Source of the DNA: Variovorax paradoxus
GTDB taxonomy: Bacteria; Pseudomonadota; Gammaproteobacteria; Burkholderiales; Burkholderiaceae_C
NCBI RefSeq assembly: GCF_018614955.1
Contig: NZ_JAGGNV010000014.1
Span: 124,001-188,000, forward strand
Direction of reading: 5' to 3'
DNA: 64,000 bases
Position 1 is the stretch's first letter. The number at the start of each line of letters is the position of its first letter. The notes below the pieces were generated by a model. That model had not been told where the DNA came from. It was given only the letters and a program-made list of their open reading frames with translations, and did no database searches. This document shows, in pieces, positions 1 to 64,000 of the stretch. The translations under genes and the position numbers were made by a program.

Positions 1-733
1 CCGTGGCGGTGCTTTCGGGCTTCGGCTTGCGCATGGCAACCCACTTTCCGATGGCCAGTACCAGCAGCGCGCCACCGATACCGGCAATGTAGCGCACCGT
101 GTCGGTCTGCGGCAGCTTCGGCACCCAGGTCCAGGCGGCGGGATTGCTGACGGCCGGGTCGGTCACGGCCATCGTGCCGGCGATCCAGCCCAGCAGCATG
201 CCGCCCAGCGTGATGATGATCGGGAATCGGTCCATCAGCTTGATGACCAGCTGGCTGCCCCACACGATGATCGGGATGCTCACCAGCAGGCCGAAGATCA
301 CGAGCGGCATCTGGTGGCCCTGGCCCGCACCCTGAGCGGCGCCGGCGATCGCGATCACGTTGTCCACGCTCATCACCAGGTCGGCCACGATCACGGTCTT
401 GACGGCGGCCCACAGCTTGTCGCTGGCGGCGATGCTGCTGTGCGCGTCGTCATGGTCGGGCGCGAGCAGCTTGACGCCGATCCACACCAAGAGCAGGGCG
501 CCGACCACCTTCAGGAAGGGGATCGCGAGCAGCGTGAGCGCAAAGAAGATCAGGATCACGCGCAGCACGATGGCGCCGGCCGTGCCCCAGAGAATGCCCT
601 TGGTGCGCATCGCCGGCGGCAGCTTGCGGCAGGCCAGCGCGATCACGACGGCGTTGTCGCCACCGAGCAGGATGTCGATCATGATGATTTGACCGACGGC
701 GACCCAGAATTCGGGGGCCAGAAACTGTTCCAT
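1..733 (-). CDS. TerC/YjbE-family integral membrane metal transporter (3' end outside window)
   Basis: Reading from the ATG at 733, the protein is open through the left edge (244 codons visible), so the C-terminus is missing. It is a multi-spanning membrane protein of the TerC superfamily. The family's paired acidic motifs are visible: GGDNAVVIAL in the first segments and SVDNVIAIAG in the second half, separated by a hydrophilic DHDD stretch. Members such as Alx and the YjbE/MeeF group export manganese from the cytoplasm. An AGAGGA ribosome site sits 4 nt before the start. The gene lies about 115 nt downstream of a yybP-ykoY riboswitch, which strongly supports manganese export rather than tellurite resistance. 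The conserved aspartates are intact. The substrate is inferred from family and riboswitch, not shown by the sequence alone. Confidence 0.9.
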   Translation of the reverse strand, partial: MEQFLAPEFWVAVGQIIMIDILLGGDNAVVIALACRKLPPAMRTKGILWGTAGAIVLRVILIFFALTLLAIPFLKVVGALLLVWIGVKLLAPDHDDAHSSIAASDKLWAAVKTVIVADLVMSVDNVIAIAGAAQGAGQGHQMPLVIFGLLVSIPIIVWGSQLVIKLMDRFPIIITLGGMLLGWIAGTMAVTDPAVSNPAAWTWVPKLPQTDTVRYIAGIGGALLVLAIGKWVAMRKPKPESTAT

Positions 734-847
734 AAAGTCCTCTGTTCGTTTTGCTCTATCCCGAGCAGCTCGGATGAAGCGACTGAATGAGGACCGGGTG
801 GCCCCGGGAACTTGCAATCGCTTCGATCAAACCTGCACGGGTTCAAA

Positions 848-967
848 TCGAAGGTCTTGCTCGGCAGCGCGTGAGGCTGCCCGTCAGGCCGGAAGTGTTG
901 TGTGCTTCGTATTGACGACCTGGCGATATCCGCCTTCGGAAAGCGGACGGGAGCTACTCCCCTTCGT
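848..967 (-). ncRNA. yybP-ykoY (manganese) riboswitch upstream of the TerC gene
   Basis: On the minus strand the segment begins CGAAGGGGAGUAGC and ends GCAAGACCUUCG. CGAAGG and CCUUCG pair to form P1, and GGGGAGUAGC is the family's signature 5' strand. Between them lie a CGCC-rich hairpin (about 925-945) and a GGGCAGCC/GGCUGCC-like hairpin (about 860-885), as expected for the two docked arms that hold Mn2+. The family controls TerC, MntP and P-type ATPase genes, and this copy precedes a TerC gene in the same orientation. The remaining 115-nt leader to the ATG at 733 ends in the AGAGGA ribosome site and could be the expression platform. The gene-free stretch 734-1151 is otherwise explained only by the promoter at 975-1004; I see nothing else in it. 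Confidence 0.85.
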
Positions 968-974
968 AGCCCGA

Positions 975-1004
975 ATTAAAGCATCGAGACCCCCGGCGTG
1001 GCAA
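975..1004 (-). promoter_or_regulatory. Sigma-70-type promoter for the riboswitch-terC transcript
   Basis: On the minus strand TTGCCA (1004-999) and TTTAAT (980-975) are separated by 18 nt, both close to the consensus hexamers. Transcription would start around 967-969, exactly at the 5' edge of the manganese riboswitch, which supports both calls. Confidence 0.6.
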
Positions 1005-1151
1005 CCGGAATTTCCCCGCGCTTCAAAGAAAAAACGTCTGCATGCGGCATTGTTCGGCCATCTGGTGCTATGGATTTTGTAGCGTCGCATAACCTTCGAT
1101 CGCCTCGGGACTTTGCCGGACTATGATGCCCGCTCGCTTTTTTCCGACCTC

Positions 1152-1604
1152 ATGGCCGCCATCCACATCACCGACATCGAGGCCGCCATCAACTTCTGGC
1201 GCGAGCAGAAGCCTTCGCCCGATGGCATCACCCTCGCGCCCGAGCTGCGCGCGCTGGCCGAGGTCTACGCGCTGATGGTGTTTCACCACGAAGACGAGGT
1301 CGACGAGGTCGGCTTCCCCGCACAGGCCTGGGATGCCTGGCTGGCGTGGTACCTCAGCACGCCCGACACGCCGTGCATCGCCATCTGCTCCACCAGCCAG
1401 GGCGACGACGAGTGCAAGGGCTGCGGGCGCAGCTTCGACGAGGTGCAGCACTGGCCCGCCATGACCCCGGGCGAGAAGCGCTCGACCTGGCGCCGCATCA
1501 CGATGCAGGACAGCGCCTGGCGCTTCAACAAGTACGCCGAGCGGGCGCGCGAGGCCGAGCACGTCTGGCCCGACGACCCGGTTCCGGCCGACGCGCCGCG
1601 CTGA
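1152..1604 (+). CDS. DUF3717-DUF1289 small Fe-S/zinc-type protein
   Basis: 150 aa. The N-terminal half (about residues 3-55) matches DUF3717, with an AIHITDIEAAINFWRE core. The C-terminal half carries the DUF1289 cysteine signature: PCIAIC, then CKGCGRSFDE, and a downstream W with basic residues. DUF1289 proteins are described as probable Fe-S-binding proteins; the four cysteines (C-x3-C ... C-x2-C) are all present. The fusion is typical of Burkholderiales. The ATG at 1152 is the first in-frame Met before the conserved domain. A TTG at 1113 would add 13 residues, and neither start has a strong ribosome site. The role is unknown. It is followed 11 nt later by a second small metal-ribbon protein on the same strand. 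Confidence 0.8.
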   Translation: MAAIHITDIEAAINFWREQKPSPDGITLAPELRALAEVYALMVFHHEDEVDEVGFPAQAWDAWLAWYLSTPDTPCIAICSTSQGDDECKGCGRSFDEVQHWPAMTPGEKRSTWRRITMQDSAWRFNKYAERAREAEHVWPDDPVPADAPR

Positions 1605-1615
1605 AAGAAATTCCA

Positions 1616-1921
1616 GTGCGCCGCCTCGTGCAAGCCCCCAACCTGGCGATCGCCACGCTGTGGGTGCATGCGCTGCGCGAAGACGGGGTCGCGGCCTCGG
1701 TGCAACGCGAATACCTCGGCGCGGTGGCCGGGCAGTTGCCGCCCGATCAATGCCTGCCCGAGATCTGGATCGAGGACGAATCCCAGTTCGCACTGGCCGA
1801 GCGCCTGCTCCACGAGCTGCAGCACCGGCCGCAGCGGCGCTGGCAGTGCAGCTGCGGCGAACTCATCGAAGGCGGATTCGAGCAGTGCTGGCAGTGCGGC
1901 GCGATGATGCCGCCCGCCTGA
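1616..1921 (+). CDS. DUF2007-family protein with C-terminal zinc ribbon
   Basis: 101 aa, starting at a GTG preceded by GAAAG. Residues about 2-70 match the DUF2007 'putative signal transducing protein' fold: opening RLVQAPNLAIATLW, then a G-V-A-A-S-V segment and an IWIEDESQFALAERLL helix. The last 25 residues hold a compact zinc ribbon, CSC-x10-CWQC. Proteins of this type are small, cytosolic and functionally uncharacterised. The gene sits 11 nt after the DUF3717/DUF1289 gene, so the two probably form a transcription unit. It converges on yaeQ with a 12-nt gap, and no hairpin terminator is visible there. Confidence 0.75.
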   Translation: MRRLVQAPNLAIATLWVHALREDGVAASVQREYLGAVAGQLPPDQCLPEIWIEDESQFALAERLLHELQHRPQRRWQCSCGELIEGGFEQCWQCGAMMPPA

Positions 1922-1933
1922 ACCGACGCCCGC

Positions 1934-2493
1934 CTACTTCAGCCGCACGGGTTCGATGTCGATGCTGTGCGTGCCGTCGCCCAGCATCAGCGTGCCTTCC
2001 TGGATCGTGGCCTGCAGCTGCATGGAGCGCTGCGCGAGCGCGGCGAGTGACTGCGAGGCGGCCGTCGGCACGCGGAACACGCTGAGGTTCTGCGGCCGCG
2101 TGAGCTTGTTCTCGATGCCGCGCCACCAGATTTCGGCCGCGTGATTGAAGCAGTAGACGATGACTTCGTCCGCCTTGCCGCAGGCCTTGATGATCGGCTT
2201 GTCCTCGGGCTGCCCGACCTCGATCCAGAGCTTCACCTCGCCGGTGAAATCGCGCAGCCAGACGTCGGGCTCGTCGGGGTTGGACAGGCCGGCGCCGAAG
2301 GCCAGCGTGCCGTCGCCGTTGCACACGTCCTGCAGCTTGTAGGCGTTGAGCGCCAGCGCCACCAGCCGGATCATCATCCGCTCGTCGGTCTCACTGGGAT
2401 GGCGCGCGAGGGTCAGCGCGTGGTCGGCGTAGTAGCTGTGATCGATGTCGGCGACGGCGAGGTTCGCTTTGAAGATCGTCGATTTGAGCGCCA

Positions 2494-2494
<1 letters not shown>
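1934..2494 (-). CDS. yaeQ: YaeQ family protein
   Basis: 186 aa, the usual family length. The start MALKSTIFKANL and the conserved blocks ADHALTLARHPSETDERMM, DVWLRDFTGEVKLWIEVG and CGKADEVIVYCFN identify YaeQ, a PD-(D/E)XK-nuclease-fold protein. The family's D...E-x-G core is seen in EVKLWIEVG. No biochemical role is established; E. coli YaeQ was once linked to RfaH complementation. The ATG overlaps the purB stop as TGATG (1-nt overlap), so translation is coupled to purB. This arrangement fixes the start codon. Confidence 0.88.
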
Positions 2495-3882
<1,388 letters not shown>

Positions 3883-3903
3883 TTAGGTGGCGGCCCGCCG
3901 CAA

Positions 3904-4968
3904 TCAATTTGAGTTCTCAGCCGCCTCTCTGAAAAACGCGATCCGCTCGGCCGTGGCCGGATGCGAGGAGAAGGCCAGGCCGATGGTGTCGTCGTCGAGT
4001 CCGGCGCGTTTCTGCTCGCCGCGCCAGCGCTCGATGGCCTCGAAGAAGCCGATCATCGTGCGCGGCGAAATGCCCACGGCGCGCATCAGGCGCACCGATT
4101 CCGCGTCGGCTTCGCGTTCGGCATCGCGCGAGTAGCCCAGCGTGGCCAGCAGCACCGGTGCGCTGCCGATCAGCGTGCCGTAGTCGCCGAAGGCGACCGA
4201 CACGGCGAAACCGACCGCCGAGACCTGCACCAGTTGCCGCATCGCATGGCGCAGGCGCACATGGCCGAACTCGTGGCCCAGCACGCCGAGCACTGCCTCG
4301 TCGTTGCCGGGCATCAGCCGCACGAGTTCGTCGGTGAGGATGATGGTGCCGCCCGGCAGCGCCAGGGCGTTCGGCCCCAGCTGCTTGTCTCGGCCGCGCC
4401 GGAACTCGAGCTTCCAGGCCGGCGCGTCCTCCGGATGGGCCGTCTGCACCATCCGCGCGAAGGCGCGGCGGATGCGTTCCTGCTCGGCGGGCGGCAGGGC
4501 GCTGGGCTGCAGCAGCGACTGGTCGACCGAGACCAGCACCTCCTCACCGATCAAGGCGTCGACGCGAAGCGGCACCGCCGCGGTGACGCCGCGCGCCACC
4601 CAGGGCAGGCCCCACTGGTACATGGCCGCGGTGGCGGCCAGCAGCAGCACGAAGGCGATCGCGACGCCGCGCCAGTTCTGCTGGGCGCGCACCACCCAGC
4701 TGTCGGCGCGGCCTTGCTGTGCGGCCCATTCGTCCCAGGCCGCGACGTCGAGCGCCTGCACGCTGGCGCCCTGCGGCAATTGCGCGATGCGCCCGCCGTG
4801 CCGCGTGCGCTCGGGCCAGCGCACCTGGGCCAGCGGCACCGTGAGCGCCTCGAAGGCTTCGCCGGGCGCCGGGGCGATCGTCAGCAGGTCGCCCTGCACA
4901 TGCAGGCGCGCCGCGTACGGCCGGCTGCTGCGGCCGTCGAAGAAACGGGCGTCGAGCGCCGTGCTCAC
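3904..4968 (-). CDS. M48-family membrane metallopeptidase
   Basis: 354 aa. The zinc motif HEFGH lies near residue 229 in the context LGHEFGHVRLRHAM, with the third ligand in DAEREADAESVRLM, so the active site is complete. A hydrophobic segment around residues 97-117 (VAIAFVLLLAATAAMYQWG) anchors it, with the peptidase domain probably periplasmic. The N-terminal 90 residues resemble the DUF7092-type beta domain of BepA/LoiP-like relatives. The start is GTG at 4968, overlapping the stop of the DUF898 gene (GTGA), so the pair is translationally coupled. A DUF898 (YjgN) protein followed by an M48 peptidase is a recurrent proteobacterial arrangement; I infer a joint envelope function. The substrate is unknown. 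Confidence 0.9.
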   Translation of the reverse strand: MSTALDARFFDGRSSRPYAARLHVQGDLLTIAPAPGEAFEALTVPLAQVRWPERTRHGGRIAQLPQGASVQALDVAAWDEWAAQQGRADSWVVRAQQNWRGVAIAFVLLLAATAAMYQWGLPWVARGVTAAVPLRVDALIGEEVLVSVDQSLLQPSALPPAEQERIRRAFARMVQTAHPEDAPAWKLEFRRGRDKQLGPNALALPGGTIILTDELVRLMPGNDEAVLGVLGHEFGHVRLRHAMRQLVQVSAVGFAVSVAFGDYGTLIGSAPVLLATLGYSRDAEREADAESVRLMRAVGISPRTMIGFFEAIERWRGEQKRAGLDDDTIGLAFSSHPATAERIAFFREAAENSN

Positions 4969-6119
4969 ATCCCGATGTCCAGGCCGAACAGGTCGGCCGC
5001 CATGTCGCCCGCCGCGCCCGGGTCCTCGCGCCCCGCCGCCTGGCTGATCTGGTCCAGCCCGATGCGGGTCTGCAGTTCGATCGCCTCGATCTGCGCGCGC
5101 CGCGTGTTCACCACGGCGAAAGGCCAGTAGAGGCCGAGGGTCAGGAAGATCAGCAGGTAGTTCTTGCACTGCAGGCCCAGGTAGCGCTTGAGCAGCAGGC
5201 GGCTGTCGAAGCGCATCAGCTCGTTGCCGGTGGTCGACCACAGCAGGTTCTGCAGCCGCACCTGCAGATAGGACTTGGGCAGGATGTTGAACAGCAGGAT
5301 GCCGCCGAAGCCCAGCACCACGGCCAGCAGCACGAAGGCCGCGCCCATGCCGCTCTTGCGGCCGGCGAAGGCCAAGCCGCCGAATACGACGATGGCGATC
5401 ACGAAGGCCACGAAGCTCAGCGCAATCAGCTTGATGAAGATGCCGTAGAGCACGCCCACGTCGGCCTTGAGCCGGGTCTGCAGGCCGCCGATGGCGTAGT
5501 TGCCGTGCTGGTAGCGCTTCACGCGCCAGAGGAAGTAGGGCAGGCCCACCATGAAGGCCGTCATGCCGATGCCGATCACGCCGGCCGCGACCGCCGGCAG
5601 CGCCTGGGGCGCCTCGCCGCCGGTGCCGGCCATCGCGCCTGCGAGCGCCACCGGCAGCAGCGCGAGCGCGAGCGGCGGCAGCATGCAGGCATAGGCGCCG
5701 GCCGTGTCGCCGGCGAAGTGGAATCGCAGGCCGCGCCAGCTGGTGTTGGCGAGCCGGAAGCGCATCGCGGCACGGAACAGGGCCGGCCACAGCACGACGA
5801 AGGCCAGCGCCGCCACCAGCGCGGCCCAGCCGGAGAAATTGCTGCCCACCGAATAGGCGATCAGGAAGCCGGCGGCGATCAGCGTGCCGCGCAGCATCTT
5901 GACCGGCTCGCCGTGGAAGTCCAGCGCGTCGCCGCCGACCCAGGTGTTGCTGTAGAAGTACTTGAGCTTGCGGACCTTGGCCCAGGGCAGGTAGATGCCC
6001 AGGGTGACGACGATCAGCAGCAGGTTCACGATCCAGATGCGGAAGTACTCGCTGCCGCTGGCCGTGAACTCGATCGGATGGCGTTCCGCAGTCGCGTCGA
6101 CGGGCGCTTCGATGTCCAT
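4965..6119 (-). CDS. yjgN: YjgN/DUF898 multispanning membrane protein
   Basis: 384 aa. It starts with a cytosolic stretch followed by the DUF898 hallmark: IWIVNLLLIVVTLGIYLPWAK near residues 29-49, then RKLKYFYSNTWVGG. The motif recurs in the second half as NYLLIFLTLGLYWPFAVV, showing an internal duplication. I count about eight hydrophobic segments. E. coli YjgN is an inner-membrane protein of unknown function. The gene is the first of a coupled pair with the M48 peptidase, and is divergent from the GST gene across 106 bp. Its ATG at 6119 is the first Met ahead of the conserved N-terminal region. Confidence 0.88.
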   Translation of the reverse strand: MDIEAPVDATAERHPIEFTASGSEYFRIWIVNLLLIVVTLGIYLPWAKVRKLKYFYSNTWVGGDALDFHGEPVKMLRGTLIAAGFLIAYSVGSNFSGWAALVAALAFVVLWPALFRAAMRFRLANTSWRGLRFHFAGDTAGAYACMLPPLALALLPVALAGAMAGTGGEAPQALPAVAAGVIGIGMTAFMVGLPYFLWRVKRYQHGNYAIGGLQTRLKADVGVLYGIFIKLIALSFVAFVIAIVVFGGLAFAGRKSGMGAAFVLLAVVLGFGGILLFNILPKSYLQVRLQNLLWSTTGNELMRFDSRLLLKRYLGLQCKNYLLIFLTLGLYWPFAVVNTRRAQIEAIELQTRIGLDQISQAAGREDPGAAGDMAADLFGLDIGM

Positions 6120-6225
6120 GCTTTCCTACCTTCTCCCTCGTTGGTATGCAGCCGGATTCTGCACTGCGCGCGTTCACCTAGAATCAAAACGCTACAACGA
6201 CGACCCCGGAAGGGAGAGAGCCTGC

Positions 6226-6837
6226 ATGAAACTGATCGGATCCGCTGCCAGTCCCTATGTGCGCAAGGTGCGCGTGGTCATGGCCGAAAAGCGGCTCGAC
6301 TACCAGTTCGTGATCGAAGACGTCTGGTCTGAAGACACGACCATCGCCAGTTCCAATCCCCTGGGCAAGGTTCCCTGCCTGATCATGGACGGCAGCGAGG
6401 CGATGTTCGACTCGCGCGTGATCGTCGAGTACCTCGACACCCTCTCGCCGGTCGGCAAGCTGATCCCGCAGCAAAGCCGCGAGCGCGCCGAGGTGAAGAC
6501 CTGGGAAGCGCTGGCCGACGGCGTCATGGATGCCGGCGTGCTTTGGCGCCTCGAGGCGACCTGGGTCCGCCGGGCCGATGGCGAGCGCAGCCAGGCCTGG
6601 ATCGAGCGCCAGCGCGCCAAGGTCGAGGGCGGCATCCGCGCGATGGCCAAGGGCCTGGGCGACAAGCCCTTTTGCAGCGGCATCCACCTGAGTCTGTCGG
6701 ACATCGCGGTCGGCTGCGCGCTTGGCTGGGTCGGCTACCGCTTCCCCGAGATCGACTGGCGCGGCGAGCATTCGAACCTGGCCCGCTTGTACGACAAGCT
6801 GATGCTTCGGCCCAGTTTCGCCGACACCCAACCCTGA
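6226..6837 (+). CDS. Glutathione S-transferase family protein
   Basis: 203 aa, typical cytosolic GST length. The thioredoxin-fold N-terminal domain (1-78) starts MKLIGSAASPYVRKVRVVM, with the conserved serine/proline at residues 9-10. It includes NPLGKVPCLI and the glutathione gamma-glutamyl site DSRVIVEYLD. The helical C-terminal domain holds the LSLSDIAVGCALGWVGYR N-cap box. The gene resembles beta/GstA-like stress GSTs and YibF; the substrate cannot be read from sequence. GGGAGAG lies 9 nt before the ATG. The gene ends in a strong hairpin terminator and is probably monocistronic. Confidence 0.92.
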   Translation: MKLIGSAASPYVRKVRVVMAEKRLDYQFVIEDVWSEDTTIASSNPLGKVPCLIMDGSEAMFDSRVIVEYLDTLSPVGKLIPQQSRERAEVKTWEALADGVMDAGVLWRLEATWVRRADGERSQAWIERQRAKVEGGIRAMAKGLGDKPFCSGIHLSLSDIAVGCALGWVGYRFPEIDWRGEHSNLARLYDKLMLRPSFADTQP

Positions 6838-6843
6838 CAAAAG

Positions 6844-6869
6844 AAAAGGCGCCGCAAGGCGCCTTTTTT
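6844..6869 (+). terminator. Rho-independent terminator after the GST gene
   Basis: AAAAGGCGCC-GCAA-GGCGCCTTTTTT: a perfect 10-bp stem (including A-T base pairs) with a 4-nt loop and a T run, starting 7 nt after the GST stop. Because A and T tracts flank the stem, it could also work from the opposite strand for the glutathione peroxidase transcript ending at 7094. Confidence 0.9.
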
Positions 6870-6908
6870 CTTCGAATACAAAAATGCTGCGAGGCGCCCC
6901 GAAACGAA

Positions 6909-6929
6909 GGAGGGAGGGAGGGAGGAGGA
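6909..6929 (+). repeat. (GGGA)n purine tract
   Basis: A short run of GGAGGGAGGGAGGGAGGAGG in the 224-bp gap between the GST terminator and the glutathione peroxidase gene. Tandem GGG runs could fold as a G-quadruplex. No gene is seen in the gap. Confidence 0.7.
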
Positions 6930-7093
6930 GAAGAATCGCCTCGGGATTTCGACCGGACGGCAAGCGCCTGGAAGACCTCGCAACATGAAAATGGCCGGGC
7001 TTTCTGCGCCCGAGACCGGTATGAGCCCAGCCCGCGGGAGCCGGTTCCCGGGGCAGTGGTAAGCATTTGTGACGAAGCTGCGAAGGACGCGTC

Positions 7094-7681
7094 TCAGTTG
7101 GGATCGAGCTGCTTTTCCAGGTCGCGCACGAAGCCGCGATCGTCCGGCGAGGTCATGCTCGAATAGGACTCGACCACCTTGCCGTCGCGGCCGATCAGGT
7201 ACTTGTAGAAGTTCCACTTCGGCGTGGTGCCCGAGACTTGCGCCAGCTCCTTGAACAGCGGATTGGCGCCCGGGCCGCGAACGGAGGACTTGGCGAACAT
7301 CGGGAATTTCACGCCGAAGGTGCTTTCGCAGAACTCGGCAATCTCCTTGTTCGTGCCGGTCTCCTGCGAGAAGTCGTTGGAGGGGAAGCCCAGCACCACC
7401 AGTCCGCGCGAGCGGTATTTGCTGTCCAGCGCCTCCAGGCCCTTGTATTGCGGGGTGAAGCCGCAAAAGCTCGCCGTATTGACCACCAGCACCACCTTGC
7501 CCGCGTACTGGCACAGCGCCTGGGGTTTTTCGTCTTGCAGCCGCGGGAAGGTGTGTTGCAGGATGGGCGGGCAGCCGGCCGGGGCGCTCGCGGCCTGGGC
7601 GCTGGCGCTGGCCGGCAGTAGCAAGGCGGCCGCCGCGAGCGCCGGAAGAAGAAGCACTGGCCGTCGGATCGAGGTTCGCAT
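7094..7681 (-). CDS. Exported glutathione peroxidase family protein
   Basis: 195 aa. Residues 1-28 form a signal peptide (Arg-rich start, leucine/alanine core, ASASA-Q cleavage region), so the enzyme is predicted to be periplasmic. This is unusual for the family, since most bacterial members (BtuE type) are cytosolic. The peroxidatic cysteine is Cys73 in NTASFCGFTPQY, replacing selenocysteine. The second box reads FPSNDF where most members have FPCNQF, so the usual resolving Cys position is Ser here. The WNFYKYLIGRDG box completes the Cys-Gln-Trp-type active site. It reduces H2O2 or lipid hydroperoxides, most likely with thioredoxin-like donors. An in-frame ATG further upstream would place basic and polar residues before the signal and is rejected. 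Confidence 0.9.
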   Translation of the reverse strand: MRTSIRRPVLLLPALAAAALLLPASASAQAASAPAGCPPILQHTFPRLQDEKPQALCQYAGKVVLVVNTASFCGFTPQYKGLEALDSKYRSRGLVVLGFPSNDFSQETGTNKEIAEFCESTFGVKFPMFAKSSVRGPGANPLFKELAQVSGTTPKWNFYKYLIGRDGKVVESYSSMTSPDDRGFVRDLEKQLDPN

Positions 7682-7809
7682 GGCGATTTTCCGGTGTGAA
7701 ATGGGGTTGCATCCGCACCACGGCGGCGCGCGCACCCCCCATCATCGCGCGCTTGTCACGAGCGCGCCAAGGCAGCCGATTAAAATCCGCCGGCTTAAGA
7801 AAGACATTG

Positions 7810-8667
7810 ATGCTTTATCCGGAACTCTTCAGACAGCTCGAATCCGTCCGCTGGGACATGGACAAGGATATTCCGTGGCAGTCTTTTGACGCAAGCCGCC
7901 TGTCCGAAGAGCAGGCCCAGACCATCAAGATGAACGCGATCACGGAGTGGGCGGCGCTGCCGGCCACCGAGATGTTCCTGCGCGACAACCGGCATGACAG
8001 CGACTTCTCGGCTTTCATGTCGATCTGGTTCTTCGAGGAGCAGAAACACTCGCTGGTGCTGATGGAGTATCTGAAGCGCTTCAGCCCCCAGCATGCGCCC
8101 ACCGAGCAGGAACTGCACGACGTGCGTTTCGACTTCGACCCCGCGCCGCCGCTCGAAACCCTGATGCTGCACTTCTGCGGCGAGATCCGCCTGAATCACT
8201 GGTACCGCCGGGCGGCCGAGTGGCATACCGAGCCGGTCATCAAGCACATCTACACCACGCTGAGCCAGGACGAGGCCCGCCACGGCGGCGCCTACCTGCG
8301 CTACATGAAGCGCGCGATGGAGAAATTCGGCGACGAGGCGCGCGCCGCCTTCACCAAGGTCGGCGTGCTGATGGCCAGCGCGCGGCGCACCGCCCAGGCG
8401 CTGCATCCGACCAACCTGCACGTCAACAAGGCGCTGTTCCCGCGCGACACGATCCAGAGCCGCGTGCCCGATCCGGACTGGCTCGAGCACTGGCTGGACA
8501 AGCAGATCAAGTTCGATGCCGTGTGGGAGAACAAGGTCGGCGAGCGCATCCTGCACAACCTGAGCCTGTTGATGAACCGCAGCTTCAAGACCGTGCAGGA
8601 GCTGAACCGCTATCGCAAGGAACTGGCGGCCTCGCTGGGCCCCCAGCCGGCCTACCAGGGCGCCTGA
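7810..8667 (+). CDS. Ferritin-like/acyl-ACP desaturase-type diiron protein
   Basis: 285 aa. Two carboxylate/histidine sets of a ferritin-like four-helix bundle are visible: Glu46 in NAITEWAALP with EEQKH at 76-80, and a Glu in the LMLHFCGEIRLNHW helix with DEARH at about 154-158. This is the E...ExxH / E...ExxH pattern of soluble diiron enzymes and is closest to the stearoyl-ACP desaturase-like subgroup. The reaction is unknown; O2 activation for desaturation or oxidation of an acyl or aldehyde group is the family inference. No signal peptide is present, so it is cytosolic. It stands alone between a convergent-free gap and an ECF sigma gene 58 nt downstream. Confidence 0.8.
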   Translation: MLYPELFRQLESVRWDMDKDIPWQSFDASRLSEEQAQTIKMNAITEWAALPATEMFLRDNRHDSDFSAFMSIWFFEEQKHSLVLMEYLKRFSPQHAPTEQELHDVRFDFDPAPPLETLMLHFCGEIRLNHWYRRAAEWHTEPVIKHIYTTLSQDEARHGGAYLRYMKRAMEKFGDEARAAFTKVGVLMASARRTAQALHPTNLHVNKALFPRDTIQSRVPDPDWLEHWLDKQIKFDAVWENKVGERILHNLSLLMNRSFKTVQELNRYRKELAASLGPQPAYQGA

Positions 8668-8725
8668 GCCTGCGTTTCCTTCGGCGCCCGTCACAAAACG
8701 TGCGCCTCGTCCGTCTTGCTTGCAT

Positions 8726-9652
8726 ATGGACGCTTCCACCCAAACTTTCGACCGCCATCGCCGGCGCCTGCTGGGCATCGCCTACCGCATGCTCGGCTCG
8801 ACGGCCGATGCCGAGGACGTGGTGCAGGACGCCTGGCTGCGCTGGAACGATGCCACCGTCGATGCGCTGAACAACCCCGAGGCCTGGCTGGTCACGGTGG
8901 TCACGCGCCTGTCCATCGACCGGTTGCGCGCCGCCAAGCAGCAGCGCGACCATTACGTCGGCACCTGGCTGCCCGAGCCGCTCGTGACCGATGCGCCGGC
9001 CTCGCCCGAGCAGATGCTGGAGCGCGCCGACGATGTCTCGATGGCCTTCCTGGCCGTGCTCGAGCGGCTGGCGCCCGAAGCGCGCGCCGCCTACCTGCTG
9101 CGCGAGGTGTTCGACGCCGACTATGAGGACGTGGCCCGTACCCTCGGCAAGAGCGAGGCGGCCTGCCGCCAGCTGGTGCATCGCGCCAAGACCCAGATCC
9201 AGGACCAGCGCCCGCGCTTCGCGGTGGAGCGCGAGGCCCACCAGCGCCTTTTGGAGGGGTTCGCGCAAGCGGCAGCCAGCGGCGACATGCAGCGGCTGAA
9301 GGCGCTGCTGGCCGAAGACGTCGAGCTGATCGGCGACAGCGGCGGCAAGGTGCCCGCCTTTCGCGAGATGCTGCGCGGCGCCCAGCGCATTGCGCAGTAC
9401 TACTACGCGGTCGTGCGGCTGCTCGGCATCGGCCTGCGCCTGCAGGTGGTGGAAGTCAATGGCGAGCCGGGCCTGCTGCGCTTCTTCAACGGCGCGCTGG
9501 AGTCGGTGCAGACCATCGAGACCGACGGCGAGCGCATCCTGCGCATCCGCACGCAGCGCAATCCCGAGAAGCTGCAACGCATTGCCGCGCAGTTCTCGTC
9601 GCGGGCCATCACGCGCGAGGAGCTGCTGGGGCTCCGGACGCCCGCGCCCTGA
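8726..9652 (+). CDS. ECF41-type RNA polymerase sigma factor with SnoaL-like C-terminal domain
   Basis: 308 aa. Sigma region 2 spans about residues 5-75 (GIAYRMLGSTADAEDVVQDAWLRW) and region 4 about 110-160 (TLGKSEAACRQLVHRAK). The long C-terminus is SnoaL/NTF2-like. Three ECF41 hallmarks are visible: WLPEP in the inter-domain linker (about 80-84), a SGGKVPA variant of the DGGGK box, and NGEPGLL near residue 250. In this family the C-terminal domain replaces an anti-sigma factor and tunes activity. ECF41 genes usually neighbour a carboxymuconolactone-decarboxylase-like (AhpD) or oxidoreductase target; none is adjacent here. The ATG at 8726 is preferred over the TTG at 8720. It converges on rlpA with a 4-nt gap. 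Confidence 0.92.
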   Translation: MDASTQTFDRHRRRLLGIAYRMLGSTADAEDVVQDAWLRWNDATVDALNNPEAWLVTVVTRLSIDRLRAAKQQRDHYVGTWLPEPLVTDAPASPEQMLERADDVSMAFLAVLERLAPEARAAYLLREVFDADYEDVARTLGKSEAACRQLVHRAKTQIQDQRPRFAVEREAHQRLLEGFAQAAASGDMQRLKALLAEDVELIGDSGGKVPAFREMLRGAQRIAQYYYAVVRLLGIGLRLQVVEVNGEPGLLRFFNGALESVQTIETDGERILRIRTQRNPEKLQRIAAQFSSRAITREELLGLRTPAP

Positions 9653-9656
9653 ACGC

Positions 9657-10682
9657 TCAGCGGCGCTCGACGATCATCGGCGCAAGCTGAAGGCCATTGC
9701 GCGCCTGTTCGGCCATGTCCCGCGCCAGCTCGCGCGAGGCATAGGGCCCGGCTTGCAGCCGGTAGGTGCCGCGCTCCGCGAATACGTTGAGCGCCGGCGC
9801 CAGCGCGGGCAGGCTGCGTGCCACCTGCTGCTGGAAGCGATCGACGCCGTCGCGCTGGCTGAAGGCGCCCAGCTGCACCCAGAAGCCGGAGGCGGGCAAT
9901 TTCACGGAGGCCGTTGGGGCTTCGGGCGCGGGCGGCGCTGCCTCGGGCGTGAGCGGCGGCAGCGCCGCAAGCTCGCGCACCTCCGCGCTCGGCATGGCGA
10001 CCACCGGGCTGGTGAGGGCCGCAGGTACGGCCACACTGTCGGAGGCCGGCGCCGACGAAGCGCGGGGCGTTGGTGCCGCTGGCGCCGCGAACGCGAGCGC
10101 TGTCGCGCCCGCGTCGCCGCGCCGCCAGCTGCCGGCGCGGATGTCCTCGTTCGTGATGCGCTCGATCTCCACCGGCGCCACGCCGCGCAGCAGGTCGAGC
10201 TTGAGCGCCGCGGTGTAGCTCAGGTCGATGATCCGGTCGTCGTGGAAGGGGCCGCGGTCGTTCACGCGCACGATGGCTTCGCGGCCGTTGGCCGGGTTGC
10301 GCACGCGCACATAGCTCGGCAACGGCAGCGTCTTGTGCGCGGCCGTCATCGCGTACATGTCATAGGGCTCGCCGCTGGCGGTGGACTGACTGTGGAACTT
10401 GCGGCCGTACCACGAGGCAAGGCCGGTCTCGCGCCATGGCCGGTCGTCGGTGATCGGCACGTAGGGCCGGCCCAGCACCACATAGGGCTTGCTGGTGCCG
10501 CCGCTGCTGCGGATCGCTTCAATGCGCGGCTCCGCATCAGGGACCTGGCTGAGCCCGGCGGGCGGATTGGCGTCCGGGCCGTCGCGGCCGATGCCGGTGC
10601 CGCCGCGCGGTCCGCTGGCGCAACCGGCCAGCAGCGCGAGCGCCGCGCCAGCGATCAGGGCAGGGAGATGCGACTTATCCAA
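9657..10682 (-). CDS. rlpA: Septal-ring lytic transglycosylase RlpA family lipoprotein with SPOR domain
   Basis: 341 aa. A lipoprotein signal ends at LLAGC (Cys21). The RlpA double-psi beta-barrel domain spans about residues 85-180: GLASWYGRKFHSQSTASGE, then MTAAHKTLPLP and VRVNDRGPFHDDRIIDLS, which hold the catalytic-type His and Asp residues. A proline/alanine-rich linker leads to a C-terminal SPOR domain (about 265-341, GFWVQLGAFSQRDG), which binds denuded septal glycan. It therefore acts at the outer membrane during cell division. The only start before the lipobox is TTG at 10682, giving an 8-nt overlap with the end of glnE, so expression is probably coupled. Confidence 0.9.
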   Translation of the reverse strand: MDKSHLPALIAGAALALLAGCASGPRGGTGIGRDGPDANPPAGLSQVPDAEPRIEAIRSSGGTSKPYVVLGRPYVPITDDRPWRETGLASWYGRKFHSQSTASGEPYDMYAMTAAHKTLPLPSYVRVRNPANGREAIVRVNDRGPFHDDRIIDLSYTAALKLDLLRGVAPVEIERITNEDIRAGSWRRGDAGATALAFAAPAAPTPRASSAPASDSVAVPAALTSPVVAMPSAEVRELAALPPLTPEAAPPAPEAPTASVKLPASGFWVQLGAFSQRDGVDRFQQQVARSLPALAPALNVFAERGTYRLQAGPYASRELARDMAEQARNGLQLAPMIVERR

Positions 10683-13434
10683 ACACTACCTTCCACAAGG
10701 CCAGCATCGCCTCGCGCTCGGCCGCGAGCGAGCTCATGGGCACCTGCGTCGGCTCTTCGTTGAGCCGCGCCCGGTGCTGCACGCGCCGCAGCTCGCGATA
10801 CGCGGCGGCCGCATCGGCGCCGATGCCCCTGGGCAGTAGGCCGGCTTTCTCGGCACGCAGCAGCAGAGCGATGTTGCCCACGTTCGGAATCAGCTCGGGA
10901 TGCGCCTTCGCTTCCGACAGCACGAGGAACTGCACCGCGAACTCGGCGTCGACCATGCCGCCGGGGCTGTGCTTGACGTCGAAGCGCTCGGGTCGCACCG
11001 GCCGCGCGGCGCTGACCTTGGCGCGCATCGCGACGATCTCGGCCTTGAGCGCGTCGCGGTCGCGCGGTGCAGTGATCACGGCTTCGCGGATGCGGTCGAA
11101 GCGCTCGCCGAGCGAGGCGTCTCCCAGGACGAAACGCGCGCGGGTCATGGCCTGGTGCTCCCAGGTCCAGGCGGTGTTGCTGCCTCGGCCGAGCTGGTAT
11201 TTCTCGTAGGCCTCGAAGCTGGTCGTGAGCAGGCCCGAGTTGCCGTTGGGCCTGAGCGCAGTGTCGATCTCGAACAGGTCGCCCTCGCGGGTCTTGACCG
11301 TGAGCCAGTTGATCAGCTTGCGCACATAGGCCGCATAGACCTCGCCGGCGCGCTCGTCGTCGTCGTCGTAGACGAACACGATGTCGAGGTCGCTGCCGTA
11401 GCCGAGCTCCTTGCCGCCGAGTTTTCCGTAGCCGATGATCGCGAACTGCGGCGCTTCGCGGTGCGGGTTGCGCACATGGGGCCAGCACCAGCGCGCCGTC
11501 ACGCGAAGCACCGCATCGGCCAGGGCGCTGAGATCGTCGGCGACCTGCTCGACCGTGATGCGGCCGTCGACGTCGCGTGCCAGCGTGCGAAACACCTCCG
11601 CGTGGTGCGCATGGCGCAGCAAGTTCAGCAGGCGCTCCTCGTCGGCCTCGCCGGTCTGGCGCAGCGAGAGATGGCGGTCTTCCAGCTCGCGCTCGAACTC
11701 GGTGCCCGAGAAGCGGCCGGCCAGCATCTCGTTGCTGGCCAGTTCGTCGATCACGCCGGGATGCTGCATCAGGTAGCGTGCCGGCCACTTGGCCGAGCCC
11801 AGCAGGCGCAGCAGCCGCTCCTGCACCGCCGGCCGCTCGACCAGGAGCGCGATGTAGTTCTCGCGCCGGAGCAAGGGTTCGATCCAGTCGGCCCAGCGCA
11901 GCGCGGCGTCGACATGGTGGCTGATTTGTCCCGGCGCTCCGCTGTCGGGTTCGCGCAGCCACTGGCCGGTGCGCTGCACGAGCTGGCGCAGGCGCGCGCG
12001 CGTTTCGTCGCGCAAGGCGGTCACGCGCGGGTTTTCGCACCAGTCCCGAATGCGTTCGGCAAAGGCCGGCGGCAGCTCGTCGATCAGGTCGCTCAGGTCG
12101 ACCGGCGCCGGGTTGGCGCTGCCGCCGTTGCAGCGCGAGCAAGGCTTCTTGCCGCCGAGCAGCTTGTCGAACTCCTGCGCGACGAATTCGCGGTGGGCAT
12201 CGAGCTGCGCGAGGAAGGGGCAGCAGTCGGCATAGCCGAGCGTATGCGCGATCCAGCGCAAGTCTTCGTCGTGCACCGGCAGCACATGGGTCTGCTGGTC
12301 GTCCAAATATTGGATGCGATGCTCGACCCGGCGCAGGAATTCGTAGGCCGCGGCCAGCGCATCGGCCGTTTGCTGCGGCATCAGGTTGGCGCGCGCCAGG
12401 CGCTGCAGCGCATCGAGCGTGGGCCGGGTGCGCAGCTCGGGGAACTGGCCGCCGCGCACCACCTGCAGGAGCTGCACCGTGAACTCGATCTCGCGGATGC
12501 CGCCGCGCGAGAGCTTGACGTCGTTGGCGCGCTCGGGCCGTCCGGCGCTGCGGCGCGCGGCCTGCTCGCGGATCTGCCGGTGCAGCGTGCGCAGCGAGTC
12601 GAACACGTTGTAGTCCAGATAGCGCCGGAACACGAAGGGCAGCACCACGCTGCGCAGCGCCCGGGCCGAGCAGTCGTCCACCACCGACTGCGGCGCCACC
12701 ACGCGGCTCTTGAGCCAGGCAAAGCGCTCCCACTCGCGGCCCTGCACCTGGAAATATTCTTCGAGCGCATCGAGCGAGACCGCGCTGGGCCCCGAATTGC
12801 CGTTGGGGCGCAGCGCCAGGTCGACGCGGAACACGAAGCCGTGCGCGGTGGTGTCGCCCACCAGCGCATAGATGCGCTTCACGGCGCGCGCGAAGTACTC
12901 CTGGTTCGAGAGGCGCGAGCGGCCGTCGGCATCGCCCGCGGTCTCGCCGTCCTGGTCGTAGAGATAGATCAGGTCGATGTCGCTCGACACGTTGAGCTCG
13001 CGGGCGCCGAGCTTGCCCATGCCCACCACCCAAAGCTGGGCGCGCTGGCCCTCGGGGCCGAGGGGTGCGCCGTGCTGGGCGTCGAGTTCGGCGCAGGATT
13101 CGCGGCAGGCGACATCGAGCGCGAACTCGGCCAGCTGGGTCACGGCGGTGGTGACCACGGCCAGCGGCGCGTGATGGTCGCAGTCCAGCGAGATGAGCCG
13201 CTCCATGACCAGCTGCCGCACGGTGCGCAGCGCATCGGCCACGTTGTCGCCGCGCTCGCGCAGCGCGCTGAAGGCCTGCGCCATGTGCTCGCGCAACGGC
13301 TCGCCGGGCGGCAGCAGCGCGCGTTCTGCGGCGTAGCGGCGGCGCAGGCGCTGCACGAAGCGCGAGTAGTCGGACAAGGATGGTGCCGCGATGACTTCGG
13401 CTTCGGTGGAACCCGGGTGGGAGCTGGCGGTCAT
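10675..13434 (-). CDS. glnE: Bifunctional glutamine synthetase adenylyltransferase/deadenylase
   Basis: 919 aa from the ATG at 13434; E. coli GlnE is 946. It adenylylates and deadenylylates glutamine synthetase in response to PII and glutamine. Both nucleotidyltransferase modules are intact: VGMGKLGARELNVSSDIDL at about residues 133-151 (adenylyl-removing half) and IGYGKLGGKELGYGSDLDI at about 664-682 (adenylyltransferase half), each with the G-G/S-D-x-D metal site. RPNGNSG boxes follow each. Only 25 bp separate its start from the divergent yhdP start, so its promoter must overlap yhdP coding sequence or be shared. rlpA follows with an 8-nt overlap. Confidence 0.97.
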   Translation of the reverse strand: MTASSHPGSTEAEVIAAPSLSDYSRFVQRLRRRYAAERALLPPGEPLREHMAQAFSALRERGDNVADALRTVRQLVMERLISLDCDHHAPLAVVTTAVTQLAEFALDVACRESCAELDAQHGAPLGPEGQRAQLWVVGMGKLGARELNVSSDIDLIYLYDQDGETAGDADGRSRLSNQEYFARAVKRIYALVGDTTAHGFVFRVDLALRPNGNSGPSAVSLDALEEYFQVQGREWERFAWLKSRVVAPQSVVDDCSARALRSVVLPFVFRRYLDYNVFDSLRTLHRQIREQAARRSAGRPERANDVKLSRGGIREIEFTVQLLQVVRGGQFPELRTRPTLDALQRLARANLMPQQTADALAAAYEFLRRVEHRIQYLDDQQTHVLPVHDEDLRWIAHTLGYADCCPFLAQLDAHREFVAQEFDKLLGGKKPCSRCNGGSANPAPVDLSDLIDELPPAFAERIRDWCENPRVTALRDETRARLRQLVQRTGQWLREPDSGAPGQISHHVDAALRWADWIEPLLRRENYIALLVERPAVQERLLRLLGSAKWPARYLMQHPGVIDELASNEMLAGRFSGTEFERELEDRHLSLRQTGEADEERLLNLLRHAHHAEVFRTLARDVDGRITVEQVADDLSALADAVLRVTARWCWPHVRNPHREAPQFAIIGYGKLGGKELGYGSDLDIVFVYDDDDERAGEVYAAYVRKLINWLTVKTREGDLFEIDTALRPNGNSGLLTTSFEAYEKYQLGRGSNTAWTWEHQAMTRARFVLGDASLGERFDRIREAVITAPRDRDALKAEIVAMRAKVSAARPVRPERFDVKHSPGGMVDAEFAVQFLVLSEAKAHPELIPNVGNIALLLRAEKAGLLPRGIGADAAAAYRELRRVQHRARLNEEPTQVPMSSLAAEREAMLALWKVVFG

Positions 13435-13459
13435 AATTCCTGACACAGCGCGATCCTCA

Positions 13460-16400
13460 ATGAACGACACGACGTCTTCCCCTTCACGTCTGCTCAAGAT
13501 CACCGCTGTGACGGCGCACTGGTTGTTGGGTTTGCTGATCGGTGCATGGCTGCTGCTTGCGCTGTCAGTCGTAGTCCTACACGTCTGGATTGTGCCGCGA
13601 ATCGGCGACTACCGTGCCGCGCTCGAAGCGCAGGCCAGCAAGGCCATGGGCGTGCCGGTGCGTATCGGTTCGATCACCGCCCGTTCCGGCAGCCTGTTTC
13701 CGAGCTTCGAGCTGCGCGACGTGGTGCTGCACGACGACCGCCAGCGCGAGGCGCTGCGCCTCGCGCGCGTGGTGGCCAGCGTCTCGCCGCGCTCCATCTG
13801 GCGCTTGAGCTTCGAGCAGCTCTACATCGAGCAGCCGCAGCTGGAGGTGCGGCTGGACGCGCTCGGCAAGCTGCACGTGGCCGGCCTCGACATGTCGACC
13901 GACACCACCGGAGAAGGCCGCGGCGCCGACTGGTTCTTCGCCCAGCGCGAGTTCGTGATCAAGGGCGGCACGGTGCGCTGGACCGACGAGCGCCGCGGCG
14001 CGGTGCCGCTGCTGTTGACCGACGTGCAGTTCGTGGCCCGCAACGGCGGCCGCCGCCATGCGATGCGGCTCGACGCCACGCCGCCGGCCGGCTGGGGCGA
14101 GCGCTTCACCTTGCGCGGCCAGTTCCGCCAGCCGCTGCTGTCCGTGCGCACCGGCAAGTGGCAAAGCTGGGATGGCCAGGCCTATGCCGAGCTGCCGCAC
14201 ATCGACGTCACGCGGCTCGGCCAGTACGTGGCGCTAGACGCCCGCATCCGCGAAGGCAACGGCGCGCTGCGCGTCTGGGCCGATGTCAACGAGGGCAAGG
14301 TCATCGGCGGTGCCGTCGACCTGGCGCTGATGCGCGTCGACACCTCGCTCGGCAAGGGGCTCCAGCCGCTGGTGCTGCGCGCCGTCACGGGGCGCCTCGC
14401 CGGCCGCATGACCGACGAAACCCTGGAGTTCGCCACCACCAATCTGCAGTTCGACACGGCCGATGGCATGCGCTGGCCGGGCGGCAACCTGTGGTTCCAG
14501 CACACGCCCGCGAAGGGCCGCAGCTCCGAACGCGGCACCTTGCGCGCCGACCGGCTCGATCTCGCGGCGCTGGCGCTGATCGCCGATCGCCTGCCGCTCG
14601 GCGAGGCGACGCACAAGCTCATCGGCGGCCTGGAGCCGCGCGGCCTGGTCGAGCGCGTCGACGCCAGCTGGCAGGGCTCGCTCGGCGCGCCCGACAAGTA
14701 CCAGGCACGCGGCCGGGTCAGCGGATTCGGTATCGCCTCGCAGCCCGGCACTCCGACGGCCACCGTACCCGCCTCGCCTGCGCCGCGCTCCGCCGCTGCA
14801 GCGCCGCCGCAGCCGCTGCCGCCGGTCGGCGCGCCCGGCCTGCGCGGTGCGACCATCGAGTTCGACGCCACCCAGGCCGGCGGCAACGCCGCGGTCTCGA
14901 TCGCTAACGGCGCCCTCGAGTTTCCGGGCGTGTTCGAGGACCCGATGATTTCGGTCGACCAGTTGTCCACCCAGCTCACATGGAAGATCGACGGCGAGAA
15001 GGCCCAGCTGCAGCTCGCCAACCTGAAATTCGCCAACGCCGATGCCGAAGGCGACGCGCAGGCCAGCTGGCGCACCAGCGACCCGGCCGTCTCGCGCTCT
15101 CGCTCGCGCTTTCCGGGCGTTCTGGACCTGCAGGGCAAGCTCAGCCGCGCCGACGGCACGCGCGTGTTCCGCTACCTGCCGCTGCACATCCCCAAGCACA
15201 CGCGCGACTACGTGCGCGACGCGGTCACCAAGGGCAGCGCCAGCGTGGTCGACTTCAAGGTCAAGGGCGACCTCTGGGACATGCCCTTCACCGACCCGCG
15301 GCGCGGCGACTTCCGCATCGCCGCACGCGTGGCGGACGTCACCTACGCCTATGTGCCGCCCGTCGCGGGCGACGCGAAGACCTGGCCCGCGCTCAACGGC
15401 CTCTCGGGCGAACTGGTCTTCGAGCGCGCCGGCATGCTGGTGCGCAACGCGCGCGGGCGCGTCGCCGGCGCGCCCAACATCGAGATCGTCAAGGCCGAAG
15501 CCCAGATCGCCGACATGGCGCACCATGCGCCGCTGCTCAAGGCCGATGCCCAGGCCAAGGGCGCGCTTGGCGAACTGCTGCGCGCCGGATCGCCGCTCGC
15601 GGGCGAGGCCGGGCCGACGCTGGCGCACGCGCGCGCCACCGGCAACGCCGACTACCGCCTGCGCCTGGAACTGCCGCTCGCCGCGATGGACAAGGCGAAA
15701 GTGCAGGCCAGCGTCGCCCTGGCCGACAACGAGATCCAGATCGCCCCCGAAATGCCGCCGCTCACCCAGGCGCGCGGCACGCTGAGCTTCACCGAAAGCG
15801 GCTTCTCGCTGGCCGGCGTGCAGGCCCGCGCGGTAGGCGGCGCGCTGCGCATCGAGGGCGCCGGCCGCTATGCCGGCACCGCCAACGAGCTGAGCATTCG
15901 CGCCCAGGGCACGGCCACCGCCGACGGCTTGCGCGCGGCGCGCGAGGTCGACTGGCTCGCACGGCTCGCCAAGAACACCAGCGGCAGTACGCCTTACACC
16001 GCCTCTTTCACGGTGCGCGAGGGCGCCTCCGAGTTCTCCTTCGTCAGCAACCTGCAGGGCCTCGCGCTGCAGCTGCCCGCGCCGCTGGCCAAGCCGGCCG
16101 AGGAGCCGATGCCGCTGTCGATCGAGAAGAAGGTCGTTCTGCGCGAGGCGCGGCCGGGCGCAACGCCACTGCTGCAGGACCGGCTCTCGATCGAACTGGG
16201 CCGCGTCGGATCAGCCTCCTACGTGCGCGACATCTCCGACAGCGAGCCGCGCGTGCTGCGCGGCGGCATCGGCATCGGCCTGGCCGCGGGCGAATCCGCG
16301 GCGGCGCCGGAGCGCGGCGTGCTCGCCAACATCCAGCTCGCGCGCATCGACGTGCCGGCCTGGCAGGCGCTCTTCAGCGAGACCACCGGCAAGCTCGCCG

Positions 16401-17578
16401 AGGCGACAGCGGCCGGCGATGGCGCTGCCGACAATGCCTCCGCCTACCTCCCCACCGTCCTCGCCGTGCGCGCGAAGGAGCTCGCCGTCGGCGGCCGAAC
16501 GCTGCACAACGTGGTGATGGGCGGCACGCGCGACGGCGCGCTGTGGCGCGCCAACATCGATGCCACCGAGTTGAGCGGCTATGTGGAGTACCGCAGCGCG
16601 CAGGCCGGGCGCGTGCATGCGCGGCTCGCGCGCCTCAAGATCGCACCGAGCGAAGCCAGCGCGGTCGAGTCGCTGCTCGACGAGCAGCCCGGCACGCTGC
16701 CGGCGCTCGACATCGTGGTCGACGATTTCGAGCTCCTGGGCCGGCGCCTCGGCCGTGCCGAGATCGATGCCGTGAACCGCGGCGGCGCGAGCCGCGAATG
16801 GCGGCTCAACAAGCTGGCCTTCAGCACCCCCGAAGCCACCTTCACGGCACAGGGCAGCTGGGCCGCGGTTCCGGGCAGCGCGGCCGCACGCGGACGCGAG
16901 CAGCGCCGCACCACCATGGACTTCAAGCTCGAGATCGCCGACGCCGGCGAGCTGCTCGCGCGCTTCGGCATGAAGGACGTGGTGCGGCGCGGCCGCGGCC
17001 GGCTCGAGGGCGAAGTGCATTGGAGCGGCTCGCCCTTCTCGCTCGACTATCCGAGCCTGGGCGGACAACTGCAGATCGATGTCGGGCAGGGCCAGTTCCT
17101 CAAGGCCGAGCCGGGCATCGCCAAGCTGCTCGGCGTGCTGAGCCTGCAGGCACTGCCGCGGCGCCTCACGCTCGACTTCCGCGACGTGTTCAGCCAGGGC
17201 TTCGCCTTCGATTTCGTGCGCGGCGACGCCACGATCAGCCAGGGCGCGGCCAGCACCAACAACCTGCAGATGAAGGGCGTCAACGCTGCCGTGCTGATGG
17301 ACGGCTCGGCCGACATCGCCCGCGAAACGCAGAAGCTGCGCGTGGTGGTGGTGCCCGAGATCAATGCCGGCACCGCGGCGCTGGTGGCCACCGCCATCAA
17401 CCCCGCGATCGGCCTGGGCACCTTCCTTGCGCAGATGGTGCTGAGCAGGCCGCTGATCGCGGCCGCCACGCAGGAGTTCCAGATCGAAGGCACATGGACC
17501 GACCCAAAAATCGTCAAGGTGCCGCGCCGTTTGCTGCCCGAAGCCGTGGGCGCACCGGCGCCGCCCACGCCGCGCTGA
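13460..17578 (+). CDS. yhdP: YhdP family AsmA-like inner-membrane lipid-transport protein
   Basis: 1372 aa, matching the roughly 1260-1400-aa family. One N-terminal membrane anchor (about residues 15-38, WLLGLLIGAWLLLALSVVVLHVW) is followed by a long beta-rich periplasmic region of DUF3971/AsmA_2 type. The C-terminal block near residues 1190-1330 (GQGQFLKAEPGIAKLLGVLSL, FAFDFVRGDATI) is the diagnostic YhdP tail. YhdP, TamB and YdbH form bridge-like channels carrying phospholipid to the outer membrane. The region around residues 430-455 is a Pro/Ala-rich insertion that looks like a flexible loop. It heads an operon with the amidase (28-nt gap) and a two-component pair. The ATG at 13460 is chosen because it directly precedes the anchor. 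Confidence 0.93.
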   Translation: MNDTTSSPSRLLKITAVTAHWLLGLLIGAWLLLALSVVVLHVWIVPRIGDYRAALEAQASKAMGVPVRIGSITARSGSLFPSFELRDVVLHDDRQREALRLARVVASVSPRSIWRLSFEQLYIEQPQLEVRLDALGKLHVAGLDMSTDTTGEGRGADWFFAQREFVIKGGTVRWTDERRGAVPLLLTDVQFVARNGGRRHAMRLDATPPAGWGERFTLRGQFRQPLLSVRTGKWQSWDGQAYAELPHIDVTRLGQYVALDARIREGNGALRVWADVNEGKVIGGAVDLALMRVDTSLGKGLQPLVLRAVTGRLAGRMTDETLEFATTNLQFDTADGMRWPGGNLWFQHTPAKGRSSERGTLRADRLDLAALALIADRLPLGEATHKLIGGLEPRGLVERVDASWQGSLGAPDKYQARGRVSGFGIASQPGTPTATVPASPAPRSAAAAPPQPLPPVGAPGLRGATIEFDATQAGGNAAVSIANGALEFPGVFEDPMISVDQLSTQLTWKIDGEKAQLQLANLKFANADAEGDAQASWRTSDPAVSRSRSRFPGVLDLQGKLSRADGTRVFRYLPLHIPKHTRDYVRDAVTKGSASVVDFKVKGDLWDMPFTDPRRGDFRIAARVADVTYAYVPPVAGDAKTWPALNGLSGELVFERAGMLVRNARGRVAGAPNIEIVKAEAQIADMAHHAPLLKADAQAKGALGELLRAGSPLAGEAGPTLAHARATGNADYRLRLELPLAAMDKAKVQASVALADNEIQIAPEMPPLTQARGTLSFTESGFSLAGVQARAVGGALRIEGAGRYAGTANELSIRAQGTATADGLRAAREVDWLARLAKNTSGSTPYTASFTVREGASEFSFVSNLQGLALQLPAPLAKPAEEPMPLSIEKKVVLREARPGATPLLQDRLSIELGRVGSASYVRDISDSEPRVLRGGIGIGLAAGESAAAPERGVLANIQLARIDVPAWQALFSETTGKLAEATAAGDGAADNASAYLPTVLAVRAKELAVGGRTLHNVVMGGTRDGALWRANIDATELSGYVEYRSAQAGRVHARLARLKIAPSEASAVESLLDEQPGTLPALDIVVDDFELLGRRLGRAEIDAVNRGGASREWRLNKLAFSTPEATFTAQGSWAAVPGSAAARGREQRRTTMDFKLEIADAGELLARFGMKDVVRRGRGRLEGEVHWSGSPFSLDYPSLGGQLQIDVGQGQFLKAEPGIAKLLGVLSLQALPRRLTLDFRDVFSQGFAFDFVRGDATISQGAASTNNLQMKGVNAAVLMDGSADIARETQKLRVVVVPEINAGTAALVATAINPAIGLGTFLAQMVLSRPLIAAATQEFQIEGTWTDPKIVKVPRRLLPEAVGAPAPPTPR

Positions 17579-17606
17579 AACAGAAAGAACCAACGGAGAT
17601 CGAGAG

Positions 17607-18422
17607 ATGAAAGTTGCAGCCATCCAGATGGTGTCGGCCATCGCGCGCGAAGCCAACCTGACGCGCGCCCACGCGCTGCTGGGCGAGGCCGCCGCCGCGG
17701 GCGCCGAGCTCGCCGTGCTGCCCGAGTACTTCTGCATGATGGGCGCGCGCGATACCGACAAGCTGGCCCTGCGCGAGACCGCCGGCGCCGGCACGGTGCA
17801 GGGCTTCCTGGCGGACGCGGCGCGCGAGTTCGGCCTGTGGATCGTCGGCGGCACGCTGCCGCTCGAGACCGGCGACGAGACCCATGTGTTCAACAGCTCG
17901 CTGGCCTACGCGCCGGACGGCGAGCGCGTGGCCCGCTACGACAAGATCCACCTGTTCTTCTTCGACAACGGCCGCGAGCGCTACGACGAGCGCCGCGTGA
18001 TCGCGCCTGGCTGCGAACCCGTCTGCTTCGATCTGCCTTCGCGCGACGGCCACCGCTGGCGCGTCGGCATGAGCGTCTGCTACGACCTGCGCTTTCCCGA
18101 GCTCTACCGCGCGCTCGCGCGCCAGGGCGCCGAGCTGCTGCTGGTGCCCAGCGCCTTCACGCGCACCACCGGCGCCGCGCACTGGGAAGTGCTGCTGCGC
18201 GCCCGCGCGATCGAGAACCTGGCCTGGGTCGTCGCGCCGGCGCAGGGCGGCACGCACGAGAACGGGCGCCAGACCTGGGGCCAGTCGATGGTGGTGGACC
18301 CCTGGGGTACGGTGGTGGCCGAGCGCGCGGTCGACGAAGGCGTGGTGCTCTTCGATCTCGACGCGCAACAGGTGATGCGCGCCCGCACCCAGCTGCCCGC
18401 GCTTTCGCATTGCGTGCTCTGA
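17607..18422 (+). CDS. Carbon-nitrogen hydrolase, probable deaminated glutathione amidase (Nit1-like)
   Basis: 271 aa. The nitrilase-superfamily triad is complete: Glu40 in VLPEYF, Lys113 in YDKIHLF and Cys158 in SVCYDLRFPELYR. The FFFDNGRERYDE loop and the NLAWVVAPAQGGTHENGRQTWGQS block fit the Nit1/YbeM branch. That branch hydrolyses deaminated glutathione to 2-oxoglutarate and Cys-Gly, a metabolite-repair step. A GGAGA site precedes the ATG. It sits between yhdP and a sensor kinase in one transcript; yhdP followed by nit1 is a common betaproteobacterial order. Omega-amidase is an alternative but less likely reading. Confidence 0.9.
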   Translation: MKVAAIQMVSAIAREANLTRAHALLGEAAAAGAELAVLPEYFCMMGARDTDKLALRETAGAGTVQGFLADAAREFGLWIVGGTLPLETGDETHVFNSSLAYAPDGERVARYDKIHLFFFDNGRERYDERRVIAPGCEPVCFDLPSRDGHRWRVGMSVCYDLRFPELYRALARQGAELLLVPSAFTRTTGAAHWEVLLRARAIENLAWVVAPAQGGTHENGRQTWGQSMVVDPWGTVVAERAVDEGVVLFDLDAQQVMRARTQLPALSHCVL

Positions 18423-18433
18423 GCTTGCGAACG

Positions 18434-20500
18434 GTGTCCTCCACCACGCTGCCCGCCGCCCGCACCCTGCGCCACGCCTTCGCGTGGCTGCGCTTCCTGC
18501 GCTCTGTCTGGCGGCGCTGGTTCCTCTGGGTGCTGCTGGCCGTGCTGGTGCTGGCGCTGCTGGTCACCGTGGTGTGGCTGGCGGGGCGCCACGAGGTCGA
18601 GCAGGTCCAGACCGCGCTGGACCGCGACACCGCCGACGCGGTGTCCGACCTGCGCAGCGGCCTGCAGCGCAACGCGCAAAGCCTGCGTGCCTCCCAGGCC
18701 GGCGGCCTGGACCGCGAGCACTGGCCCATGGAAGCCGCTGCGCTGCTGCGCGAGCACCGCGAATGGCTCAGGCTCGAATGGCGCGATGCCGCGCTGCGCC
18801 CGCTGGCCGCCGTCGACACGCCCTACCGCCGGCGGGTGTTCGAGGAGTCGAGCCGCAGCGTGGACCAGTCCGACGTCGCGCTCGCCTGCGCCGCGGCGCG
18901 CAAGCTGGGCGCGCCGGCCTACTCGCCGAGCCACTACGTGCCCTTCGTCCCGAGCGGCGGCCTCGAGGTGATGGAACTGTGCCTGCCGGTCGACGGCGGC
19001 GGCTACCTGGTGGCCACCTATTCGCTGCGCGACACGCTGATCGAGCTGGTCGCGCCGACGCTGACGCGCGGCCAGGAGGTCGCCTTCACCGAGGCCGACG
19101 GCACTCGCCTGGTGGCCGTCGGTGCGGCGCGCCGCCTGGGCACCCGCGTGTTCACCTCGCAGCAGCTCGTCGACCTGCCCAGCACCACCCTGATGCTGCG
19201 CGTCGACGGCTGGCGTGCCGCGCCCGATCTCTTTCCCAATCTGCTGACCGCGCTGGTGACGGCGATCTCGATCGCGCTGGTGTCGGTGCTGGTGCTGCTG
19301 GCACGCGACACGCGCCGGCGCCAGCGCGCCGAACGCGACCTCGCCGACGCGCTCGCCTTCCGCAAGGCGATGGAAGACTCGGTCATCACCGGCCTGCGCG
19401 CGCGCGACCTGCAGGGCCGCATCACCTACGTGAACCCCGCCTTCTGCGAGATGGTGGGCTTCAGCGCCGAGGAACTCCTCGACCATGCCGGCGAGGCGCC
19501 GTACTGGCCCACCGAGCTGGCACACGAGTACCGCCGGCGCCAGGCCGCGCGACTGGCCGGCGGCCCGCCGCCGCGCGAGGGCTTCGAATCGGTCTTCATG
19601 CGCAAGGACGGCACCCGCTTCCCGGTGCTGATCTTCGAGGCGCCGCTGATCAACGCGCAGGGCGCCCAGACCGGCTGGATGAGCGCCTCCATCGACCTCA
19701 GCGAGCAGCGCCGCATCGAGGAACTCTCGCGTGCCAGCCAGGAGCGCCTGCAGGCCAGCGCGCGGCTGGCGACCGTCGGCGAGATGGCCTCGCTGCTGAG
19801 CCATGAACTCACGCAGCCGCTGGCCGCGATCGCGAGCTATGCGAGCGGCTCGCTCAACCTGCTGCACGGTGCGGGCCAGGCGCAGCAGGGCAGCGACCAT
19901 GGCGAGGTCGCGATGGCGGTGCGCCGCATCGCCGAGCAGGCCGACCGCGCCGGCAAGGTGATCCGCAGCGTGCACGACTTCGTGCGCCGGCGCGACCGCA
20001 CGCGCGAAGCCGTCGCGCCGCAGGCCTTGCTCGATGCGGTGCTGCCGCTGGTGCGGCTGCAGGCGCGCAAGCTCGCGGTGCGCGTCGAAGTCAGCTTCGA
20101 GGAGCGCCTGCCGCGGGTGCTGTGCGACCGCACGCTGGTCGAGCAGGTGCTGCTGAACCTGGCGCGCAACGGAATGCAGGCGATGGACCTGCCGGAGCTC
20201 AGCGAACGCGTGCTGCGCCTGCGCGCGGCGCGCGCCCGTGCGGTCGGCGAAGCCAGCGATGCCGGCGACAAGCCCGACACGCGCCGCTGGATCGAATTCT
20301 CGGTGGCCGACCTCGGCTGCGGCATCAGCGAAGAGGTGGCGCAGCGCCTCTTCACGCCCTTCTTCACCACGCGGCCCGACGGCATGGGCCTGGGCCTGAG
20401 CCTGTGTCGCACGGTGGTGGAGCAGCATGGCGGCGCGCTGGTGTTCGAGCCGCAGCGGCCTCGCGGCACGGTGTTCCGATTCACTTTGCCTGCGGCCTGA
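18434..20500 (+). CDS. Membrane PAS sensor histidine kinase (FixL/DctB-like)
   Basis: 688 aa from a GTG 11 nt after the amidase stop (a TTG 9 nt earlier is possible). TM1 lies at about residues 34-58. An extracytoplasmic sensor domain of about 210 residues follows, then TM2 near 275-293 (LLTALVTAISIALVSVLVLLA). A PAS domain spans about 310-430 (ITYVNPAFCEMVGFSAEEL). The H-box SHELTQPLAAIASYA is near residue 455; its Q-P-L-A form is shared by FixL, DctB and TtrS kinases. The HATPase region contains NLARNGMQAM, DLGCGIS and GMGLGLS boxes. It partners the FixJ-like regulator 22 nt downstream. The ligand is unknown. Confidence 0.9.
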   Translation: MSSTTLPAARTLRHAFAWLRFLRSVWRRWFLWVLLAVLVLALLVTVVWLAGRHEVEQVQTALDRDTADAVSDLRSGLQRNAQSLRASQAGGLDREHWPMEAAALLREHREWLRLEWRDAALRPLAAVDTPYRRRVFEESSRSVDQSDVALACAAARKLGAPAYSPSHYVPFVPSGGLEVMELCLPVDGGGYLVATYSLRDTLIELVAPTLTRGQEVAFTEADGTRLVAVGAARRLGTRVFTSQQLVDLPSTTLMLRVDGWRAAPDLFPNLLTALVTAISIALVSVLVLLARDTRRRQRAERDLADALAFRKAMEDSVITGLRARDLQGRITYVNPAFCEMVGFSAEELLDHAGEAPYWPTELAHEYRRRQAARLAGGPPPREGFESVFMRKDGTRFPVLIFEAPLINAQGAQTGWMSASIDLSEQRRIEELSRASQERLQASARLATVGEMASLLSHELTQPLAAIASYASGSLNLLHGAGQAQQGSDHGEVAMAVRRIAEQADRAGKVIRSVHDFVRRRDRTREAVAPQALLDAVLPLVRLQARKLAVRVEVSFEERLPRVLCDRTLVEQVLLNLARNGMQAMDLPELSERVLRLRAARARAVGEASDAGDKPDTRRWIEFSVADLGCGISEEVAQRLFTPFFTTRPDGMGLGLSLCRTVVEQHGGALVFEPQRPRGTVFRFTLPAA

Positions 20501-20522
20501 ATCAGTCGATGGACCTTTCCTG

Positions 20523-21146
20523 ATGCAACCCTTGATCGATGCCCTCATCTTCATCGTCGACGACGACGCCAGCGTGCGCGAGGCGCTGGCCTGGCTGCTG
20601 CGTTCGCGCCGGCTGGTGAGCGAACATTTCGCGAGTGCCGAGGCCTTCGAATTGCGTTTGACGGAGGAGCCGCTGGCCGATCAGCCGCACTGCCTGCTGC
20701 TCGACGTGCGGATGCCGGGCACCAGCGGGCTGGTGCTGTTCGACCGCCTGGCGGAGCGCGGTCTGCTGGAGGTCATGCCGGTCATCTTCCTGACCGGCCA
20801 TGCCGACGTGCCGACGGCGGTGGACGCGGTGAAGCGCGGCGCCTTCGATTTCTGCGAGAAGCCGTTTTCCGACAACGCGCTGGTCGACCGCATCGAGCAT
20901 GCGCTCGGCGCCTCGCTGCGCGCCATCGAGGCGCAGCGCGCGCGGCGCCTGCTGATGCGGCGCGTCGAGGAACTGACCGAGCGCGAGCGCGAGGTGATGC
21001 GGCGCGTGGTCGAGGGCCTGCCCAACAAGCTGATCGCCGAGCAGCTCTCCATCAGCGTGCGCACGGTGGAGGTCCACCGTGCGCGCGTGTTCGAGAAGAT
21101 GGAAGTGAAGTCGGCCGTGGAACTGGCCAACTTATTGCGGCCTTAG
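20523..21146 (+). CDS. FixJ/NarL-type two-component response regulator
   Basis: 207 aa. The receiver domain carries acidic residues Asp13-15 (IVDDDASVR), phospho-acceptor Asp61 (LLLDVRMPG), Thr in FLTGHAD and Lys in CEKPF. The C-terminal LuxR-type HTH spans about 145-205 (LTEREREVMRRVVEGLPNKLIAEQLSISVRTVEVHR), the FixJ arrangement. It is the cognate partner of the upstream kinase. Its TAG stop shares TTAG with the TAA stop of the convergent OmpA-like lipoprotein gene (4-nt overlap). The targets are unknown; nothing in the operon reveals the signal. Confidence 0.92.
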   Translation: MQPLIDALIFIVDDDASVREALAWLLRSRRLVSEHFASAEAFELRLTEEPLADQPHCLLLDVRMPGTSGLVLFDRLAERGLLEVMPVIFLTGHADVPTAVDAVKRGAFDFCEKPFSDNALVDRIEHALGASLRAIEAQRARRLLMRRVEELTEREREVMRRVVEGLPNKLIAEQLSISVRTVEVHRARVFEKMEVKSAVELANLLRP

Positions 21147-21787
21147 CCCTGCGGACGTTCGCCGACGTAGATTTCGACGCGGCGGTTCTGCGCCCGGCCC
21201 GCATCCGAATTGTTGTCGGCGACCGGCTCGCGCGAGCCGCGGCCGTCGATGCGGAAGGCCTGCTGCGGCACGCCGCGCGCAATCAGGTAGTCGCGCGTGC
21301 TGGCCGCGCGGTCGACCGACAGCGGGTTGTTGATCGCATCGGTGCCGGTGCTGTCGGTGTGGCCGATGATGCGCACCTCGGCGTTCGGGTTGTTGCGCAG
21401 GCCGTTGGCGAACTGGTTGAGGATCGGCGCGAAGTTGGGCTTGATGGCCGAGCGGCCGGTGTCGAAGGAGACGTCGCTCGGGATTGCGAGCTTGAGCTCG
21501 TTGTTGGGAGTCTGGGTGACGGCGATGCCGGTGCCCTGCGTGGCGGCCTGCATCTCGCGCTTCTGCGCTTCCATGCGTTGCGACCAGAGGTAGCCCCCCA
21601 GCGCACCAACGCCGGCGCCGACGGCCGCTCCCGTGCCGGCGCGCCCACCGGTGCCGCTGGCGATGGCGGCGCCCGCCAGTGCACCGACCCCGGCGCCGAT
21701 GCCGGTGTTGCGCTGGGTATCGGACATGCCGGCGCAGCCCGAGAGCACGATGGCCGCGGCAGCGGAGGCGAGTACGAATTTTTTCAT
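21143..21787 (-). CDS. OmpA-family outer-membrane lipoprotein with glycine-zipper domain
   Basis: 214 aa. The lipoprotein signal ends at VLSGC (Cys18). Residues about 28-65 form a glycine-zipper region (GIGAGVGALAGAAIASGTGGRAGTGAAVG...). Residues about 100-210 are an OmpA-like peptidoglycan-binding domain with VSFDTGRSAIKPNFA, IIGHTDSTG and GRGSREPVADNNSDAGRAQNRRVEI. This is the YiaD architecture; such proteins tether the outer membrane to peptidoglycan. It lies 34 nt downstream of a 53-aa membrane protein on the same strand, and its stop overlaps the response regulator's stop. Confidence 0.92.
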   Translation of the reverse strand: MKKFVLASAAAAIVLSGCAGMSDTQRNTGIGAGVGALAGAAIASGTGGRAGTGAAVGAGVGALGGYLWSQRMEAQKREMQAATQGTGIAVTQTPNNELKLAIPSDVSFDTGRSAIKPNFAPILNQFANGLRNNPNAEVRIIGHTDSTGTDAINNPLSVDRAASTRDYLIARGVPQQAFRIDGRGSREPVADNNSDAGRAQNRRVEIYVGERPQG

Positions 21788-21821
21788 GGGTGTCCTTTCG
21801 GCGGTAAACAGTGACCGACGA

Positions 21822-21983
21822 TTATGGGGAGCCCCCCTTGGGTGGCTCGTCGGACAGCGACTCTTTTTCAGAATCGCCCGCATCGTGCATTTCGCCGCGC
21901 TTGCGGCCCGAGAACATGGTCCACCAGACGATCAGCACCAGCACGATTCCGGCACCCAGCGCTTCAAGCAAAATCAAACCCAT
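21822..21983 (-). CDS. 53-aa single-pass membrane protein
   Basis: A short frame from ATG 21983. An N-terminal hydrophobic segment of about 22 residues (LILLEALGAGIVLVLIVWW) is followed by TMFSGRKRGE and an acidic, Ser/Pro-rich tail. The membrane segment followed by Gly-Arg-Lys looks like a genuine small inner-membrane protein with a cytosolic tail, and I believe similar short proteins occur in related genomes (recollection, not checked). Its ATG overlaps the mltA ATG on the opposite strand through a shared CATG. It precedes the OmpA-like lipoprotein gene by 34 nt and may be cotranscribed with it. The function is unknown. Confidence 0.6.
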   Translation of the reverse strand: MGLILLEALGAGIVLVLIVWWTMFSGRKRGEMHDAGDSEKESLSDEPPKGGSP

Positions 21984-23124
21984 GACAAAAGGACTCCAGT
22001 GGCTGGTCGGGCTCGCGATCGTAGCAACGCTCGCCGGTTGTTCGGTCGGCACCCTGCAGCCCGACGCAGCACCCGCGCCCGTGCCGGGAGCGAGCCCGCA
22101 GCGCGAGCTGGGGCCGCTCACCGGGTCGCTCGCCCATCCGAAGAGCAAGTGGGTGCCCGTGCCCTGGTCCGAACTGCCGGGCTTCGGCGAGGACGCGCTG
22201 CACGAGGGCTGGGTCGCAATGATCGCGAACTGCGCGCGCCCCAACGCGGCCTTCGCGCCGCTGTGCCGCGAGGTGCGGCAGCTGGCGCTCGCCGAGACCG
22301 AGGAACAGCGCGAATGGATGCAGCAGAGGCTGCAGCCCTACCGCGTCGAATCGCTCGCGGGCGGCCAGAACGAGGGCAAGCTCACGAGCTATTACGAGCC
22401 GGTGTTCGACGCTTCGCGGCGGCCGACCGCGACCCACACCGTGCCGCTCTATCAGGCGCCGGCCGGCCTGGTGGCGCGTCGCCCCTGGTACACGCGGCAG
22501 GAGATCGACACCCTGCCGCAGGCCCAGGCCGCGCTGCGCGGCCGCGAGATCGCCTGGCTGGCGGATCCGATCGACGTGCTGATGCTGCATATCCAGGGCT
22601 CGGGGCGCCTGCGCATCACCGAGGCCGACGGCTCGCAGCGCACCGTGCGCGTGGCTTTTGCGGCCACCAACGAGCAGCCGTACAAGAGCGTTCAGCAATG
22701 GCTCGTGAGCCAGGGCGCGACCAAGGTCAGCCTGTGGCCCGACGACACCAAGCTCTGGGCCGCGCAGAACCCGCAGCGCGTGTCGCAGCTGCTGTGGAGC
22801 AATCCGCGCTACGTGTTCTTCCGCGAAGAGCCGCTGTCCGAGACCGATGCCGCCTCCGGCCCGGTCGGTGCGCAGGGCGTGCCGCTCACGGCCGGGCGCT
22901 CGATCGCGGTCGACCGCGATAGCATCCCCTACGGCACGCCGGTCTGGCTGGCCTCGCCCGGGCCGGTGGTACCGCTCGCGAAGCTGGTGGTGGCGCAGGA
23001 CACGGGCAGCGCGATAGTCGGCGCCGTGCGCGCCGACTATTTCGCCGGCACCGGTGCCGAAGCAGGGCGCCTGGCCGCGCGCATGAATCAGCCTCTGCGT
23101 TTGTGGGTCTTGTGGCCGAAGTAG
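21982..23124 (+). CDS. mltA: Membrane-bound lytic murein transglycosylase A
   Basis: 380 aa. A lipobox at LAGC (Cys20) places it in the outer membrane. The MltA domain has the LTSYYEPVFDASR block near residue 138 and DVLMLHIQGSGRLRI near 200. The 3D domain is near 305-370 (SIAVDRDSIPYGTPVWL, QDTGSAIVGAVRADYFAG), containing the catalytic Asp of the DTG motif. It cleaves peptidoglycan to 1,6-anhydro-muropeptides. The chosen ATG immediately precedes the signal peptide; it is embedded in CATG shared with the start of the divergent 53-aa gene, so the promoter must lie inside that gene. Confidence 0.94.
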   Translation: MTKGLQWLVGLAIVATLAGCSVGTLQPDAAPAPVPGASPQRELGPLTGSLAHPKSKWVPVPWSELPGFGEDALHEGWVAMIANCARPNAAFAPLCREVRQLALAETEEQREWMQQRLQPYRVESLAGGQNEGKLTSYYEPVFDASRRPTATHTVPLYQAPAGLVARRPWYTRQEIDTLPQAQAALRGREIAWLADPIDVLMLHIQGSGRLRITEADGSQRTVRVAFAATNEQPYKSVQQWLVSQGATKVSLWPDDTKLWAAQNPQRVSQLLWSNPRYVFFREEPLSETDAASGPVGAQGVPLTAGRSIAVDRDSIPYGTPVWLASPGPVVPLAKLVVAQDTGSAIVGAVRADYFAGTGAEAGRLAARMNQPLRLWVLWPK

Positions 23125-23169
23125 AGGGTGCCAGGGCATGATCCTTGCCTTCGACGGGCAAGGATCTTC

Positions 23170-23544
23170 ATGAATCTCCAGACCTTTTCGATCATCTTCG
23201 CGGGCGTGCTGCTCAACTCGGCGGCGCAGCTGATGCTCAAGGCCGGCGCCAAGACGCTGGGCACGGTGGCCATGGGCAGCGGCGCCTCGCTGATGGCGGC
23301 GGCATGGAACGCGGCCACCCAGCCGTGGATCCTGCTCGGCCTGGTCTGCTATTTCCTCAGCGCCGGACTCTGGATCCTCGCACTGACGCGCGTGGACGTG
23401 ACCGTCGCCTATCCCATGCTGTCGATGGGCTACGTGATCGCGGCCCTGCTCGCGTGGCAGCTGTTCGGCGAGCCGCTGACCGCCGGCCGGGTGTTGGGCA
23501 TCGCCATCATCATGGCGGGCGTCGTGGTGTTGGGCCGGAGCTAG
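23170..23544 (+). CDS. Small EamA/SMR-fold transporter subunit, ArnE-like
   Basis: 124 aa with four hydrophobic helices, the size of ArnE/ArnF and SMR proteins. The N-terminus IIFAGVLLNSAAQLMLKAGAK and the C-terminal VAYPMLSMGYVIAALLAWQLFGEPLT match the DMT-superfamily half-transporter pattern, including a conserved glutamate in FGEPL. ArnE-type proteins flip undecaprenyl-phosphate-linked aminosugars. The next gene is a HAD-UbiA polyprenyl-phosphate enzyme, so a lipid-linked-sugar flippase is the best inference. The ATG at 23170 is 45 nt after mltA; the following gene starts 8 nt after its stop. Confidence 0.8.
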   Translation: MNLQTFSIIFAGVLLNSAAQLMLKAGAKTLGTVAMGSGASLMAAAWNAATQPWILLGLVCYFLSAGLWILALTRVDVTVAYPMLSMGYVIAALLAWQLFGEPLTAGRVLGIAIIMAGVVVLGRS

Positions 23545-23552
23545 GGGCCCTG

Positions 23553-24986
23553 ATGACAGGCCTCAATACCATGCGCCCGCTCTACGTCGATCTCGATGGC
23601 ACGCTGATCGCCACCGATCTGCTGCACGAATCCCTGCTGCAGCTGGTGCGCACCTCGCCGCTGTCGCTGCTCTCCCTGCCGCTGTGGCTGCTGCGCGGCA
23701 AGGCGGCGTTCAAGGACGAAGTGGCTCAGCGCACCACCGTCGATGTCACCACCCTGCCCTACCGGCCCGAGGTGCTCGAGTTCGTGCGCAGCGCCCGCGC
23801 CACCGGCCGCCGCACGGTGCTGGCCACGGCCAGCGATGGCAAGCTCGCGCACGCGGTGGCGCGGCACCTGGATCTTTTCGATGCGGTGCTCGCCTCCGAC
23901 GGCGAGCGCAACCTGCGCGGCGCGGGCAAGCTGGCGGCGATCGAGGCCGACGCCGGCGGCCGCGCCTTCTGCTATGCGGGCGATCGCAGCGTGGACCTCG
24001 CGGTCTGGCGCGGCGCCGAGGCCGCGGTGGTGGTCAGCCGTTCCGAATCGCTGGCCCGGCGCGCGGCCGGCGCGACCACCGTCGAGGCGCGCATCGTGCC
24101 GCCGCGCACGTCCTTGAAGCGCTATCTGTACGGCGCCCGCCTGCACCAATGGCTCAAGAACCTGCTGATCTTCCTGCCGCTGATGCCGGTGCTGCACGAT
24201 CTCACGCAGCCGCTGGTCGTCAACGCTGCGCTCGCTTTCCTGGCCTTCGGTCTCATGGCCTCGGGCATCTATGTGCTCAACGACCTCCTCGACCTCGAAA
24301 CGGACCGGCGGCATCACCGCAAGCGCACGCGGCCCTTCGCCACCGGGGAGATCTCGGTGCCGACGGGCCTGGTCATGACAGGCCTGCTGTGTGCGGCCTC
24401 GCTGGCGCTGTCGCTCGCGCTGCTGCCGGATGCCTTCGTGGGCGTGCTGCTGCTCTACATGGCGCTGACCACCGCCTACTCGCTGCATCTCAAGCGCCGT
24501 GCGGTGGTCGACGTGTTCTCGCTGGCCGCCCTCTACACGATCCGGGTGGCGGCCGGCACGGCGGCCACCGGCCAGCCGCTGTCCTTCTGGATCCTCTCGT
24601 TCTCGCTCTTCATCTTCCTGAGCCTGGCGCTGGCCAAGCGCTATGTCGAGCTGACCGGCCCGCCCGCCGAGGTGCAGCAGATGAAGCGCAATCGCGGCTA
24701 CGTGGCCACCGATGCGCCTTTCGTGCTGTGCACCGGCGTCGCAGCCGGGCAGATGGCGGCCCTGCTGCTGGGCCTCTACCTGCACGACCAGCAGATGGTG
24801 GCGCGCTACGAGAACCCCCAATATCTTTGGGTGCTGATCCCGGTCTTCCTGTTCTGGACCATGCGCATCTGGCTCAAGGCGATCCGCGGCGTGCTGCACG
24901 ACGACCCGGTGGTCTTCGCCGCGCGCGATTGGGTCAGCCGGCTGGCCCTGGCGATCGGGGCCGTCGCGCTATGGATGGCAGGCTGA
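23553..24986 (+). CDS. HAD phosphatase - UbiA prenyltransferase fusion
   Basis: 477 aa. Residues about 8-185 are a HAD-like hydrolase: the nucleophile motif is YVDLDGTLIATD (Asp13, Asp15), with LATASD and YAGDRSVDLAVW as later motifs. Residues about 190-477 are a UbiA-superfamily membrane enzyme with the Mg-binding NDLLDLETDRRHHRKRTRP motif near 240-258 and YSLHLKRRAVVDVFSLAALYTIRV near 308-331. This second motif resembles decaprenyl-phosphate phosphoribosyltransferases. In mycobacteria the 5-phosphoribosyl transferase and its phosphatase are separate proteins; here one polypeptide could make polyprenyl-P-ribose 5-phosphate and then dephosphorylate it. The substrate is inferred. It lies 8 nt after the ArnE-like gene. 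Confidence 0.88.
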   Translation: MTGLNTMRPLYVDLDGTLIATDLLHESLLQLVRTSPLSLLSLPLWLLRGKAAFKDEVAQRTTVDVTTLPYRPEVLEFVRSARATGRRTVLATASDGKLAHAVARHLDLFDAVLASDGERNLRGAGKLAAIEADAGGRAFCYAGDRSVDLAVWRGAEAAVVVSRSESLARRAAGATTVEARIVPPRTSLKRYLYGARLHQWLKNLLIFLPLMPVLHDLTQPLVVNAALAFLAFGLMASGIYVLNDLLDLETDRRHHRKRTRPFATGEISVPTGLVMTGLLCAASLALSLALLPDAFVGVLLLYMALTTAYSLHLKRRAVVDVFSLAALYTIRVAAGTAATGQPLSFWILSFSLFIFLSLALAKRYVELTGPPAEVQQMKRNRGYVATDAPFVLCTGVAAGQMAALLLGLYLHDQQMVARYENPQYLWVLIPVFLFWTMRIWLKAIRGVLHDDPVVFAARDWVSRLALAIGAVALWMAG

Positions 24987-25044
24987 ATTCGGCCGCCCCC
25001 CGAGGGGGCCGCACGCCGCCTTGGGGGCGGCCCGGCGCCGGCGT
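24987..25044 (+). repeat. GC-rich dispersed repeat, copy R1
   Basis: ATTCGGCCGCCCCCCGAGGGGG ... CCTTGGGGGCGGCCCGGCG directly follows the HAD-UbiA stop codon. The CCCCCGAGGGGG core and the GGCCGCCCCC/GGGGGCGGCC arms are palindromic. It matches copy R2 (28651-28745) in inverse orientation. It may double as a transcription attenuator between the two genes. Confidence 0.8.
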
Positions 25045-25057
25045 GGATCCGCCCACG

Positions 25058-26269
25058 ATGAGGCGCAGCCTCGCCTGGGATGGGCTGCTCGCCGCCCTGC
25101 TCGCGGCGCTGGCGCTGCTGCTGCTGGCGGCCCTGTCGCGCCAATTGCCGCCGCAGCTCTTCACGCGGGAGGGCGGCCTCGACGCCTGGTTCCAGTCCGA
25201 TCTGCCGCGCGTGCTGGCCAACATGGTGGATTCGCAGAGCAACCACTTCCGCACCAAGGTCCATCCGATCGCCTCGATCCTCATCCATCCGGCGGTCACC
25301 GGCCTGCGCGTGCTGTGGCCGGGCAGCGATCTGCAGGCGGCCATGCGCTTCATGGGGCTGGTGGCGGCGCTGTGGGTGGTCTCCTTCTATGCGCTGTGCC
25401 GGCTGCTCAGCGCCGGCCGCTTCGTTGCATTCAGCTTTTCGTTGCTGGCCATCGCAAGCGCCGGCTTCCAGTTCTGGTTCTCGGTGCCGGAGACCTTCGG
25501 CATCGGATCGCTGACCCTGCTGTGGGTACTGCTGGTCGCGGCGCTGGCGGTGCATCGGCCGGTTGGCGACCGGCTGCTTGTCGCCGCCAGCATCGCGAGC
25601 CTCAGCATCACGGTCACCAACTGGGTCGCGGGGCTGGCGCTGGCCGTGGTCCAGCGGCCCTGGCGGCGCGCACTCGGCATCAGCGCCATCGCGTTCGTGA
25701 TCGTCGCCATCCTCACGGTGCCGCAGCGCTTCTTCTACAGCTTTGCCAAGTTCTTCTTCCTAGGCAGCCGGGAAGAGGCGGACTATATGAACCTGGAGCA
25801 GTCGGGCACCGTGCTGCACAAGCTGGCCGGCATGTTCTGGCACCCGATCAGCCTGCCCGAAGTGCTGCTGGCCAAGGCCTCCGAGGCGCCCAAGCTGAAC
25901 TGGCTCACGGTGCAGCTGAGCGCGCCCGGTTCGGGCAGTTGGGCGGGCATGCTCGCGCTCGGCCTGTGGACCCTGCTGCTGGCGGCCGGCACCCACGGGC
26001 TCCTGCGTTCGCCGCAGTGGCATGTCTTCGGCAAGGTCCTCGGACTCACGCTGGCGGCGCAAGTCGTGCTGCACCTGGTCTACGGCGAGGAGACCTTTCT
26101 CTATGCCGCGCACTTCCTGCCGCTCCTGATGGCGCTCGCGGTGTTTGCCGCGCGTTCGCTGCCGGGCCCTGTCGCCGGATGCATCGCGCTGCTGACCGCC
26201 GGGCTCGCGGCCTTCAACAACGCCGCGATGTACGAGGCGGCGGCGCGCCTGCTGCAGCACGCGCGCTGA
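25058..26269 (+). CDS. Multispanning membrane protein, possible GT-C-type glycosyltransferase
   Basis: 403 aa with about ten hydrophobic segments. After TM1 (residues 9-28) comes a long extracytoplasmic loop with acidic residues (EGGLDAWFQSDLPR) and a conserved-looking SNHFRTKVHPIASI stretch. A second loop near 230-265 holds FFLGSREEADYMNLE. Large periplasmic first loops bearing acidic residues are typical of GT-C enzymes that use polyprenyl-phosphate sugars, and the upstream genes could supply such a donor. I do not recognise a named family. It is separated from the HAD-UbiA gene by repeat R1 only. The first in-frame ATG before the hydrophobic start was chosen. Confidence 0.75.
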   Translation: MRRSLAWDGLLAALLAALALLLLAALSRQLPPQLFTREGGLDAWFQSDLPRVLANMVDSQSNHFRTKVHPIASILIHPAVTGLRVLWPGSDLQAAMRFMGLVAALWVVSFYALCRLLSAGRFVAFSFSLLAIASAGFQFWFSVPETFGIGSLTLLWVLLVAALAVHRPVGDRLLVAASIASLSITVTNWVAGLALAVVQRPWRRALGISAIAFVIVAILTVPQRFFYSFAKFFFLGSREEADYMNLEQSGTVLHKLAGMFWHPISLPEVLLAKASEAPKLNWLTVQLSAPGSGSWAGMLALGLWTLLLAAGTHGLLRSPQWHVFGKVLGLTLAAQVVLHLVYGEETFLYAAHFLPLLMALAVFAARSLPGPVAGCIALLTAGLAAFNNAAMYEAAARLLQHAR

Positions 26270-26288
26270 GGGGACGAACGTCGCAGAT

Positions 26289-26306
26289 CTGACCCATCCC
26301 TGACTT
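26289..26306 (+). promoter_or_regulatory. Possible PhoB box upstream of the PhoX-type gene
   Basis: CTGACCC-N4-CTGACTT: two imperfect heptamers with 11-nt periodicity, as in Pho boxes (consensus CTGTCAT-N4-CTGTCAT), followed by a weaker third repeat. It is 75-92 nt before the ATG at 26381. The match is partial. Confidence 0.3.
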
Positions 26307-26380
26307 CTGGGCGTCACATTGAACTTTTAGCGTACCGGGCTGAGTTTTTCCATAACCAGTCCCCACTGAAAGTTTCGCGC

Positions 26381-28627
26381 ATGACTGCCAAGACCCATAA
26401 CGAAATCACTGCGATCGACCCCGACGACATCGGCCACAACCCCAGCGCCAATCCCTCCTTCAACGACCTGATCGCATCGCGCCTGAGCCGCCGCCATCTG
26501 TTCGGCCTGGGCGTCGGCACCGCCGGCACCGCGCTGTTGCAAGCCTGCGGCGGTGGCGGCAGCGGCGGCGGTTTCCCGGTGCTGCCGCCTGCGCCGGCAC
26601 CCGCTCCGGCCCCTGCGCCCGCACCGGCGCCGGCCGCGCCCAAGCTCGGCTTCACGGCCGTTGCCAAGAGCCTGGACGACGTGGTCAGCGTGCCGCCTGG
26701 CTATACCGCCACCGTGCTGTACCGCCTCGGCGATCCGATCGCAGCCGGCGTGCCCGCCTATGCGAACGACGGCACTGACGCGCCCGCGAACTACGACCGC
26801 CGCGCCGGCGATCACCATGACGGCATGACTTTCTTCGGCATCGATGCGTCGAACAAGTGGGCCCCGGCCAATGCCTCGCGCGGCTTGCTGGCGATGAACC
26901 ACGAAGCCATCACGCCGCTGTTCCTGCATCCCACCGGCCAGACCATCGTCGGCACCGGCAACGCCGCGGTCCGCAGCGTTGCCGACGAGGTGCAGCGCGA
27001 GTTCTTCCTGCACGGCGTCAGCGTGATCGAGGTCAACAAGGGCGCGGGCGGCTGGACCTACAAGCAGGACTCGAGCTTCAACCGCCGCGTCCACACGCTG
27101 ACCGAGATGACCTTCTCGGGCCTGGCCGCGAACACTGACTACCTCAAGACCAAGTTCAGCACCGATGGCAGCAAGACCCGCGGCACGCTGAACAACTGCG
27201 CCAACGGCACCACCCCCTGGGGCACCTACCTGACCTGCGAAGAGAACTGGGCCGGCTACTTCCGCCGCATCGCCGCGACCGACAACCCGAGCCGCAGCGT
27301 CAAGGAAATCGCCGCCTTCACGCGCTACGGCGTTGCCGGCACCGGCCGCGAACTCTGGGCCACCACCACGCCCGACACCGCCGACAACATCTACGGCCGC
27401 TGGAATGCCCAGGTCACCGGCGCCACTGCCACGGACGACTACCGCAACGGCGCCAACACCTACGGCTGGGTGGTCGAGATCGATCCCTTCACCCCCGGCA
27501 GCACGCCGAAGAAGCGCACCGCGCTCGGCCGCATGGGCCACGAAGGCGCCTGCCTCGGTCCGGTGGTGGTCGGCAAGCCCCTGGTCTGGTACATGGGCGA
27601 CGATTCGCGCAACGAGTACATCTACAAGTTCGTCTCGACCAAGGCCTGGGATGCGGCCGACATCAACGGCGGCATGGCGGCCGGCGACAAGTACATGGAC
27701 GACGGCAAGCTCTACGTCGCCAAGTTCAATGCCGACGGCACGGGCGTGTGGCTGGAGCTCAAGCTCGGCGTCAACGGCATCACGGCGAGCAATGCCGCCT
27801 ATGCCTTCGCCGACGCGGCCGACTTGGTGGTCAACGTGCGCCTCGCGGCCGATGCGGCCGGTGCCACCAAGATGGACCGTCCCGAGTGGACGGCTGTCAA
27901 TCCGAAGACCGGCGAGGTCTATGTGACCCTCACTAACACCAATGCCGCTTCGCGTCCCATCACGGCCACCGACGCGGCCAACCCGCGCTTCTACAACGAC
28001 CCCAAGGGCGTGGCCGCGACGGCGCAGACCGGCAATCCGAACGGCCACATCGTGCGCTTCGCGGACGACGGCGGCAACCCGGCGGCCGTGAGCTTCAAGT
28101 GGGACGTGTACCTGTTCGGCGCGCGCGCCACGGCGTCTGCGGACGTCAACCTCTCGGGCCTGGTCGCCGACAACGACTTCTCGAGCCCCGACGGCCTCTG
28201 GTTCAGCAGTGCGACCGCCGGCCTGCTGTGGCTGGAGACCGACGACGGCGCCTACACCGACGTCACCAACTGCATGCTGCTGGGGGCGGTGCCCGGCAAG
28301 CTGGGCGACGGCGCCGCCAAGACCATCACCAACGTCGACGGCGCGACCACGCGCACGCAGGCCACCTTCGTCGGCAAGGCGCCGGGCACCGACGGCCTGC
28401 GCCGCTTCCTCGTCGGCCCGAAGGACTGCGAGATCACCGGCATCGCCGAATCGGGCGACGGCCGCGCGCTGTTCGTCAACATCCAGCACCCTGGCGAGAC
28501 CACGGCGGCAGCGAACATCGGCAACCCGGCGCTGTTCGGCAGCCACTGGCCGGAAGGCGGCAATGCGCGTCCGCGCTCGGCCACGGTGGTAATCACGAAG
28601 AACGACGGCGGCCTGATCGGCTTGTAA
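26381..28627 (+). CDS. phoX: PhoX-type (DUF839) phosphatase, Tat-exported
   Basis: 748 aa. The N-terminal twin-arginine motif SRRHLFGLG (residues 36-44) is followed by a hydrophobic stretch and LLQAC (Cys56), so it is probably a Tat-translocated lipoprotein. A Gly/Ser and Ala-Pro-repeat linker (about 57-85) precedes the DUF839 beta-propeller. PhoX boxes are present: LAMNHEAITP, TPWGTYLTCEENWAGYF, GRMGHEGACLGPVVV, YMGDDSRNEYIYKFVS and FSSPDGLWFSS. These supply Ca/Fe ligands in characterised PhoX enzymes. It releases phosphate from organic esters outside the cytoplasm. It is a single gene followed by repeat R2, with a possible Pho box upstream. Confidence 0.88.
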   Translation: MTAKTHNEITAIDPDDIGHNPSANPSFNDLIASRLSRRHLFGLGVGTAGTALLQACGGGGSGGGFPVLPPAPAPAPAPAPAPAPAAPKLGFTAVAKSLDDVVSVPPGYTATVLYRLGDPIAAGVPAYANDGTDAPANYDRRAGDHHDGMTFFGIDASNKWAPANASRGLLAMNHEAITPLFLHPTGQTIVGTGNAAVRSVADEVQREFFLHGVSVIEVNKGAGGWTYKQDSSFNRRVHTLTEMTFSGLAANTDYLKTKFSTDGSKTRGTLNNCANGTTPWGTYLTCEENWAGYFRRIAATDNPSRSVKEIAAFTRYGVAGTGRELWATTTPDTADNIYGRWNAQVTGATATDDYRNGANTYGWVVEIDPFTPGSTPKKRTALGRMGHEGACLGPVVVGKPLVWYMGDDSRNEYIYKFVSTKAWDAADINGGMAAGDKYMDDGKLYVAKFNADGTGVWLELKLGVNGITASNAAYAFADAADLVVNVRLAADAAGATKMDRPEWTAVNPKTGEVYVTLTNTNAASRPITATDAANPRFYNDPKGVAATAQTGNPNGHIVRFADDGGNPAAVSFKWDVYLFGARATASADVNLSGLVADNDFSSPDGLWFSSATAGLLWLETDDGAYTDVTNCMLLGAVPGKLGDGAAKTITNVDGATTRTQATFVGKAPGTDGLRRFLVGPKDCEITGIAESGDGRALFVNIQHPGETTAAANIGNPALFGSHWPEGGNARPRSATVVITKNDGGLIGL

Positions 28628-28650
28628 CTTCAGCGGCTAGCCAAGGGAAT

Positions 28651-28745
28651 GCGGCCGCCGCCGGGCCGCCCCAAGGCGAGCCGCGCCTCCCCCTCGGGGG
28701 GTGGCGAATTACACGCAGCGCAGCGGAGTGAAAAGCCGGGGGGCG
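28651..28745 (-). repeat. GC-rich dispersed repeat, copy R2 (longest)
   Basis: On the minus strand it reads GCGCCCCCCGGCTTTTCACT ... CACCCCCCGAGGGGG ... CTTGGGGCGGCCCGGC. The second half matches R1. The first half (CACTCCGCTGCGCTGCGTG) corresponds to the first half of R3 inside the aceE-like gene. It fills the whole gap between phoX and the convergent Lrp gene, touching the Lrp stop codon, and may terminate both. Confidence 0.8.
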
Positions 28746-29210
28746 CTATTTCGGCAAGGGGAGTGCCGTCTTGTATCGCACCTGCTTGAGCGCAAAGCTC
28801 GAGCGGATCTTCTCGATGCCCGCGATGGGCGTCAGCTGCTCGAGGATGAACTTCTCGAGCGCCCCGATGTCGGGCAGCGCCACGCGGATCAGGTAGTCGC
28901 TGTCGCCGGTCATCAGGTAGCACTCCATCACCTCGTCATGCTCGGCGATGCGCTGCTCGAAATCGGCCAGCGACTTCTTGCTCTGGGTCTTGAGGCTGAT
29001 CGAGATGAACACGTTGAGCCCCAGCCCCAGCACGGCCGCGTTGGCCAGCGCCACGTAGCGCTGGATCACGCCGCCCGTTTCGAGCGCCTTCACGCGCGCG
29101 AGGCAGGGCGAGGGCGACAGGTGCACGCGCCGCGCGAGCTCGACGTTCGAGAGCGCGCCGTCGCGCTGCAGCTCGTCGAGGATGCGCAGGTCGATCGCGT
29201 CCAGTTGCAT
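28746..29210 (-). CDS. Lrp/AsnC-family transcriptional regulator
   Basis: 154 aa, standard length. The N-terminal winged HTH (LDAIDLRILDELQRDGALSNVELARRVHLSPS) is followed by the RAM effector domain (about 65-145) with ECYLMTGDSDYLIRVALPDI. It is divergent from the AceE-type gene across 106 bp, implying local control. In Pseudomonas putida the Lrp-type MdeR and the E1-type MdeB are similarly linked in methionine/alpha-ketobutyrate breakdown; by analogy this regulator may sense an amino acid or 2-oxoacid. Its stop codon abuts repeat R2. Confidence 0.92.
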   Translation of the reverse strand: MQLDAIDLRILDELQRDGALSNVELARRVHLSPSPCLARVKALETGGVIQRYVALANAAVLGLGLNVFISISLKTQSKKSLADFEQRIAEHDEVMECYLMTGDSDYLIRVALPDIGALEKFILEQLTPIAGIEKIRSSFALKQVRYKTALPLPK

Positions 29211-29316
29211 GAAATGCTTTGAAATCGATGAGTCGCGGCATTCTATGCTGTGATAACCCTGAGAGAGCCGCTGGAACGGCAGCCCATTTCATTGGCAGCG
29301 GCCTAAAGTGCGGTTC

Positions 29317-32037
<2,721 letters not shown>

Positions 32038-32048
32038 GGCTGCCAATC

Positions 32049-32096
32049 TGTTTCTCATTATTGACAAACGACTAAATTTGTTCAAAATGAGAAACA
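32049..32096 (+). promoter_or_regulatory. 48-bp interrupted palindrome and promoter of the XRE-nucleotidyltransferase module
   Basis: TGTTTCTCATT (32049-32059) and AATGAGAAACA (32086-32096) are perfect 11-bp inverted repeats. Inside them TTGACAAA and TTTGTTCAA form a further near-perfect pair. TTGACA is also a consensus -35 hexamer. The segment is AT-rich against a very GC-rich background and ends 3 nt before the ATG of the XRE gene. This is the layout of an autoregulated antitoxin operator. Confidence 0.75.
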
Positions 32097-32099
32097 CTT

Positions 32100-32585
32100 A
32101 TGCCTTCCTCTGGCCCTGAACTGACCCGCCAATCCACCGAAACCCTGGCTGCCATTGGCGCCGCGGCGCGCCGGCGCCGCAAGGACCTGGGCATCAGCGC
32201 CGTGGCCGCGGCCGAAGCGGCCGGCATCTCGCGCGTGACCTTGCATCGCATCGAGAAGGGCGAGCCCGCGGTCACCATGGGTGCATACCTGCGGGTGTTG
32301 GTGGCTCTGGGTCTGGCCGTCGACGTCAAGCCGCAGGAAGAAGCTGCTGCGCCCGCCGAAGCGCACCGCCAAGGCTGGCTTCCCGCACGCATCCGCATCG
32401 CCGACTACCCCGGCCTCAAGGAACTCGCGTGGCAGGTCCATGGCCCGCAGGAACTGACGCCGCGCGAAGCACTGGGCATCTACGAGCGCAACTGGCGGCA
32501 CCTCGATCCTGCGACGCTGTCCGCGGCCGAGCATGACCTCGTCGATGCCTTGCGGCTGGCTCTAGGGAACGATCCTGTTGTTTGA
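32100..32585 (+). CDS. XRE-family HTH protein, probable antitoxin
   Basis: 161 aa. The HTH spans about residues 15-70 (IGAAARRRRKDLGISAVAAAEAAGISRVTLHRIEKGEPAVTMG), followed by a roughly 85-residue C-terminal domain without a recognised fold (YPGLKELAWQVHGPQELTPREALGIYERNWRHLD). It lies directly behind a 48-bp palindrome and overlaps by 8 nt with a nucleotidyltransferase gene. XRE proteins paired with AbiEii/AbiGii-type nucleotidyltransferases act as antitoxins and repressors. The function is inferred from this pairing. Confidence 0.82.
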   Translation: MPSSGPELTRQSTETLAAIGAAARRRRKDLGISAVAAAEAAGISRVTLHRIEKGEPAVTMGAYLRVLVALGLAVDVKPQEEAAAPAEAHRQGWLPARIRIADYPGLKELAWQVHGPQELTPREALGIYERNWRHLDPATLSAAEHDLVDALRLALGNDPVV

Positions 32586-33282
32586 ACGGCCGCATCACCG
32601 CCGCGTCGCACGGGTACTCGAGGCGCTCGACGGGCCGCGGCTGCGCGAGCTGGGTTGCCTGTTCGGCGGCGGGACCGCGATCGCGCTGCGCTTCGGCGAG
32701 TATCGCGAGTCGGTGGACATCGATTTCCTCGTGTCGGACCTTGCGGCGTACCGTCAGCTTCGGCAGGCAATGACGGGCATCGGCGGGCTCGCGGCTATCA
32801 CTCGGGTGGATGCCACACCGCTGGTGCAGGCTGGAGAACTGCGTGCCGACCAGTACGGCATCCGCACGCGCGTGCAAGTCGATGACCAGCCGATCAAGTT
32901 CGAGATCGTGTTCGAGGCCCGCATGGCGTTGCAGGCACCCGGCAAAGTCGATGAACTGTGCGGGGTGTCGACGCTCACGCTCTTGGACATGGCCGCGAGC
33001 AAGCTGCTCGCCAACTCCGACCGCTGGCCCGATGACGGCGTGTTCAGCCGCGACCTGATCGACCTGGCGATGATGAAGCCGGCCCTGGCGCTGCTGCGCG
33101 ATGCCGTCGCGAAGGCCGAAGGTGCCTACGGAGCGGCCGTGCGCCGCGACCTGCAGCGCGCCATCGAACGCATGCGCGAGCGCACCGGCTGGCTGGAGCG
33201 GTGCATGCAGGTCATGGGCATGGCCGGTACGCAGGCGCAGGTGTGGCAGCGCATTCGCGCATTGAGGAGGGTATTGACCTGA
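32578..33282 (+). CDS. AbiEii/AbiGii-type nucleotidyltransferase, probable toxin
   Basis: 234 aa from a TTG at 32578 that overlaps the XRE stop by 8 nt; no earlier or later ATG precedes the conserved region. The polymerase-beta-type nucleotidyltransferase core reads LFGGGTAIALRFGEYRESVDIDFL: a GG-x-A glycine loop, the R-x-S box and the D-x-D metal pair. The third catalytic acid is probably in PIKFEIVFEA. A helical C-terminal half includes DMAASKLLANSDRW and RDLIDLAMM. Such proteins inhibit growth, in some cases by modifying tRNA, and can act in abortive phage defence. Toxicity here is a family inference. Confidence 0.8.
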   Translation: MFERPHHRRVARVLEALDGPRLRELGCLFGGGTAIALRFGEYRESVDIDFLVSDLAAYRQLRQAMTGIGGLAAITRVDATPLVQAGELRADQYGIRTRVQVDDQPIKFEIVFEARMALQAPGKVDELCGVSTLTLLDMAASKLLANSDRWPDDGVFSRDLIDLAMMKPALALLRDAVAKAEGAYGAAVRRDLQRAIERMRERTGWLERCMQVMGMAGTQAQVWQRIRALRRVLT

Positions 33283-33319
33283 GCTGAATATCCACCGGCT
33301 TGGCCCGGCGAATGCGCGC

Positions 33320-33556
33320 TCAGCGCAGGCCGACGCGAGAGGCCTGCCAGCGCAACGCGGCGGCGCGCGCCGGGTTGCTGGCTTCGATCTTGTTCGCGTC
33401 CTGGTGCAGGGCGCGCATCTGTTCGACTTCTCCGATGATCTTGTTCGGATTCAGCAAGGCATGAACGAGCATGCTGGCTTCATCGGCCAAGGCCTTGAAT
33501 GCGCCGGCCAGGCCGCCGAAAGCGTTCGCGCGGGACGTTTGGTCGAGGGTAGACAT
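33320..33556 (-). CDS. 78-aa conserved orphan protein, paralogue A
   Basis: 78 aa, predicted all-helical, with no signal peptide or membrane segment. It is clearly related to the protein at 49613-49849: same length, and about 46 of 78 positions identical by eye, concentrated after residue 23. Shared blocks are ALLNPN-x-II-x-EVEQMRALH, EASN-x-ARAA and the C-terminal R-x-GLR. The start MSTLDQ is fixed by this alignment. The function is unknown. It sits just outside the oxalate island; its upstream region (33557-33628) holds two GGGTT(T/A)ACCC palindromes. Confidence 0.75.
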   Translation of the reverse strand: MSTLDQTSRANAFGGLAGAFKALADEASMLVHALLNPNKIIGEVEQMRALHQDANKIEASNPARAAALRWQASRVGLR

Positions 33557-33599
33557 TAGGGAACTCCTGGATTGCAAAGTCGAGTTCCGTTCATCTTAT

Positions 33600-33628
33600 A
33601 GGGTTTACCCGATTAGAGGGTTAACCCT
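33600..33628. promoter_or_regulatory. Tandem GGGTT(T/A)ACCC palindromes
   Basis: GGGTTTACCC at 33601-33610 and the perfect palindrome GGGTTAACCC at 33618-33627 are 17 nt apart, start to start. They lie 44 nt upstream of the start of the minus-strand 78-aa gene and about 170 nt before tctC on the other strand. The spacing suggests a two-site operator. Confidence 0.45.
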
Positions 33629-33694
33629 AGATTCAATCCCGATCGTCCAACGGCGTAGGGCGCGGGCTTACCCCGATACGGAATCTCCGAAAAG

Positions 33695-33708
33695 TTGACC
33701 ATGGTCAA
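33695..33708 (+). promoter_or_regulatory. FNR-like palindrome upstream of tctC (site 1 of 3)
   Basis: TTGACCATGGTCAA, i.e. TTGAC-N4-GTCAA, preceded by CCGAAAAG. It is 92 nt before the tctC ATG. Nearly the same motif occurs upstream of oxc and of the MFS antiporter, and the island encodes a Crp/Fnr protein. Confidence 0.65.
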
Positions 33709-33800
33709 GCCGGCTTTGGGCGACGGCGCGCAGCATTCGCTTCACTGGGATTTCGACTGAGATTCCACGCAAAAAGAGCACAGCCCACATAGGAGACAAC

Positions 33801-34832
33801 ATGATCCGGAATCTCATCTCGCGCACCCAGGCATGCGGCGCCAGCCTGTCTACCGCGGCCGTCATGGCGCTGGCGGTCACGACACCTGCCTTCGCCGCGT
33901 GGGAGCCCACCAAGCCGGTGGAATTCGTGATCCCTGCCGGCACCGGCGGGGGCGCCGACCAGATGGCGCGACTGATGCAGGGCATCATCATCAAGCACAA
34001 GCTGATGAAGGAGCCGCTCATCGTCGTCAACAAGTCGGGCGGCGCCGGCGCCGAGGGCTTCCTCGCGGTCAAGGAAGCCAAGGGCGATCCGCACAAGATC
34101 ATCATCACGCTGTCGAACCTGTTCACGACGCCGATGGCCACCGGCGTGCCCTTCAACTGGAAGGACATGACCCCGGTCGCCATGATGGCGCTCGACCAGT
34201 TCGTGCTGTGGTCGAATGCCGAGGAGCCGTACAAGAGCGCCGCCGAATACATCGCCGCGGCGAAGGCGGCGGGTCCGAACAAGTTCAAGATGGCCGGCAC
34301 CGGCTCCAAGCAGGAAGACCAGATCATCACGGTGGCCCTCGAGAAGGCCACCGGCACGAAGTTCATCTACGTGCCCTTCAAGGGCGGCGGCGAAGTCGCG
34401 GTGCAGCTGGTGGGCGGCCACGTGCATTCCACCGTGAACAACCCGATCGAGGCGGTCGCCCAGTGGCGCGCCGGCAAGCTGCGCGCGCTGTGCGTGTTCG
34501 ACGACGAGCGCATGCCCTTCAAGACCAAGGTCACCGACACGCAGTCGTGGAACGACATCCCGACCTGCAAGGAAGCCGGCGTGCCGACCAAGTACACCAT
34601 GCTGCGCGGCATCTTCATGCCCGCGGGCGTGACGCCCGACCAGCTCAAGTTCTACGTGGACCTGCTGACCAAGGTCGCCGCAACGCCCGAGTGGAAGGAG
34701 TACATGGAGAAGGGTGCGTTCAATCCGACCTTCATGACCGGCGACGCGTTCGCGAAATGGCTCGCAGGCGCAGAGGCCACCCACCGCACCCTGATGACCG
34801 AAGCCGGCTTCCTGGCCGCCAGCGGCAAGTAA
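33801..34832 (+). CDS. tctC: Tripartite tricarboxylate transporter substrate-binding protein (TctC/Bug family)
   Basis: 343 aa. A signal peptide of about 32 residues ends TTPAFA-AW. The Bug fold is marked by KPVEFVIPAGTGGGADQMAR at the mature N-terminus, then GTGSKQEDQI and the YVPFKGGGEVAVQLVGGHV ligand loop. The protein captures a carboxylate in the periplasm and delivers it to TctAB. Followed by tctB and tctA and placed beside oxalate genes, its ligand is plausibly oxalate or another small dicarboxylate; the classical citrate role is less likely here. The gene is preceded by an FNR-like palindrome. Confidence 0.93.
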   Translation: MIRNLISRTQACGASLSTAAVMALAVTTPAFAAWEPTKPVEFVIPAGTGGGADQMARLMQGIIIKHKLMKEPLIVVNKSGGAGAEGFLAVKEAKGDPHKIIITLSNLFTTPMATGVPFNWKDMTPVAMMALDQFVLWSNAEEPYKSAAEYIAAAKAAGPNKFKMAGTGSKQEDQIITVALEKATGTKFIYVPFKGGGEVAVQLVGGHVHSTVNNPIEAVAQWRAGKLRALCVFDDERMPFKTKVTDTQSWNDIPTCKEAGVPTKYTMLRGIFMPAGVTPDQLKFYVDLLTKVAATPEWKEYMEKGAFNPTFMTGDAFAKWLAGAEATHRTLMTEAGFLAASGK

Positions 34833-34929
34833 CAGCGCGCCGAGCGGCGAACGCGACAGCCATCACCCTGCGCGGTGGATGGCCAGGGCGCCGCATTGGT
34901 TTTCATCACACATACGAGATGGGGGCTCC

Positions 34930-35454
34930 ATGGAGCACGACGAGAAATCCGGCGACGCCGCGACGCGCACGGGCGTTGCCACCAACCTGGTCGAGGCGGT
35001 GGTTGCGGCCATCCTGCTGATCATCGGCCTGGTGGTGGTCTTTGAAGCCCGCCGGCTGGGCGCGGGCTGGACGACCGATGGCCCCGGGGCGGGCTACTTC
35101 CCCTTCTACATCGGCCTGATCATCACCATCTCCGGCGCCGGCATCCTGTATCAAGCCCTGCTTGGAAAGCACAAGAAGACCGAGGTCTTCGTCGATTCGG
35201 AGCAGTTGAAGCGCGTGATGTCGGTGCTGGTTCCGGCGACGGTGTACGTGCTGGCCGTTTCCTTCCTGGGGCTGTACATCGCATCGGCGCTCTACATCGC
35301 GCTGTTCATGATCGTTCTTGGCAAGTACTCGTGGGTCAAGAGCGTCCTCGTCGCGCTGGCCGTCAACACGCTCTTCTTCTTCATGTTCGAAGTGTGGTTC
35401 AAGGTGCCCCTTTTCAAAGGCTCGCTCGACCCCCTTCGCTTTCTCGGCTACTGA
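34930..35454 (+). CDS. tctB: TTT transporter small membrane subunit TctB
   Basis: 174 aa with four hydrophobic segments: VEAVVAAILLIIGLVVVFEA, YFPFYIGLIITISGAGILY, PATVYVLAVSFLGLYIASAL and ALAVNTLFFFMFEVWFKV. The GPGAGYFPFYIGLI block near residues 52-65 is the TctB signature. It joins TctA in the inner membrane. The ATG at 34930 follows a GGGGG-CTCC ribosome region; the 97-nt gap from tctC is the longest in the operon. Confidence 0.9.
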   Translation: MEHDEKSGDAATRTGVATNLVEAVVAAILLIIGLVVVFEARRLGAGWTTDGPGAGYFPFYIGLIITISGAGILYQALLGKHKKTEVFVDSEQLKRVMSVLVPATVYVLAVSFLGLYIASALYIALFMIVLGKYSWVKSVLVALAVNTLFFFMFEVWFKVPLFKGSLDPLRFLGY

Positions 35455-35475
35455 ATCTCACGGAGCGAACGCGAA

Positions 35476-37005
35476 ATGGAAGAAATCAGTGCCCTGATGC
35501 AGGGCTTTGCAGTGATCCTGACGCCGACGAACATCGGCCTGATGTTCGTCGGCATCATCCTCGGCGTGCTGATCGGAGTGCTGCCGGGGCTGGGCGGGGC
35601 GAACGGGGTGGCCATCCTGCTGCCCCTCACGTTCACGATGTCGCCGACCTCGGCCATCATCATGCTGTCGTGCATCTACTGGGGCGCCTTGTTCGGCGGC
35701 GCCATCACCTCCGTGCTGTTCAACATCCCGGGCGAGCCGTGGTCTGTGGCCACCACCTTCGACGGCTATCCGATGGCCCAGCAGGGCAAGGCCGGTGCGG
35801 CGCTGACCACAGCGTTCACCTCGTCCTTCGTGGGCGCCTTCCTCGCGGTGGTGATGATCACCTTCCTGGCGCCGCTGGTGGCCAAGTTCGCGCTCAAGTT
35901 CGGCTCGCCCGAGTTCTTCGCGGTGTACCTGCTGACCTTCTGCAGCTTCGTCGGCATGGGCAAGGGCTCGCCCTTCAAGATCCTGGCGTCGATGGCGCTC
36001 GGCTTCGCGCTGGCCAGCGTCGGCATGGACACCGTGACCGGCCAGCTGCGCCTCACCTTCGGGCAGCCCGAGCTGATGCGCGGCTTTGACTTCCTGATCG
36101 CGGTCATCGGCCTGTTCGGCATCGGCGAGATCCTGCTGTCGATGGAGGAAGGCCTCCAGTTCTCCGGCAAGAGTGCGAAGATCGATCCCAAGGTGGTGCT
36201 GCAGACCTGGAAGCAGCTGCCGCAGTACTGGGTGACCTCGCTGCGCAGCTCGCTGATCGGCATCTGGATGGGCATCACGCCGGGCGGTGCCACGCCGGCC
36301 TCGTTCATGAGCTATGGCCTGGCCAAGAAGATGTCGAAGAACGGCCCCAAGTTCGGCACCGGCGAAATGGAAGGCGTCGTGGCGCCCGAGACCGCGGCGC
36401 ATGCCGCCGGCACCAGCGCGCTGCTGCCGATGCTGGCGCTGGGCATCCCGGGTTCGCCGACGGCCGCGGTGCTGCTGGGCGGCCTGCTGATCTGGGGCCT
36501 GCAGCCGGGTCCGCTGCTCTTCGTCGAACAGAAGGACTTCGTCTGGGGCCTGATCGCCAGCATGTACCTGGGCAACATCGTCGGCCTCATCGTCGTGCTG
36601 AGCACCGTGCCGCTGTTCGCCTCGATCCTGCGCATTCCGTTCTCGATCATCGCGCCGGTGATCATCGTGATCTGCGCGATCGGCGCCTACACCGTGCACA
36701 ACGCGATGCTCGACATCTGGTTCATGCTCGGCTTCGGCGTGGTGGGCTACCTCTTCAAGAAGCTCGACTTCCCGCTGGCGCCGCTGGTGCTGGCTCTGGT
36801 GCTCGGCGACAAGGCCGAAGACTCGTTCCGCCAGGCCATGCTGGTCTCGCAGGGCGACGTCATGATCATGTGGGCGAACCCGCTGGTCGGCAGCATCACC
36901 ACGCTGGCTTTGGTGCTCCTTTTCTGGCCGCTGATCTCGAAAGTGATGGCGCTGATCAAGCCAAAAAAGCCTGACGAGTTCGCCGTCGAGCGGCCGGTGG
37001 ACTGA
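35476..37005 (+). CDS. tctA: TTT transporter large membrane subunit TctA
   Basis: 509 aa, the usual length. The protein has about 11-12 TM segments. Diagnostic TctA blocks are GVLPGLGGANGVAILLPLTF near residue 36, GALFGGAITSVLFNIPGEP near 75, and the duplicated MGITPGGATPASFMSYGLAKK and MLALGIPGSPTAAVLLGGL in the second half. These repeat loops form the substrate path. It works with TctB and TctC for sodium- or proton-coupled uptake. GGAG lies before the ATG, and the gene is 21 nt after tctB. Confidence 0.95.
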   Translation: MEEISALMQGFAVILTPTNIGLMFVGIILGVLIGVLPGLGGANGVAILLPLTFTMSPTSAIIMLSCIYWGALFGGAITSVLFNIPGEPWSVATTFDGYPMAQQGKAGAALTTAFTSSFVGAFLAVVMITFLAPLVAKFALKFGSPEFFAVYLLTFCSFVGMGKGSPFKILASMALGFALASVGMDTVTGQLRLTFGQPELMRGFDFLIAVIGLFGIGEILLSMEEGLQFSGKSAKIDPKVVLQTWKQLPQYWVTSLRSSLIGIWMGITPGGATPASFMSYGLAKKMSKNGPKFGTGEMEGVVAPETAAHAAGTSALLPMLALGIPGSPTAAVLLGGLLIWGLQPGPLLFVEQKDFVWGLIASMYLGNIVGLIVVLSTVPLFASILRIPFSIIAPVIIVICAIGAYTVHNAMLDIWFMLGFGVVGYLFKKLDFPLAPLVLALVLGDKAEDSFRQAMLVSQGDVMIMWANPLVGSITTLALVLLFWPLISKVMALIKPKKPDEFAVERPVD

Positions 37006-37021
37006 GCGTCGAGGAGATCAC

Positions 37022-37858
37022 ATGCCTGTCATCGCAATGACCCAGGAGATGGGTTCCCTCGCCAAGGATGTGTCGCTGCGGCTCGCCGAGTCGCTCGGCC
37101 TGGCCGTCATGCGCCACGAGGCCATCGAGCGCGTGGCCGACCGCGCGCAGGTGTCCACCAGCCTGATCGGTCGCCTGCGCGACGGCAAGGCCGGGCTCGT
37201 GGAGCGCCTGACGACCGACAAGCGCAGCGTCGCCCTCTACACCGCGGAAGAACTGTTCGCGCTGGCCGACCGCGGCAACGTCGTGCTGCGCGGCTGGGGC
37301 GCCACCTGCCTGCTGCGTCCGGTGCCGCACGTGGTGTGCGTGCGCGTCACGCGTTCGTTCAAGAAGCGGGTCGAGTGGCTGATGGGCCACCTGGGCACCG
37401 ACGATGTCGAATTTGCGGAAGCCGAGCTGCGCCGCAGCGACCAGGCGCACGCGTCGCGCATGAACGACCAGTTCGGCGTCACCTGGGGCGACCCGGTGCT
37501 CTACGACCTGGTGCTCAACACCGATCGCTTGTCAGTCGAGAGCTGCGTGGAGCAGATCCGCCTGCTGGCGAGCCGCCCGGAGTTCGCCGAGACGCCCGAA
37601 TCGCGCACCATGCTCGCCAACATGGCGCTGGAAGCGCGCGTGCGGGCCGCGTTGAAGGAGCATGCGGCGACGCGCGACATCAACATCACCATCAACGCCA
37701 GGCAAGGTCAGGTCGCGCTGCGCGGGATCGTGCTCGACGCGGAAGAGCGAAGCCAGACCGAGGACGTTGCGGCGGCGGTGGCCGGCGTGCACAGCGTCGA
37801 CAACCAGCTGAGGCTGATGACCAGCTCGCGGCTGTTCGCCTCGTCCAAGCAGACCTAG
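37022..37858 (+). CDS. Cytidylate-kinase-like domain fused to a BON domain
   Basis: 278 aa. Residues about 1-190 match the cytidylate kinase-like family PF13189: an N-terminal MTQEMGSLAKDVSLRLAESLG where a P-loop-like GSGG-x-(E/D)I is usual, then HEAIERVADRA, FALADRGNVVLRGWGA and a VRVTRSFKKRVEWL lid-like basic stretch. The glycine-rich loop is degenerate (GSLAKDV, no Lys in the Walker position). Residues about 205-272 form a BON domain (DINITINARQGQVALRGIVLDAEE), normally found in envelope or osmotic-stress proteins. No signal peptide is present, so it is cytosolic. It is the last gene of the tct operon (16-nt gap). It shares the stop tetranucleotide CTAG with the convergent Crp/Fnr gene. 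The role is unknown; regulatory nucleotide sensing is a guess. Confidence 0.75.
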   Translation: MPVIAMTQEMGSLAKDVSLRLAESLGLAVMRHEAIERVADRAQVSTSLIGRLRDGKAGLVERLTTDKRSVALYTAEELFALADRGNVVLRGWGATCLLRPVPHVVCVRVTRSFKKRVEWLMGHLGTDDVEFAEAELRRSDQAHASRMNDQFGVTWGDPVLYDLVLNTDRLSVESCVEQIRLLASRPEFAETPESRTMLANMALEARVRAALKEHAATRDINITINARQGQVALRGIVLDAEERSQTEDVAAAVAGVHSVDNQLRLMTSSRLFASSKQT

Positions 37859-38463
37859 ATCTTTCCGCGCTTCTTCAGCCGGCTCAGGGTTTCCGCGGAG
37901 AGATTGAGATAGGAGGCCAGTTCCTTGCTCGGAATGCGATCCACCAGTTCCGGATGCTTGCGCATGAAGCGGTGCACGCGACCGGGTGCGTCCAGCAGGT
38001 GCAGCGTGATGGTGTGCGCCATGATCTCGCTCATCCCGCGCATGACGCTGAACTCGAACAGCTCCTTGCTTTCCGGATGGCGGTTCAGGAACGCGATCCA
38101 TTCCTTCAGCGGCAGGCTGGCCACGCGCGCCTTGGTCACGCACACGATGCCGTACGGCGTGGGCGTGCCGAGCCGCAGCGCGGCGTAGCTGGTCTCCATG
38201 TCGTTCTCGTCGGCGAAGCGCAGGATCATTTCCTTGCCCTCCGGGTTGCTCACCACCCGCTTGAGGATGCCGTCGAGGATGAAGTACTGCTCCATCTCGC
38301 GCACGCCCTGGTGCAGCAAAAAGTCGCCCTTGTGGCCGTCCACGACGGCGAGATGGGTTTCGAGCTCGGCGCGGTCGCTCTCGCTCAGGTCCTTGAGAAG
38401 GATGTTCTGCCGGAGCTGGGCGCGGATGATGTTTTTCTCCGGGTGGTTTTCCAACAACGTCAT
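37855..38463 (-). CDS. Crp/Fnr-family transcriptional regulator of the oxalate island
   Basis: 202 aa. The cyclic-nucleotide-binding-like beta barrel spans about 20-125 (GDFLLHQGVREMEQYFILDGILKRV) and is followed by the dimer helix. A short C-terminal HTH (about 172-202) ends IPSKELASYLNLSAETLSRLKKRGKI. The recognition helix keeps E-x2-S-R (ETLSR), the FNR residues that read TTGA half-sites. Only one cysteine is present (IVCV), so there is no FNR-type Fe-S cluster. The signal is unknown. It is divergent from oxc, and TTGAC-N4-GTCAA palindromes occur upstream of tctC, oxc and the MFS antiporter. I infer that it is their regulator. Confidence 0.88.
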   Translation of the reverse strand: MTLLENHPEKNIIRAQLRQNILLKDLSESDRAELETHLAVVDGHKGDFLLHQGVREMEQYFILDGILKRVVSNPEGKEMILRFADENDMETSYAALRLGTPTPYGIVCVTKARVASLPLKEWIAFLNRHPESKELFEFSVMRGMSEIMAHTITLHLLDAPGRVHRFMRKHPELVDRIPSKELASYLNLSAETLSRLKKRGKI

Positions 38464-38530
38464 GGTTCCCGTCTTGCTCGATTTCGCAACAACCGCCGGT
38501 TCGTCGGGGGAGCGCCCGTTTTCCGGAAAG

Positions 38531-38544
38531 TTGACCGAGGTCAA
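38531..38544 (+). promoter_or_regulatory. FNR-like palindrome between the Crp/Fnr gene and oxc (site 2 of 3)
   Basis: TTGACCGAGGTCAA, preceded by CCGGAAAG as at site 1 (CCGAAAAG). It is 73 nt before the oxc ATG. A CATAGT hexamer at 38569-38574 could serve as a -10 with the site near -41, the class II activator position. Confidence 0.7.
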
Positions 38545-38617
38545 CAGCTGAAAGCCTGGGCTCGAATCATAGTCGTGGCTCGGCCCCGGCCATTCACCAC
38601 AAAGCAGAAGGAGAGAC

Positions 38618-40405
38618 ATGTCTTCAGTTAGCACAGCCCAACAGGGAGCCACCACAGCCGACGACCTGGTCGCGCGTGCCCTCAAGAACATGACCGATGA
38701 CGCGCCGGCCCGCGAAACGACCGATGGCTTCCACCTGGTGATCGACGCGCTCAAGCTGAACGACATCGACACCATTTTCGGTCTGCCCGGCATCCCGATC
38801 ACCGACCTCACGCGCATGGCGCAGGCCGAAGGCATGCGCGTCATCTCGTTTCGCCACGAGCAGCACGCCGGCAACGCGGCCGCGGCCGCCGGCTTCCTGA
38901 CGCAGAAGCCCGGCATCTGCCTGACGGTGTCGGCGCCCGGCTTCCTCAACGGCCTGACCGCGCTGGCCAACGCCACCACCAACTGCTTCCCGATGATCCT
39001 GATCAGCGGCTCGAGCGAGCGCGAGATCGTCGATCTGCAGCAGGGCGATTACGAGGAGATGGACCAGCTCGCGATCGCCAAGCCGCTGTGCAAGGCGGCC
39101 TTCCGCGTGCTCCATGCCGAGGACATCGGCGTCGGCATCGCGCGGGCGATCCGCTCGGCCCTGTCGGGCCGCCCGGGCGGCGTGTATCTCGACCTGCCGG
39201 CCAAGCTGTTCGCGCAGACCATGGACGCGGCGGCCGGCAAAAGGTCGCTGATCAAGGTGGTCGACCCGGCGCCGCGCCAGATCCCGGCGCCCGACGCGGT
39301 GAAGCGCGCGCTCGACCTGCTCAAGAGCGCCAAGAAGCCGCTGATCCTGCTGGGCAAGGGCGCGGCCTATGCGCAGGCCGACGCCGACATTCGCGCGCTG
39401 ATCGAGAAGACCGGCATCCCCTATTTGCCGATGTCGATGGCCAAGGGCCTCCTGCCCGACACCCACGTGCAGTCGGCCGCGGCCGCGCGTTCGTATGTGC
39501 TGCAGGAAGCCGACGTCGTGATGCTGGTCGGCGCGCGCCTCAACTGGCTGCTGTCGCACGGCAAGGGCAAGACCTGGGCGCAGGAGAAGGGCGCCAAGCA
39601 GTTCATCCAGATCGACATCGCGCCGACCGAGATCGACAGCAACGTCGCGATCGCCGCGCCGGTGATCGGCGACATCGGCTCCTGCGTGGCGGCGCTCCTG
39701 GCCGGCGTCGACGGCAAGTGGGCCAAGCCGCCGGCCGACTGGACCGGCGCCATCGCCGAGCGCAAGGACAAGAACCTGTCGAAGATGGCCGCCACGCTGG
39801 CTGCCCGGCCCTCGCCGATGAACTTCCACAGCGCGCTCAGCGTGATCCGCGACCAGGTGAAGGCGCGGCCCGATGCGATCGTCGTCAACGAAGGCGCCAA
39901 CACGCTCGATTTCGCGCGCAGCATCGTCGACATGTACGAGCCGCGCAAGCGCCTCGACGTGGGTACCTGGGGAATCATGGGCATCGGCATGGGCTTCGCC
40001 GTCGCTGCGGCCGTGGTCACCGGCAAGCCGGTGATCGCCATCGAGGGCGACAGCGCCTTCGGCTTCAGCGGCATGGAAGTCGAAACCATCTGCCGCTACA
40101 ACCTCCCCATCTGCATCGTCGTCTTCAACAACAACGGCGTCTACCGCGGCACCGACGTGAACCCGAGCGGCACGCCCGACGTGGCGCCGACCGTGTTCGT
40201 CAAGAACGCGCGCTACGACAAGCTGATCGAGGCCTTCGGCGGCGTCGGCGTCAACGCCACCACCGCGGACGAGCTGGAGAAGGCCCTGGCCGAGGCCGTC
40301 GCCTCCGGCCGGCCGACCCTGATCAACGCCGTGATCGACGAGACCGCCGGCACGGAAAGCGGCCGCATCACCAGTCTGAACCCGGCAACGGCGAAGAAGA
40401 AGTAA
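38618..40405 (+). CDS. oxc: Oxalyl-CoA decarboxylase
   Basis: 595 aa. It is a ThDP enzyme converting oxalyl-CoA to formyl-CoA and CO2 in the cytoplasm. The N-terminal Pyr domain has [16 protein letters not shown] and the catalytic Glu in [15 protein letters not shown]. The ThDP/Mg motif starts [21 protein letters not shown] at residues 477-497 and ends with the asparagines of [11 protein letters not shown]. The [14 protein letters not shown] block is typical of Oxc. Length fits (Oxalobacter Oxc is 568); the extra residues are an N-terminal extension. It has a GGAGAG ribosome site and heads an operon with two frc genes. Confidence 0.96.
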
Positions 40406-40430
40406 TCCCAGGCAATACAGGAGATATCCC

Positions 40431-41693
40431 ATGAGCAGCAGCAACAAACCACTCAACGGCATCAAGATCATCGACTTCACCCATGTCCAGGCCGGTCCCG
40501 CCTGCACCCAGATGCTGGCCTGGTTCGGCGCCGACGTCATCAAGGTCGAGCGTCCGGGCTCCGGCGACGTCACGCGCACGCAGCTGCGCGACATCCCCGA
40601 CGTCGACGCGCTCTACTTCACCATGCTCAACAGCAACAAGCGCTCGCTGACGCTGGACACCAAGCAGCCCGAGGGCAAGGTGGTGCTGGAGAAGCTGATC
40701 CGCGAATCCGACGTGCTGGTCGAGAACTTCGGCCCCGGCGCGCTCGACCGCATGGGCTTCACCTGGGAGCGCATCCAGGAGCTGAACCCCAAGATGATCG
40801 TCGCCTCGGTCAAGGGCTTCAGCGACGGCCACCACTACGACGACCTCAAGGTCTACGAGAACGTCGCGCAGTGCGCCGGCGGCGCCGCCTCGACCACCGG
40901 CTTCTGGGACGGCCCGCCGACCGTGAGCGCTGCCGCCCTGGGCGACAGCAACACCGGCATGCATCTCGCGATCGGCATCCTGACCGCCATCATCGGCCGC
41001 CAGCAGACCGGCAAGGGCCAGCGGGTCGCCTGCGCGATGCAGGACGCGGTGCTCAACCTCTGCCGCGTGAAGATGCGCGACCAGTTGCGCCTGGACAAGC
41101 TCGGCTACCTGGAAGAGTACCCGCAGTACCCGCACGGCACCTTCAGCGACGTCGTGCCGCGCGGCGGCAATGCCGGCGGCGGCGGCCAGCCGGGCTGGGT
41201 GCTCAAGTGCAAGGGCTGGGAAACCGACCCCAACGCCTACATCTACTTCACGGTGCAGGGCCACGCCTGGGCCCCGATCTGCGACGCCATCGGCAAGCCC
41301 GAATGGAAGACCGACCCCGACTACACGACGGCCAAGGCGCGCCAGCCGCACATCACCGCGATCTTCGCGACCATCGAGGACTGGCTGGCCGACAAGACCA
41401 AGTTCGAGGCGGTCGACATCCTGCGCAAGTTCGACATTCCCTGCTCGCCGGTGCTGACGATGAAGGAACTGCTGCACGACGAATCGCTGCGCAAGAGCGG
41501 CTCGATCGTCGAGGTGAAGGGCCACAAGGAGCGCGGCAACTACTTCACCGTCGGCAGCCCGATCAAGTTCTCCGACCTGAAGCCCGAGATCACGCCGTCG
41601 CCCCTCCTGGGCGAGCACACCGACGATGTGCTGGCCGAGCTCGGTTACAGCAAGGAGGAGATCACCAATCTGCGCGAAGCCAAAGCGGTCTGA
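40431..41693 (+). CDS. frc: Formyl-CoA:oxalate CoA-transferase, copy 1
   Basis: 420 aa, class III (CaiB/BaiF) CoA-transferase. It moves CoA from formyl-CoA to oxalate, giving oxalyl-CoA for Oxc. The N-terminus [21 protein letters not shown] and [13 protein letters not shown] are family boxes. Catalytic Asp172 lies in [13 protein letters not shown], equivalent to Asp169 of the Oxalobacter enzyme. [13 protein letters not shown] glycine loop near 244-255 corresponds to the flexible loop that gates the active site. AGGAGAT precedes the ATG; it is 25 nt after oxc. Confidence 0.95.
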
Positions 41694-41716
41694 GACCGGA
41701 AAGAGGGAGCGGCGCC

Positions 41717-42154
41717 TTGCAATCGAATGTGGATTTGAAACAGCTCGTCGCCGGCGCCGGCGACGCGATCATGGTCGCGGATGCGCAAGGGGCGATCACG
41801 CTCTGGAACCAGGCTGCCGAGCGCATCTTCGGCTACACCGAAGCCGAGGCGCTGGGCAAGTCGCTCGATCTGATCATCCCGGAACGCCAGCGCGGCCGGC
41901 ACTGGGACGGCTATCAGAAGACCATGGACACGGGCATCACCAAGTACGGCGCCGACCTGCTGCGCGTGCCCGCCCTGCACAAGGATGGGCACACGCTGTC
42001 GATCGCCTTCACGGTATCGATGCTGTTCTCCGAAGATCGAAAGGTCACGGGCATCGTCGCCATCGTGCGCGACGAGACCGCCCGCTTCGCCGAGGAGCGC
42101 AAACTGCGCGCTCGTCTGGTAGAAGTCGAGGCCAGATCCAAGGAGACACAATGA
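41717..42154 (+). CDS. Stand-alone PAS-domain protein
   Basis: 145 aa from a TTG with GAGGGAG 8 nt upstream (a GTG at 41729 is an alternative). Nearly the whole protein is one PAS domain: [45 protein letters not shown], then the core-closing [21 protein letters not shown], ending in a short coiled helix ([16 protein letters not shown]). There is no output domain, His or heme-specific motif. It lies between the two frc genes and overlaps frc copy 2 as ATGA, so it is part of the oxalate operon. I infer a sensory or protein-interaction role, possibly feeding the Crp/Fnr regulator or a kinase elsewhere. Confidence 0.85.
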
Positions 42155-43398
42155 GCAAGGCACTCGAGGGCGTTCGGATTCTCGATTTCACCCATGTGCA
42201 GTCGGGCCCCACCTGCACCCAGCTGCTGGCCTGGTTCGGCGCCGACGTGATCAAGGTCGAGCGCGCCGGCGAAGGCGACGCGACGCGCGGCCAGCTGCGC
42301 GACATTCCCGGTGTGGACAGCCTCTATTTCACGATGCTGAACCACAACAAGCGCTCGATCACGCTGGACACCAAGAAGCCGAAGGGCAAGCAGGTGCTGG
42401 ACACGCTGATCAAGACCTGCGACGTGCTGGTCGAGAACTTCGCGCCCGGCGCGCTGGACCGCATGGGCATCACCTGGAGCCACATCCAGGACTTGAACCC
42501 GCGCATGATCGTGGCCTCGGTCAAGGGCTTCGGCCCCGGCAAGTACGAGCACTGCAAGGTCTACGAGAACGTTGCGCAGTGCGCCGGCGGCGCTGCGTCG
42601 ACCACCGGCTTCGAGGACGGCCCGCCCGTCGTCACCGGCGCGCAGATCGGCGACAGCGGGACCGGCCTGCACCTGGCGCTCGGCATCGTCGCCGCGCTCT
42701 ACCAGCGCAACAGCACCGGGCGCGGGCAGCAGGTGCTGGCGCCGATGCAGGACGCGGTGCTCAACCTGTGCCGCGTGAAGATGCGCGACCAGCAGCGGCT
42801 GGAGCGCACCGGCACCATGCACGAGTACCCGCAGTACCCCGACGGCAAGTTCGGCGACGCGGTGCCGCGCGCCGGCAACGCCTCCGGCGGCGGCCAGCCG
42901 GGCTCGATCCTGCGCTGCAAGGGCTGGGAGACCGACCCGAATGCGTACATCTACTTCATCACGCAGGGCGCAGTCTGGCCGGCGGTGTGCAAGGTCATCG
43001 GGGAAGAGGGCTGGATCGACGACGAGGCCTATGCCACGCCGGCCGCGCGCCTCCTGCACCTGAAGCCGATCTTCGCGCGCATCGAGAAGTGGACCATGAC
43101 CAAGGACAAGTTCGAGGCCATGGAGATCCTCAACAAGTACGACATTCCCTGCGGGCCGATCCTGTCGATGAAGGAGATCGCCGCGGACGAATCGCTGCGC
43201 GAGACCGGCACCATCGTCGAGGTCGATCACCCGACGCGGGGCAAGTACCTGACGGTCGGCAACCCCATCAAGATGTCCGACAGCCCGACCGAGGTGACGC
43301 GTTCGCCGCTGCTCGGCGAACACACCGAGGAAGTGCTGCGCCAGCTCGGCTACAGCGCGGACGACGTGGCGATGCTGCGCGAAGAACGGGTGATCTGA
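42151..43398 (+). CDS. frc: Formyl-CoA:oxalate CoA-transferase, copy 2
   Basis: 415 aa, a close paralogue of copy 1, with many identical stretches including [16 protein letters not shown] and RVKMRDQ. Catalytic Asp168 is in [13 protein letters not shown] and the glycine loop reads [12 protein letters not shown]. It differs mainly in the C-terminal third. Two Frc paralogues in one operon suggest different CoA donors (formyl-CoA versus succinyl-CoA or acetyl-CoA, as for YfdW and YfdE). The ATG overlaps the PAS stop by 4 nt. Confidence 0.94.
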
Positions 43399-43510
43399 GC
43401 GGGGCGCGGACGAGGGCGAGCACGGATTCAGGCGCCCTCGATCCATAACTCATAGCGAATGCATTCAATAAAATACTTTCACTATTAATTATCGATCAGC
43501 CATCCTACAT

Positions 43511-43557
43511 TTTGAATATGCCGAGCGAAATCCAATTCACCCGCTGCGGCATTCAAA
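43511..43557 (+). promoter_or_regulatory. AT-rich leader with an inverted repeat before the 108-aa gene
   Basis: TTTGAATATGCCG (43511-43523) can pair with CGGCATTCAAA (43547-43557) with a 2-nt bulge and a 23-nt loop. It ends 5 nt before the GGAG ribosome site of the next gene. The 174-nt gap 43399-43572 is unusually AT-rich, contains the perfect palindrome GAATGCATTC, and separates the oxc-frc operon from the next one. Confidence 0.45.
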
Positions 43558-43572
43558 TTCATGGAGAAGCTC

Positions 43573-43899
43573 ATGGTCAATGATTTGCCAATTCAATACT
43601 GGAACGACGAGGTCGAGCGCAATGCGTACAACGCAGCGTTCTACGAATTGGGTTTCCGGTGGTATTGGGACAGCCCTACCTATTATGAATTGCTGACCAG
43701 GATTCCGGATGCCGCCGACCGGATCTGCCATTACCTGAAGACCCGCCAGCCCCATTTGCTGCGCGCGTACGACGCGAAATTCCTGGTCGAAGTCATCCAG
43801 CAGAAGCAGGCCGAGCACCGCAAGCGCGGTCCCGCGCCGGGCGCCGCTTCGGGGCATTTCGATTGGGCGACCGTGGCTGGTGCCGAACTCGGCGCGTAA
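43573..43899 (+). CDS. 108-aa orphan protein of the oxalate island
   Basis: 108 aa from ATG 43573, chosen because GGAG lies 6 nt upstream; the ATG at 43561 has no ribosome site. I do not recognise the family. It is soluble, with no signal or TM. An aromatic-rich N-terminal half (DLPIQYWNDEVERNAYNAAFYELGFRWYWDSPTYYELL) is followed by basic helices (HLLRAYDAKFLVEVIQQKQAEHRKRG) and a flexible tail. It is followed 16 nt later by the SucC-like gene and appears to head that operon. Its upstream DNA is AT-rich with a stem-loop. A role in oxalate metabolism is inferred from position only. Confidence 0.7.
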   Translation: MVNDLPIQYWNDEVERNAYNAAFYELGFRWYWDSPTYYELLTRIPDAADRICHYLKTRQPHLLRAYDAKFLVEVIQQKQAEHRKRGPAPGAASGHFDWATVAGAELGA

Positions 43900-43915
43900 T
43901 TTCGTCTGCTTCCCC

Positions 43916-45013
43916 ATGAACATCCACGAATACCAGGGCAAGGACGTATTGCGCCGTTATGGCGTGGCGTCGCCGCGCGGATTTCTCTGCCATTCGCCGC
44001 AGGAGGCGGAGGAGGCCGCGCTGCGCCTGGGCGGCAGGACATGGATGGTCAAGGCGCAGGTCCACGCCGCGCGGCGTGGCAACGGCGACGGCGTGAGGCA
44101 GGCGTGGACCGTTCCCGAGGTCCGCAAGCACGCCGGCGCGCTGCTGGACGGCCTCGGCGTGCGGCGGCTGCTGGTCGAGGAGCGCACCGAGATCCGGCAG
44201 GCCTTCTCCATCCACATGGCGGTAGACCGTGACACGCAGCGGGTCGTCCTGGTGGCCTCGGACGAAGGCGGCGGCGCCCACACGGTGTCCGTCGACCCGG
44301 TCGCCGGCCTGACGGCAAGCCAGGCGGACGGTATCGCACGCCGCATCGGCATTCCTGGCAAGTCGATCCCGCAGGCGCGCACGCTGATGCAGAACCTGTA
44401 CCGCGCCTTCGACGAATGCGACGCGTCGCGCGCAGAGATCGACCCGATGGTGCTGACCGGCGACGGCCGCGTGATCGCGCTCGATGCCAGGTTCGGCTTC
44501 GATCCGAATGCGCTCTACCGCCAGCCCGAGATCGCCGCGCTGCGCGACCTCGAGGAGGAGGACGCGGTCGAGATCGAGGCTTCGAAGCTCGGCCTCTGCT
44601 ACGTCACGCTCGGCGGCGACATCGGCACTCTGGTGAACGGCGCCGGCCTCGCGATGGCGACAATGGACGCGATCCGGCTCTACGGCGGATCGCCTGCCAA
44701 CTTCCTCGACGTGGGCGGCGGCGCGACGGCCGAACGGGTGACCGAGGCCTTCAAGCTGATGCTGCGCAACCCGAAGCTGCGCGCCATCCTCGTCAACGTC
44801 TTCGGCGGCATCATGCGGTGCGACCTGGTTGCGCAGAGCGTGGTCGATGCCGCGCGCGAGCTCGACCTGCGCGTGCCGCTGGTGGTGCGCATGAAGGGGC
44901 GCAACGAGGCGCTCGGCAGAAGCATCCTCGCCGCATCGGGCTTGGCCGTCATCGGCGCGGACGACATGGCGGACGCGGCCGCGAAGGCCGTCGCCGCCGC
45001 ACGGGGGCACTGA
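43916..45013 (+). CDS. Divergent SucC-like (ADP/GDP-forming) CoA ligase beta subunit
   Basis: 365 aa, about 20 shorter than typical SucC. ATP-grasp N-terminus MNIHEYQGKDVLRRYGV and the C-terminal blocks GTLVNGAGLAMATMDAI, GGSPANFLDVGGGAT and ILVNVFGGIMRCD are well conserved. The nucleotide-binding loop departs from the family: VKAQVHAARRGNGDGVR replaces VK-x-QVHAGGRGK-x-GGVK, losing the double Gly and the Lys. The C-terminal CoA-ligase part is intact. With the SucD-like partner 1 nt downstream it should make an acyl-CoA from a carboxylate and NTP. In this context the acid is plausibly oxalate, formate or succinate (a CoA donor for Frc). The substrate is not shown by sequence. Confidence 0.85.
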   Translation: MNIHEYQGKDVLRRYGVASPRGFLCHSPQEAEEAALRLGGRTWMVKAQVHAARRGNGDGVRQAWTVPEVRKHAGALLDGLGVRRLLVEERTEIRQAFSIHMAVDRDTQRVVLVASDEGGGAHTVSVDPVAGLTASQADGIARRIGIPGKSIPQARTLMQNLYRAFDECDASRAEIDPMVLTGDGRVIALDARFGFDPNALYRQPEIAALRDLEEEDAVEIEASKLGLCYVTLGGDIGTLVNGAGLAMATMDAIRLYGGSPANFLDVGGGATAERVTEAFKLMLRNPKLRAILVNVFGGIMRCDLVAQSVVDAARELDLRVPLVVRMKGRNEALGRSILAASGLAVIGADDMADAAAKAVAAARGH

Positions 45014-45014
45014 G

Positions 45015-45914
45015 ATGTCGATCCTCGTCAACAAGCACACGCGCGTGATCACGCAGGGCATCACCGGCAGGGCCGGCCGCATCCACACCGCGGCGTGCCG
45101 CGCCTACGGCAACGGCCGCCACTGCTTCGTCGCCGGCGTGAACCCGAACAAGGCCGGCGCGTCCGTCGACGGCATCCCGGTCTTCGCCACGGTGAGGGAA
45201 GCCAGGGCCGAGACCGGCGCGACCGTCTCCGTGATCTACGTGCCCCCGGCCTCCGCGGCCGCCGCCATCGACGAGGCGGTCGATGCCGGGCTCGAGCTGG
45301 TCATCTGCATCACCGAAGGCATCCCGGTGCGCGACATGATCCGCACGCGCCGCCGCATGGAGGGCAGGGGGACGGTGCTGCTCGGCCCCAACTGTCCCGG
45401 CCTCATCACGCCCGAGGAGATCAAGATCGGCATCATGCCGGGCGACATCCACCAGCGCGGCCGCATCGGCGTGGTCTCGCGCTCCGGCGCGCTGGGCTAC
45501 GAGGCCGTGAACCAGCTTCATCAATTCGGCATCGGCCAGTCGACGGTGGTCGGCATCGGCGGCGATCCGATCGGCGGGCTGCGCTACCTCGACGTGCTTC
45601 GGATGTTCAACGACGACCCGCTCACCGACGCCGTCATCATGGTCGGCGAGATCGGCGGCGATGCCGAAGAGACCTGCGCGCGCTGGATCAAGGAGCACAT
45701 GCGCAAGCCCGTGGTCGGCTTCATCGCCGGCGCCACCGCGCCGCCTGACCGGCGCATGGGCCACGCGGGCGCCATCGTTTCCGACGGCCAGGGCACGGCG
45801 GAGGAAAAGCTGGCCGTGATGCAGGCGTGCGGCATTCACGTCACGCGCAACCCGGCCGAGATGGGAAAGCTGCTGGCCTCCCTGGTCGCCCCAGACTACC
45901 TCCCCTTCGACTGA
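45015..45914 (+). CDS. SucD-like CoA ligase alpha subunit
   Basis: 299 aa; E. coli SucD is 289. The Rossmann CoA-binding motif is [19 protein letters not shown], with [11 protein letters not shown] following. [22 protein letters not shown] and [15 protein letters not shown] are conserved. The phospho-histidine is His250 in RMGHAGAI, so the catalytic relay is complete. It pairs with the divergent SucC-like subunit (1-nt gap, near-overlap). Compared with housekeeping SucD the N-terminal motif is altered (ITGRAGRIH for FTGxxGTFH), consistent with a specialised acyl-CoA synthetase such as the malyl-CoA synthetase (MtkAB) group. Confidence 0.88.
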
Positions 45915-45938
45915 ACTCCCTACCAAGAGACACGCGGC

Positions 45939-46712
<774 letters not shown>

Positions 46713-46742
46713 CAAAGAGATTCAACACTTCAAGGGATCGAC

Positions 46743-47753
46743 ATGAAGATAGCAGTCATCGGCGCAGGCGCCATCGGCGGCCTGGTCGGAGCAAAGCTCG
46801 CATTGGCCGGCGAGGACGTGACGTTCATCGTGCGCGGCGCCAACCTCGACGCCATCGCCACCCACGGCTTCAAGCTCATCGCGGCCGACGGCGAGGAGCA
46901 GGTGGCCCGCAATGTCAAGGCCACCGACCGCTACGACCAGGCCGGTGTGCAGGACATCGTCATCCTTGCGATGAAGGCGCACCAGGTCGAAGCGGTGGCG
47001 AACGAAGTGCCGAAGCTCTTCGGCCCCGAGACCGTGGTGGTGACGATGCAGAACGGCATCCCATACTGGTACTTCCACAAGCACGGCGGGCCGCTCGAAG
47101 GGACGACGGTGAAGAGCGTCGACCCGCACGGGGTGGTCGGCGCCAAGATCCCGGCGGACCGCGTGATCGGCTGCGTGGTCTACCCAGCGTCCGAGCTGGT
47201 GGCGCCGGGCGTGGTGAAACACATCGAGGGCGACCGCTTTCCCGTCGGCGAACTGGACGGCACCTCCAGCGAGCGCGTGAACCGCGTTGCGGCCTGCTTT
47301 GCCAACGCGGGCTTCAAGGCGCCGGTGCTCGACAACATCCGCGCCGAGATCTGGCTCAAGCTCTGGGGCAACCTGACCTTCAATCCGATCAGCAGCCTGG
47401 CGCATTCGACGCTGGTCGACATCTGCCAGTACCCGCCCTCGCGCGACCTCGCCGCCGCGATGATGCGGGAAGCCCAGGCCGTCGCGCACAAGCTGGGCAT
47501 CGAGTTCCGCGTGTCGCTGGAAAAGCGCATCGCCGGCGCCGAGAAGGTGGGCAAGCACAAGACCTCGATGCTGCAGGACGTGGAGGCCGGGCGTGCGCCG
47601 GAGATCGATGCGCTGGTGGGTGCGGTGGTGGAGCTGGCGCGGCTCACCGACACGCCGACGCCGCACATCGATACTGTCTACTCCTTGGTCAAGCTGCTCG
47701 CCCGCACGATGGAGGACCAGCGCGGACGGGTCCGCCTTCACGAGATGGCTTGA
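46743..47753 (+). CDS. 2-dehydropantoate 2-reductase (PanE/ApbA) family oxidoreductase
   Basis: 336 aa. The NAD(P) Rossmann motif is MKIAVIGAGAIGGLVGAKLA, followed by ILAMKAHQVEAV and MQNGIPYWYF. The C-terminal ApbA domain starts near residue 190 with the conserved Lys in EIWLKLWGNLTFNPISSLAHST. In this family the Lys acts in ketoacid reduction. Context (FAH, CoA ligase, pyruvate kinase remnant) suggests reduction of a small 2-ketoacid such as glyoxylate-like or tartronate-like compounds rather than pantothenate synthesis; this is inference. It is 30 nt after the FAH gene. Confidence 0.88.
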   Translation: MKIAVIGAGAIGGLVGAKLALAGEDVTFIVRGANLDAIATHGFKLIAADGEEQVARNVKATDRYDQAGVQDIVILAMKAHQVEAVANEVPKLFGPETVVVTMQNGIPYWYFHKHGGPLEGTTVKSVDPHGVVGAKIPADRVIGCVVYPASELVAPGVVKHIEGDRFPVGELDGTSSERVNRVAACFANAGFKAPVLDNIRAEIWLKLWGNLTFNPISSLAHSTLVDICQYPPSRDLAAAMMREAQAVAHKLGIEFRVSLEKRIAGAEKVGKHKTSMLQDVEAGRAPEIDALVGAVVELARLTDTPTPHIDTVYSLVKLLARTMEDQRGRVRLHEMA

Positions 47754-47763
47754 GGCCCTCACC

Positions 47764-48638
47764 ATGAGACGCGCCCGCAGCGCCAAGATCGTCGCCACGC
47801 TCGGGCCGGCCACCTCCGACGAGCAGGCCATCCGTGCCCTGTTCGAGCGCGGCGTGGACGTGTTCCGGCTCAACTTCAGCCACGGCACGCAGTCCGACCA
47901 TGCGCAGCGGCTCGCGACCATCCGCGCGCTGGAGAAGGAATTCGGTCGGCCGATTGGCGTGCTGCTCGATCTGCAAGGGCCGAAGCTGCGCCTGGGCACC
48001 TTCGAAGGTGGCAGGACGCAGCTCGAAGCCGGCGCGCGATTGCGGCTCGACATGGACAAGCGCCCCGGCGATGCCCGCCGCGCCCCGCTGCTGCACCCCG
48101 AGATCTTCGCGGCGCTGCAGGCCGGCACCGAGCTTCTGCTCGACGACGGCAAGCTGCGCCTGCGCGTGGAAAGCCATGGCGCCGACTTCGCCGAGACCAC
48201 CGTCCTCGTCGGCGGACCGATCTCGGACCGCAAGGGCGTCAACGCGACGCCACGCACGCCGCGGCCGAGGCAACCACCGCCGACGCGGTCTGCGCGTCGC
48301 TGCGCAACGTGGCCGGGCTGCTCTCTCCGGCCGCCACCGTGACCTACACCTCCTCGGGCTTCACCAGCCTGCGCGCTGCGCGCGAACGGCCTGCGGTGCC
48401 GGTCCTGAGCCTGACGCCCTCGGTCGCCACCGCGCGCCGCATGGCCATGGTCTGGGGCGTGCATGCGGTAGTGGTCGACGACGTTCACGATGTCGCCGAG
48501 ATGATCGAGTGCGCCTGCCGCAGCGCGCGCGACGAAGGATTCGCGAAGCCGGGCGACGATGTGGTGGTCGTGGCGGGCCTGCCCTTCGGACAGTCCGGAA
48601 CGACGAACCTGCTGCACGTCGCGCGCATCGCGCGCTAG
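47764..48638 (+). pseudogene. pyk: Pyruvate kinase remnant with internal deletion and frameshift
   Basis: The first part (47764 to about 48242) encodes an authentic pyruvate kinase N-terminus of about 160 residues: RSAKIVATLGPATSDEQAIR, RLNFSHGTQSDH, VLLDLQGPKLRLG, LLDDGKLRL and GPISDRKGVN. At GVN the frame changes and the sequence jumps to the C-terminal allosteric domain, readable in the next frame from about 48245 to the TAG at 48638: ATHAAAEATTADAVCASL, TYTSSGFTSLRAARERPAVP, LSLTPSVATARRMAMVWG and GLPFGQSGTTNLLHV. Roughly 170-200 residues, including the catalytic Lys and the Mg-binding residues, are missing. The remnant cannot be active. It follows panE-like by 10 nt, so it was once the operon's last gene. 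Confidence 0.88.
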
Positions 48639-49492
48639 GCTTTTCGGACGTCCGTTCCCGCGGCCTGGCGCAAGCCAGCCAGCGCGGGATCGATGATCGC
48701 GGGATCGGCGCCCACCGCGTAGACCGCATAGGCGGGGTAGAGAAACTCCGGCGTGCGCGGCACGCGGCGCAGGTGCCCGGACTCCAGATGGCCGCGGACC
48801 ACGTCGAGCCGGAAGTAGCCGGTGCCGCCGGCGGCCAGCAGGTACTCGCGGCCGAGCGGCCCGAGCCCGGCCATCACCGCCGCGCTGGACAGCTCGGGAA
48901 AGGCCAGGCCGTGCTGCGCCGCGAACTCGGGTCCCCAGTCGACATACACATAGTCCGCCGGGCGCGGCACGCGCGGGCGTTTCGCAGTCGTCACCATGAC
49001 GAGCTTTTCCTCGATCAGGAGCTCCACGCGCAGCCCGGGCCGCTGCTGCGGCGCGTAGGCGATGGCGACGTCGAGCACGCCCGCGGCCACCTTGTCGAGC
49101 AGATCGTGCGGGTAGCCGACTTCCGTGCGCAGCGCCAGGTGCGGGTGCCTGGCGCGCATCCACAGCAGCCAGCGCAGCAGCAGCGGATCCCACAGGCTGA
49201 TCTCGCACCCTGCCGCGAGCACCGCGCGGCTGCCGGTCGGCACCGCCACCTGGTCGCGCGCCCGCGCCCAGACCTGCACCAGCGTGGTGGCATGCGGCAG
49301 GAAGCGCTCGCCGGCCGCGGTGAGCGCGGCGCCGGCCTTGTTGCGCACGAAGAGCCGGCGGCCGAGCAGCTCTTCGAGCGTTCGCACGCGCGCGCTGACC
49401 GAGGTCTGCGTCACATGCAGCCGCTCGGCGGCGCGCTGGAAGCTGCGGGTCTCGACGATCTCGAGGAAGGTGCGGGCCAGGTTGATGTCCAT
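48635..49492 (-). CDS. LysR-family transcriptional regulator
   Basis: 285 aa. The N-terminal HTH is INLARTFLEIVETRSFQRAAERLHVTQTSVSARVRTLEELLGRRLFVR. The effector domain (about 90-285) opens with LAAGCEISLWDPLLLRWLLWMRARHP. It converges on the pyruvate kinase remnant, sharing the CTAG stop tetranucleotide, and is divergent from the 78-aa paralogue B. It is probably a local regulator; targets are unknown. The start ATG 49492 directly precedes the HTH. Confidence 0.9.
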   Translation of the reverse strand: MDINLARTFLEIVETRSFQRAAERLHVTQTSVSARVRTLEELLGRRLFVRNKAGAALTAAGERFLPHATTLVQVWARARDQVAVPTGSRAVLAAGCEISLWDPLLLRWLLWMRARHPHLALRTEVGYPHDLLDKVAAGVLDVAIAYAPQQRPGLRVELLIEEKLVMVTTAKRPRVPRPADYVYVDWGPEFAAQHGLAFPELSSAAVMAGLGPLGREYLLAAGGTGYFRLDVVRGHLESGHLRRVPRTPEFLYPAYAVYAVGADPAIIDPALAGLRQAAGTDVRKA

Positions 49493-49612
49493 CGCTGCCG
49501 ATCGTTTGAATGCATGATTTTTGCATTCAACTGGCAATAAATCTCGTTTTACTTGAAGCCAAGTCCGTCCGAACATGGAGGCATCGCAACCCGCTGCTAT
49601 CAGGAACCCACC

Positions 49613-49849
49613 ATGTCCATCCTTCAACATTCCTTCGGTTCGAGCCCCGCCCACGCCCGGGCCCGCGCGCTCAGGACCTTGGCCGCCGAGGCCGGCGCAC
49701 TCGTCAAGGCCTTGCTCAATCCGAACCAGATCATCGAGGAAGTCGAGCAGATGCGTGCCTTGCACGCCGCTGCGAACCGCGTCGAGGCCAGCAACGCGGC
49801 GCGCGCCGCCTGGCTTCGCTCGCGCGCCTCGCGCATCGGCCTGCGCTGA
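49613..49849 (+). CDS. 78-aa conserved orphan protein, paralogue B
   Basis: 78 aa, the same length as the protein at 33320-33556 and related to it (about 46 of 78 positions identical by eye; ALLNPN-x-II, EVEQMRALH, EASN-x-ARAA, R-x-GLR). Helical, basic, no membrane segment. The ATG at 49613 gives the same N-terminal MS start as the paralogue. The function is unknown. The two copies lie in opposite orientation on either side of the tct-oxc-frc-sucCD genes. Confidence 0.75.
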   Translation: MSILQHSFGSSPAHARARALRTLAAEAGALVKALLNPNQIIEEVEQMRALHAAANRVEASNAARAAWLRSRASRIGLR

Positions 49850-49867
49850 TGCGCGGGGGGTGACCGC

Positions 49868-51193
49868 CTAGGACTGCTGCTGGCTCTGCGCGATGTGCTT
49901 GCGCCGCATCGGGCGCAGCACGAACCACGCCATCAGCGCCGCGGCGGCGTTGACCGCGCTGGCGGCGATGAAGACCGCCTGCCAGCTGCCGGTGGCCGCG
50001 GCGAGCATGCTCGAGAGCGGCACCAGCAGCGAGGCCGTGCCCTTGGCGGTGTAGAGCATGCCGGCGTTGGAAGCCGCGTACCTGGAGCCGAAGGTGTCGG
50101 CGCAGGTCGAGGGGAAGAGGCTGTAGATCTCGCCCCAGGCGAAGAACACGATGCCGGTCAGCACGACGAAGAGGATCGGGTTCTGGCCGTAGTGGTAGAG
50201 CATCAGGATGCCCACCGATTCCAGCGCGAACGCGATGAACATCGTCTGCTCGCGCCCGATCTTGTCGGAGACCCAGCCGAAGAAGGGCCGCGTCAGGCCG
50301 TTGAGCACGCGGTCGATGGCGAGCGCGAAGGTCAGCGCAGGCAGCACCAGGCCCATGATGTTGACCGGCACGTCCATGATCTTGAAGTCCTTGGCGATCG
50401 GCGCGAGCTGGGCCGTGGCCATCAGGCCACCGGCGGCCACCATCACGAACATCGCATACATGACCCAGAAGACGGGTGACCTCAGCACTTCGGAAGGGGC
50501 GTAGTCGCGGCTCGATTGCTGCACGTTGCGACTGTTCGACGCCTTCGCATGATCGGGTGCCCGGGTCAGTGCCCAGGCCAGCAGGAAGACGATCAGCCCC
50601 TGCCCGATGCCGAAGTAGAGGAAGGCCGCCTCGTAGCCGTGCGAGTGGATCATCGCGGAGATCGGGATGATCGTGAGGGCCGATCCGGCGCCGAAGCCGG
50701 CCGCGGTCATGCCCGCGGCGAGGCCGCGCCGATCGGGGAACCACTTCAAGGCATTGCCCACGCAGGTGCCGTAGACCGCGCCGGCGCCGATGCCGCCGAT
50801 CGCCGCGGCGATATAGAGCACCGGCAACGAGGAAGCCACCGAATTGAGCACCCATCCGAGCCCGCACAGCACGCCGCCGACCAGCACCACCGGGCGCGGG
50901 CCGAAACGGTCGACGAGGTAGCCTTCGATCGGCACCAGCCAGGTTTCGGTGAGCACGAAGATCGTAAAAGCCACCTGGATCGCGGCGCGGCTCCAGCCGT
51001 GCTTGTCGGCGATCGGATTGACGAAGAGGGTCCAGCCGTATTGCAGGTTGGCGATCATCGCCATGCACACGATGCCGATCAGCAGTTGGCCCCATCGGTA
51101 GGTCTGCGATCGGTTCGCGGCTGCGTCGGAGCTTGCCGCGTGGGGATACATCGCCGGGTTGGAACCCGCGATCGTGGTTGATTGCCGAGTCAT
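49868..51193 (-). CDS. OxlT-like MFS oxalate/formate antiporter family transporter
   Basis: 441 aa with twelve TM segments. MFS signature EGYLVDRFGPRPVVLVGG (loop 2-3) and its counterpart FGWVSDKIGREQTMFIAF (loop 8-9) are present. YGWTLFVNPIADKHGWSRAAIQVAFTIF and GIGAGAVYGTCVGNALKWFPDRRG are typical of the oxalate/formate antiporter family. It would exchange external oxalate for formate, which fits the oxc/frc genes nearby. A long polar N-terminus of about 30 residues precedes TM1. It lies 128 nt downstream of a LysR gene on the same strand and carries its own FNR-like palindrome upstream. Confidence 0.92.
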   Translation of the reverse strand: MTRQSTTIAGSNPAMYPHAASSDAAANRSQTYRWGQLLIGIVCMAMIANLQYGWTLFVNPIADKHGWSRAAIQVAFTIFVLTETWLVPIEGYLVDRFGPRPVVLVGGVLCGLGWVLNSVASSLPVLYIAAAIGGIGAGAVYGTCVGNALKWFPDRRGLAAGMTAAGFGAGSALTIIPISAMIHSHGYEAAFLYFGIGQGLIVFLLAWALTRAPDHAKASNSRNVQQSSRDYAPSEVLRSPVFWVMYAMFVMVAAGGLMATAQLAPIAKDFKIMDVPVNIMGLVLPALTFALAIDRVLNGLTRPFFGWVSDKIGREQTMFIAFALESVGILMLYHYGQNPILFVVLTGIVFFAWGEIYSLFPSTCADTFGSRYAASNAGMLYTAKGTASLLVPLSSMLAAATGSWQAVFIAASAVNAAAALMAWFVLRPMRRKHIAQSQQQS

Positions 51194-51285
51194 GGAGTCT
51201 CCTGTTGTCGTAGAGGTCCAGCGGCATCGGAACGCCGGACCGGTTTTGGAGTGGAAGACTGTCGGACGGCGCGGCGCAAACGCTC

Positions 51286-51299
51286 TTGACCGCAGTCAA
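51286..51299 (-). promoter_or_regulatory. FNR-like palindrome upstream of the MFS antiporter (site 3 of 3)
   Basis: TTGACCGCAGTCAA on the plus strand, TTGAC-N4-GTCAA. It lies 93 nt upstream of the antiporter ATG, almost the same distance as site 1 to tctC (92 nt). Confidence 0.65.
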
Positions 51300-51321
51300 G
51301 TTCCCATGAATCGCCGCGCGG

Positions 51322-52251
51322 CTAGGCCGCTGAATCGAAGGGAACGATCTGCGCGATCAGCGACGCGCCGTCGCCGAGCAGAAAGTCCTTGAAGGCCTGC
51401 GCCACCGGCGGCAGGCGCTTGGTGCGTCGATGCACGACGTACCAGTTCAGCATCAGCGGGAATCCCTCGACGTCGAGCACGCTGAGGCTGCCGGCCTTCA
51501 GCTCCTGGCTGATCGTGTGCGCCGACACGAAGCTCACGCCCATGCCCGCGATCACCGCCTGCTTGATCGTCTCGGTGCTCGGGATCTCCATCGCGATGTT
51601 GATGTCGCGCAGGTCGCCGCCGAAGCCTTCCTCCATGGAGTTCCAGGTGTCGGTGCCTTTCTCGCGCACGACGAAGGGCTCGCGCATCAGTCGGGCCCGC
51701 GAGATCTTTCTCTCGCCGACCAGCGGATGGTTCGGCGCCGCGACGATCACGTAGGGATGCGGCGCGAACGGCTGGTTGACGGTGTCCATGTCGGTCGGCG
51801 GCCGCACCATGATCGCGAGGTCGGTGAGGTTCTCGGCGATGTGGGTCAGAAGCCCTTCGCGGTTGTGGACCGTGAAGTTCAGCGTCACGCCGCGATGGCG
51901 GCTCGCGAACTCCACCAGAAGGCGCGGGAAGAAATAGTCGCCGGCGCTGATCACGCCCACGTTGAGCTTGCCACCGGAGACGCCCTTGAACTGCGTCATC
52001 GCGTTCTCGGCCGCTTCGAACTGCTGGATGATGGCGCGGCTGATCTGCAGCAGTTCCGCGCCGGCCGGCGTCAGGTAGATCTTCTTGCCGAACTGTTCGA
52101 ACAGCATGTTGCCGGCATGCTCCTCGAGCTTGCGGATCTGCGTCGAGACGGCAGGCTGGGTCAGATGAAGTTCTTCGGCCGCGCGGGAAAAGCTCAACAA
52201 GCGGGCGACCGCTTCGAAGACTTTCAACTGGCGCAGGGTCGCGTTCTTCAT
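51322..52251 (-). CDS. LysR-family regulator (CbbR-like)
   Basis: 309 aa. The HTH is ATLRQLKVFEAVARLLSFSRAAEELHLTQPAVSTQIRKLEEHAG, and LFEQFGKKIYLTPAG follows. The effector domain starts GGKLNVGVISAGDYFFPRLL. The CbbR/CfxR subgroup looks closest (R-x-L-K-V-F-E-A-V-A-R opening); these regulate carbon assimilation. In oxalotrophs oxalate is assimilated through formate and CO2, so control of the neighbouring antiporter or of carbon fixation is plausible. It is followed by the MFS gene on the same strand. Confidence 0.9.
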   Translation of the reverse strand: MKNATLRQLKVFEAVARLLSFSRAAEELHLTQPAVSTQIRKLEEHAGNMLFEQFGKKIYLTPAGAELLQISRAIIQQFEAAENAMTQFKGVSGGKLNVGVISAGDYFFPRLLVEFASRHRGVTLNFTVHNREGLLTHIAENLTDLAIMVRPPTDMDTVNQPFAPHPYVIVAAPNHPLVGERKISRARLMREPFVVREKGTDTWNSMEEGFGGDLRDINIAMEIPSTETIKQAVIAGMGVSFVSAHTISQELKAGSLSVLDVEGFPLMLNWYVVHRRTKRLPPVAQAFKDFLLGDGASLIAQIVPFDSAA

Positions 52252-52296
52252 CGAAGGGCATCGTACCGCGCAGTTCCGCGGCGAGCCCGGCGGCGG

Positions 52297-52599
52297 CTAG
52301 GACATGGCGCTGGCCACGCGCTCCTCGTGCACCTTGAGCAGCAACTCGTAGTACATGCACAGCGGCATGGCGACGAACACCATGCCGGCGACGTAGATGA
52401 TCAGGCTCATCACCGGGAAGTCGGCGCTGCCCCAGTAGGGAATCGATGCGGCGGCCGCGCCGATGGCGATGATGGCGATCGCCGCCTTCAATGCACGGCC
52501 CATGAAAGCAGCCCGCTGGTAGCCGGGCCGGTCGAGGCCTTCGCGCTCGAGATTGGAGTCTTCGCTCCTGTCGTCGCCCTTGTCTCCATCGTGATCCAT
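52297..52599 (-). CDS. 100-aa two-TM membrane protein of unknown function
   Basis: 100 aa. A hydrophilic, acidic N-terminus of about 30 residues (DHDGDKGDDRSEDSNLERE) is followed by two TM segments (ALKAAIAIIAIGAAAASIPYW and VMSLIIYVAGMVFVAMPLCM) and a short helical tail. I recognise no family. It may belong upstream of the LysR-MFS unit (45-nt gap to the LysR start). The frame is well separated from others and has no overlapping gene. Confidence 0.65.
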   Translation of the reverse strand: MDHDGDKGDDRSEDSNLEREGLDRPGYQRAAFMGRALKAAIAIIAIGAAAASIPYWGSADFPVMSLIIYVAGMVFVAMPLCMYYELLLKVHEERVASAMS

Positions 52600-52708
52600 G
52601 GTTTTCCTTGGTTGAGGCGCTACCGCTTCTTATCATGTGGCCCGGACCGGGACAATGCTGAAGTCCCGCAGTGCGAGCGCTGCACCATCCCAACTCTCAG
52701 GAATCTCC

Positions 52709-53611
52709 ATGAAAAAAGCAGGACTCGTCGGCCTGGGCGCCATGGGCGCCGGCATCGCGGCCACCTTGCGCAGCAAGGGCTACGAAATGCATGTGTGCGA
52801 TGCGCGGCCCGGCGCTGCGCTCGCCTTTGCCGAACAGGGCGGCGTCGCCTGGGCCACGCCGGCACAGGTCGCGGCCGAATGCGAGCTCATCGTCTCGGTC
52901 GTGGTCAATGCGCAGCAGACCGAGGCGGTGCTGTTCGGCGAAGCGGGCGCGGCCGCGGCGATGAAGCCCGGCAGCGTGTTCGTGATGTGCTCGACGGTGG
53001 ACCCCAACTGGTCCATCGCGCTGGAGGAACGCCTCGGCGCCGCCGGCATCCACTACATCGACGCGCCGATCTCGGGCGGCGCGGCCAAGGCCGCGAGCGG
53101 CCAGATGACGATGATGAGCTCGGCGAGGCCCGAGGCCTATGCCAAGGCCGATGCGCTGCTCGATGCCATGGCCGGCAAGGTCTACCGGCTGGGGGATCGC
53201 GCCGGCGCGGGCAGCAAGGTGAAGATCATCAACCAGCTCTTGGCGGGCGTGCACATCGCGGCCGCCGCCGAGGCCATGGCGCTGGGCCTGCGCGAAGGCG
53301 TGGCGCCCGAGGCGCTGTACGAGGTGATCACGCACAGCGCCGGCAACAGCTGGATGTTCGAGAACCGCATGGCCCATGTGCTGGCCGGCGACTACACGCC
53401 GCTGTCGGCGGTCGACATCTTCGTCAAGGACCTGGGGCTGGTGCTCGACACCGCGCGCGCGAGCAAGTTTCCGCTGCCGCTCGCGTCCACTGCGCACCAG
53501 ATGTTCATGCAGGCCTCCACCGCGGGCTTCGCGAAGGAGGACGACAGCGCGGTGATCAAGATCTTTCCGGGCATCGAACTGCCTTCCACTCCCCACAAAG
53601 ACAAGCCATGA
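52709..53611 (+). CDS. ltnD: L-threonate dehydrogenase (beta-hydroxyacid dehydrogenase family)
   Basis: 300 aa. The Rossmann motif is AGLVGLGAMGAGIAATLRSKGY. Substrate-binding DAPISGGAAKAASGQMTMM lies near residues 116-135, and the catalytic Lys is in GSKVKIINQLLAGVHIAAAAEAMAL. The C-terminal helical domain includes DIFVKDLGLVLDTA. It oxidises L-threonate at C2 to 2-oxo-tetronate with NAD+. Assignment to LtnD rather than another beta-hydroxyacid dehydrogenase rests on the otnK, otnC and otnI genes that follow. Its stop overlaps the otnK ATG (ATGA). Confidence 0.9.
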   Translation: MKKAGLVGLGAMGAGIAATLRSKGYEMHVCDARPGAALAFAEQGGVAWATPAQVAAECELIVSVVVNAQQTEAVLFGEAGAAAAMKPGSVFVMCSTVDPNWSIALEERLGAAGIHYIDAPISGGAAKAASGQMTMMSSARPEAYAKADALLDAMAGKVYRLGDRAGAGSKVKIINQLLAGVHIAAAAEAMALGLREGVAPEALYEVITHSAGNSWMFENRMAHVLAGDYTPLSAVDIFVKDLGLVLDTARASKFPLPLASTAHQMFMQASTAGFAKEDDSAVIKIFPGIELPSTPHKDKP

Positions 53612-54876
53612 CCGTCCTGCTCGGCTGCATCGCCGACGATTTCACCGGCGCGACCGATCTCGCCAATAACCTGGTGCGCGCCGGCATGCGCGTGGTGCAG
53701 ACCATCGGCGTGCCCGCAGGGCCGCTGGCCGCCGAAGTCGATGCGGTGGTGGTGGCGCTCAAGTCGCGCACCATCGCGCCGGCCGATGCGGTGGCGCAAT
53801 CGCTGGAAGCGCTGCGCTGGCTGCAGGCGCAGGGCGCGCGGCAGATCTACTTCAAGTACTGCTCGACTTTCGACAGCACGCCCGAGGGCAACATCGGGCC
53901 GGTGACCGACGCGCTGATGGATGCGCTGGCGACCGACTTCACCATCGCCACGCCGGCCTTCCCCGACAACAAGCGCACCGTCTTCAAGGGCTACCTGTTC
54001 GCGGGCGAGGTGCTTCTGAACGAGAGTGGCATGCAGAACCATCCGCTCACGCCGATGACCGATGCCAACCTGGTGCGCGTGCTGCAGGCGCAGACGCGGC
54101 GCAAGGTGGGGCTGATCGATCATGCGGCCGTTGCGCAGGGACCGGCCGCGATCGGCGAGCGCATCGCACAGTTGCGCGCGCAGGGCGTGGGCATCGCGAT
54201 CGTCGATGCGGTCTCGAACGACGACCTGCTGCGCCTCGGCCCGGCGCTGGCGCAGATGCCGCTGGTCACGGCCGGCTCGGGCGTCGCGATCGGGCTCGCG
54301 GCCAACTTCGGCATCGCGCCTTCGTCCGCCGCGAGCGCGCTGCCTGCGGCTTCGGGGTTCAGGGCCGTGGTGTCGGGCAGCTGCTCGCTCGCCACCAACC
54401 GGCAGGTGCAGCACTTCATCGCATCGGGCCGCCCGGCGCTGGCGATCGATCCCTTGCGCATCGCGGCAGGCGCCGACGTGGGGACCGAGGCGCTGGACTG
54501 GGCCGCGCCGCTGCTCGAATCCGGCCCCGTGCTGGTCTATTCGACGGCCGAGTCCGGCGCCGTGAAATCGGTGCAGGGCCGGCTCGGCGCCCCGGAAGCC
54601 GGCGCGATGGTGGAGCGCACCATCGCCGCGATCGCGCGCGGGCTGGTCGCGCACGGCGTGCGCCAACTCGTGGTGGCGGGCGGTGAAACTTCCGGCGCCT
54701 GCGTGCAGGCGCTGGGCATCGCGCAGATGCAGATCGGCCCGCAGATCGATCCCGGCGTCCCGTGGTGCCATGCGTCGGCCGCGGCGGCCGGCGGCGAGGG
54801 CCTGCATATCGCGCTCAAGTCCGGCAACTTCGGCACCGACGACTTCTTCGCCAAAGCCTTTACAGTCCCCGGATGA
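53608..54876 (+). CDS. otnK: 3-oxo-tetronate kinase (DUF1537 family)
   Basis: 422 aa. The two-domain DUF1537 kinase fold is marked by GCIADDFTGATDLANNLVRAG at the N-terminus, KYCSTFDSTPEGNIGPV near residue 92 and the C-terminal nucleotide-binding VVAGGETSGACVQALGI. It phosphorylates 3-oxo-tetronate at O4 with ATP. It is coupled by ATGA overlaps to ltnD upstream and otnC downstream. Confidence 0.92.
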   Translation: MTVLLGCIADDFTGATDLANNLVRAGMRVVQTIGVPAGPLAAEVDAVVVALKSRTIAPADAVAQSLEALRWLQAQGARQIYFKYCSTFDSTPEGNIGPVTDALMDALATDFTIATPAFPDNKRTVFKGYLFAGEVLLNESGMQNHPLTPMTDANLVRVLQAQTRRKVGLIDHAAVAQGPAAIGERIAQLRAQGVGIAIVDAVSNDDLLRLGPALAQMPLVTAGSGVAIGLAANFGIAPSSAASALPAASGFRAVVSGSCSLATNRQVQHFIASGRPALAIDPLRIAAGADVGTEALDWAAPLLESGPVLVYSTAESGAVKSVQGRLGAPEAGAMVERTIAAIARGLVAHGVRQLVVAGGETSGACVQALGIAQMQIGPQIDPGVPWCHASAAAAGGEGLHIALKSGNFGTDDFFAKAFTVPG

Positions 54877-55550
54877 CTGAAGAAAGCCAAGCGCGCGAAG
54901 AGATCTGCCGCATCGGCCGCAGCCTGTTCGAGCGCGGCTATGTGCACGCCACGGCGGGCAACATCAGCGTGCGGCTCGACGACGGTTTCCTGATCACGCC
55001 CACCGATGCCTGCCTCGGCTTTCTCGATCCGGCCCGGCTCGCGCGGCTCGATGCCGGCCTGAACCAGACCGGCGGCGATCGCGCCAGCAAGACCATCGCG
55101 CTGCATGCGCGCATCCATGCCGCAGCCACCCGCTTCGACGCCGGCACGCGCTGCGTGATCCACACCCATTCCACGCATTGCGTCGCGCTCTCGCTGCGCG
55201 AGCCGGGCGAGGAACTGCTGCCGGCCCTCACGCCCTATTTCGTGATGAAGGTCGGCCATGTGCCGGTGATTCCGTATCAGCGTCCGGGCGCACCCGAAGC
55301 GGCCGAGCTGGTGGCACAGGCCATCGAGCGCTACGGCGCGCAGGGCACGCCGATCCGCGCCGTGATGCTCGAGCGCCTGGGTCCGAACGTGTGGCACGAG
55401 ACGCCCGCCGCCGCGATGGCCGTGCTCGAGGAACTCGAGGAGACCGCGAAACTCTGGTTATGGAGCGGCCAGACGATGGAGCGCCGACCGCAAGCCCTGG
55501 GCCCGGCCCAGATCGATGAACTGCGCCTGAGCTTCGGCGCCCGCTGGTAG
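54873..55550 (+). CDS. otnC: 3-oxo-tetronate 4-phosphate decarboxylase (class II aldolase/adducin family)
   Basis: 225 aa. The fold is that of fuculose aldolase relatives. [20 protein letters not shown] is near residues 25-44. The zinc ligands sit in [14 protein letters not shown] and the later HETP region ([17 protein letters not shown]). It decarboxylates 3-oxo-tetronate 4-phosphate to dihydroxyacetone phosphate, feeding glycolysis. It is translationally coupled to otnK and followed 14 nt later by otnI. Confidence 0.91.
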
Positions 55551-55564
55551 GGGAAAATCTCGTC

Positions 55565-56389
55565 ATGCCCCGATTCGCCGCCAACCTCTCGATGCTCTAT
55601 CCGGAGTTCGATTTCCTCGACCGCTTCGAGGCCGCCGCCAAGGATGGCTTCGAAGCCGTCGAATACCTCTTCCCCTACCCCTACGAGCGCCGCGAGCTCG
55701 CGGCCCGCCTCGCCGCCAACGGCTTGCAGCAGGTGCTGTTCAACGGACCGCCCGGCGACTGGGATCGCGGCGAGCGCGGGCTGGCCTGCCTGCCGGGGCG
55801 CGAGGCCGAGTTCCGCGAAGGCGTCCTGAAGGCGCTGGACTATGCCGACGCGCTCGCTTGCCCGCGCGTGCACGTGATGGCCGGCCTGGTGCCCGAGGGC
55901 ACGGAGCGCGAGGCCGTGCAGCCGGTCTACATCGAGAACCTGCGCTGGGCCGCGGCCGAGGCGGCCAAGGCCGGGCGCGATCTCTTGATCGAGCCGATCA
56001 ACACGCGCGACATCCCGCGCTTCTTTTTGAACCGGCAGGACCACGCGCACGAGATCGTCGAGGTGGTCGCCGCGCCCAACCTCAAGGTGCAGATGGACCT
56101 CTACCACTGCCAGATCGTCGAGGGCGATGTGGCGATGAAGATCCGCAAGTACCTGCCCACCGGCCGCGTCGGCCATTTCCAGATCGCCGGCGTCCCCGAA
56201 CGGCACGAGCCCGACATCGGCGAGCTCAATCATCCTTATCTCTTCGACGTGATCGACGAGGTGTCGGCCCAATGCGGCTGGGAAGGCTGGGTCGGCTGCG
56301 AATACCGGCCGCGGCGCGGTGCCGCGGCGAGCGGCACATCGGACGGCCTCGGCTGGCTGCGGGCGCTGCCGCGCACACAGGCCGCATGA
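55565..56389 (+). CDS. otnI: 2-oxo-tetronate isomerase (hydroxypyruvate-isomerase family)
   Basis: 274 aa, TIM barrel. [21 protein letters not shown] and [12 protein letters not shown] at the N-terminus match Hyi/OtnI. Metal ligands are in [40 protein letters not shown] and VGCEYRPR. It interconverts 2-oxo- and 3-oxo-tetronate. Hyi of the glyoxylate pathway is the alternative, but the operon context favours OtnI. It overlaps the next gene as ATGA. Confidence 0.92.
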
Positions 56390-57576
56390 GGCTCGAAGCC
56401 GTGCGCATCCCGCCGCGCCTGCGGGGCTTCGCGGCGCGCGATGCGGAGGTCTTCGACGTCACGCTGGCCGGCGCGCAGGTCGCGGCCATCGAAGCGAGCG
56501 CGCAGCCGGCGCGCGGCACCCTGCTCAGCGCCATGGTCGATGCGCATGCGCACATCGACAAGAACTACACCGTGCGCGAAGTGGGCGCGGCCGAGGGCAA
56601 CCTTTTCGCGGCCATCGCGCGCATGGCCGCGCATCGCGCGCACTGGACTGCCGACGCGCTGCGCACCCGCATGGAACGCGCACTGCAGGAAGCCTGGCGT
56701 GCCGGCACGCGCGCCCTGCGCACGCACCTGGACTGGAACAGCGCCGAGGCGCCGGCCTCGCTCGCGGTCTTCGAGGAGCTGCGCTCGCAGTGGCACGGCC
56801 GCGTCGAGCTGCAGTTCGTCGCGCTGGTGCCGCTCGATCTGTTCGCCGATCGCGAAGCCGGCGAGCGCATCGCCCGCGCCGTGCAGCGCGCGGGCGGCGT
56901 GCTCGGCGCTTTCGTCTATCGCAACGAGGGCATCGTGTCCAAGCTGGGGCGCGTGCTCGATCTTGCGCAGGACCACCAGCTCGCGCTCGATTTCCATGTC
57001 GACGAAGGGCTCGACCCGGAAGCGACCGGCCTGCGCACCATCGCCCAGCTCGTGATCGCGCGCGGGCTGCACGGCCGCGTGCTTTGCGGCCACGCCTGCT
57101 CGCTGTCGGTGCAGGAAGACGCGGCCGCCAGGGACACGCTCGGCCTGTGTGCGAAGGCCGGCCTGCACCTGGTGGCGCTGCCCACCACCAACCTCTACCT
57201 GCAGGGCGCCTGGGACCGCACGCCGGTGCCGCGCGGCATTACGCGCATCCGCGAAGCGGCGGCGCTCGGCCTGCGCGCGAGCCTGGCCACCGACAACGTG
57301 CAGGACGCCTTCTATCCCTACGGCGGCTACGACCTGCTCGAAACCTTCGGCCTCGGCGTGCAGATGGCGCACCTGGCGCCGGCGTCCGATTGGCTCGATG
57401 CGATCACCGTCAGTCCGGCGGCGGCGCTGGGCCTGGGCTGGGACGGCCGCATCGCGTCGGGCTGCCCCGCGGACCTGGTGCTGCTGGCCGCGACCGACGA
57501 ATACGAACTGCTGGACCCGCACGGACGGCGGCGCACCGTCATCCGTGCGGGCCGAACCCTGGAGAACAGCGAATGA
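56386..57576 (+). CDS. Cytosine-deaminase-like amidohydrolase
   Basis: 396 aa. Amidohydrolase-superfamily metal motif [12 protein letters not shown] (H-x-H, residues about 50-61). FHVDEG and [10 protein letters not shown] provide further ligands, and [19 protein letters not shown] provides the last Asp. The D-K-N after H-x-H is characteristic of the cytosine deaminase/isoguanine deaminase subgroup. It has no place in the published four-enzyme threonate route. Within the operon (ATGA overlaps on both sides) it may release threonate or a relative from a lactone, lactam or cyclic precursor; this is inference. Confidence 0.88.
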
Positions 57577-58031
57577 GCATGGGCAAACCGATGGCCAACT
57601 ACGCGGCCGCCAAGCGCGTGGGCGACTTCGTCTTCATGAGCGGCGTGGTCGCGGTCGATCCGTCGACGCGCCGCGCGGTCGCCGGCTACGACGACATCCC
57701 CGAAGAAGCGCGCAACGGGTTGCGCACGCTCGGCTACGCCACCGGCCAGATGTCGGTCGACGTGTTCGAAGCGGCGATCGTGGCGCAGAGCTGGTTCGTG
57801 CTGGAGCGCATCCGCCAGATCGCGGCCGAGCATGGCGGCACGATGGACGACGTGGTCAAGCTGGTGCAGTACTTCCGCCAGCTGCCGCACTACGCCTTCT
57901 ACAACCGCGTGCGCGGCCTGTTCTACCCGGGCGAGCCGCCGGTCAGCACGGTGGTGGAGGTGTCGCGCTTCCTGCCGGGGGACGAGGTGCTGGTCGAGGT
58001 GGAAGCGACCATGTACCTGCCGCAGCACTGA
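57573..58031 (+). CDS. RidA (YjgF/YER057c/UK114) family protein
   Basis: 152 aa, longer than the roughly 128-aa RidA proteins and closer to the Rid6/7-like groups. NYAAAKRVGDFVFMSGVVAVDP at the N-terminus and VVEVSRFLPGDEVLVEVEATMY at the C-terminus are the family's strands. The usual catalytic Arg position in 'TR-x-x-V' is occupied by STVVEVSRF, so imine-deaminase activity is uncertain. It is coupled to the amidohydrolase. It may hydrolyse a reactive enamine or imine made by the upstream enzyme. Confidence 0.85.
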   Translation: MSMGKPMANYAAAKRVGDFVFMSGVVAVDPSTRRAVAGYDDIPEEARNGLRTLGYATGQMSVDVFEAAIVAQSWFVLERIRQIAAEHGGTMDDVVKLVQYFRQLPHYAFYNRVRGLFYPGEPPVSTVVEVSRFLPGDEVLVEVEATMYLPQH

Positions 58032-58098
58032 GGCCGCTGTCCCTCGGCCGATCGCGCGAGACAGGCCAACGGAACCGGCAATCGATCGCCGCCTCGCG

Positions 58099-58710
58099 AT
58101 GTCCATCACCCTCGTCCTGTTCGACCTCGATGGCGTGCTTTGCGACTACGACCGTTCGGCCCGGGTCGCCCACCTGGCCGCGCTGACCGGGCAGGGCGCC
58201 GAGGCCGTGCGGCGTGCGATCTGGGATTCCGGGCTGGAGGCACGGGCCGATGCGGGCCTGATGAGCGGCGAGGACTATCTGCGCGAGCTGGGCGTGCTGA
58301 TGGGTCGTCGCATCACGCTCGACGACTGGCTGGCCGCGCGGCGTGCCGCCACCACGCCCAATGCCCCGGTGCTCGAGCTCGCGAGGGCGGTGGCCGCGAG
58401 GCGGCGGGTCGCGGTCCTCACCAACAACAGCCGCCTGCTCACCGACCACCTGCATCGCGTGTGCCCCGAGGTCGGCGAACTGTTCGACGAGGGAACGATC
58501 CTTTCCACGGCCTCGTACGGCGCCACCAAGCCGGCGCCGCAAGCCTATTTGCGCTGCCTGGAGGAATTGGGTACAACGCCTGCCGGAACGCTCTTCATCG
58601 ATGACGTCGATTCGAATGTCGCCGGCGCGATCCAGGCTGGCCTGCAGGCGTACAAGTTCATCGACACCGAGGCCTTGGCGCAGGAGCTGGCCGCGCGTGG
58701 GCTGATCTAG
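58099..58710 (+). CDS. HAD-superfamily hydrolase (subfamily IA, YihX/epoxide-hydrolase-N-like)
   Basis: 203 aa. HAD motifs: nucleophile [11 protein letters not shown] (residues 8-18), motif [10 protein letters not shown], motif III Lys in [15 protein letters not shown], and motif [14 protein letters not shown]. The helical cap (about 20-85) suits small phosphorylated metabolites. It starts 67 nt after the RidA-like gene in the same direction and may be a loose member of the threonate operon. The substrate is unknown. Confidence 0.9.
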
Positions 58711-58772
58711 TTCACTCGGCTGTCACGAAGGGCGCATACCGTCCGTTCGCCACATCAACGAGGAGAACTTTC

Positions 58773-60017
58773 GTGAACCATTCGAAGAAATTCTGGACTG
58801 CACTGCTCGGCATGGGCATGCTGTTCGCTGCCGCCGCGCCTTCGGCAGCGCACGAAGAAAAAGCACGCCGGCGCGCCGACAACGCGCCGCTGGTGATCGG
58901 ACACCGCGGCGGCGCCAACGGCTACCTGCCCGAGCACACGCTGGAAACCTATGCCCTCGGCATCGCCCTGGGCGCCGACTACATCGAACCCGATCTGGTC
59001 GCCACCAAGGACGGCCAGCTGATCGCGCGCCACGAGCCCAACCTGATCGACACCACCAACGTCAAGGACCTGCCGCAGTTCGCCGGCCGCCGCAAGACCG
59101 TGATGGTCGACGGCGTCGCCACCGACGGCTTCTTCGCCAGCGACTTCACCCTGGCCGAGATCAAGCAGCTGCGCGCGGTGCAGTCCTTTCCCGAGCGCGA
59201 CCAGGGCTTCAACGGCAAGTTCCAGATTCCGACACTGGCCGAGGTGATCGAGCTGGCCAAGCGCAAGTCGCGCGAGGAAGGCCGCCGCATCGGGATCTAT
59301 CCGGAAACCAAGCACCCGACCTACCACCAGGGCATCGGCCTGCCTCTGGAAGACCGGCTGCTGGGCGTGCTGAGCGCTGCCGGCTGGAACCATCGCAACG
59401 CCCCGGTCTTCATCCAGTCCTTCGAGACCGCCAATCTTCGCTACCTGCGCGGCAAGACGAGCGTGCGGCTGATCCAGCTGGTCGACGCCAACGACGTCAA
59501 GCCCGACGGCTCGCTCGACTTCAGCAAGCCCTACGACAAGCCCTACGACTGGGTGGTGTCGAACCGCGACGGCCTGTTCAGCGATCTGGTGACGCCGCGC
59601 GGCCTGCAGGAGGTGAAGGGCTACGCCGACGGCATCGGCCCGTGGAAGCCCTACCTGATCTCGAGCGCCTGCAAGTCGGTGCAGAACGGCGCCTGCGCCG
59701 ACGTGACGGGCGACGGCGCGGTCGACGAGCGCGACCGCGTGCTGCTGCCGCCCACCGACGTGATCGCCAATGCGCACCGGTTGGGCCTGCTGGTCCATCC
59801 GTACACCTTCCGCAGCGAGCAGAAGCGGCTGACCGGCAGCTTCGGCGGCAACCCGGTCAACGAGTACCTCGCGTTCTACGAGGCCGGCGTCGACGGCTTG
59901 TTCAGCGACTTCGCCGACACCGCCGTCGCTGCGCGCGCGATGTTCCTGCTCAAGCACGATCCGGACTACGCCGCATGCCTGGTCAACGCACGCCGGTGCG
60001 AAAGAAACAATGACTGA
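58773..60017 (+). CDS. glpQ: Periplasmic glycerophosphodiester phosphodiesterase
   Basis: 414 aa from a GTG with AGGAGA 6 nt upstream. A signal peptide (about 1-26, ending PSAAHA-like) exports it. The catalytic set is [34 protein letters not shown] and YPETKHP: His-Arg, Glu-Asp, His, as in GlpQ. It hydrolyses glycerophosphodiesters to glycerol-3-phosphate and an alcohol. Near residue 310 an insert [12 protein letters not shown] looks like a dockerin/EF-hand-type calcium loop. It is probably monocistronic or followed by the small frame at 60010. Confidence 0.93.
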
Positions 60018-60297
60018 GCGGGTGCTCGCGCGGATGCTGGGTGCGCTTGCCGCGGCCGCGGCGTTCGCGCAGCCGGCGCATGCCGAAGGCGGCCTGCCGG
60101 GCTCGCCGGCGGCCGTCAGGCCAGGTACGGCCGCCGCGCCGACGGCGGCGCCTGCCCCGCCGGAGAGCCTGGGCGGCGCCATCTTCAACCCGTTTGCCGC
60201 GCCGGCATCGGCGAATGCACGGCGCCAAGCGCCCGGCTACACCCCTCGCTCCGGCGCGACGGCGCCGACCACCACGAACTCCCCCGGCACCCGGTAG
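60010..60297 (+). CDS. Possible 95-aa exported Pro/Ala-rich protein
   Basis: 95 aa. A convincing signal peptide ([19 protein letters not shown], residues 7-25) is followed by a Pro/Ala-rich low-complexity mature part with [16 protein letters not shown]. The ATG overlaps the glpQ end by 8 nt. The last 61 nt overlap the convergent methyltransferase gene, which is unusual and lowers confidence. The frame may really end differently or be spurious. Confidence 0.4.
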
Positions 60298-61067
60298 CCC
60301 CGGCCCTGCCGCCACGCCGCGATGGCCTCGAGATAGCGCGCGCGGACCCGCATGCGAACCTCGGCGCCGAAGCGCGACCAGGCCAGCGCCACGGGGCCGC
60401 TGACGAAGGCTGCGTTGCAGGCTTCGTTGCCGTCGGCATAGCGCAGCGTCGTCGCGATGCGGCGTTCTTCGACGGCCTCCAAGCCGGCGCCGGCGCACAG
60501 GCGCGCCAGCGTGTCCCGCTGTCCGAGCCGGAAGAACAGCGGGCAGACCTCGCTGGCGACCTCGGCGTCGACGATCGGGAAGACGTCCGCCCAGCCGCAG
60601 CGCGATCGCTCGCCCCACACTGCGAGAACCATGCGCCCACCCGGCCGCAGAACCCGCCGCATCTCGCGCACGGCCCGTTCAGGATCGGGCACGTACATCA
60701 GGCCGAGCGCGCACAGCACCAGGTCGAAGCTCGCGTCCGGCAGCGCCAGGCTTTCGGCATCCATGCGCGCGAAGTGCACGCTCGACAGCGCCTTCTTCGA
60801 GGCCCGGAGCCGGGCGGCCTCCACCATCTGCCCGGACAGGTCGATGCCGACCACGGCGCCGGCCGGACCGACCGCGCGCGCCGCCTCGAAGGCGACCAGC
60901 CCGGTGCCGCATGCCACGTCGAGCACGCGCTCGCCCGATGCCGGTGCCGCCATCGCCAACAGCCCGGCGCGGGCATCGGCGAGCTGCGCCTGCCACAGCG
61001 CTTCGTAGCCGTCGGCCGCCAGATCCCAGCCGTAGCGCTGGACGCGCCGCTGCAGCCTGGCGTCCAT
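60237..61067 (-). CDS. SAM-dependent methyltransferase (class I), gene 2 of a pair
   Basis: 276 aa. Motif I is VLDVACGTGLVAFEAARAVG, followed by GIDLSGQMVEAAR and a motif IV region DLVLCALGLMYVPDPE, then MRRVLRPGGRMVLAVWG. This is the UbiE/COQ5-like methyltransferase-11/25 fold, common in ubiquinone and small-molecule methylation. The substrate is unknown. It starts 3 nt after the stop of a second methyltransferase; the two are cotranscribed and may be ancient duplicates. Confidence 0.87.
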   Translation of the reverse strand: MDARLQRRVQRYGWDLAADGYEALWQAQLADARAGLLAMAAPASGERVLDVACGTGLVAFEAARAVGPAGAVVGIDLSGQMVEAARLRASKKALSSVHFARMDAESLALPDASFDLVLCALGLMYVPDPERAVREMRRVLRPGGRMVLAVWGERSRCGWADVFPIVDAEVASEVCPLFFRLGQRDTLARLCAGAGLEAVEERRIATTLRYADGNEACNAAFVSGPVALAWSRFGAEVRMRVRARYLEAIAAWRQGRGYRVPGEFVVVGAVAPERGV

Positions 61068-61070
61068 GGC

Positions 61071-61883
61071 TCAGCGCCGCGTGACCACGATTTCGAGGTA
61101 GTCGCTGGGCACGACCAGCGATGCCGGGCCGGCCCGGTTGCTGCGGTCCAGCAGCTCCGTCAGATCGCGTTCCAGCGCGGCGGCGCCGTCGGCGGGCAGG
61201 GCCGCGAAGGCCTTGTGCACCGGCCCGTACCAGTTGCGGAACACCTCGATGAAATGCGCGGCCGAGCGGTAGCGGAAATTGAATTGCCGTGGCGTGGTCG
61301 CGATCGATGCCGCGCGCTCGCCGAAGAGTTCCTTCAGGTGCGCCTCGGTGCCCCACAGCGAAGGCGGCTGCACGCCCGCCGGCGGCGGCAGATGGCGTCC
61401 CAGCACCTTGAACAGCTGGCCGATGAAGCCCTCGGGCGTCCAGTTGGCGAGGCCGATGCGGCCGCCGGGGCGGCACACGCGCGCCAGTTCGGAGGCCGCT
61501 TTCGCGTGGTCGGGCGTGAACATGACGCCGAAGGTCGACAGCACGGCGTCGAAGCTGGCGTCCTTGAAGGGCAGCGCCTCGGCGTCGGCGGTCTGGAACT
61601 CCACGTTCAGGCGTTCCGCGCGCGCGCGCTCGGCGCCGCGGTCGAGCAGCGCGGCCACGTAGTCGGTCGAAGTCACCTGGCAGCCGCGGCGCGCTGCGGC
61701 CAGCGTGGCATTGCCGTTGCCGGCCGCGACATCGAGCACGCGCTCGTCGCAGCGCAGGTCGCAGGCCTCGGCCAACTGCTCGCCGACGAGCTGCAGCGTG
61801 GTGCCGATCACGGCGTAGTCGCCGCTGGCCCATGCGGTCATCTGGCGGCTCTTGATGGCGTTGAAATCGACGGGTGCATTCAT
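61071..61883 (-). CDS. SAM-dependent methyltransferase (class I), gene 1 of a pair
   Basis: 270 aa from ATG 61883, preceded by GAGGAGA. Motif I is VLDVAAGNGNATLAAARRG, followed by STDYVAALLDRGAERARAE, DAVLSTFGVMFTPDH and RVCRPGGRIGLANWTPEGFIG. The WTPEGFIG stretch recurs in a large family of uncharacterised UbiE-like methyltransferases. It is divergent from the OsmC gene over 242 bp; I see no clear promoter or operator in that gap. Confidence 0.87.
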   Translation of the reverse strand: MNAPVDFNAIKSRQMTAWASGDYAVIGTTLQLVGEQLAEACDLRCDERVLDVAAGNGNATLAAARRGCQVTSTDYVAALLDRGAERARAERLNVEFQTADAEALPFKDASFDAVLSTFGVMFTPDHAKAASELARVCRPGGRIGLANWTPEGFIGQLFKVLGRHLPPPAGVQPPSLWGTEAHLKELFGERAASIATTPRQFNFRYRSAAHFIEVFRNWYGPVHKAFAALPADGAAALERDLTELLDRSNRAGPASLVVPSDYLEIVVTRR

Positions 61884-62125
61884 GGCGCTGGTCTCCTCGG
61901 GGTTGAAGTGGGGGAAGGCCTGAACTGTCGCGCGGCGCCGCGGCGGCGTCCTGCCTACGCGTCGCCCCGGCCTGCCCGATCGTCCGCATGTGGCCGCGGG
62001 ACATGCCGAGCGTCCGGGCCGGTTGCCCATTCATCCGGCCGAGCGGCATAGTCCGTATCTCCTCTAGGCGCCGCGCGCCGACGCACCCAGAATGGGCTGC
62101 ATCGAAGTCGATGCGGAGGACAGCC

Positions 62126-62659
62126 ATGGCAGCAGAGGACATTGCGGCGGCGTTGCAGCGGGTGGAGGCGGTGCTGCGGCGGCGCCCCGAGGCCGGCTTT
62201 CACGAAGACTCGCAGGCCGTGGCGCGCTGGACCGGCGGCTTGACGGTCGTTGCAAGCCACGCGAACGGCACCCAGGTAGCGACCGACATGCCGGGCGAGT
62301 TCGGCGGCGGCGGCGATCGGGTCACGCCGGGCTGGCTGCTGCGCGCCGGATTCGCCTCCTGCGTCGCCACCCGCATCGCGATGGGCGCTGCCACCGAGCG
62401 AATCGAACTGGCGCAACTCGAGGTGCGGGTCGACAGCCATTCGGATGCGCGCGGCATGCTGGACGTGGCGAAGGCCGACGGCACGCCGGTGATCGCCGGG
62501 CCGCTGGACATGCAGCTGCGGGTGCGGATTTCCGCGCCGGGCGTCGCGCCGGAGCGCCTGCGAACGCTGGTCGAGGAGAGTCATCGCTGTTCCCCGATGT
62601 CCTCGGCGATCCAGCTCGCGGTGCCGGTGACCCTGCGCATCGAGGTGGGTGACAGCTGA
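62126..62659 (+). CDS. OsmC/Ohr-family protein
   Basis: 177 aa. The OsmC fold shows GGGGDRVTPGWLLRAGFASCVAT with the first redox Cys, and ESHRCSPMSSAIQ with the second Cys, the pair that forms the catalytic disulfide in hydroperoxide reductases. The N-terminal 25 residues are helical and extra. It may detoxify organic peroxides or act on osmolyte stress. Its stop overlaps the AraC start as TGATG, so the pair is coupled. Confidence 0.88.
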   Translation: MAAEDIAAALQRVEAVLRRRPEAGFHEDSQAVARWTGGLTVVASHANGTQVATDMPGEFGGGGDRVTPGWLLRAGFASCVATRIAMGAATERIELAQLEVRVDSHSDARGMLDVAKADGTPVIAGPLDMQLRVRISAPGVAPERLRTLVEESHRCSPMSSAIQLAVPVTLRIEVGDS

Positions 62660-63648
62660 TGGACGCGCTGTCCGAAACCCTTCGCGTCGTGCGACTGGTC
62701 GGTGCCATCTTCATCAATGCCAGGTTCACCGCGCCCTGGTGCTACCAGTCGCCCCGAGCCGATACGGTGGCGCCGATCCTGGAGCCCGGCGCCGAGCGCG
62801 TGGTGATCTTCCACCTGATCACCGAAGGCGAGTGCTATGTCGAGCTCGCAGGCGAGCCGCCGGTGCACCTGATGGCGGGTGACGCCATCATCTTTCCGCA
62901 GGGCGATGCGCATCGCATGACTTCGCAGCCGGGGCTGCCGCCGGCCACCGGCGGGCGGCTCGCCGAAGTGCTGACGCGCCGGCCGCGCCAGCTGGCCTAC
63001 GGCGGCGGCGGTGCGACGACGCGCCTGGTGTGCGGCTATCTCGCCTGCGATGCCCGCCTCGCGGGGATGCTGCTGGCTGGGCTGCCGGCGCTGGTCCGGG
63101 TCAATGTGCGCGGATCGAACGCCGGCACCTGGCTGGAAGCCTCCGTTCGCTACGCGCTGGCCGAGGCGCGCTCGCCGCGGCCGGGCGGCGCCGGCGTGCT
63201 GGCCAAGCTGTCCGAGGTGCTGTTCATCGAAGTCCTGCGCCTGTACATGAACGAGCAGGGCGAAGGGCGCACCGGCTGGCTGGCGGGGGTGGGCGACCGG
63301 GTCGTCGGCGCCGCGTTGAACGCGCTGCACAAGAGCCCGGCCCATGCCTGGACGCTGGACGAATTGGCCCGCACGGCCGGCAGTTCGAGGTCGGTGCTGG
63401 CCGAGCGCTTCCAGCAGCTGGTGGGGAGCTCGCCGATGCAGTACCTGACGCAGTGGCGCATGCTCTTGGCCGCCAATCTGCTGTGCCGCAGCAATGCCCC
63501 GCTGGCGAGCATCGCGGGGGACGTGGGCTACCAGACCGACACCGCCTTCAGCCGCGCCTTCCGGCGCGAGTACGGCGCGCCGCCGGCGGCCTGGCGCCGG
63601 AGCCGGTCGATGCGCGAGCAGGTCGAAGGAGCGCGGAGCCTGCGATGA
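62659..63648 (+). CDS. AraC-family regulator with cupin_6 sensor domain
   Basis: 329 aa. Residues about 10-200 match the AraC cupin_6 domain (VVIFHLITEGECYVELAG, MAGDAIIFPQGDAHRM). The double HTH lies at about 220-320 (LDELARTAGSSRSVLAERFQQLVGSSP and IAGDVGYQTDTAFSRAFRREYGAPPAAWR). Cupin_6 AraC proteins often regulate adjacent oxidoreductases or stress genes. It is coupled to OsmC upstream and overlaps the FAD-oxidoreductase start (ATGA) downstream, so it probably regulates this operon. Confidence 0.92.
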   Translation: MDALSETLRVVRLVGAIFINARFTAPWCYQSPRADTVAPILEPGAERVVIFHLITEGECYVELAGEPPVHLMAGDAIIFPQGDAHRMTSQPGLPPATGGRLAEVLTRRPRQLAYGGGGATTRLVCGYLACDARLAGMLLAGLPALVRVNVRGSNAGTWLEASVRYALAEARSPRPGGAGVLAKLSEVLFIEVLRLYMNEQGEGRTGWLAGVGDRVVGAALNALHKSPAHAWTLDELARTAGSSRSVLAERFQQLVGSSPMQYLTQWRMLLAANLLCRSNAPLASIAGDVGYQTDTAFSRAFRREYGAPPAAWRRSRSMREQVEGARSLR

Positions 63649-64000
63649 CCGCGCGTTCCGTGCCTGCCTCGTGCGAGGTGCTCGTGGTGGGCGCCGGGCC
63701 GGCGGGCAGCGCCTGTGCGCAGATGCTCGCGCGCGCCGGATTCGATGCCGTGCTCTGCGACCAGCACGATTTCCCGCGCGACAAGGTCTGCGGCGACGGC
63801 CTGATTCCCGATGCGCATCGCGCGCTCGCGCGGCTCGGCGTGCTCGACGACGTGCTGGCGCATGCACGCAGCGCAAGGCACGTCGGCTGCATCGCGCCGC
63901 ATGGCGCACGGGTCGAGGTGCCGGCGCGGCTGGCAGTGCTGCCGCGCCGCGAGCTCGACGACATCGTGCGCCGCTCGGCACTGGCAGCCGGCGCACGCTG
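63645..64000 (+). CDS. FAD-dependent oxidoreductase, geranylgeranyl-reductase-like (3' end outside window)
   Basis: 118 codons are visible before the right edge. The dinucleotide-binding motif VLVVGAGPAGSACAQMLARAG is followed by DFPRDKVCGDGLIPDA, the P-R-x-K-x-C-G-x-G box of the geranylgeranyl reductase/FixC-like flavoprotein family. Members hydrogenate isoprenoid chains or act as monooxygenase-type flavoproteins. The C-terminal substrate domain is missing from the window. The ATG overlaps the AraC stop by 4 nt. Confidence 0.88.
   Translation, partial: MTARSVPASCEVLVVGAGPAGSACAQMLARAGFDAVLCDQHDFPRDKVCGDGLIPDAHRALARLGVLDDVLAHARSARHVGCIAPHGARVEVPARLAVLPRRELDDIVRRSALAAGAR

What the first reader, a model, noticed from the sequence alone, without database searches (positions are those of the whole stretch)
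33695..51299. A three-site TTGAC-N4-GTCAA regulon for the oxalate island's own Crp/Fnr protein
Palindromes TTGACCATGGTCAA (33695), TTGACCGAGGTCAA (38531) and TTGACCGCAGTCAA (51286) lie 92, 73 and 93 nt upstream of tctC, oxc and the OxlT-like antiporter: the two uptake systems and the key catabolic enzyme. Sites 1 and 2 also share the preceding CCG(A/G)AAAG. The island encodes a Crp/Fnr protein with the FNR-type recognition residues E-x2-S-R but no Fe-S cysteine cluster. The signal is therefore not O2 by the classic route; oxalate, oxalyl-CoA or formyl-CoA, or a nucleotide, are candidates.
Basis: partly seen in the sequence, partly recalled or inferred. Interest (0 to 1): 0.78.

Follow-up and report, generated by a model that had tools for sequence, protein, structure and literature searches.

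The report
Crp/Fnr switch for oxalate catabolism
A soil bacterium's oxalate-eating genes are probably switched on together by their own small DNA-binding protein, whose binding palindrome sits before the same key genes in many related bacteria; what signal it senses is unknown.

Summary
The three palindromes are real (the third is 92, not 93, nt from its gene). They are 3 of the 4 exact TTGACN4GTCAA in the 7.0 Mb genome; the fourth is inside a gene. In 80 relatives' loci a relaxed palindrome precedes oxc in 72/74, tctC in 60/61, MFS in 8/9 and the regulator in 76/77, but tctA, tctB, frc2, FAH, panE and sucD in none. Regulator and oxc occupy the same 35 of 61 same-genus genomes and share 67 of 399 order genomes (76 and 75 singly). 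None of 8 order-sample oxc loci without the regulator has the site. In that wider sample the tctC and MFS sites are patchy (14/26; 0/3). A -10-like hexamer lies 32-33 bp from the site centre at oxc and MFS, as in class II activation. So: a dedicated Crp/Fnr activator of oxalate genes. The operator equals that of HcpR1, so the DNA code is known; the target pathway seems undescribed in the open papers searched. Binding, activation and signal are untested; FNR cysteines and CRP's cAMP-phosphate residues are missing.

The parts
33695..33708 (+). operator 1, TTGACCATGGTCAA, 92 nt before tctC
   Evidence: palindrome before tctC in 60/61 genome-contig loci
33731..33737 (+). candidate -10 region of tctC (CAGCATT), centre 32-33 bp from the operator centre; weak
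33801..34832 (+). tctC, tripartite tricarboxylate transporter receptor
   Evidence: Pfam PF03401
34930..35454 (+). tctB
   Evidence: Pfam PF07331
35476..37005 (+). tctA
   Evidence: Pfam PF01970
37022..37858 (+). cytidylate-kinase-like protein fused to a BON domain, downstream of tctA
   Evidence: Pfam PF13189 and PF04972; beside tctA in many relatives
37855..38463 (-). Crp/Fnr-type regulator, 202 aa (P0001), divergent from oxc
   Evidence: Pfam PF00027; translation; orthologue alignment A1; AF2 model of CRP fold
38531..38544 (+). operator 2, TTGACCGAGGTCAA, between the regulator and oxc
   Evidence: palindrome before oxc in 72/74 genome-contig loci
38568..38573 (+). -10-like hexamer CATAGT of oxc, centre 33 bp from the operator centre
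38618..40405 (+). oxc, oxalyl-CoA decarboxylase
   Evidence: TIGR03254 1000.5 bits, cut-off 739.4
40431..41693 (+). frc1, formyl-CoA transferase
   Evidence: TIGR03253
41717..42154 (+). small PAS-domain protein between the two frc genes (TTG start assumed)
   Evidence: Pfam PF00989; kept in many relatives
42151..43398 (+). frc2, formyl-CoA transferase
   Evidence: TIGR03253
49868..51193 (-). oxalate/formate MFS antiporter
   Evidence: TIGR04259 664.7 bits, cut-off 335
51258..51263 (-). -10-like hexamer GACAGT of the MFS gene, centre 32 bp from the operator centre
51286..51299 (-). operator 3, TTGACTGCGGTCAA in gene orientation, 92 nt before the MFS gene
   Evidence: palindrome before 25/25 close MFS orthologues in the genus, the window's own included

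Best explanation
The 202-aa Crp/Fnr protein at 37855-38463 is a dedicated, locally encoded activator of oxalate use. Its homodimer binds TTGACC-N2-GGTCAA through a recognition helix with E191, S194 and R195. From an operator centred near -41.5 it activates, class II fashion, the oxc-frc-PAS-frc operon and the MFS antiporter gene, and probably the tctCBA-kinase operon. The signal is not O2 through an FNR cluster and not cAMP by CRP's phosphate contacts. Most likely it is a small molecule tied to oxalate uptake or CoA-thioester flux, bound in the beta-roll. Shown by computation: sites, conservation, co-occurrence with the regulator, and -10 spacing at oxc and MFS. Inferred: binding, activation rather than repression, operon extents, and the signal.
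For: Sites and rarity. Conservation at the targets and not at the other genes; 30 of 30 fetched family loci (own included, of 35 genomes) have a palindrome upstream of the regulator. A reversed control pattern gave 0 in every upstream region and a second control (TTCA..TGAA type) gave 2, both at frc2; the reversed control gave 0 in 671,052 bases of 60 loci. Co-occurrence of regulator and oxc: genus 35 and 35 of 61, same genomes; family 35 and 37 of 200, no genome with regulator alone (one of the 37 oxc hits, G104, is partial and below the cut-off); order 67 both, 9 regulator only, 8 oxc only, 315 neither, of 399. No site at 8 of 8 order-sample oxc loci without regulator and none in 15 kb around G049's. 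The site follows the target when gene order changes, e.g. L098, L121, L123, L161, L209, L210, L217, L234. -10-like hexamer at +32/+33: oxc mean score 1.34 and MFS 1.13 against null maxima averaging -4.08 and -3.65 in 500 shuffles; tctC -2.44 against -3.76, highest null -2.89. Recognition-helix residues fit the published position-180/181 rule (passages, PMC1274295).
Against: No binding or expression data exist here. In the order sample tctC has the site in only 14 of 26 loci, MFS at 70% identity or more in 0 of 3 (a match lies farther out in L188), and the regulator in 41 of 52. Of the 11 without, 5 (L209, L210, L219, L231, L238) have the site before oxc instead, 2 (L193, L198) before frc2, L214 has one 504 nt before frc2, and L194, L196 and L213 have none there. 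L103 in the genome contigs set has no site at all. G052 has three sites but no detected regulator, with oxc at a contig end. Nine order genomes carry the regulator without oxc. The tctC -10 is weak, and the regulator side also gives a score above its null, at +17, from an A-rich flank. Genus-wide, genomes without the regulator still have a median of 3 exact palindromes somewhere (6 with it), so the motif alone is not diagnostic. The genome sets overlap and relatives are not independent.
Confidence: 0.85

Rival explanations
1. The regulator represses the oxalate genes in the absence of oxalate and is released by the inducer.
For: Crp/Fnr proteins can do both; HcpR sites overlapping -10 boxes were read as repressor sites (passage, PMC545781).
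Against: At oxc and MFS the site is 32-33 bp upstream of the -10-like hexamer, where the -35 element would be, instead of overlapping -10 or the start, and the consensus of the site-aligned sequences shows no other conserved -35-like block. That fits an activator acting from the site.
Confidence: 0.1
2. The palindrome is read by another protein: a different FNR/CRP-type regulator of the cell, or the LysR protein beside the MFS gene.
For: The genome has 17 cNMP_binding matches, the regulator among them. The palindrome technically contains the T-N11-A spacing of LysR sites (recalled).
Against: Of the 12 other proteins whose loci were fetched, two carry E-x2-S-R in the HTH (L006, L008), both with arginine at position 180 as in CRP; 4 further matches were not examined. 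Sites occur in loci where no LysR homologue was found. Regulator and oxc co-occur, and the site is missing at 8 of 8 order-sample oxc loci lacking the regulator.
Confidence: 0.06
3. The conserved palindromes are promoter or mRNA features and not operators.
For: TTGAC resembles a -35 element.
Against: A pattern demanding both half-sites is met at 72/74 oxc while the reversed pattern is met at none. The inner C and G of TTGACC..GGTCAA, which the pattern did not demand, are also conserved (1.12 bits each). No Rfam family matches the window; no -10 lies 17 bp from TTGACC at sites 1 and 2 by eye; presence tracks the regulator.
Confidence: 0.02

Closest known systems
HcpR1 of delta-proteobacteria (Desulfuromonas, Desulfotalea; Crp/Fnr)
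   Same: Predicted operator TTGACCNNGGTCAA / wyTTGACnnnnGTCAArw, essentially the same as here; no FNR cysteines; comparative-genomics regulon (passages of PMC545781 and PMC1274295).
   Different: Targets there are hcp, frdX and nitrogen-oxide or sulfate-reduction genes; here they are oxalate genes. P0001 gave no HcpR chain among its sequence matches up to E 0.001; HcpR of P. gingivalis is a fold-level match only (13-14% identity).
FNR / DNR
   Same: E-x2-S-R recognition helix (FNR residues recalled) and TTGA-N6-TCAA half-sites.
   Different: No Fe-S cysteines; most operators here are TTGAC, not TTGAT (one orthologue locus, L018, has TTGATCGCGATCAA); DNR is only E 9e-4 by sequence.
CRP (E. coli)
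   Same: CRP fold and class II geometry (recalled for CRP).
   Different: Ala190 stands at CRP Arg180, and Thr102-Pro103 at Arg82-Ser83, in the alignment.
Cytophaga hutchinsonii 3dn7
   Same: Nearest solved structure by sequence (E 9e-12).
   Different: Function and ligand not known to me; 21% identity over 145 columns.

Membership tests
Crp/Fnr superfamily | N-terminal cNMP-binding beta-roll | tested here: met
Crp/Fnr superfamily | C-terminal HTH with recognition helix | tested here: met
   helices 179-185 and 190-198 in the model; SAETLSR aligned to CRP SRETVGR; no separate Pfam HTH hit; protein ends just after the HTH
FNR (O2 sensor) | conserved N-terminal Fe-S cysteines | tested here: not met
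   one Cys in P0001; no cysteine column common to 30 orthologues
CRP (cAMP sensor) | Arg82-Ser83 cAMP-phosphate contacts (residue roles recalled) | tested here: not met
   Thr102-Pro103 at those positions in the phmmer alignment to CRP; P103 invariant 30/30
HcpR | operator TTGACCNNGGTCAA | tested here: met
HcpR | regulates hcp/frdX or nitrogen-oxide genes | tested here: inconclusive
   no exact site in the own genome outside the island except one inside a gene, but upstream regions of hcp-like genes were not searched
HcpR | haem/NO sensing (recalled) | not testable with these tools
   needs purified protein
class II Crp-type activator | site centred near -41.5 with -10 about 32 bp downstream (recalled) | tested here: met
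   oxc (n=37) and MFS (n=21) best offset +32; tctC (n=32) weak at +33; transcription starts not mapped

The most novel reading that the evidence does not exclude
A Burkholderiales-wide Crp/Fnr subfamily whose beta-roll senses an oxalate-pathway metabolite (oxalate, oxalyl-CoA or formyl-CoA) and controls a formyl-CoA regulon. In some members of that regulon oxalyl-CoA decarboxylase is replaced by a 2-hydroxyacyl-CoA-lyase-like ThDP enzyme in the same promoter position (7 of 9 regulator-only genomes of the order sample).
Probability: 0.35. Interest if true: 0.72.

Novelty: new member of a known kind. Interest (0 to 1): 0.5.

Why it matters
Oxalate breakdown by soil and gut bacteria matters for the oxalate-carbonate cycle, fungus-bacterium interactions and kidney-stone research (recalled), yet nine text searches of the open library listed no paper that I could recognise as describing a Crp/Fnr regulator of oxc and frc (most subscription papers are not held, and most hits were seen only as listings). 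This gives a named protein, an operator and predicted promoters that simple gel-shift and reporter assays can test, and a Crp/Fnr protein whose ligand may be new.

Tried and rejected
Chance explanation: rejected by genome-wide counts and conservation. RNA element: no Rfam match at gathering score. cAMP or O2 as signal by the classic residues: not met. Autoregulation: the site lies within 300 nt of the regulator in 76/77 and 41/52 loci, but the regulator side has no -10 peak near +32 (its best offset, +17, is an A-rich flank), and in L209, L210, L219 and L231 the site precedes oxc while the regulator has none within 300 nt, so I left it open. Wider regulon in the own genome: 12 of the 17 further one-mismatch sites were checked; 11 are in coding-like ORFs (judged by codon-position GC) and L175 is unclear. 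Ligand: the model and fold search gave the CRP fold but no ligand clue; in the second-look list GlxR/CRP, FNR and 3dn7 chains are tied within about 1 Z, so it does not choose a family. Taxonomic range: at E 1e-40 only the own genome matched in a class sample of 369; of its 21 listed rows 4 are of this order, the other 348 rows were not shown. In one search the sucC and pyk queries were in wrong frames (stops inside); their rows were ignored and sucC was corrected.

Counting rules: one search uses TTGA[CT]N4[GA]TCAA from 300 nt upstream to 30 nt inside the matched gene start; genes too near a locus end were dropped. Misses in the genome contigs set: L103 (oxc and regulator), L114 oxc (site present in the gap but farther away), L114 MFS (an internal alignment piece), L094 tctC (24% identity, doubtful orthologue), L080 (distant ThDP piece). 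In the order set L207 and L237 have a match in the oxc-regulator gap beyond 300 nt, panE has 1/4 and MFS homologues below 70% identity 3/10 (0/12 in the genome contigs set). Of the 76 order-sample regulator genomes 52 loci were fetched for this count. The genus, family, order and genome contigs sets share genomes. Searches use one representative per similar upstream region (46/37 for oxc, 37/32 tctC, 22/21 MFS, 52/45 regulator side); one search's printout was cut, so not every regulator-side row was seen. The matrix was built from pattern-selected sites, one of them (L127) the window's own site 3.
Full report
What is there. The window is a stretch of a 7.0 Mb genome that falls in Variovorax by its nearest named relatives (regulator 99% identical in Variovorax sp. 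MHTC-1). It holds tctC-tctB-tctA and a cytidylate-kinase/BON gene. Then, divergently, come a 202-aa Crp/Fnr protein (minus strand) and oxc-frc1-PAS-frc2 (plus strand), followed by CoA-ligase, FAH-family and PanE-family genes, and an oxalate/formate MFS antiporter on the minus strand. The three palindromes lie 92, 73 and 92 nt from the start codons of tctC, oxc and the MFS gene.

More than chance. TTGACN4GTCAA occurs 4 times in the genome, 3 of them here; the reversed pattern occurs 3 times. The fourth copy lies inside an ABC ATPase-like gene. TTGACCN2GGTCAA occurs only at sites 1 and 2. A matrix built from 165 pattern-selected sites (one of them the window's own site 3) gives 24.3-25.1 bits to the three sites and 12.4 bits to the next best place of the window.

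Conserved where it should be. One scan of 84,980 species genomes returned the 80 best regulator loci of 507 relatives. Within them the relaxed palindrome stands before 72/74 oxc, 60/61 tctC, 8/9 MFS (70% identity or more) and 76/77 regulators. It stands before 0/62 tctA, 0/61 tctB, 0/64 frc2, 0/45 FAH, 0/46 panE, 0/48 kinase-BON, 0/32 sucD and 0/12 more distant MFS genes, with 2/67 frc1, 1/52 PAS, 2/3 of the ThDP genes described below and 2/5 paralogues of the regulator. The reversed control gave 0 throughout and a second control 2, both at frc2. In the family sample 30 of 30 fetched loci have a palindrome upstream of the regulator. In the genus, 25 of 25 MFS orthologues at 78% identity or more carry it (the window's own included; L151 is a partial gene), against 2 of 5 fetched paralogues at 50-58%. 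In a wider set, 52 of the 76 regulator loci of the order sample, it precedes 34/36 oxc, 41/52 regulators, 14/26 tctC, 0/3 MFS, 3/10 more distant MFS genes, 8/48 frc2 and 7/7 of the ThDP genes. The site at the regulator-oxc promoter is thus the widespread core; tctC and MFS sites are more local.

Tied to this regulator. In 61 genomes of the genus the regulator and oxc are each in 35, the same 35. In 200 genomes of the family they are in 35 and 37; the two oxc-only genomes are G049, with no site in 15 kb, and G052, with three sites and oxc at a contig end. In 399 genomes of the order they are in 76 and 75, 67 shared. Kinship inflates the Fisher value (1e-56), but the 8 oxc-only loci are a natural control: 0 of 8 have the site before oxc. 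Gene orders differ between loci, yet the palindrome usually stays before oxc or another first gene of the oxalate cluster; L103, L194, L196 and L213 are exceptions. The class sample at E 1e-40 gave only the own genome (1 of 369), so the regulator looks largely confined to this order.

How it probably works. When upstream regions are aligned on the palindrome, a -10-like hexamer appears 32-33 bp from its centre: TATGAT, TATCAT or CATAGT at many oxc promoters and GACAGT at 14 of 21 MFS promoters. tctC gives a weaker version. The regulator side gives no peak there; its best offset is +17, an A-rich flank. That spacing is the class II arrangement of Crp/Fnr activators with the operator near -41.5 (established knowledge, recalled). 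GAAA is also conserved just upstream of the site on the oxc side. The recognition helix has Ala190 (29 of 30), Glu191, Ser194 and Arg195 (30 of 30). Under the correlation published for HcpR, DNR and NnrR (a non-arginine at CRP position 180 goes with T, not G, at motif position 3; passages of PMC1274295) this predicts a TTGA operator, as seen. The model is a CRP fold (mean pLDDT 84.1). Binding and activation remain inferred.

Signal. FNR's cysteines are absent and CRP's Arg82-Ser83 are Thr102-Pro103. Invariant residues around the phosphate cassette (E90, T91, Y93, P101, P103, Y104) suggest a different ligand. Oxalate, oxalyl-CoA and formyl-CoA are reasonable guesses from the genes alone.

A lead beyond the finding. 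In 7 of the 9 order genomes with the regulator but no TIGR03254 oxc (among them G265, whose locus resembles that of Collimonas in L099, L100 and L106), the place of oxc beside the site and regulator is taken by a ThDP enzyme only 25-26% identical to Oxc. For the one from L187 the best solved relatives are 2-hydroxyacyl-CoA lyases (E 1e-80), and the four scanned are below every NCBIfam cut-off shown. It lacks the Tyr-Glu pair and the C-terminal Ser-x-Arg that the window's Oxc has (their catalytic role is recalled). It may replace Oxc or act on formyl-CoA in another way. Collimonas responds to oxalic acid (statement in a passage of PMC5986945, citing a paper I did not see).

Known or new. The operator is the one predicted for HcpR1 (passages of PMC545781 and PMC1274295), so the DNA code is known. 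What appears new is the regulon: a Crp/Fnr subfamily devoted to oxalate catabolism. The open-paper searches listed no such report that I recognised.

Noticed in passing
L187 6103-7869; L188, L189, L190, L191, L192, L215; L087, L158: A 2-hydroxyacyl-CoA-lyase-like ThDP enzyme (25-26% to Oxc) stands in oxc's place next to the operator and regulator in 7 of 9 regulator-only genomes of the order sample.
   Followed up: partly
window 41717-42154: A 145-aa PAS-domain protein sits between the two frc genes and is conserved in many relatives; possible extra sensor.
   Followed up: no
window 37022-37858: A cytidylate-kinase-like domain fused to a BON domain follows tctA and is conserved there in many relatives.
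   Followed up: no
L133, L136-L140, L142, L143, L145-L147: Eleven of the 25 close MFS loci of the genus have a second palindrome between the MFS gene and the LysR gene.
   Followed up: no
window 32100-33282: An XRE-type HTH gene followed by an AbiEii-like nucleotidyltransferase, a type IV toxin-antitoxin-like pair at the edge of the oxalate genes.
   Followed up: no
L097, L098, L114, L121, L123: A second Crp/Fnr paralogue (36-49% identity) lies near MFS-type genes; 2 of 5 have a palindrome within 300 nt upstream.
   Followed up: no
L157 and L158 (G197): A genome whose oxc lies about 680 kb from the regulator shows no palindrome in the fetched 11 kb around that oxc (the stretch starts inside tctB); its regulator stands beside the ThDP gene.
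   Followed up: partly
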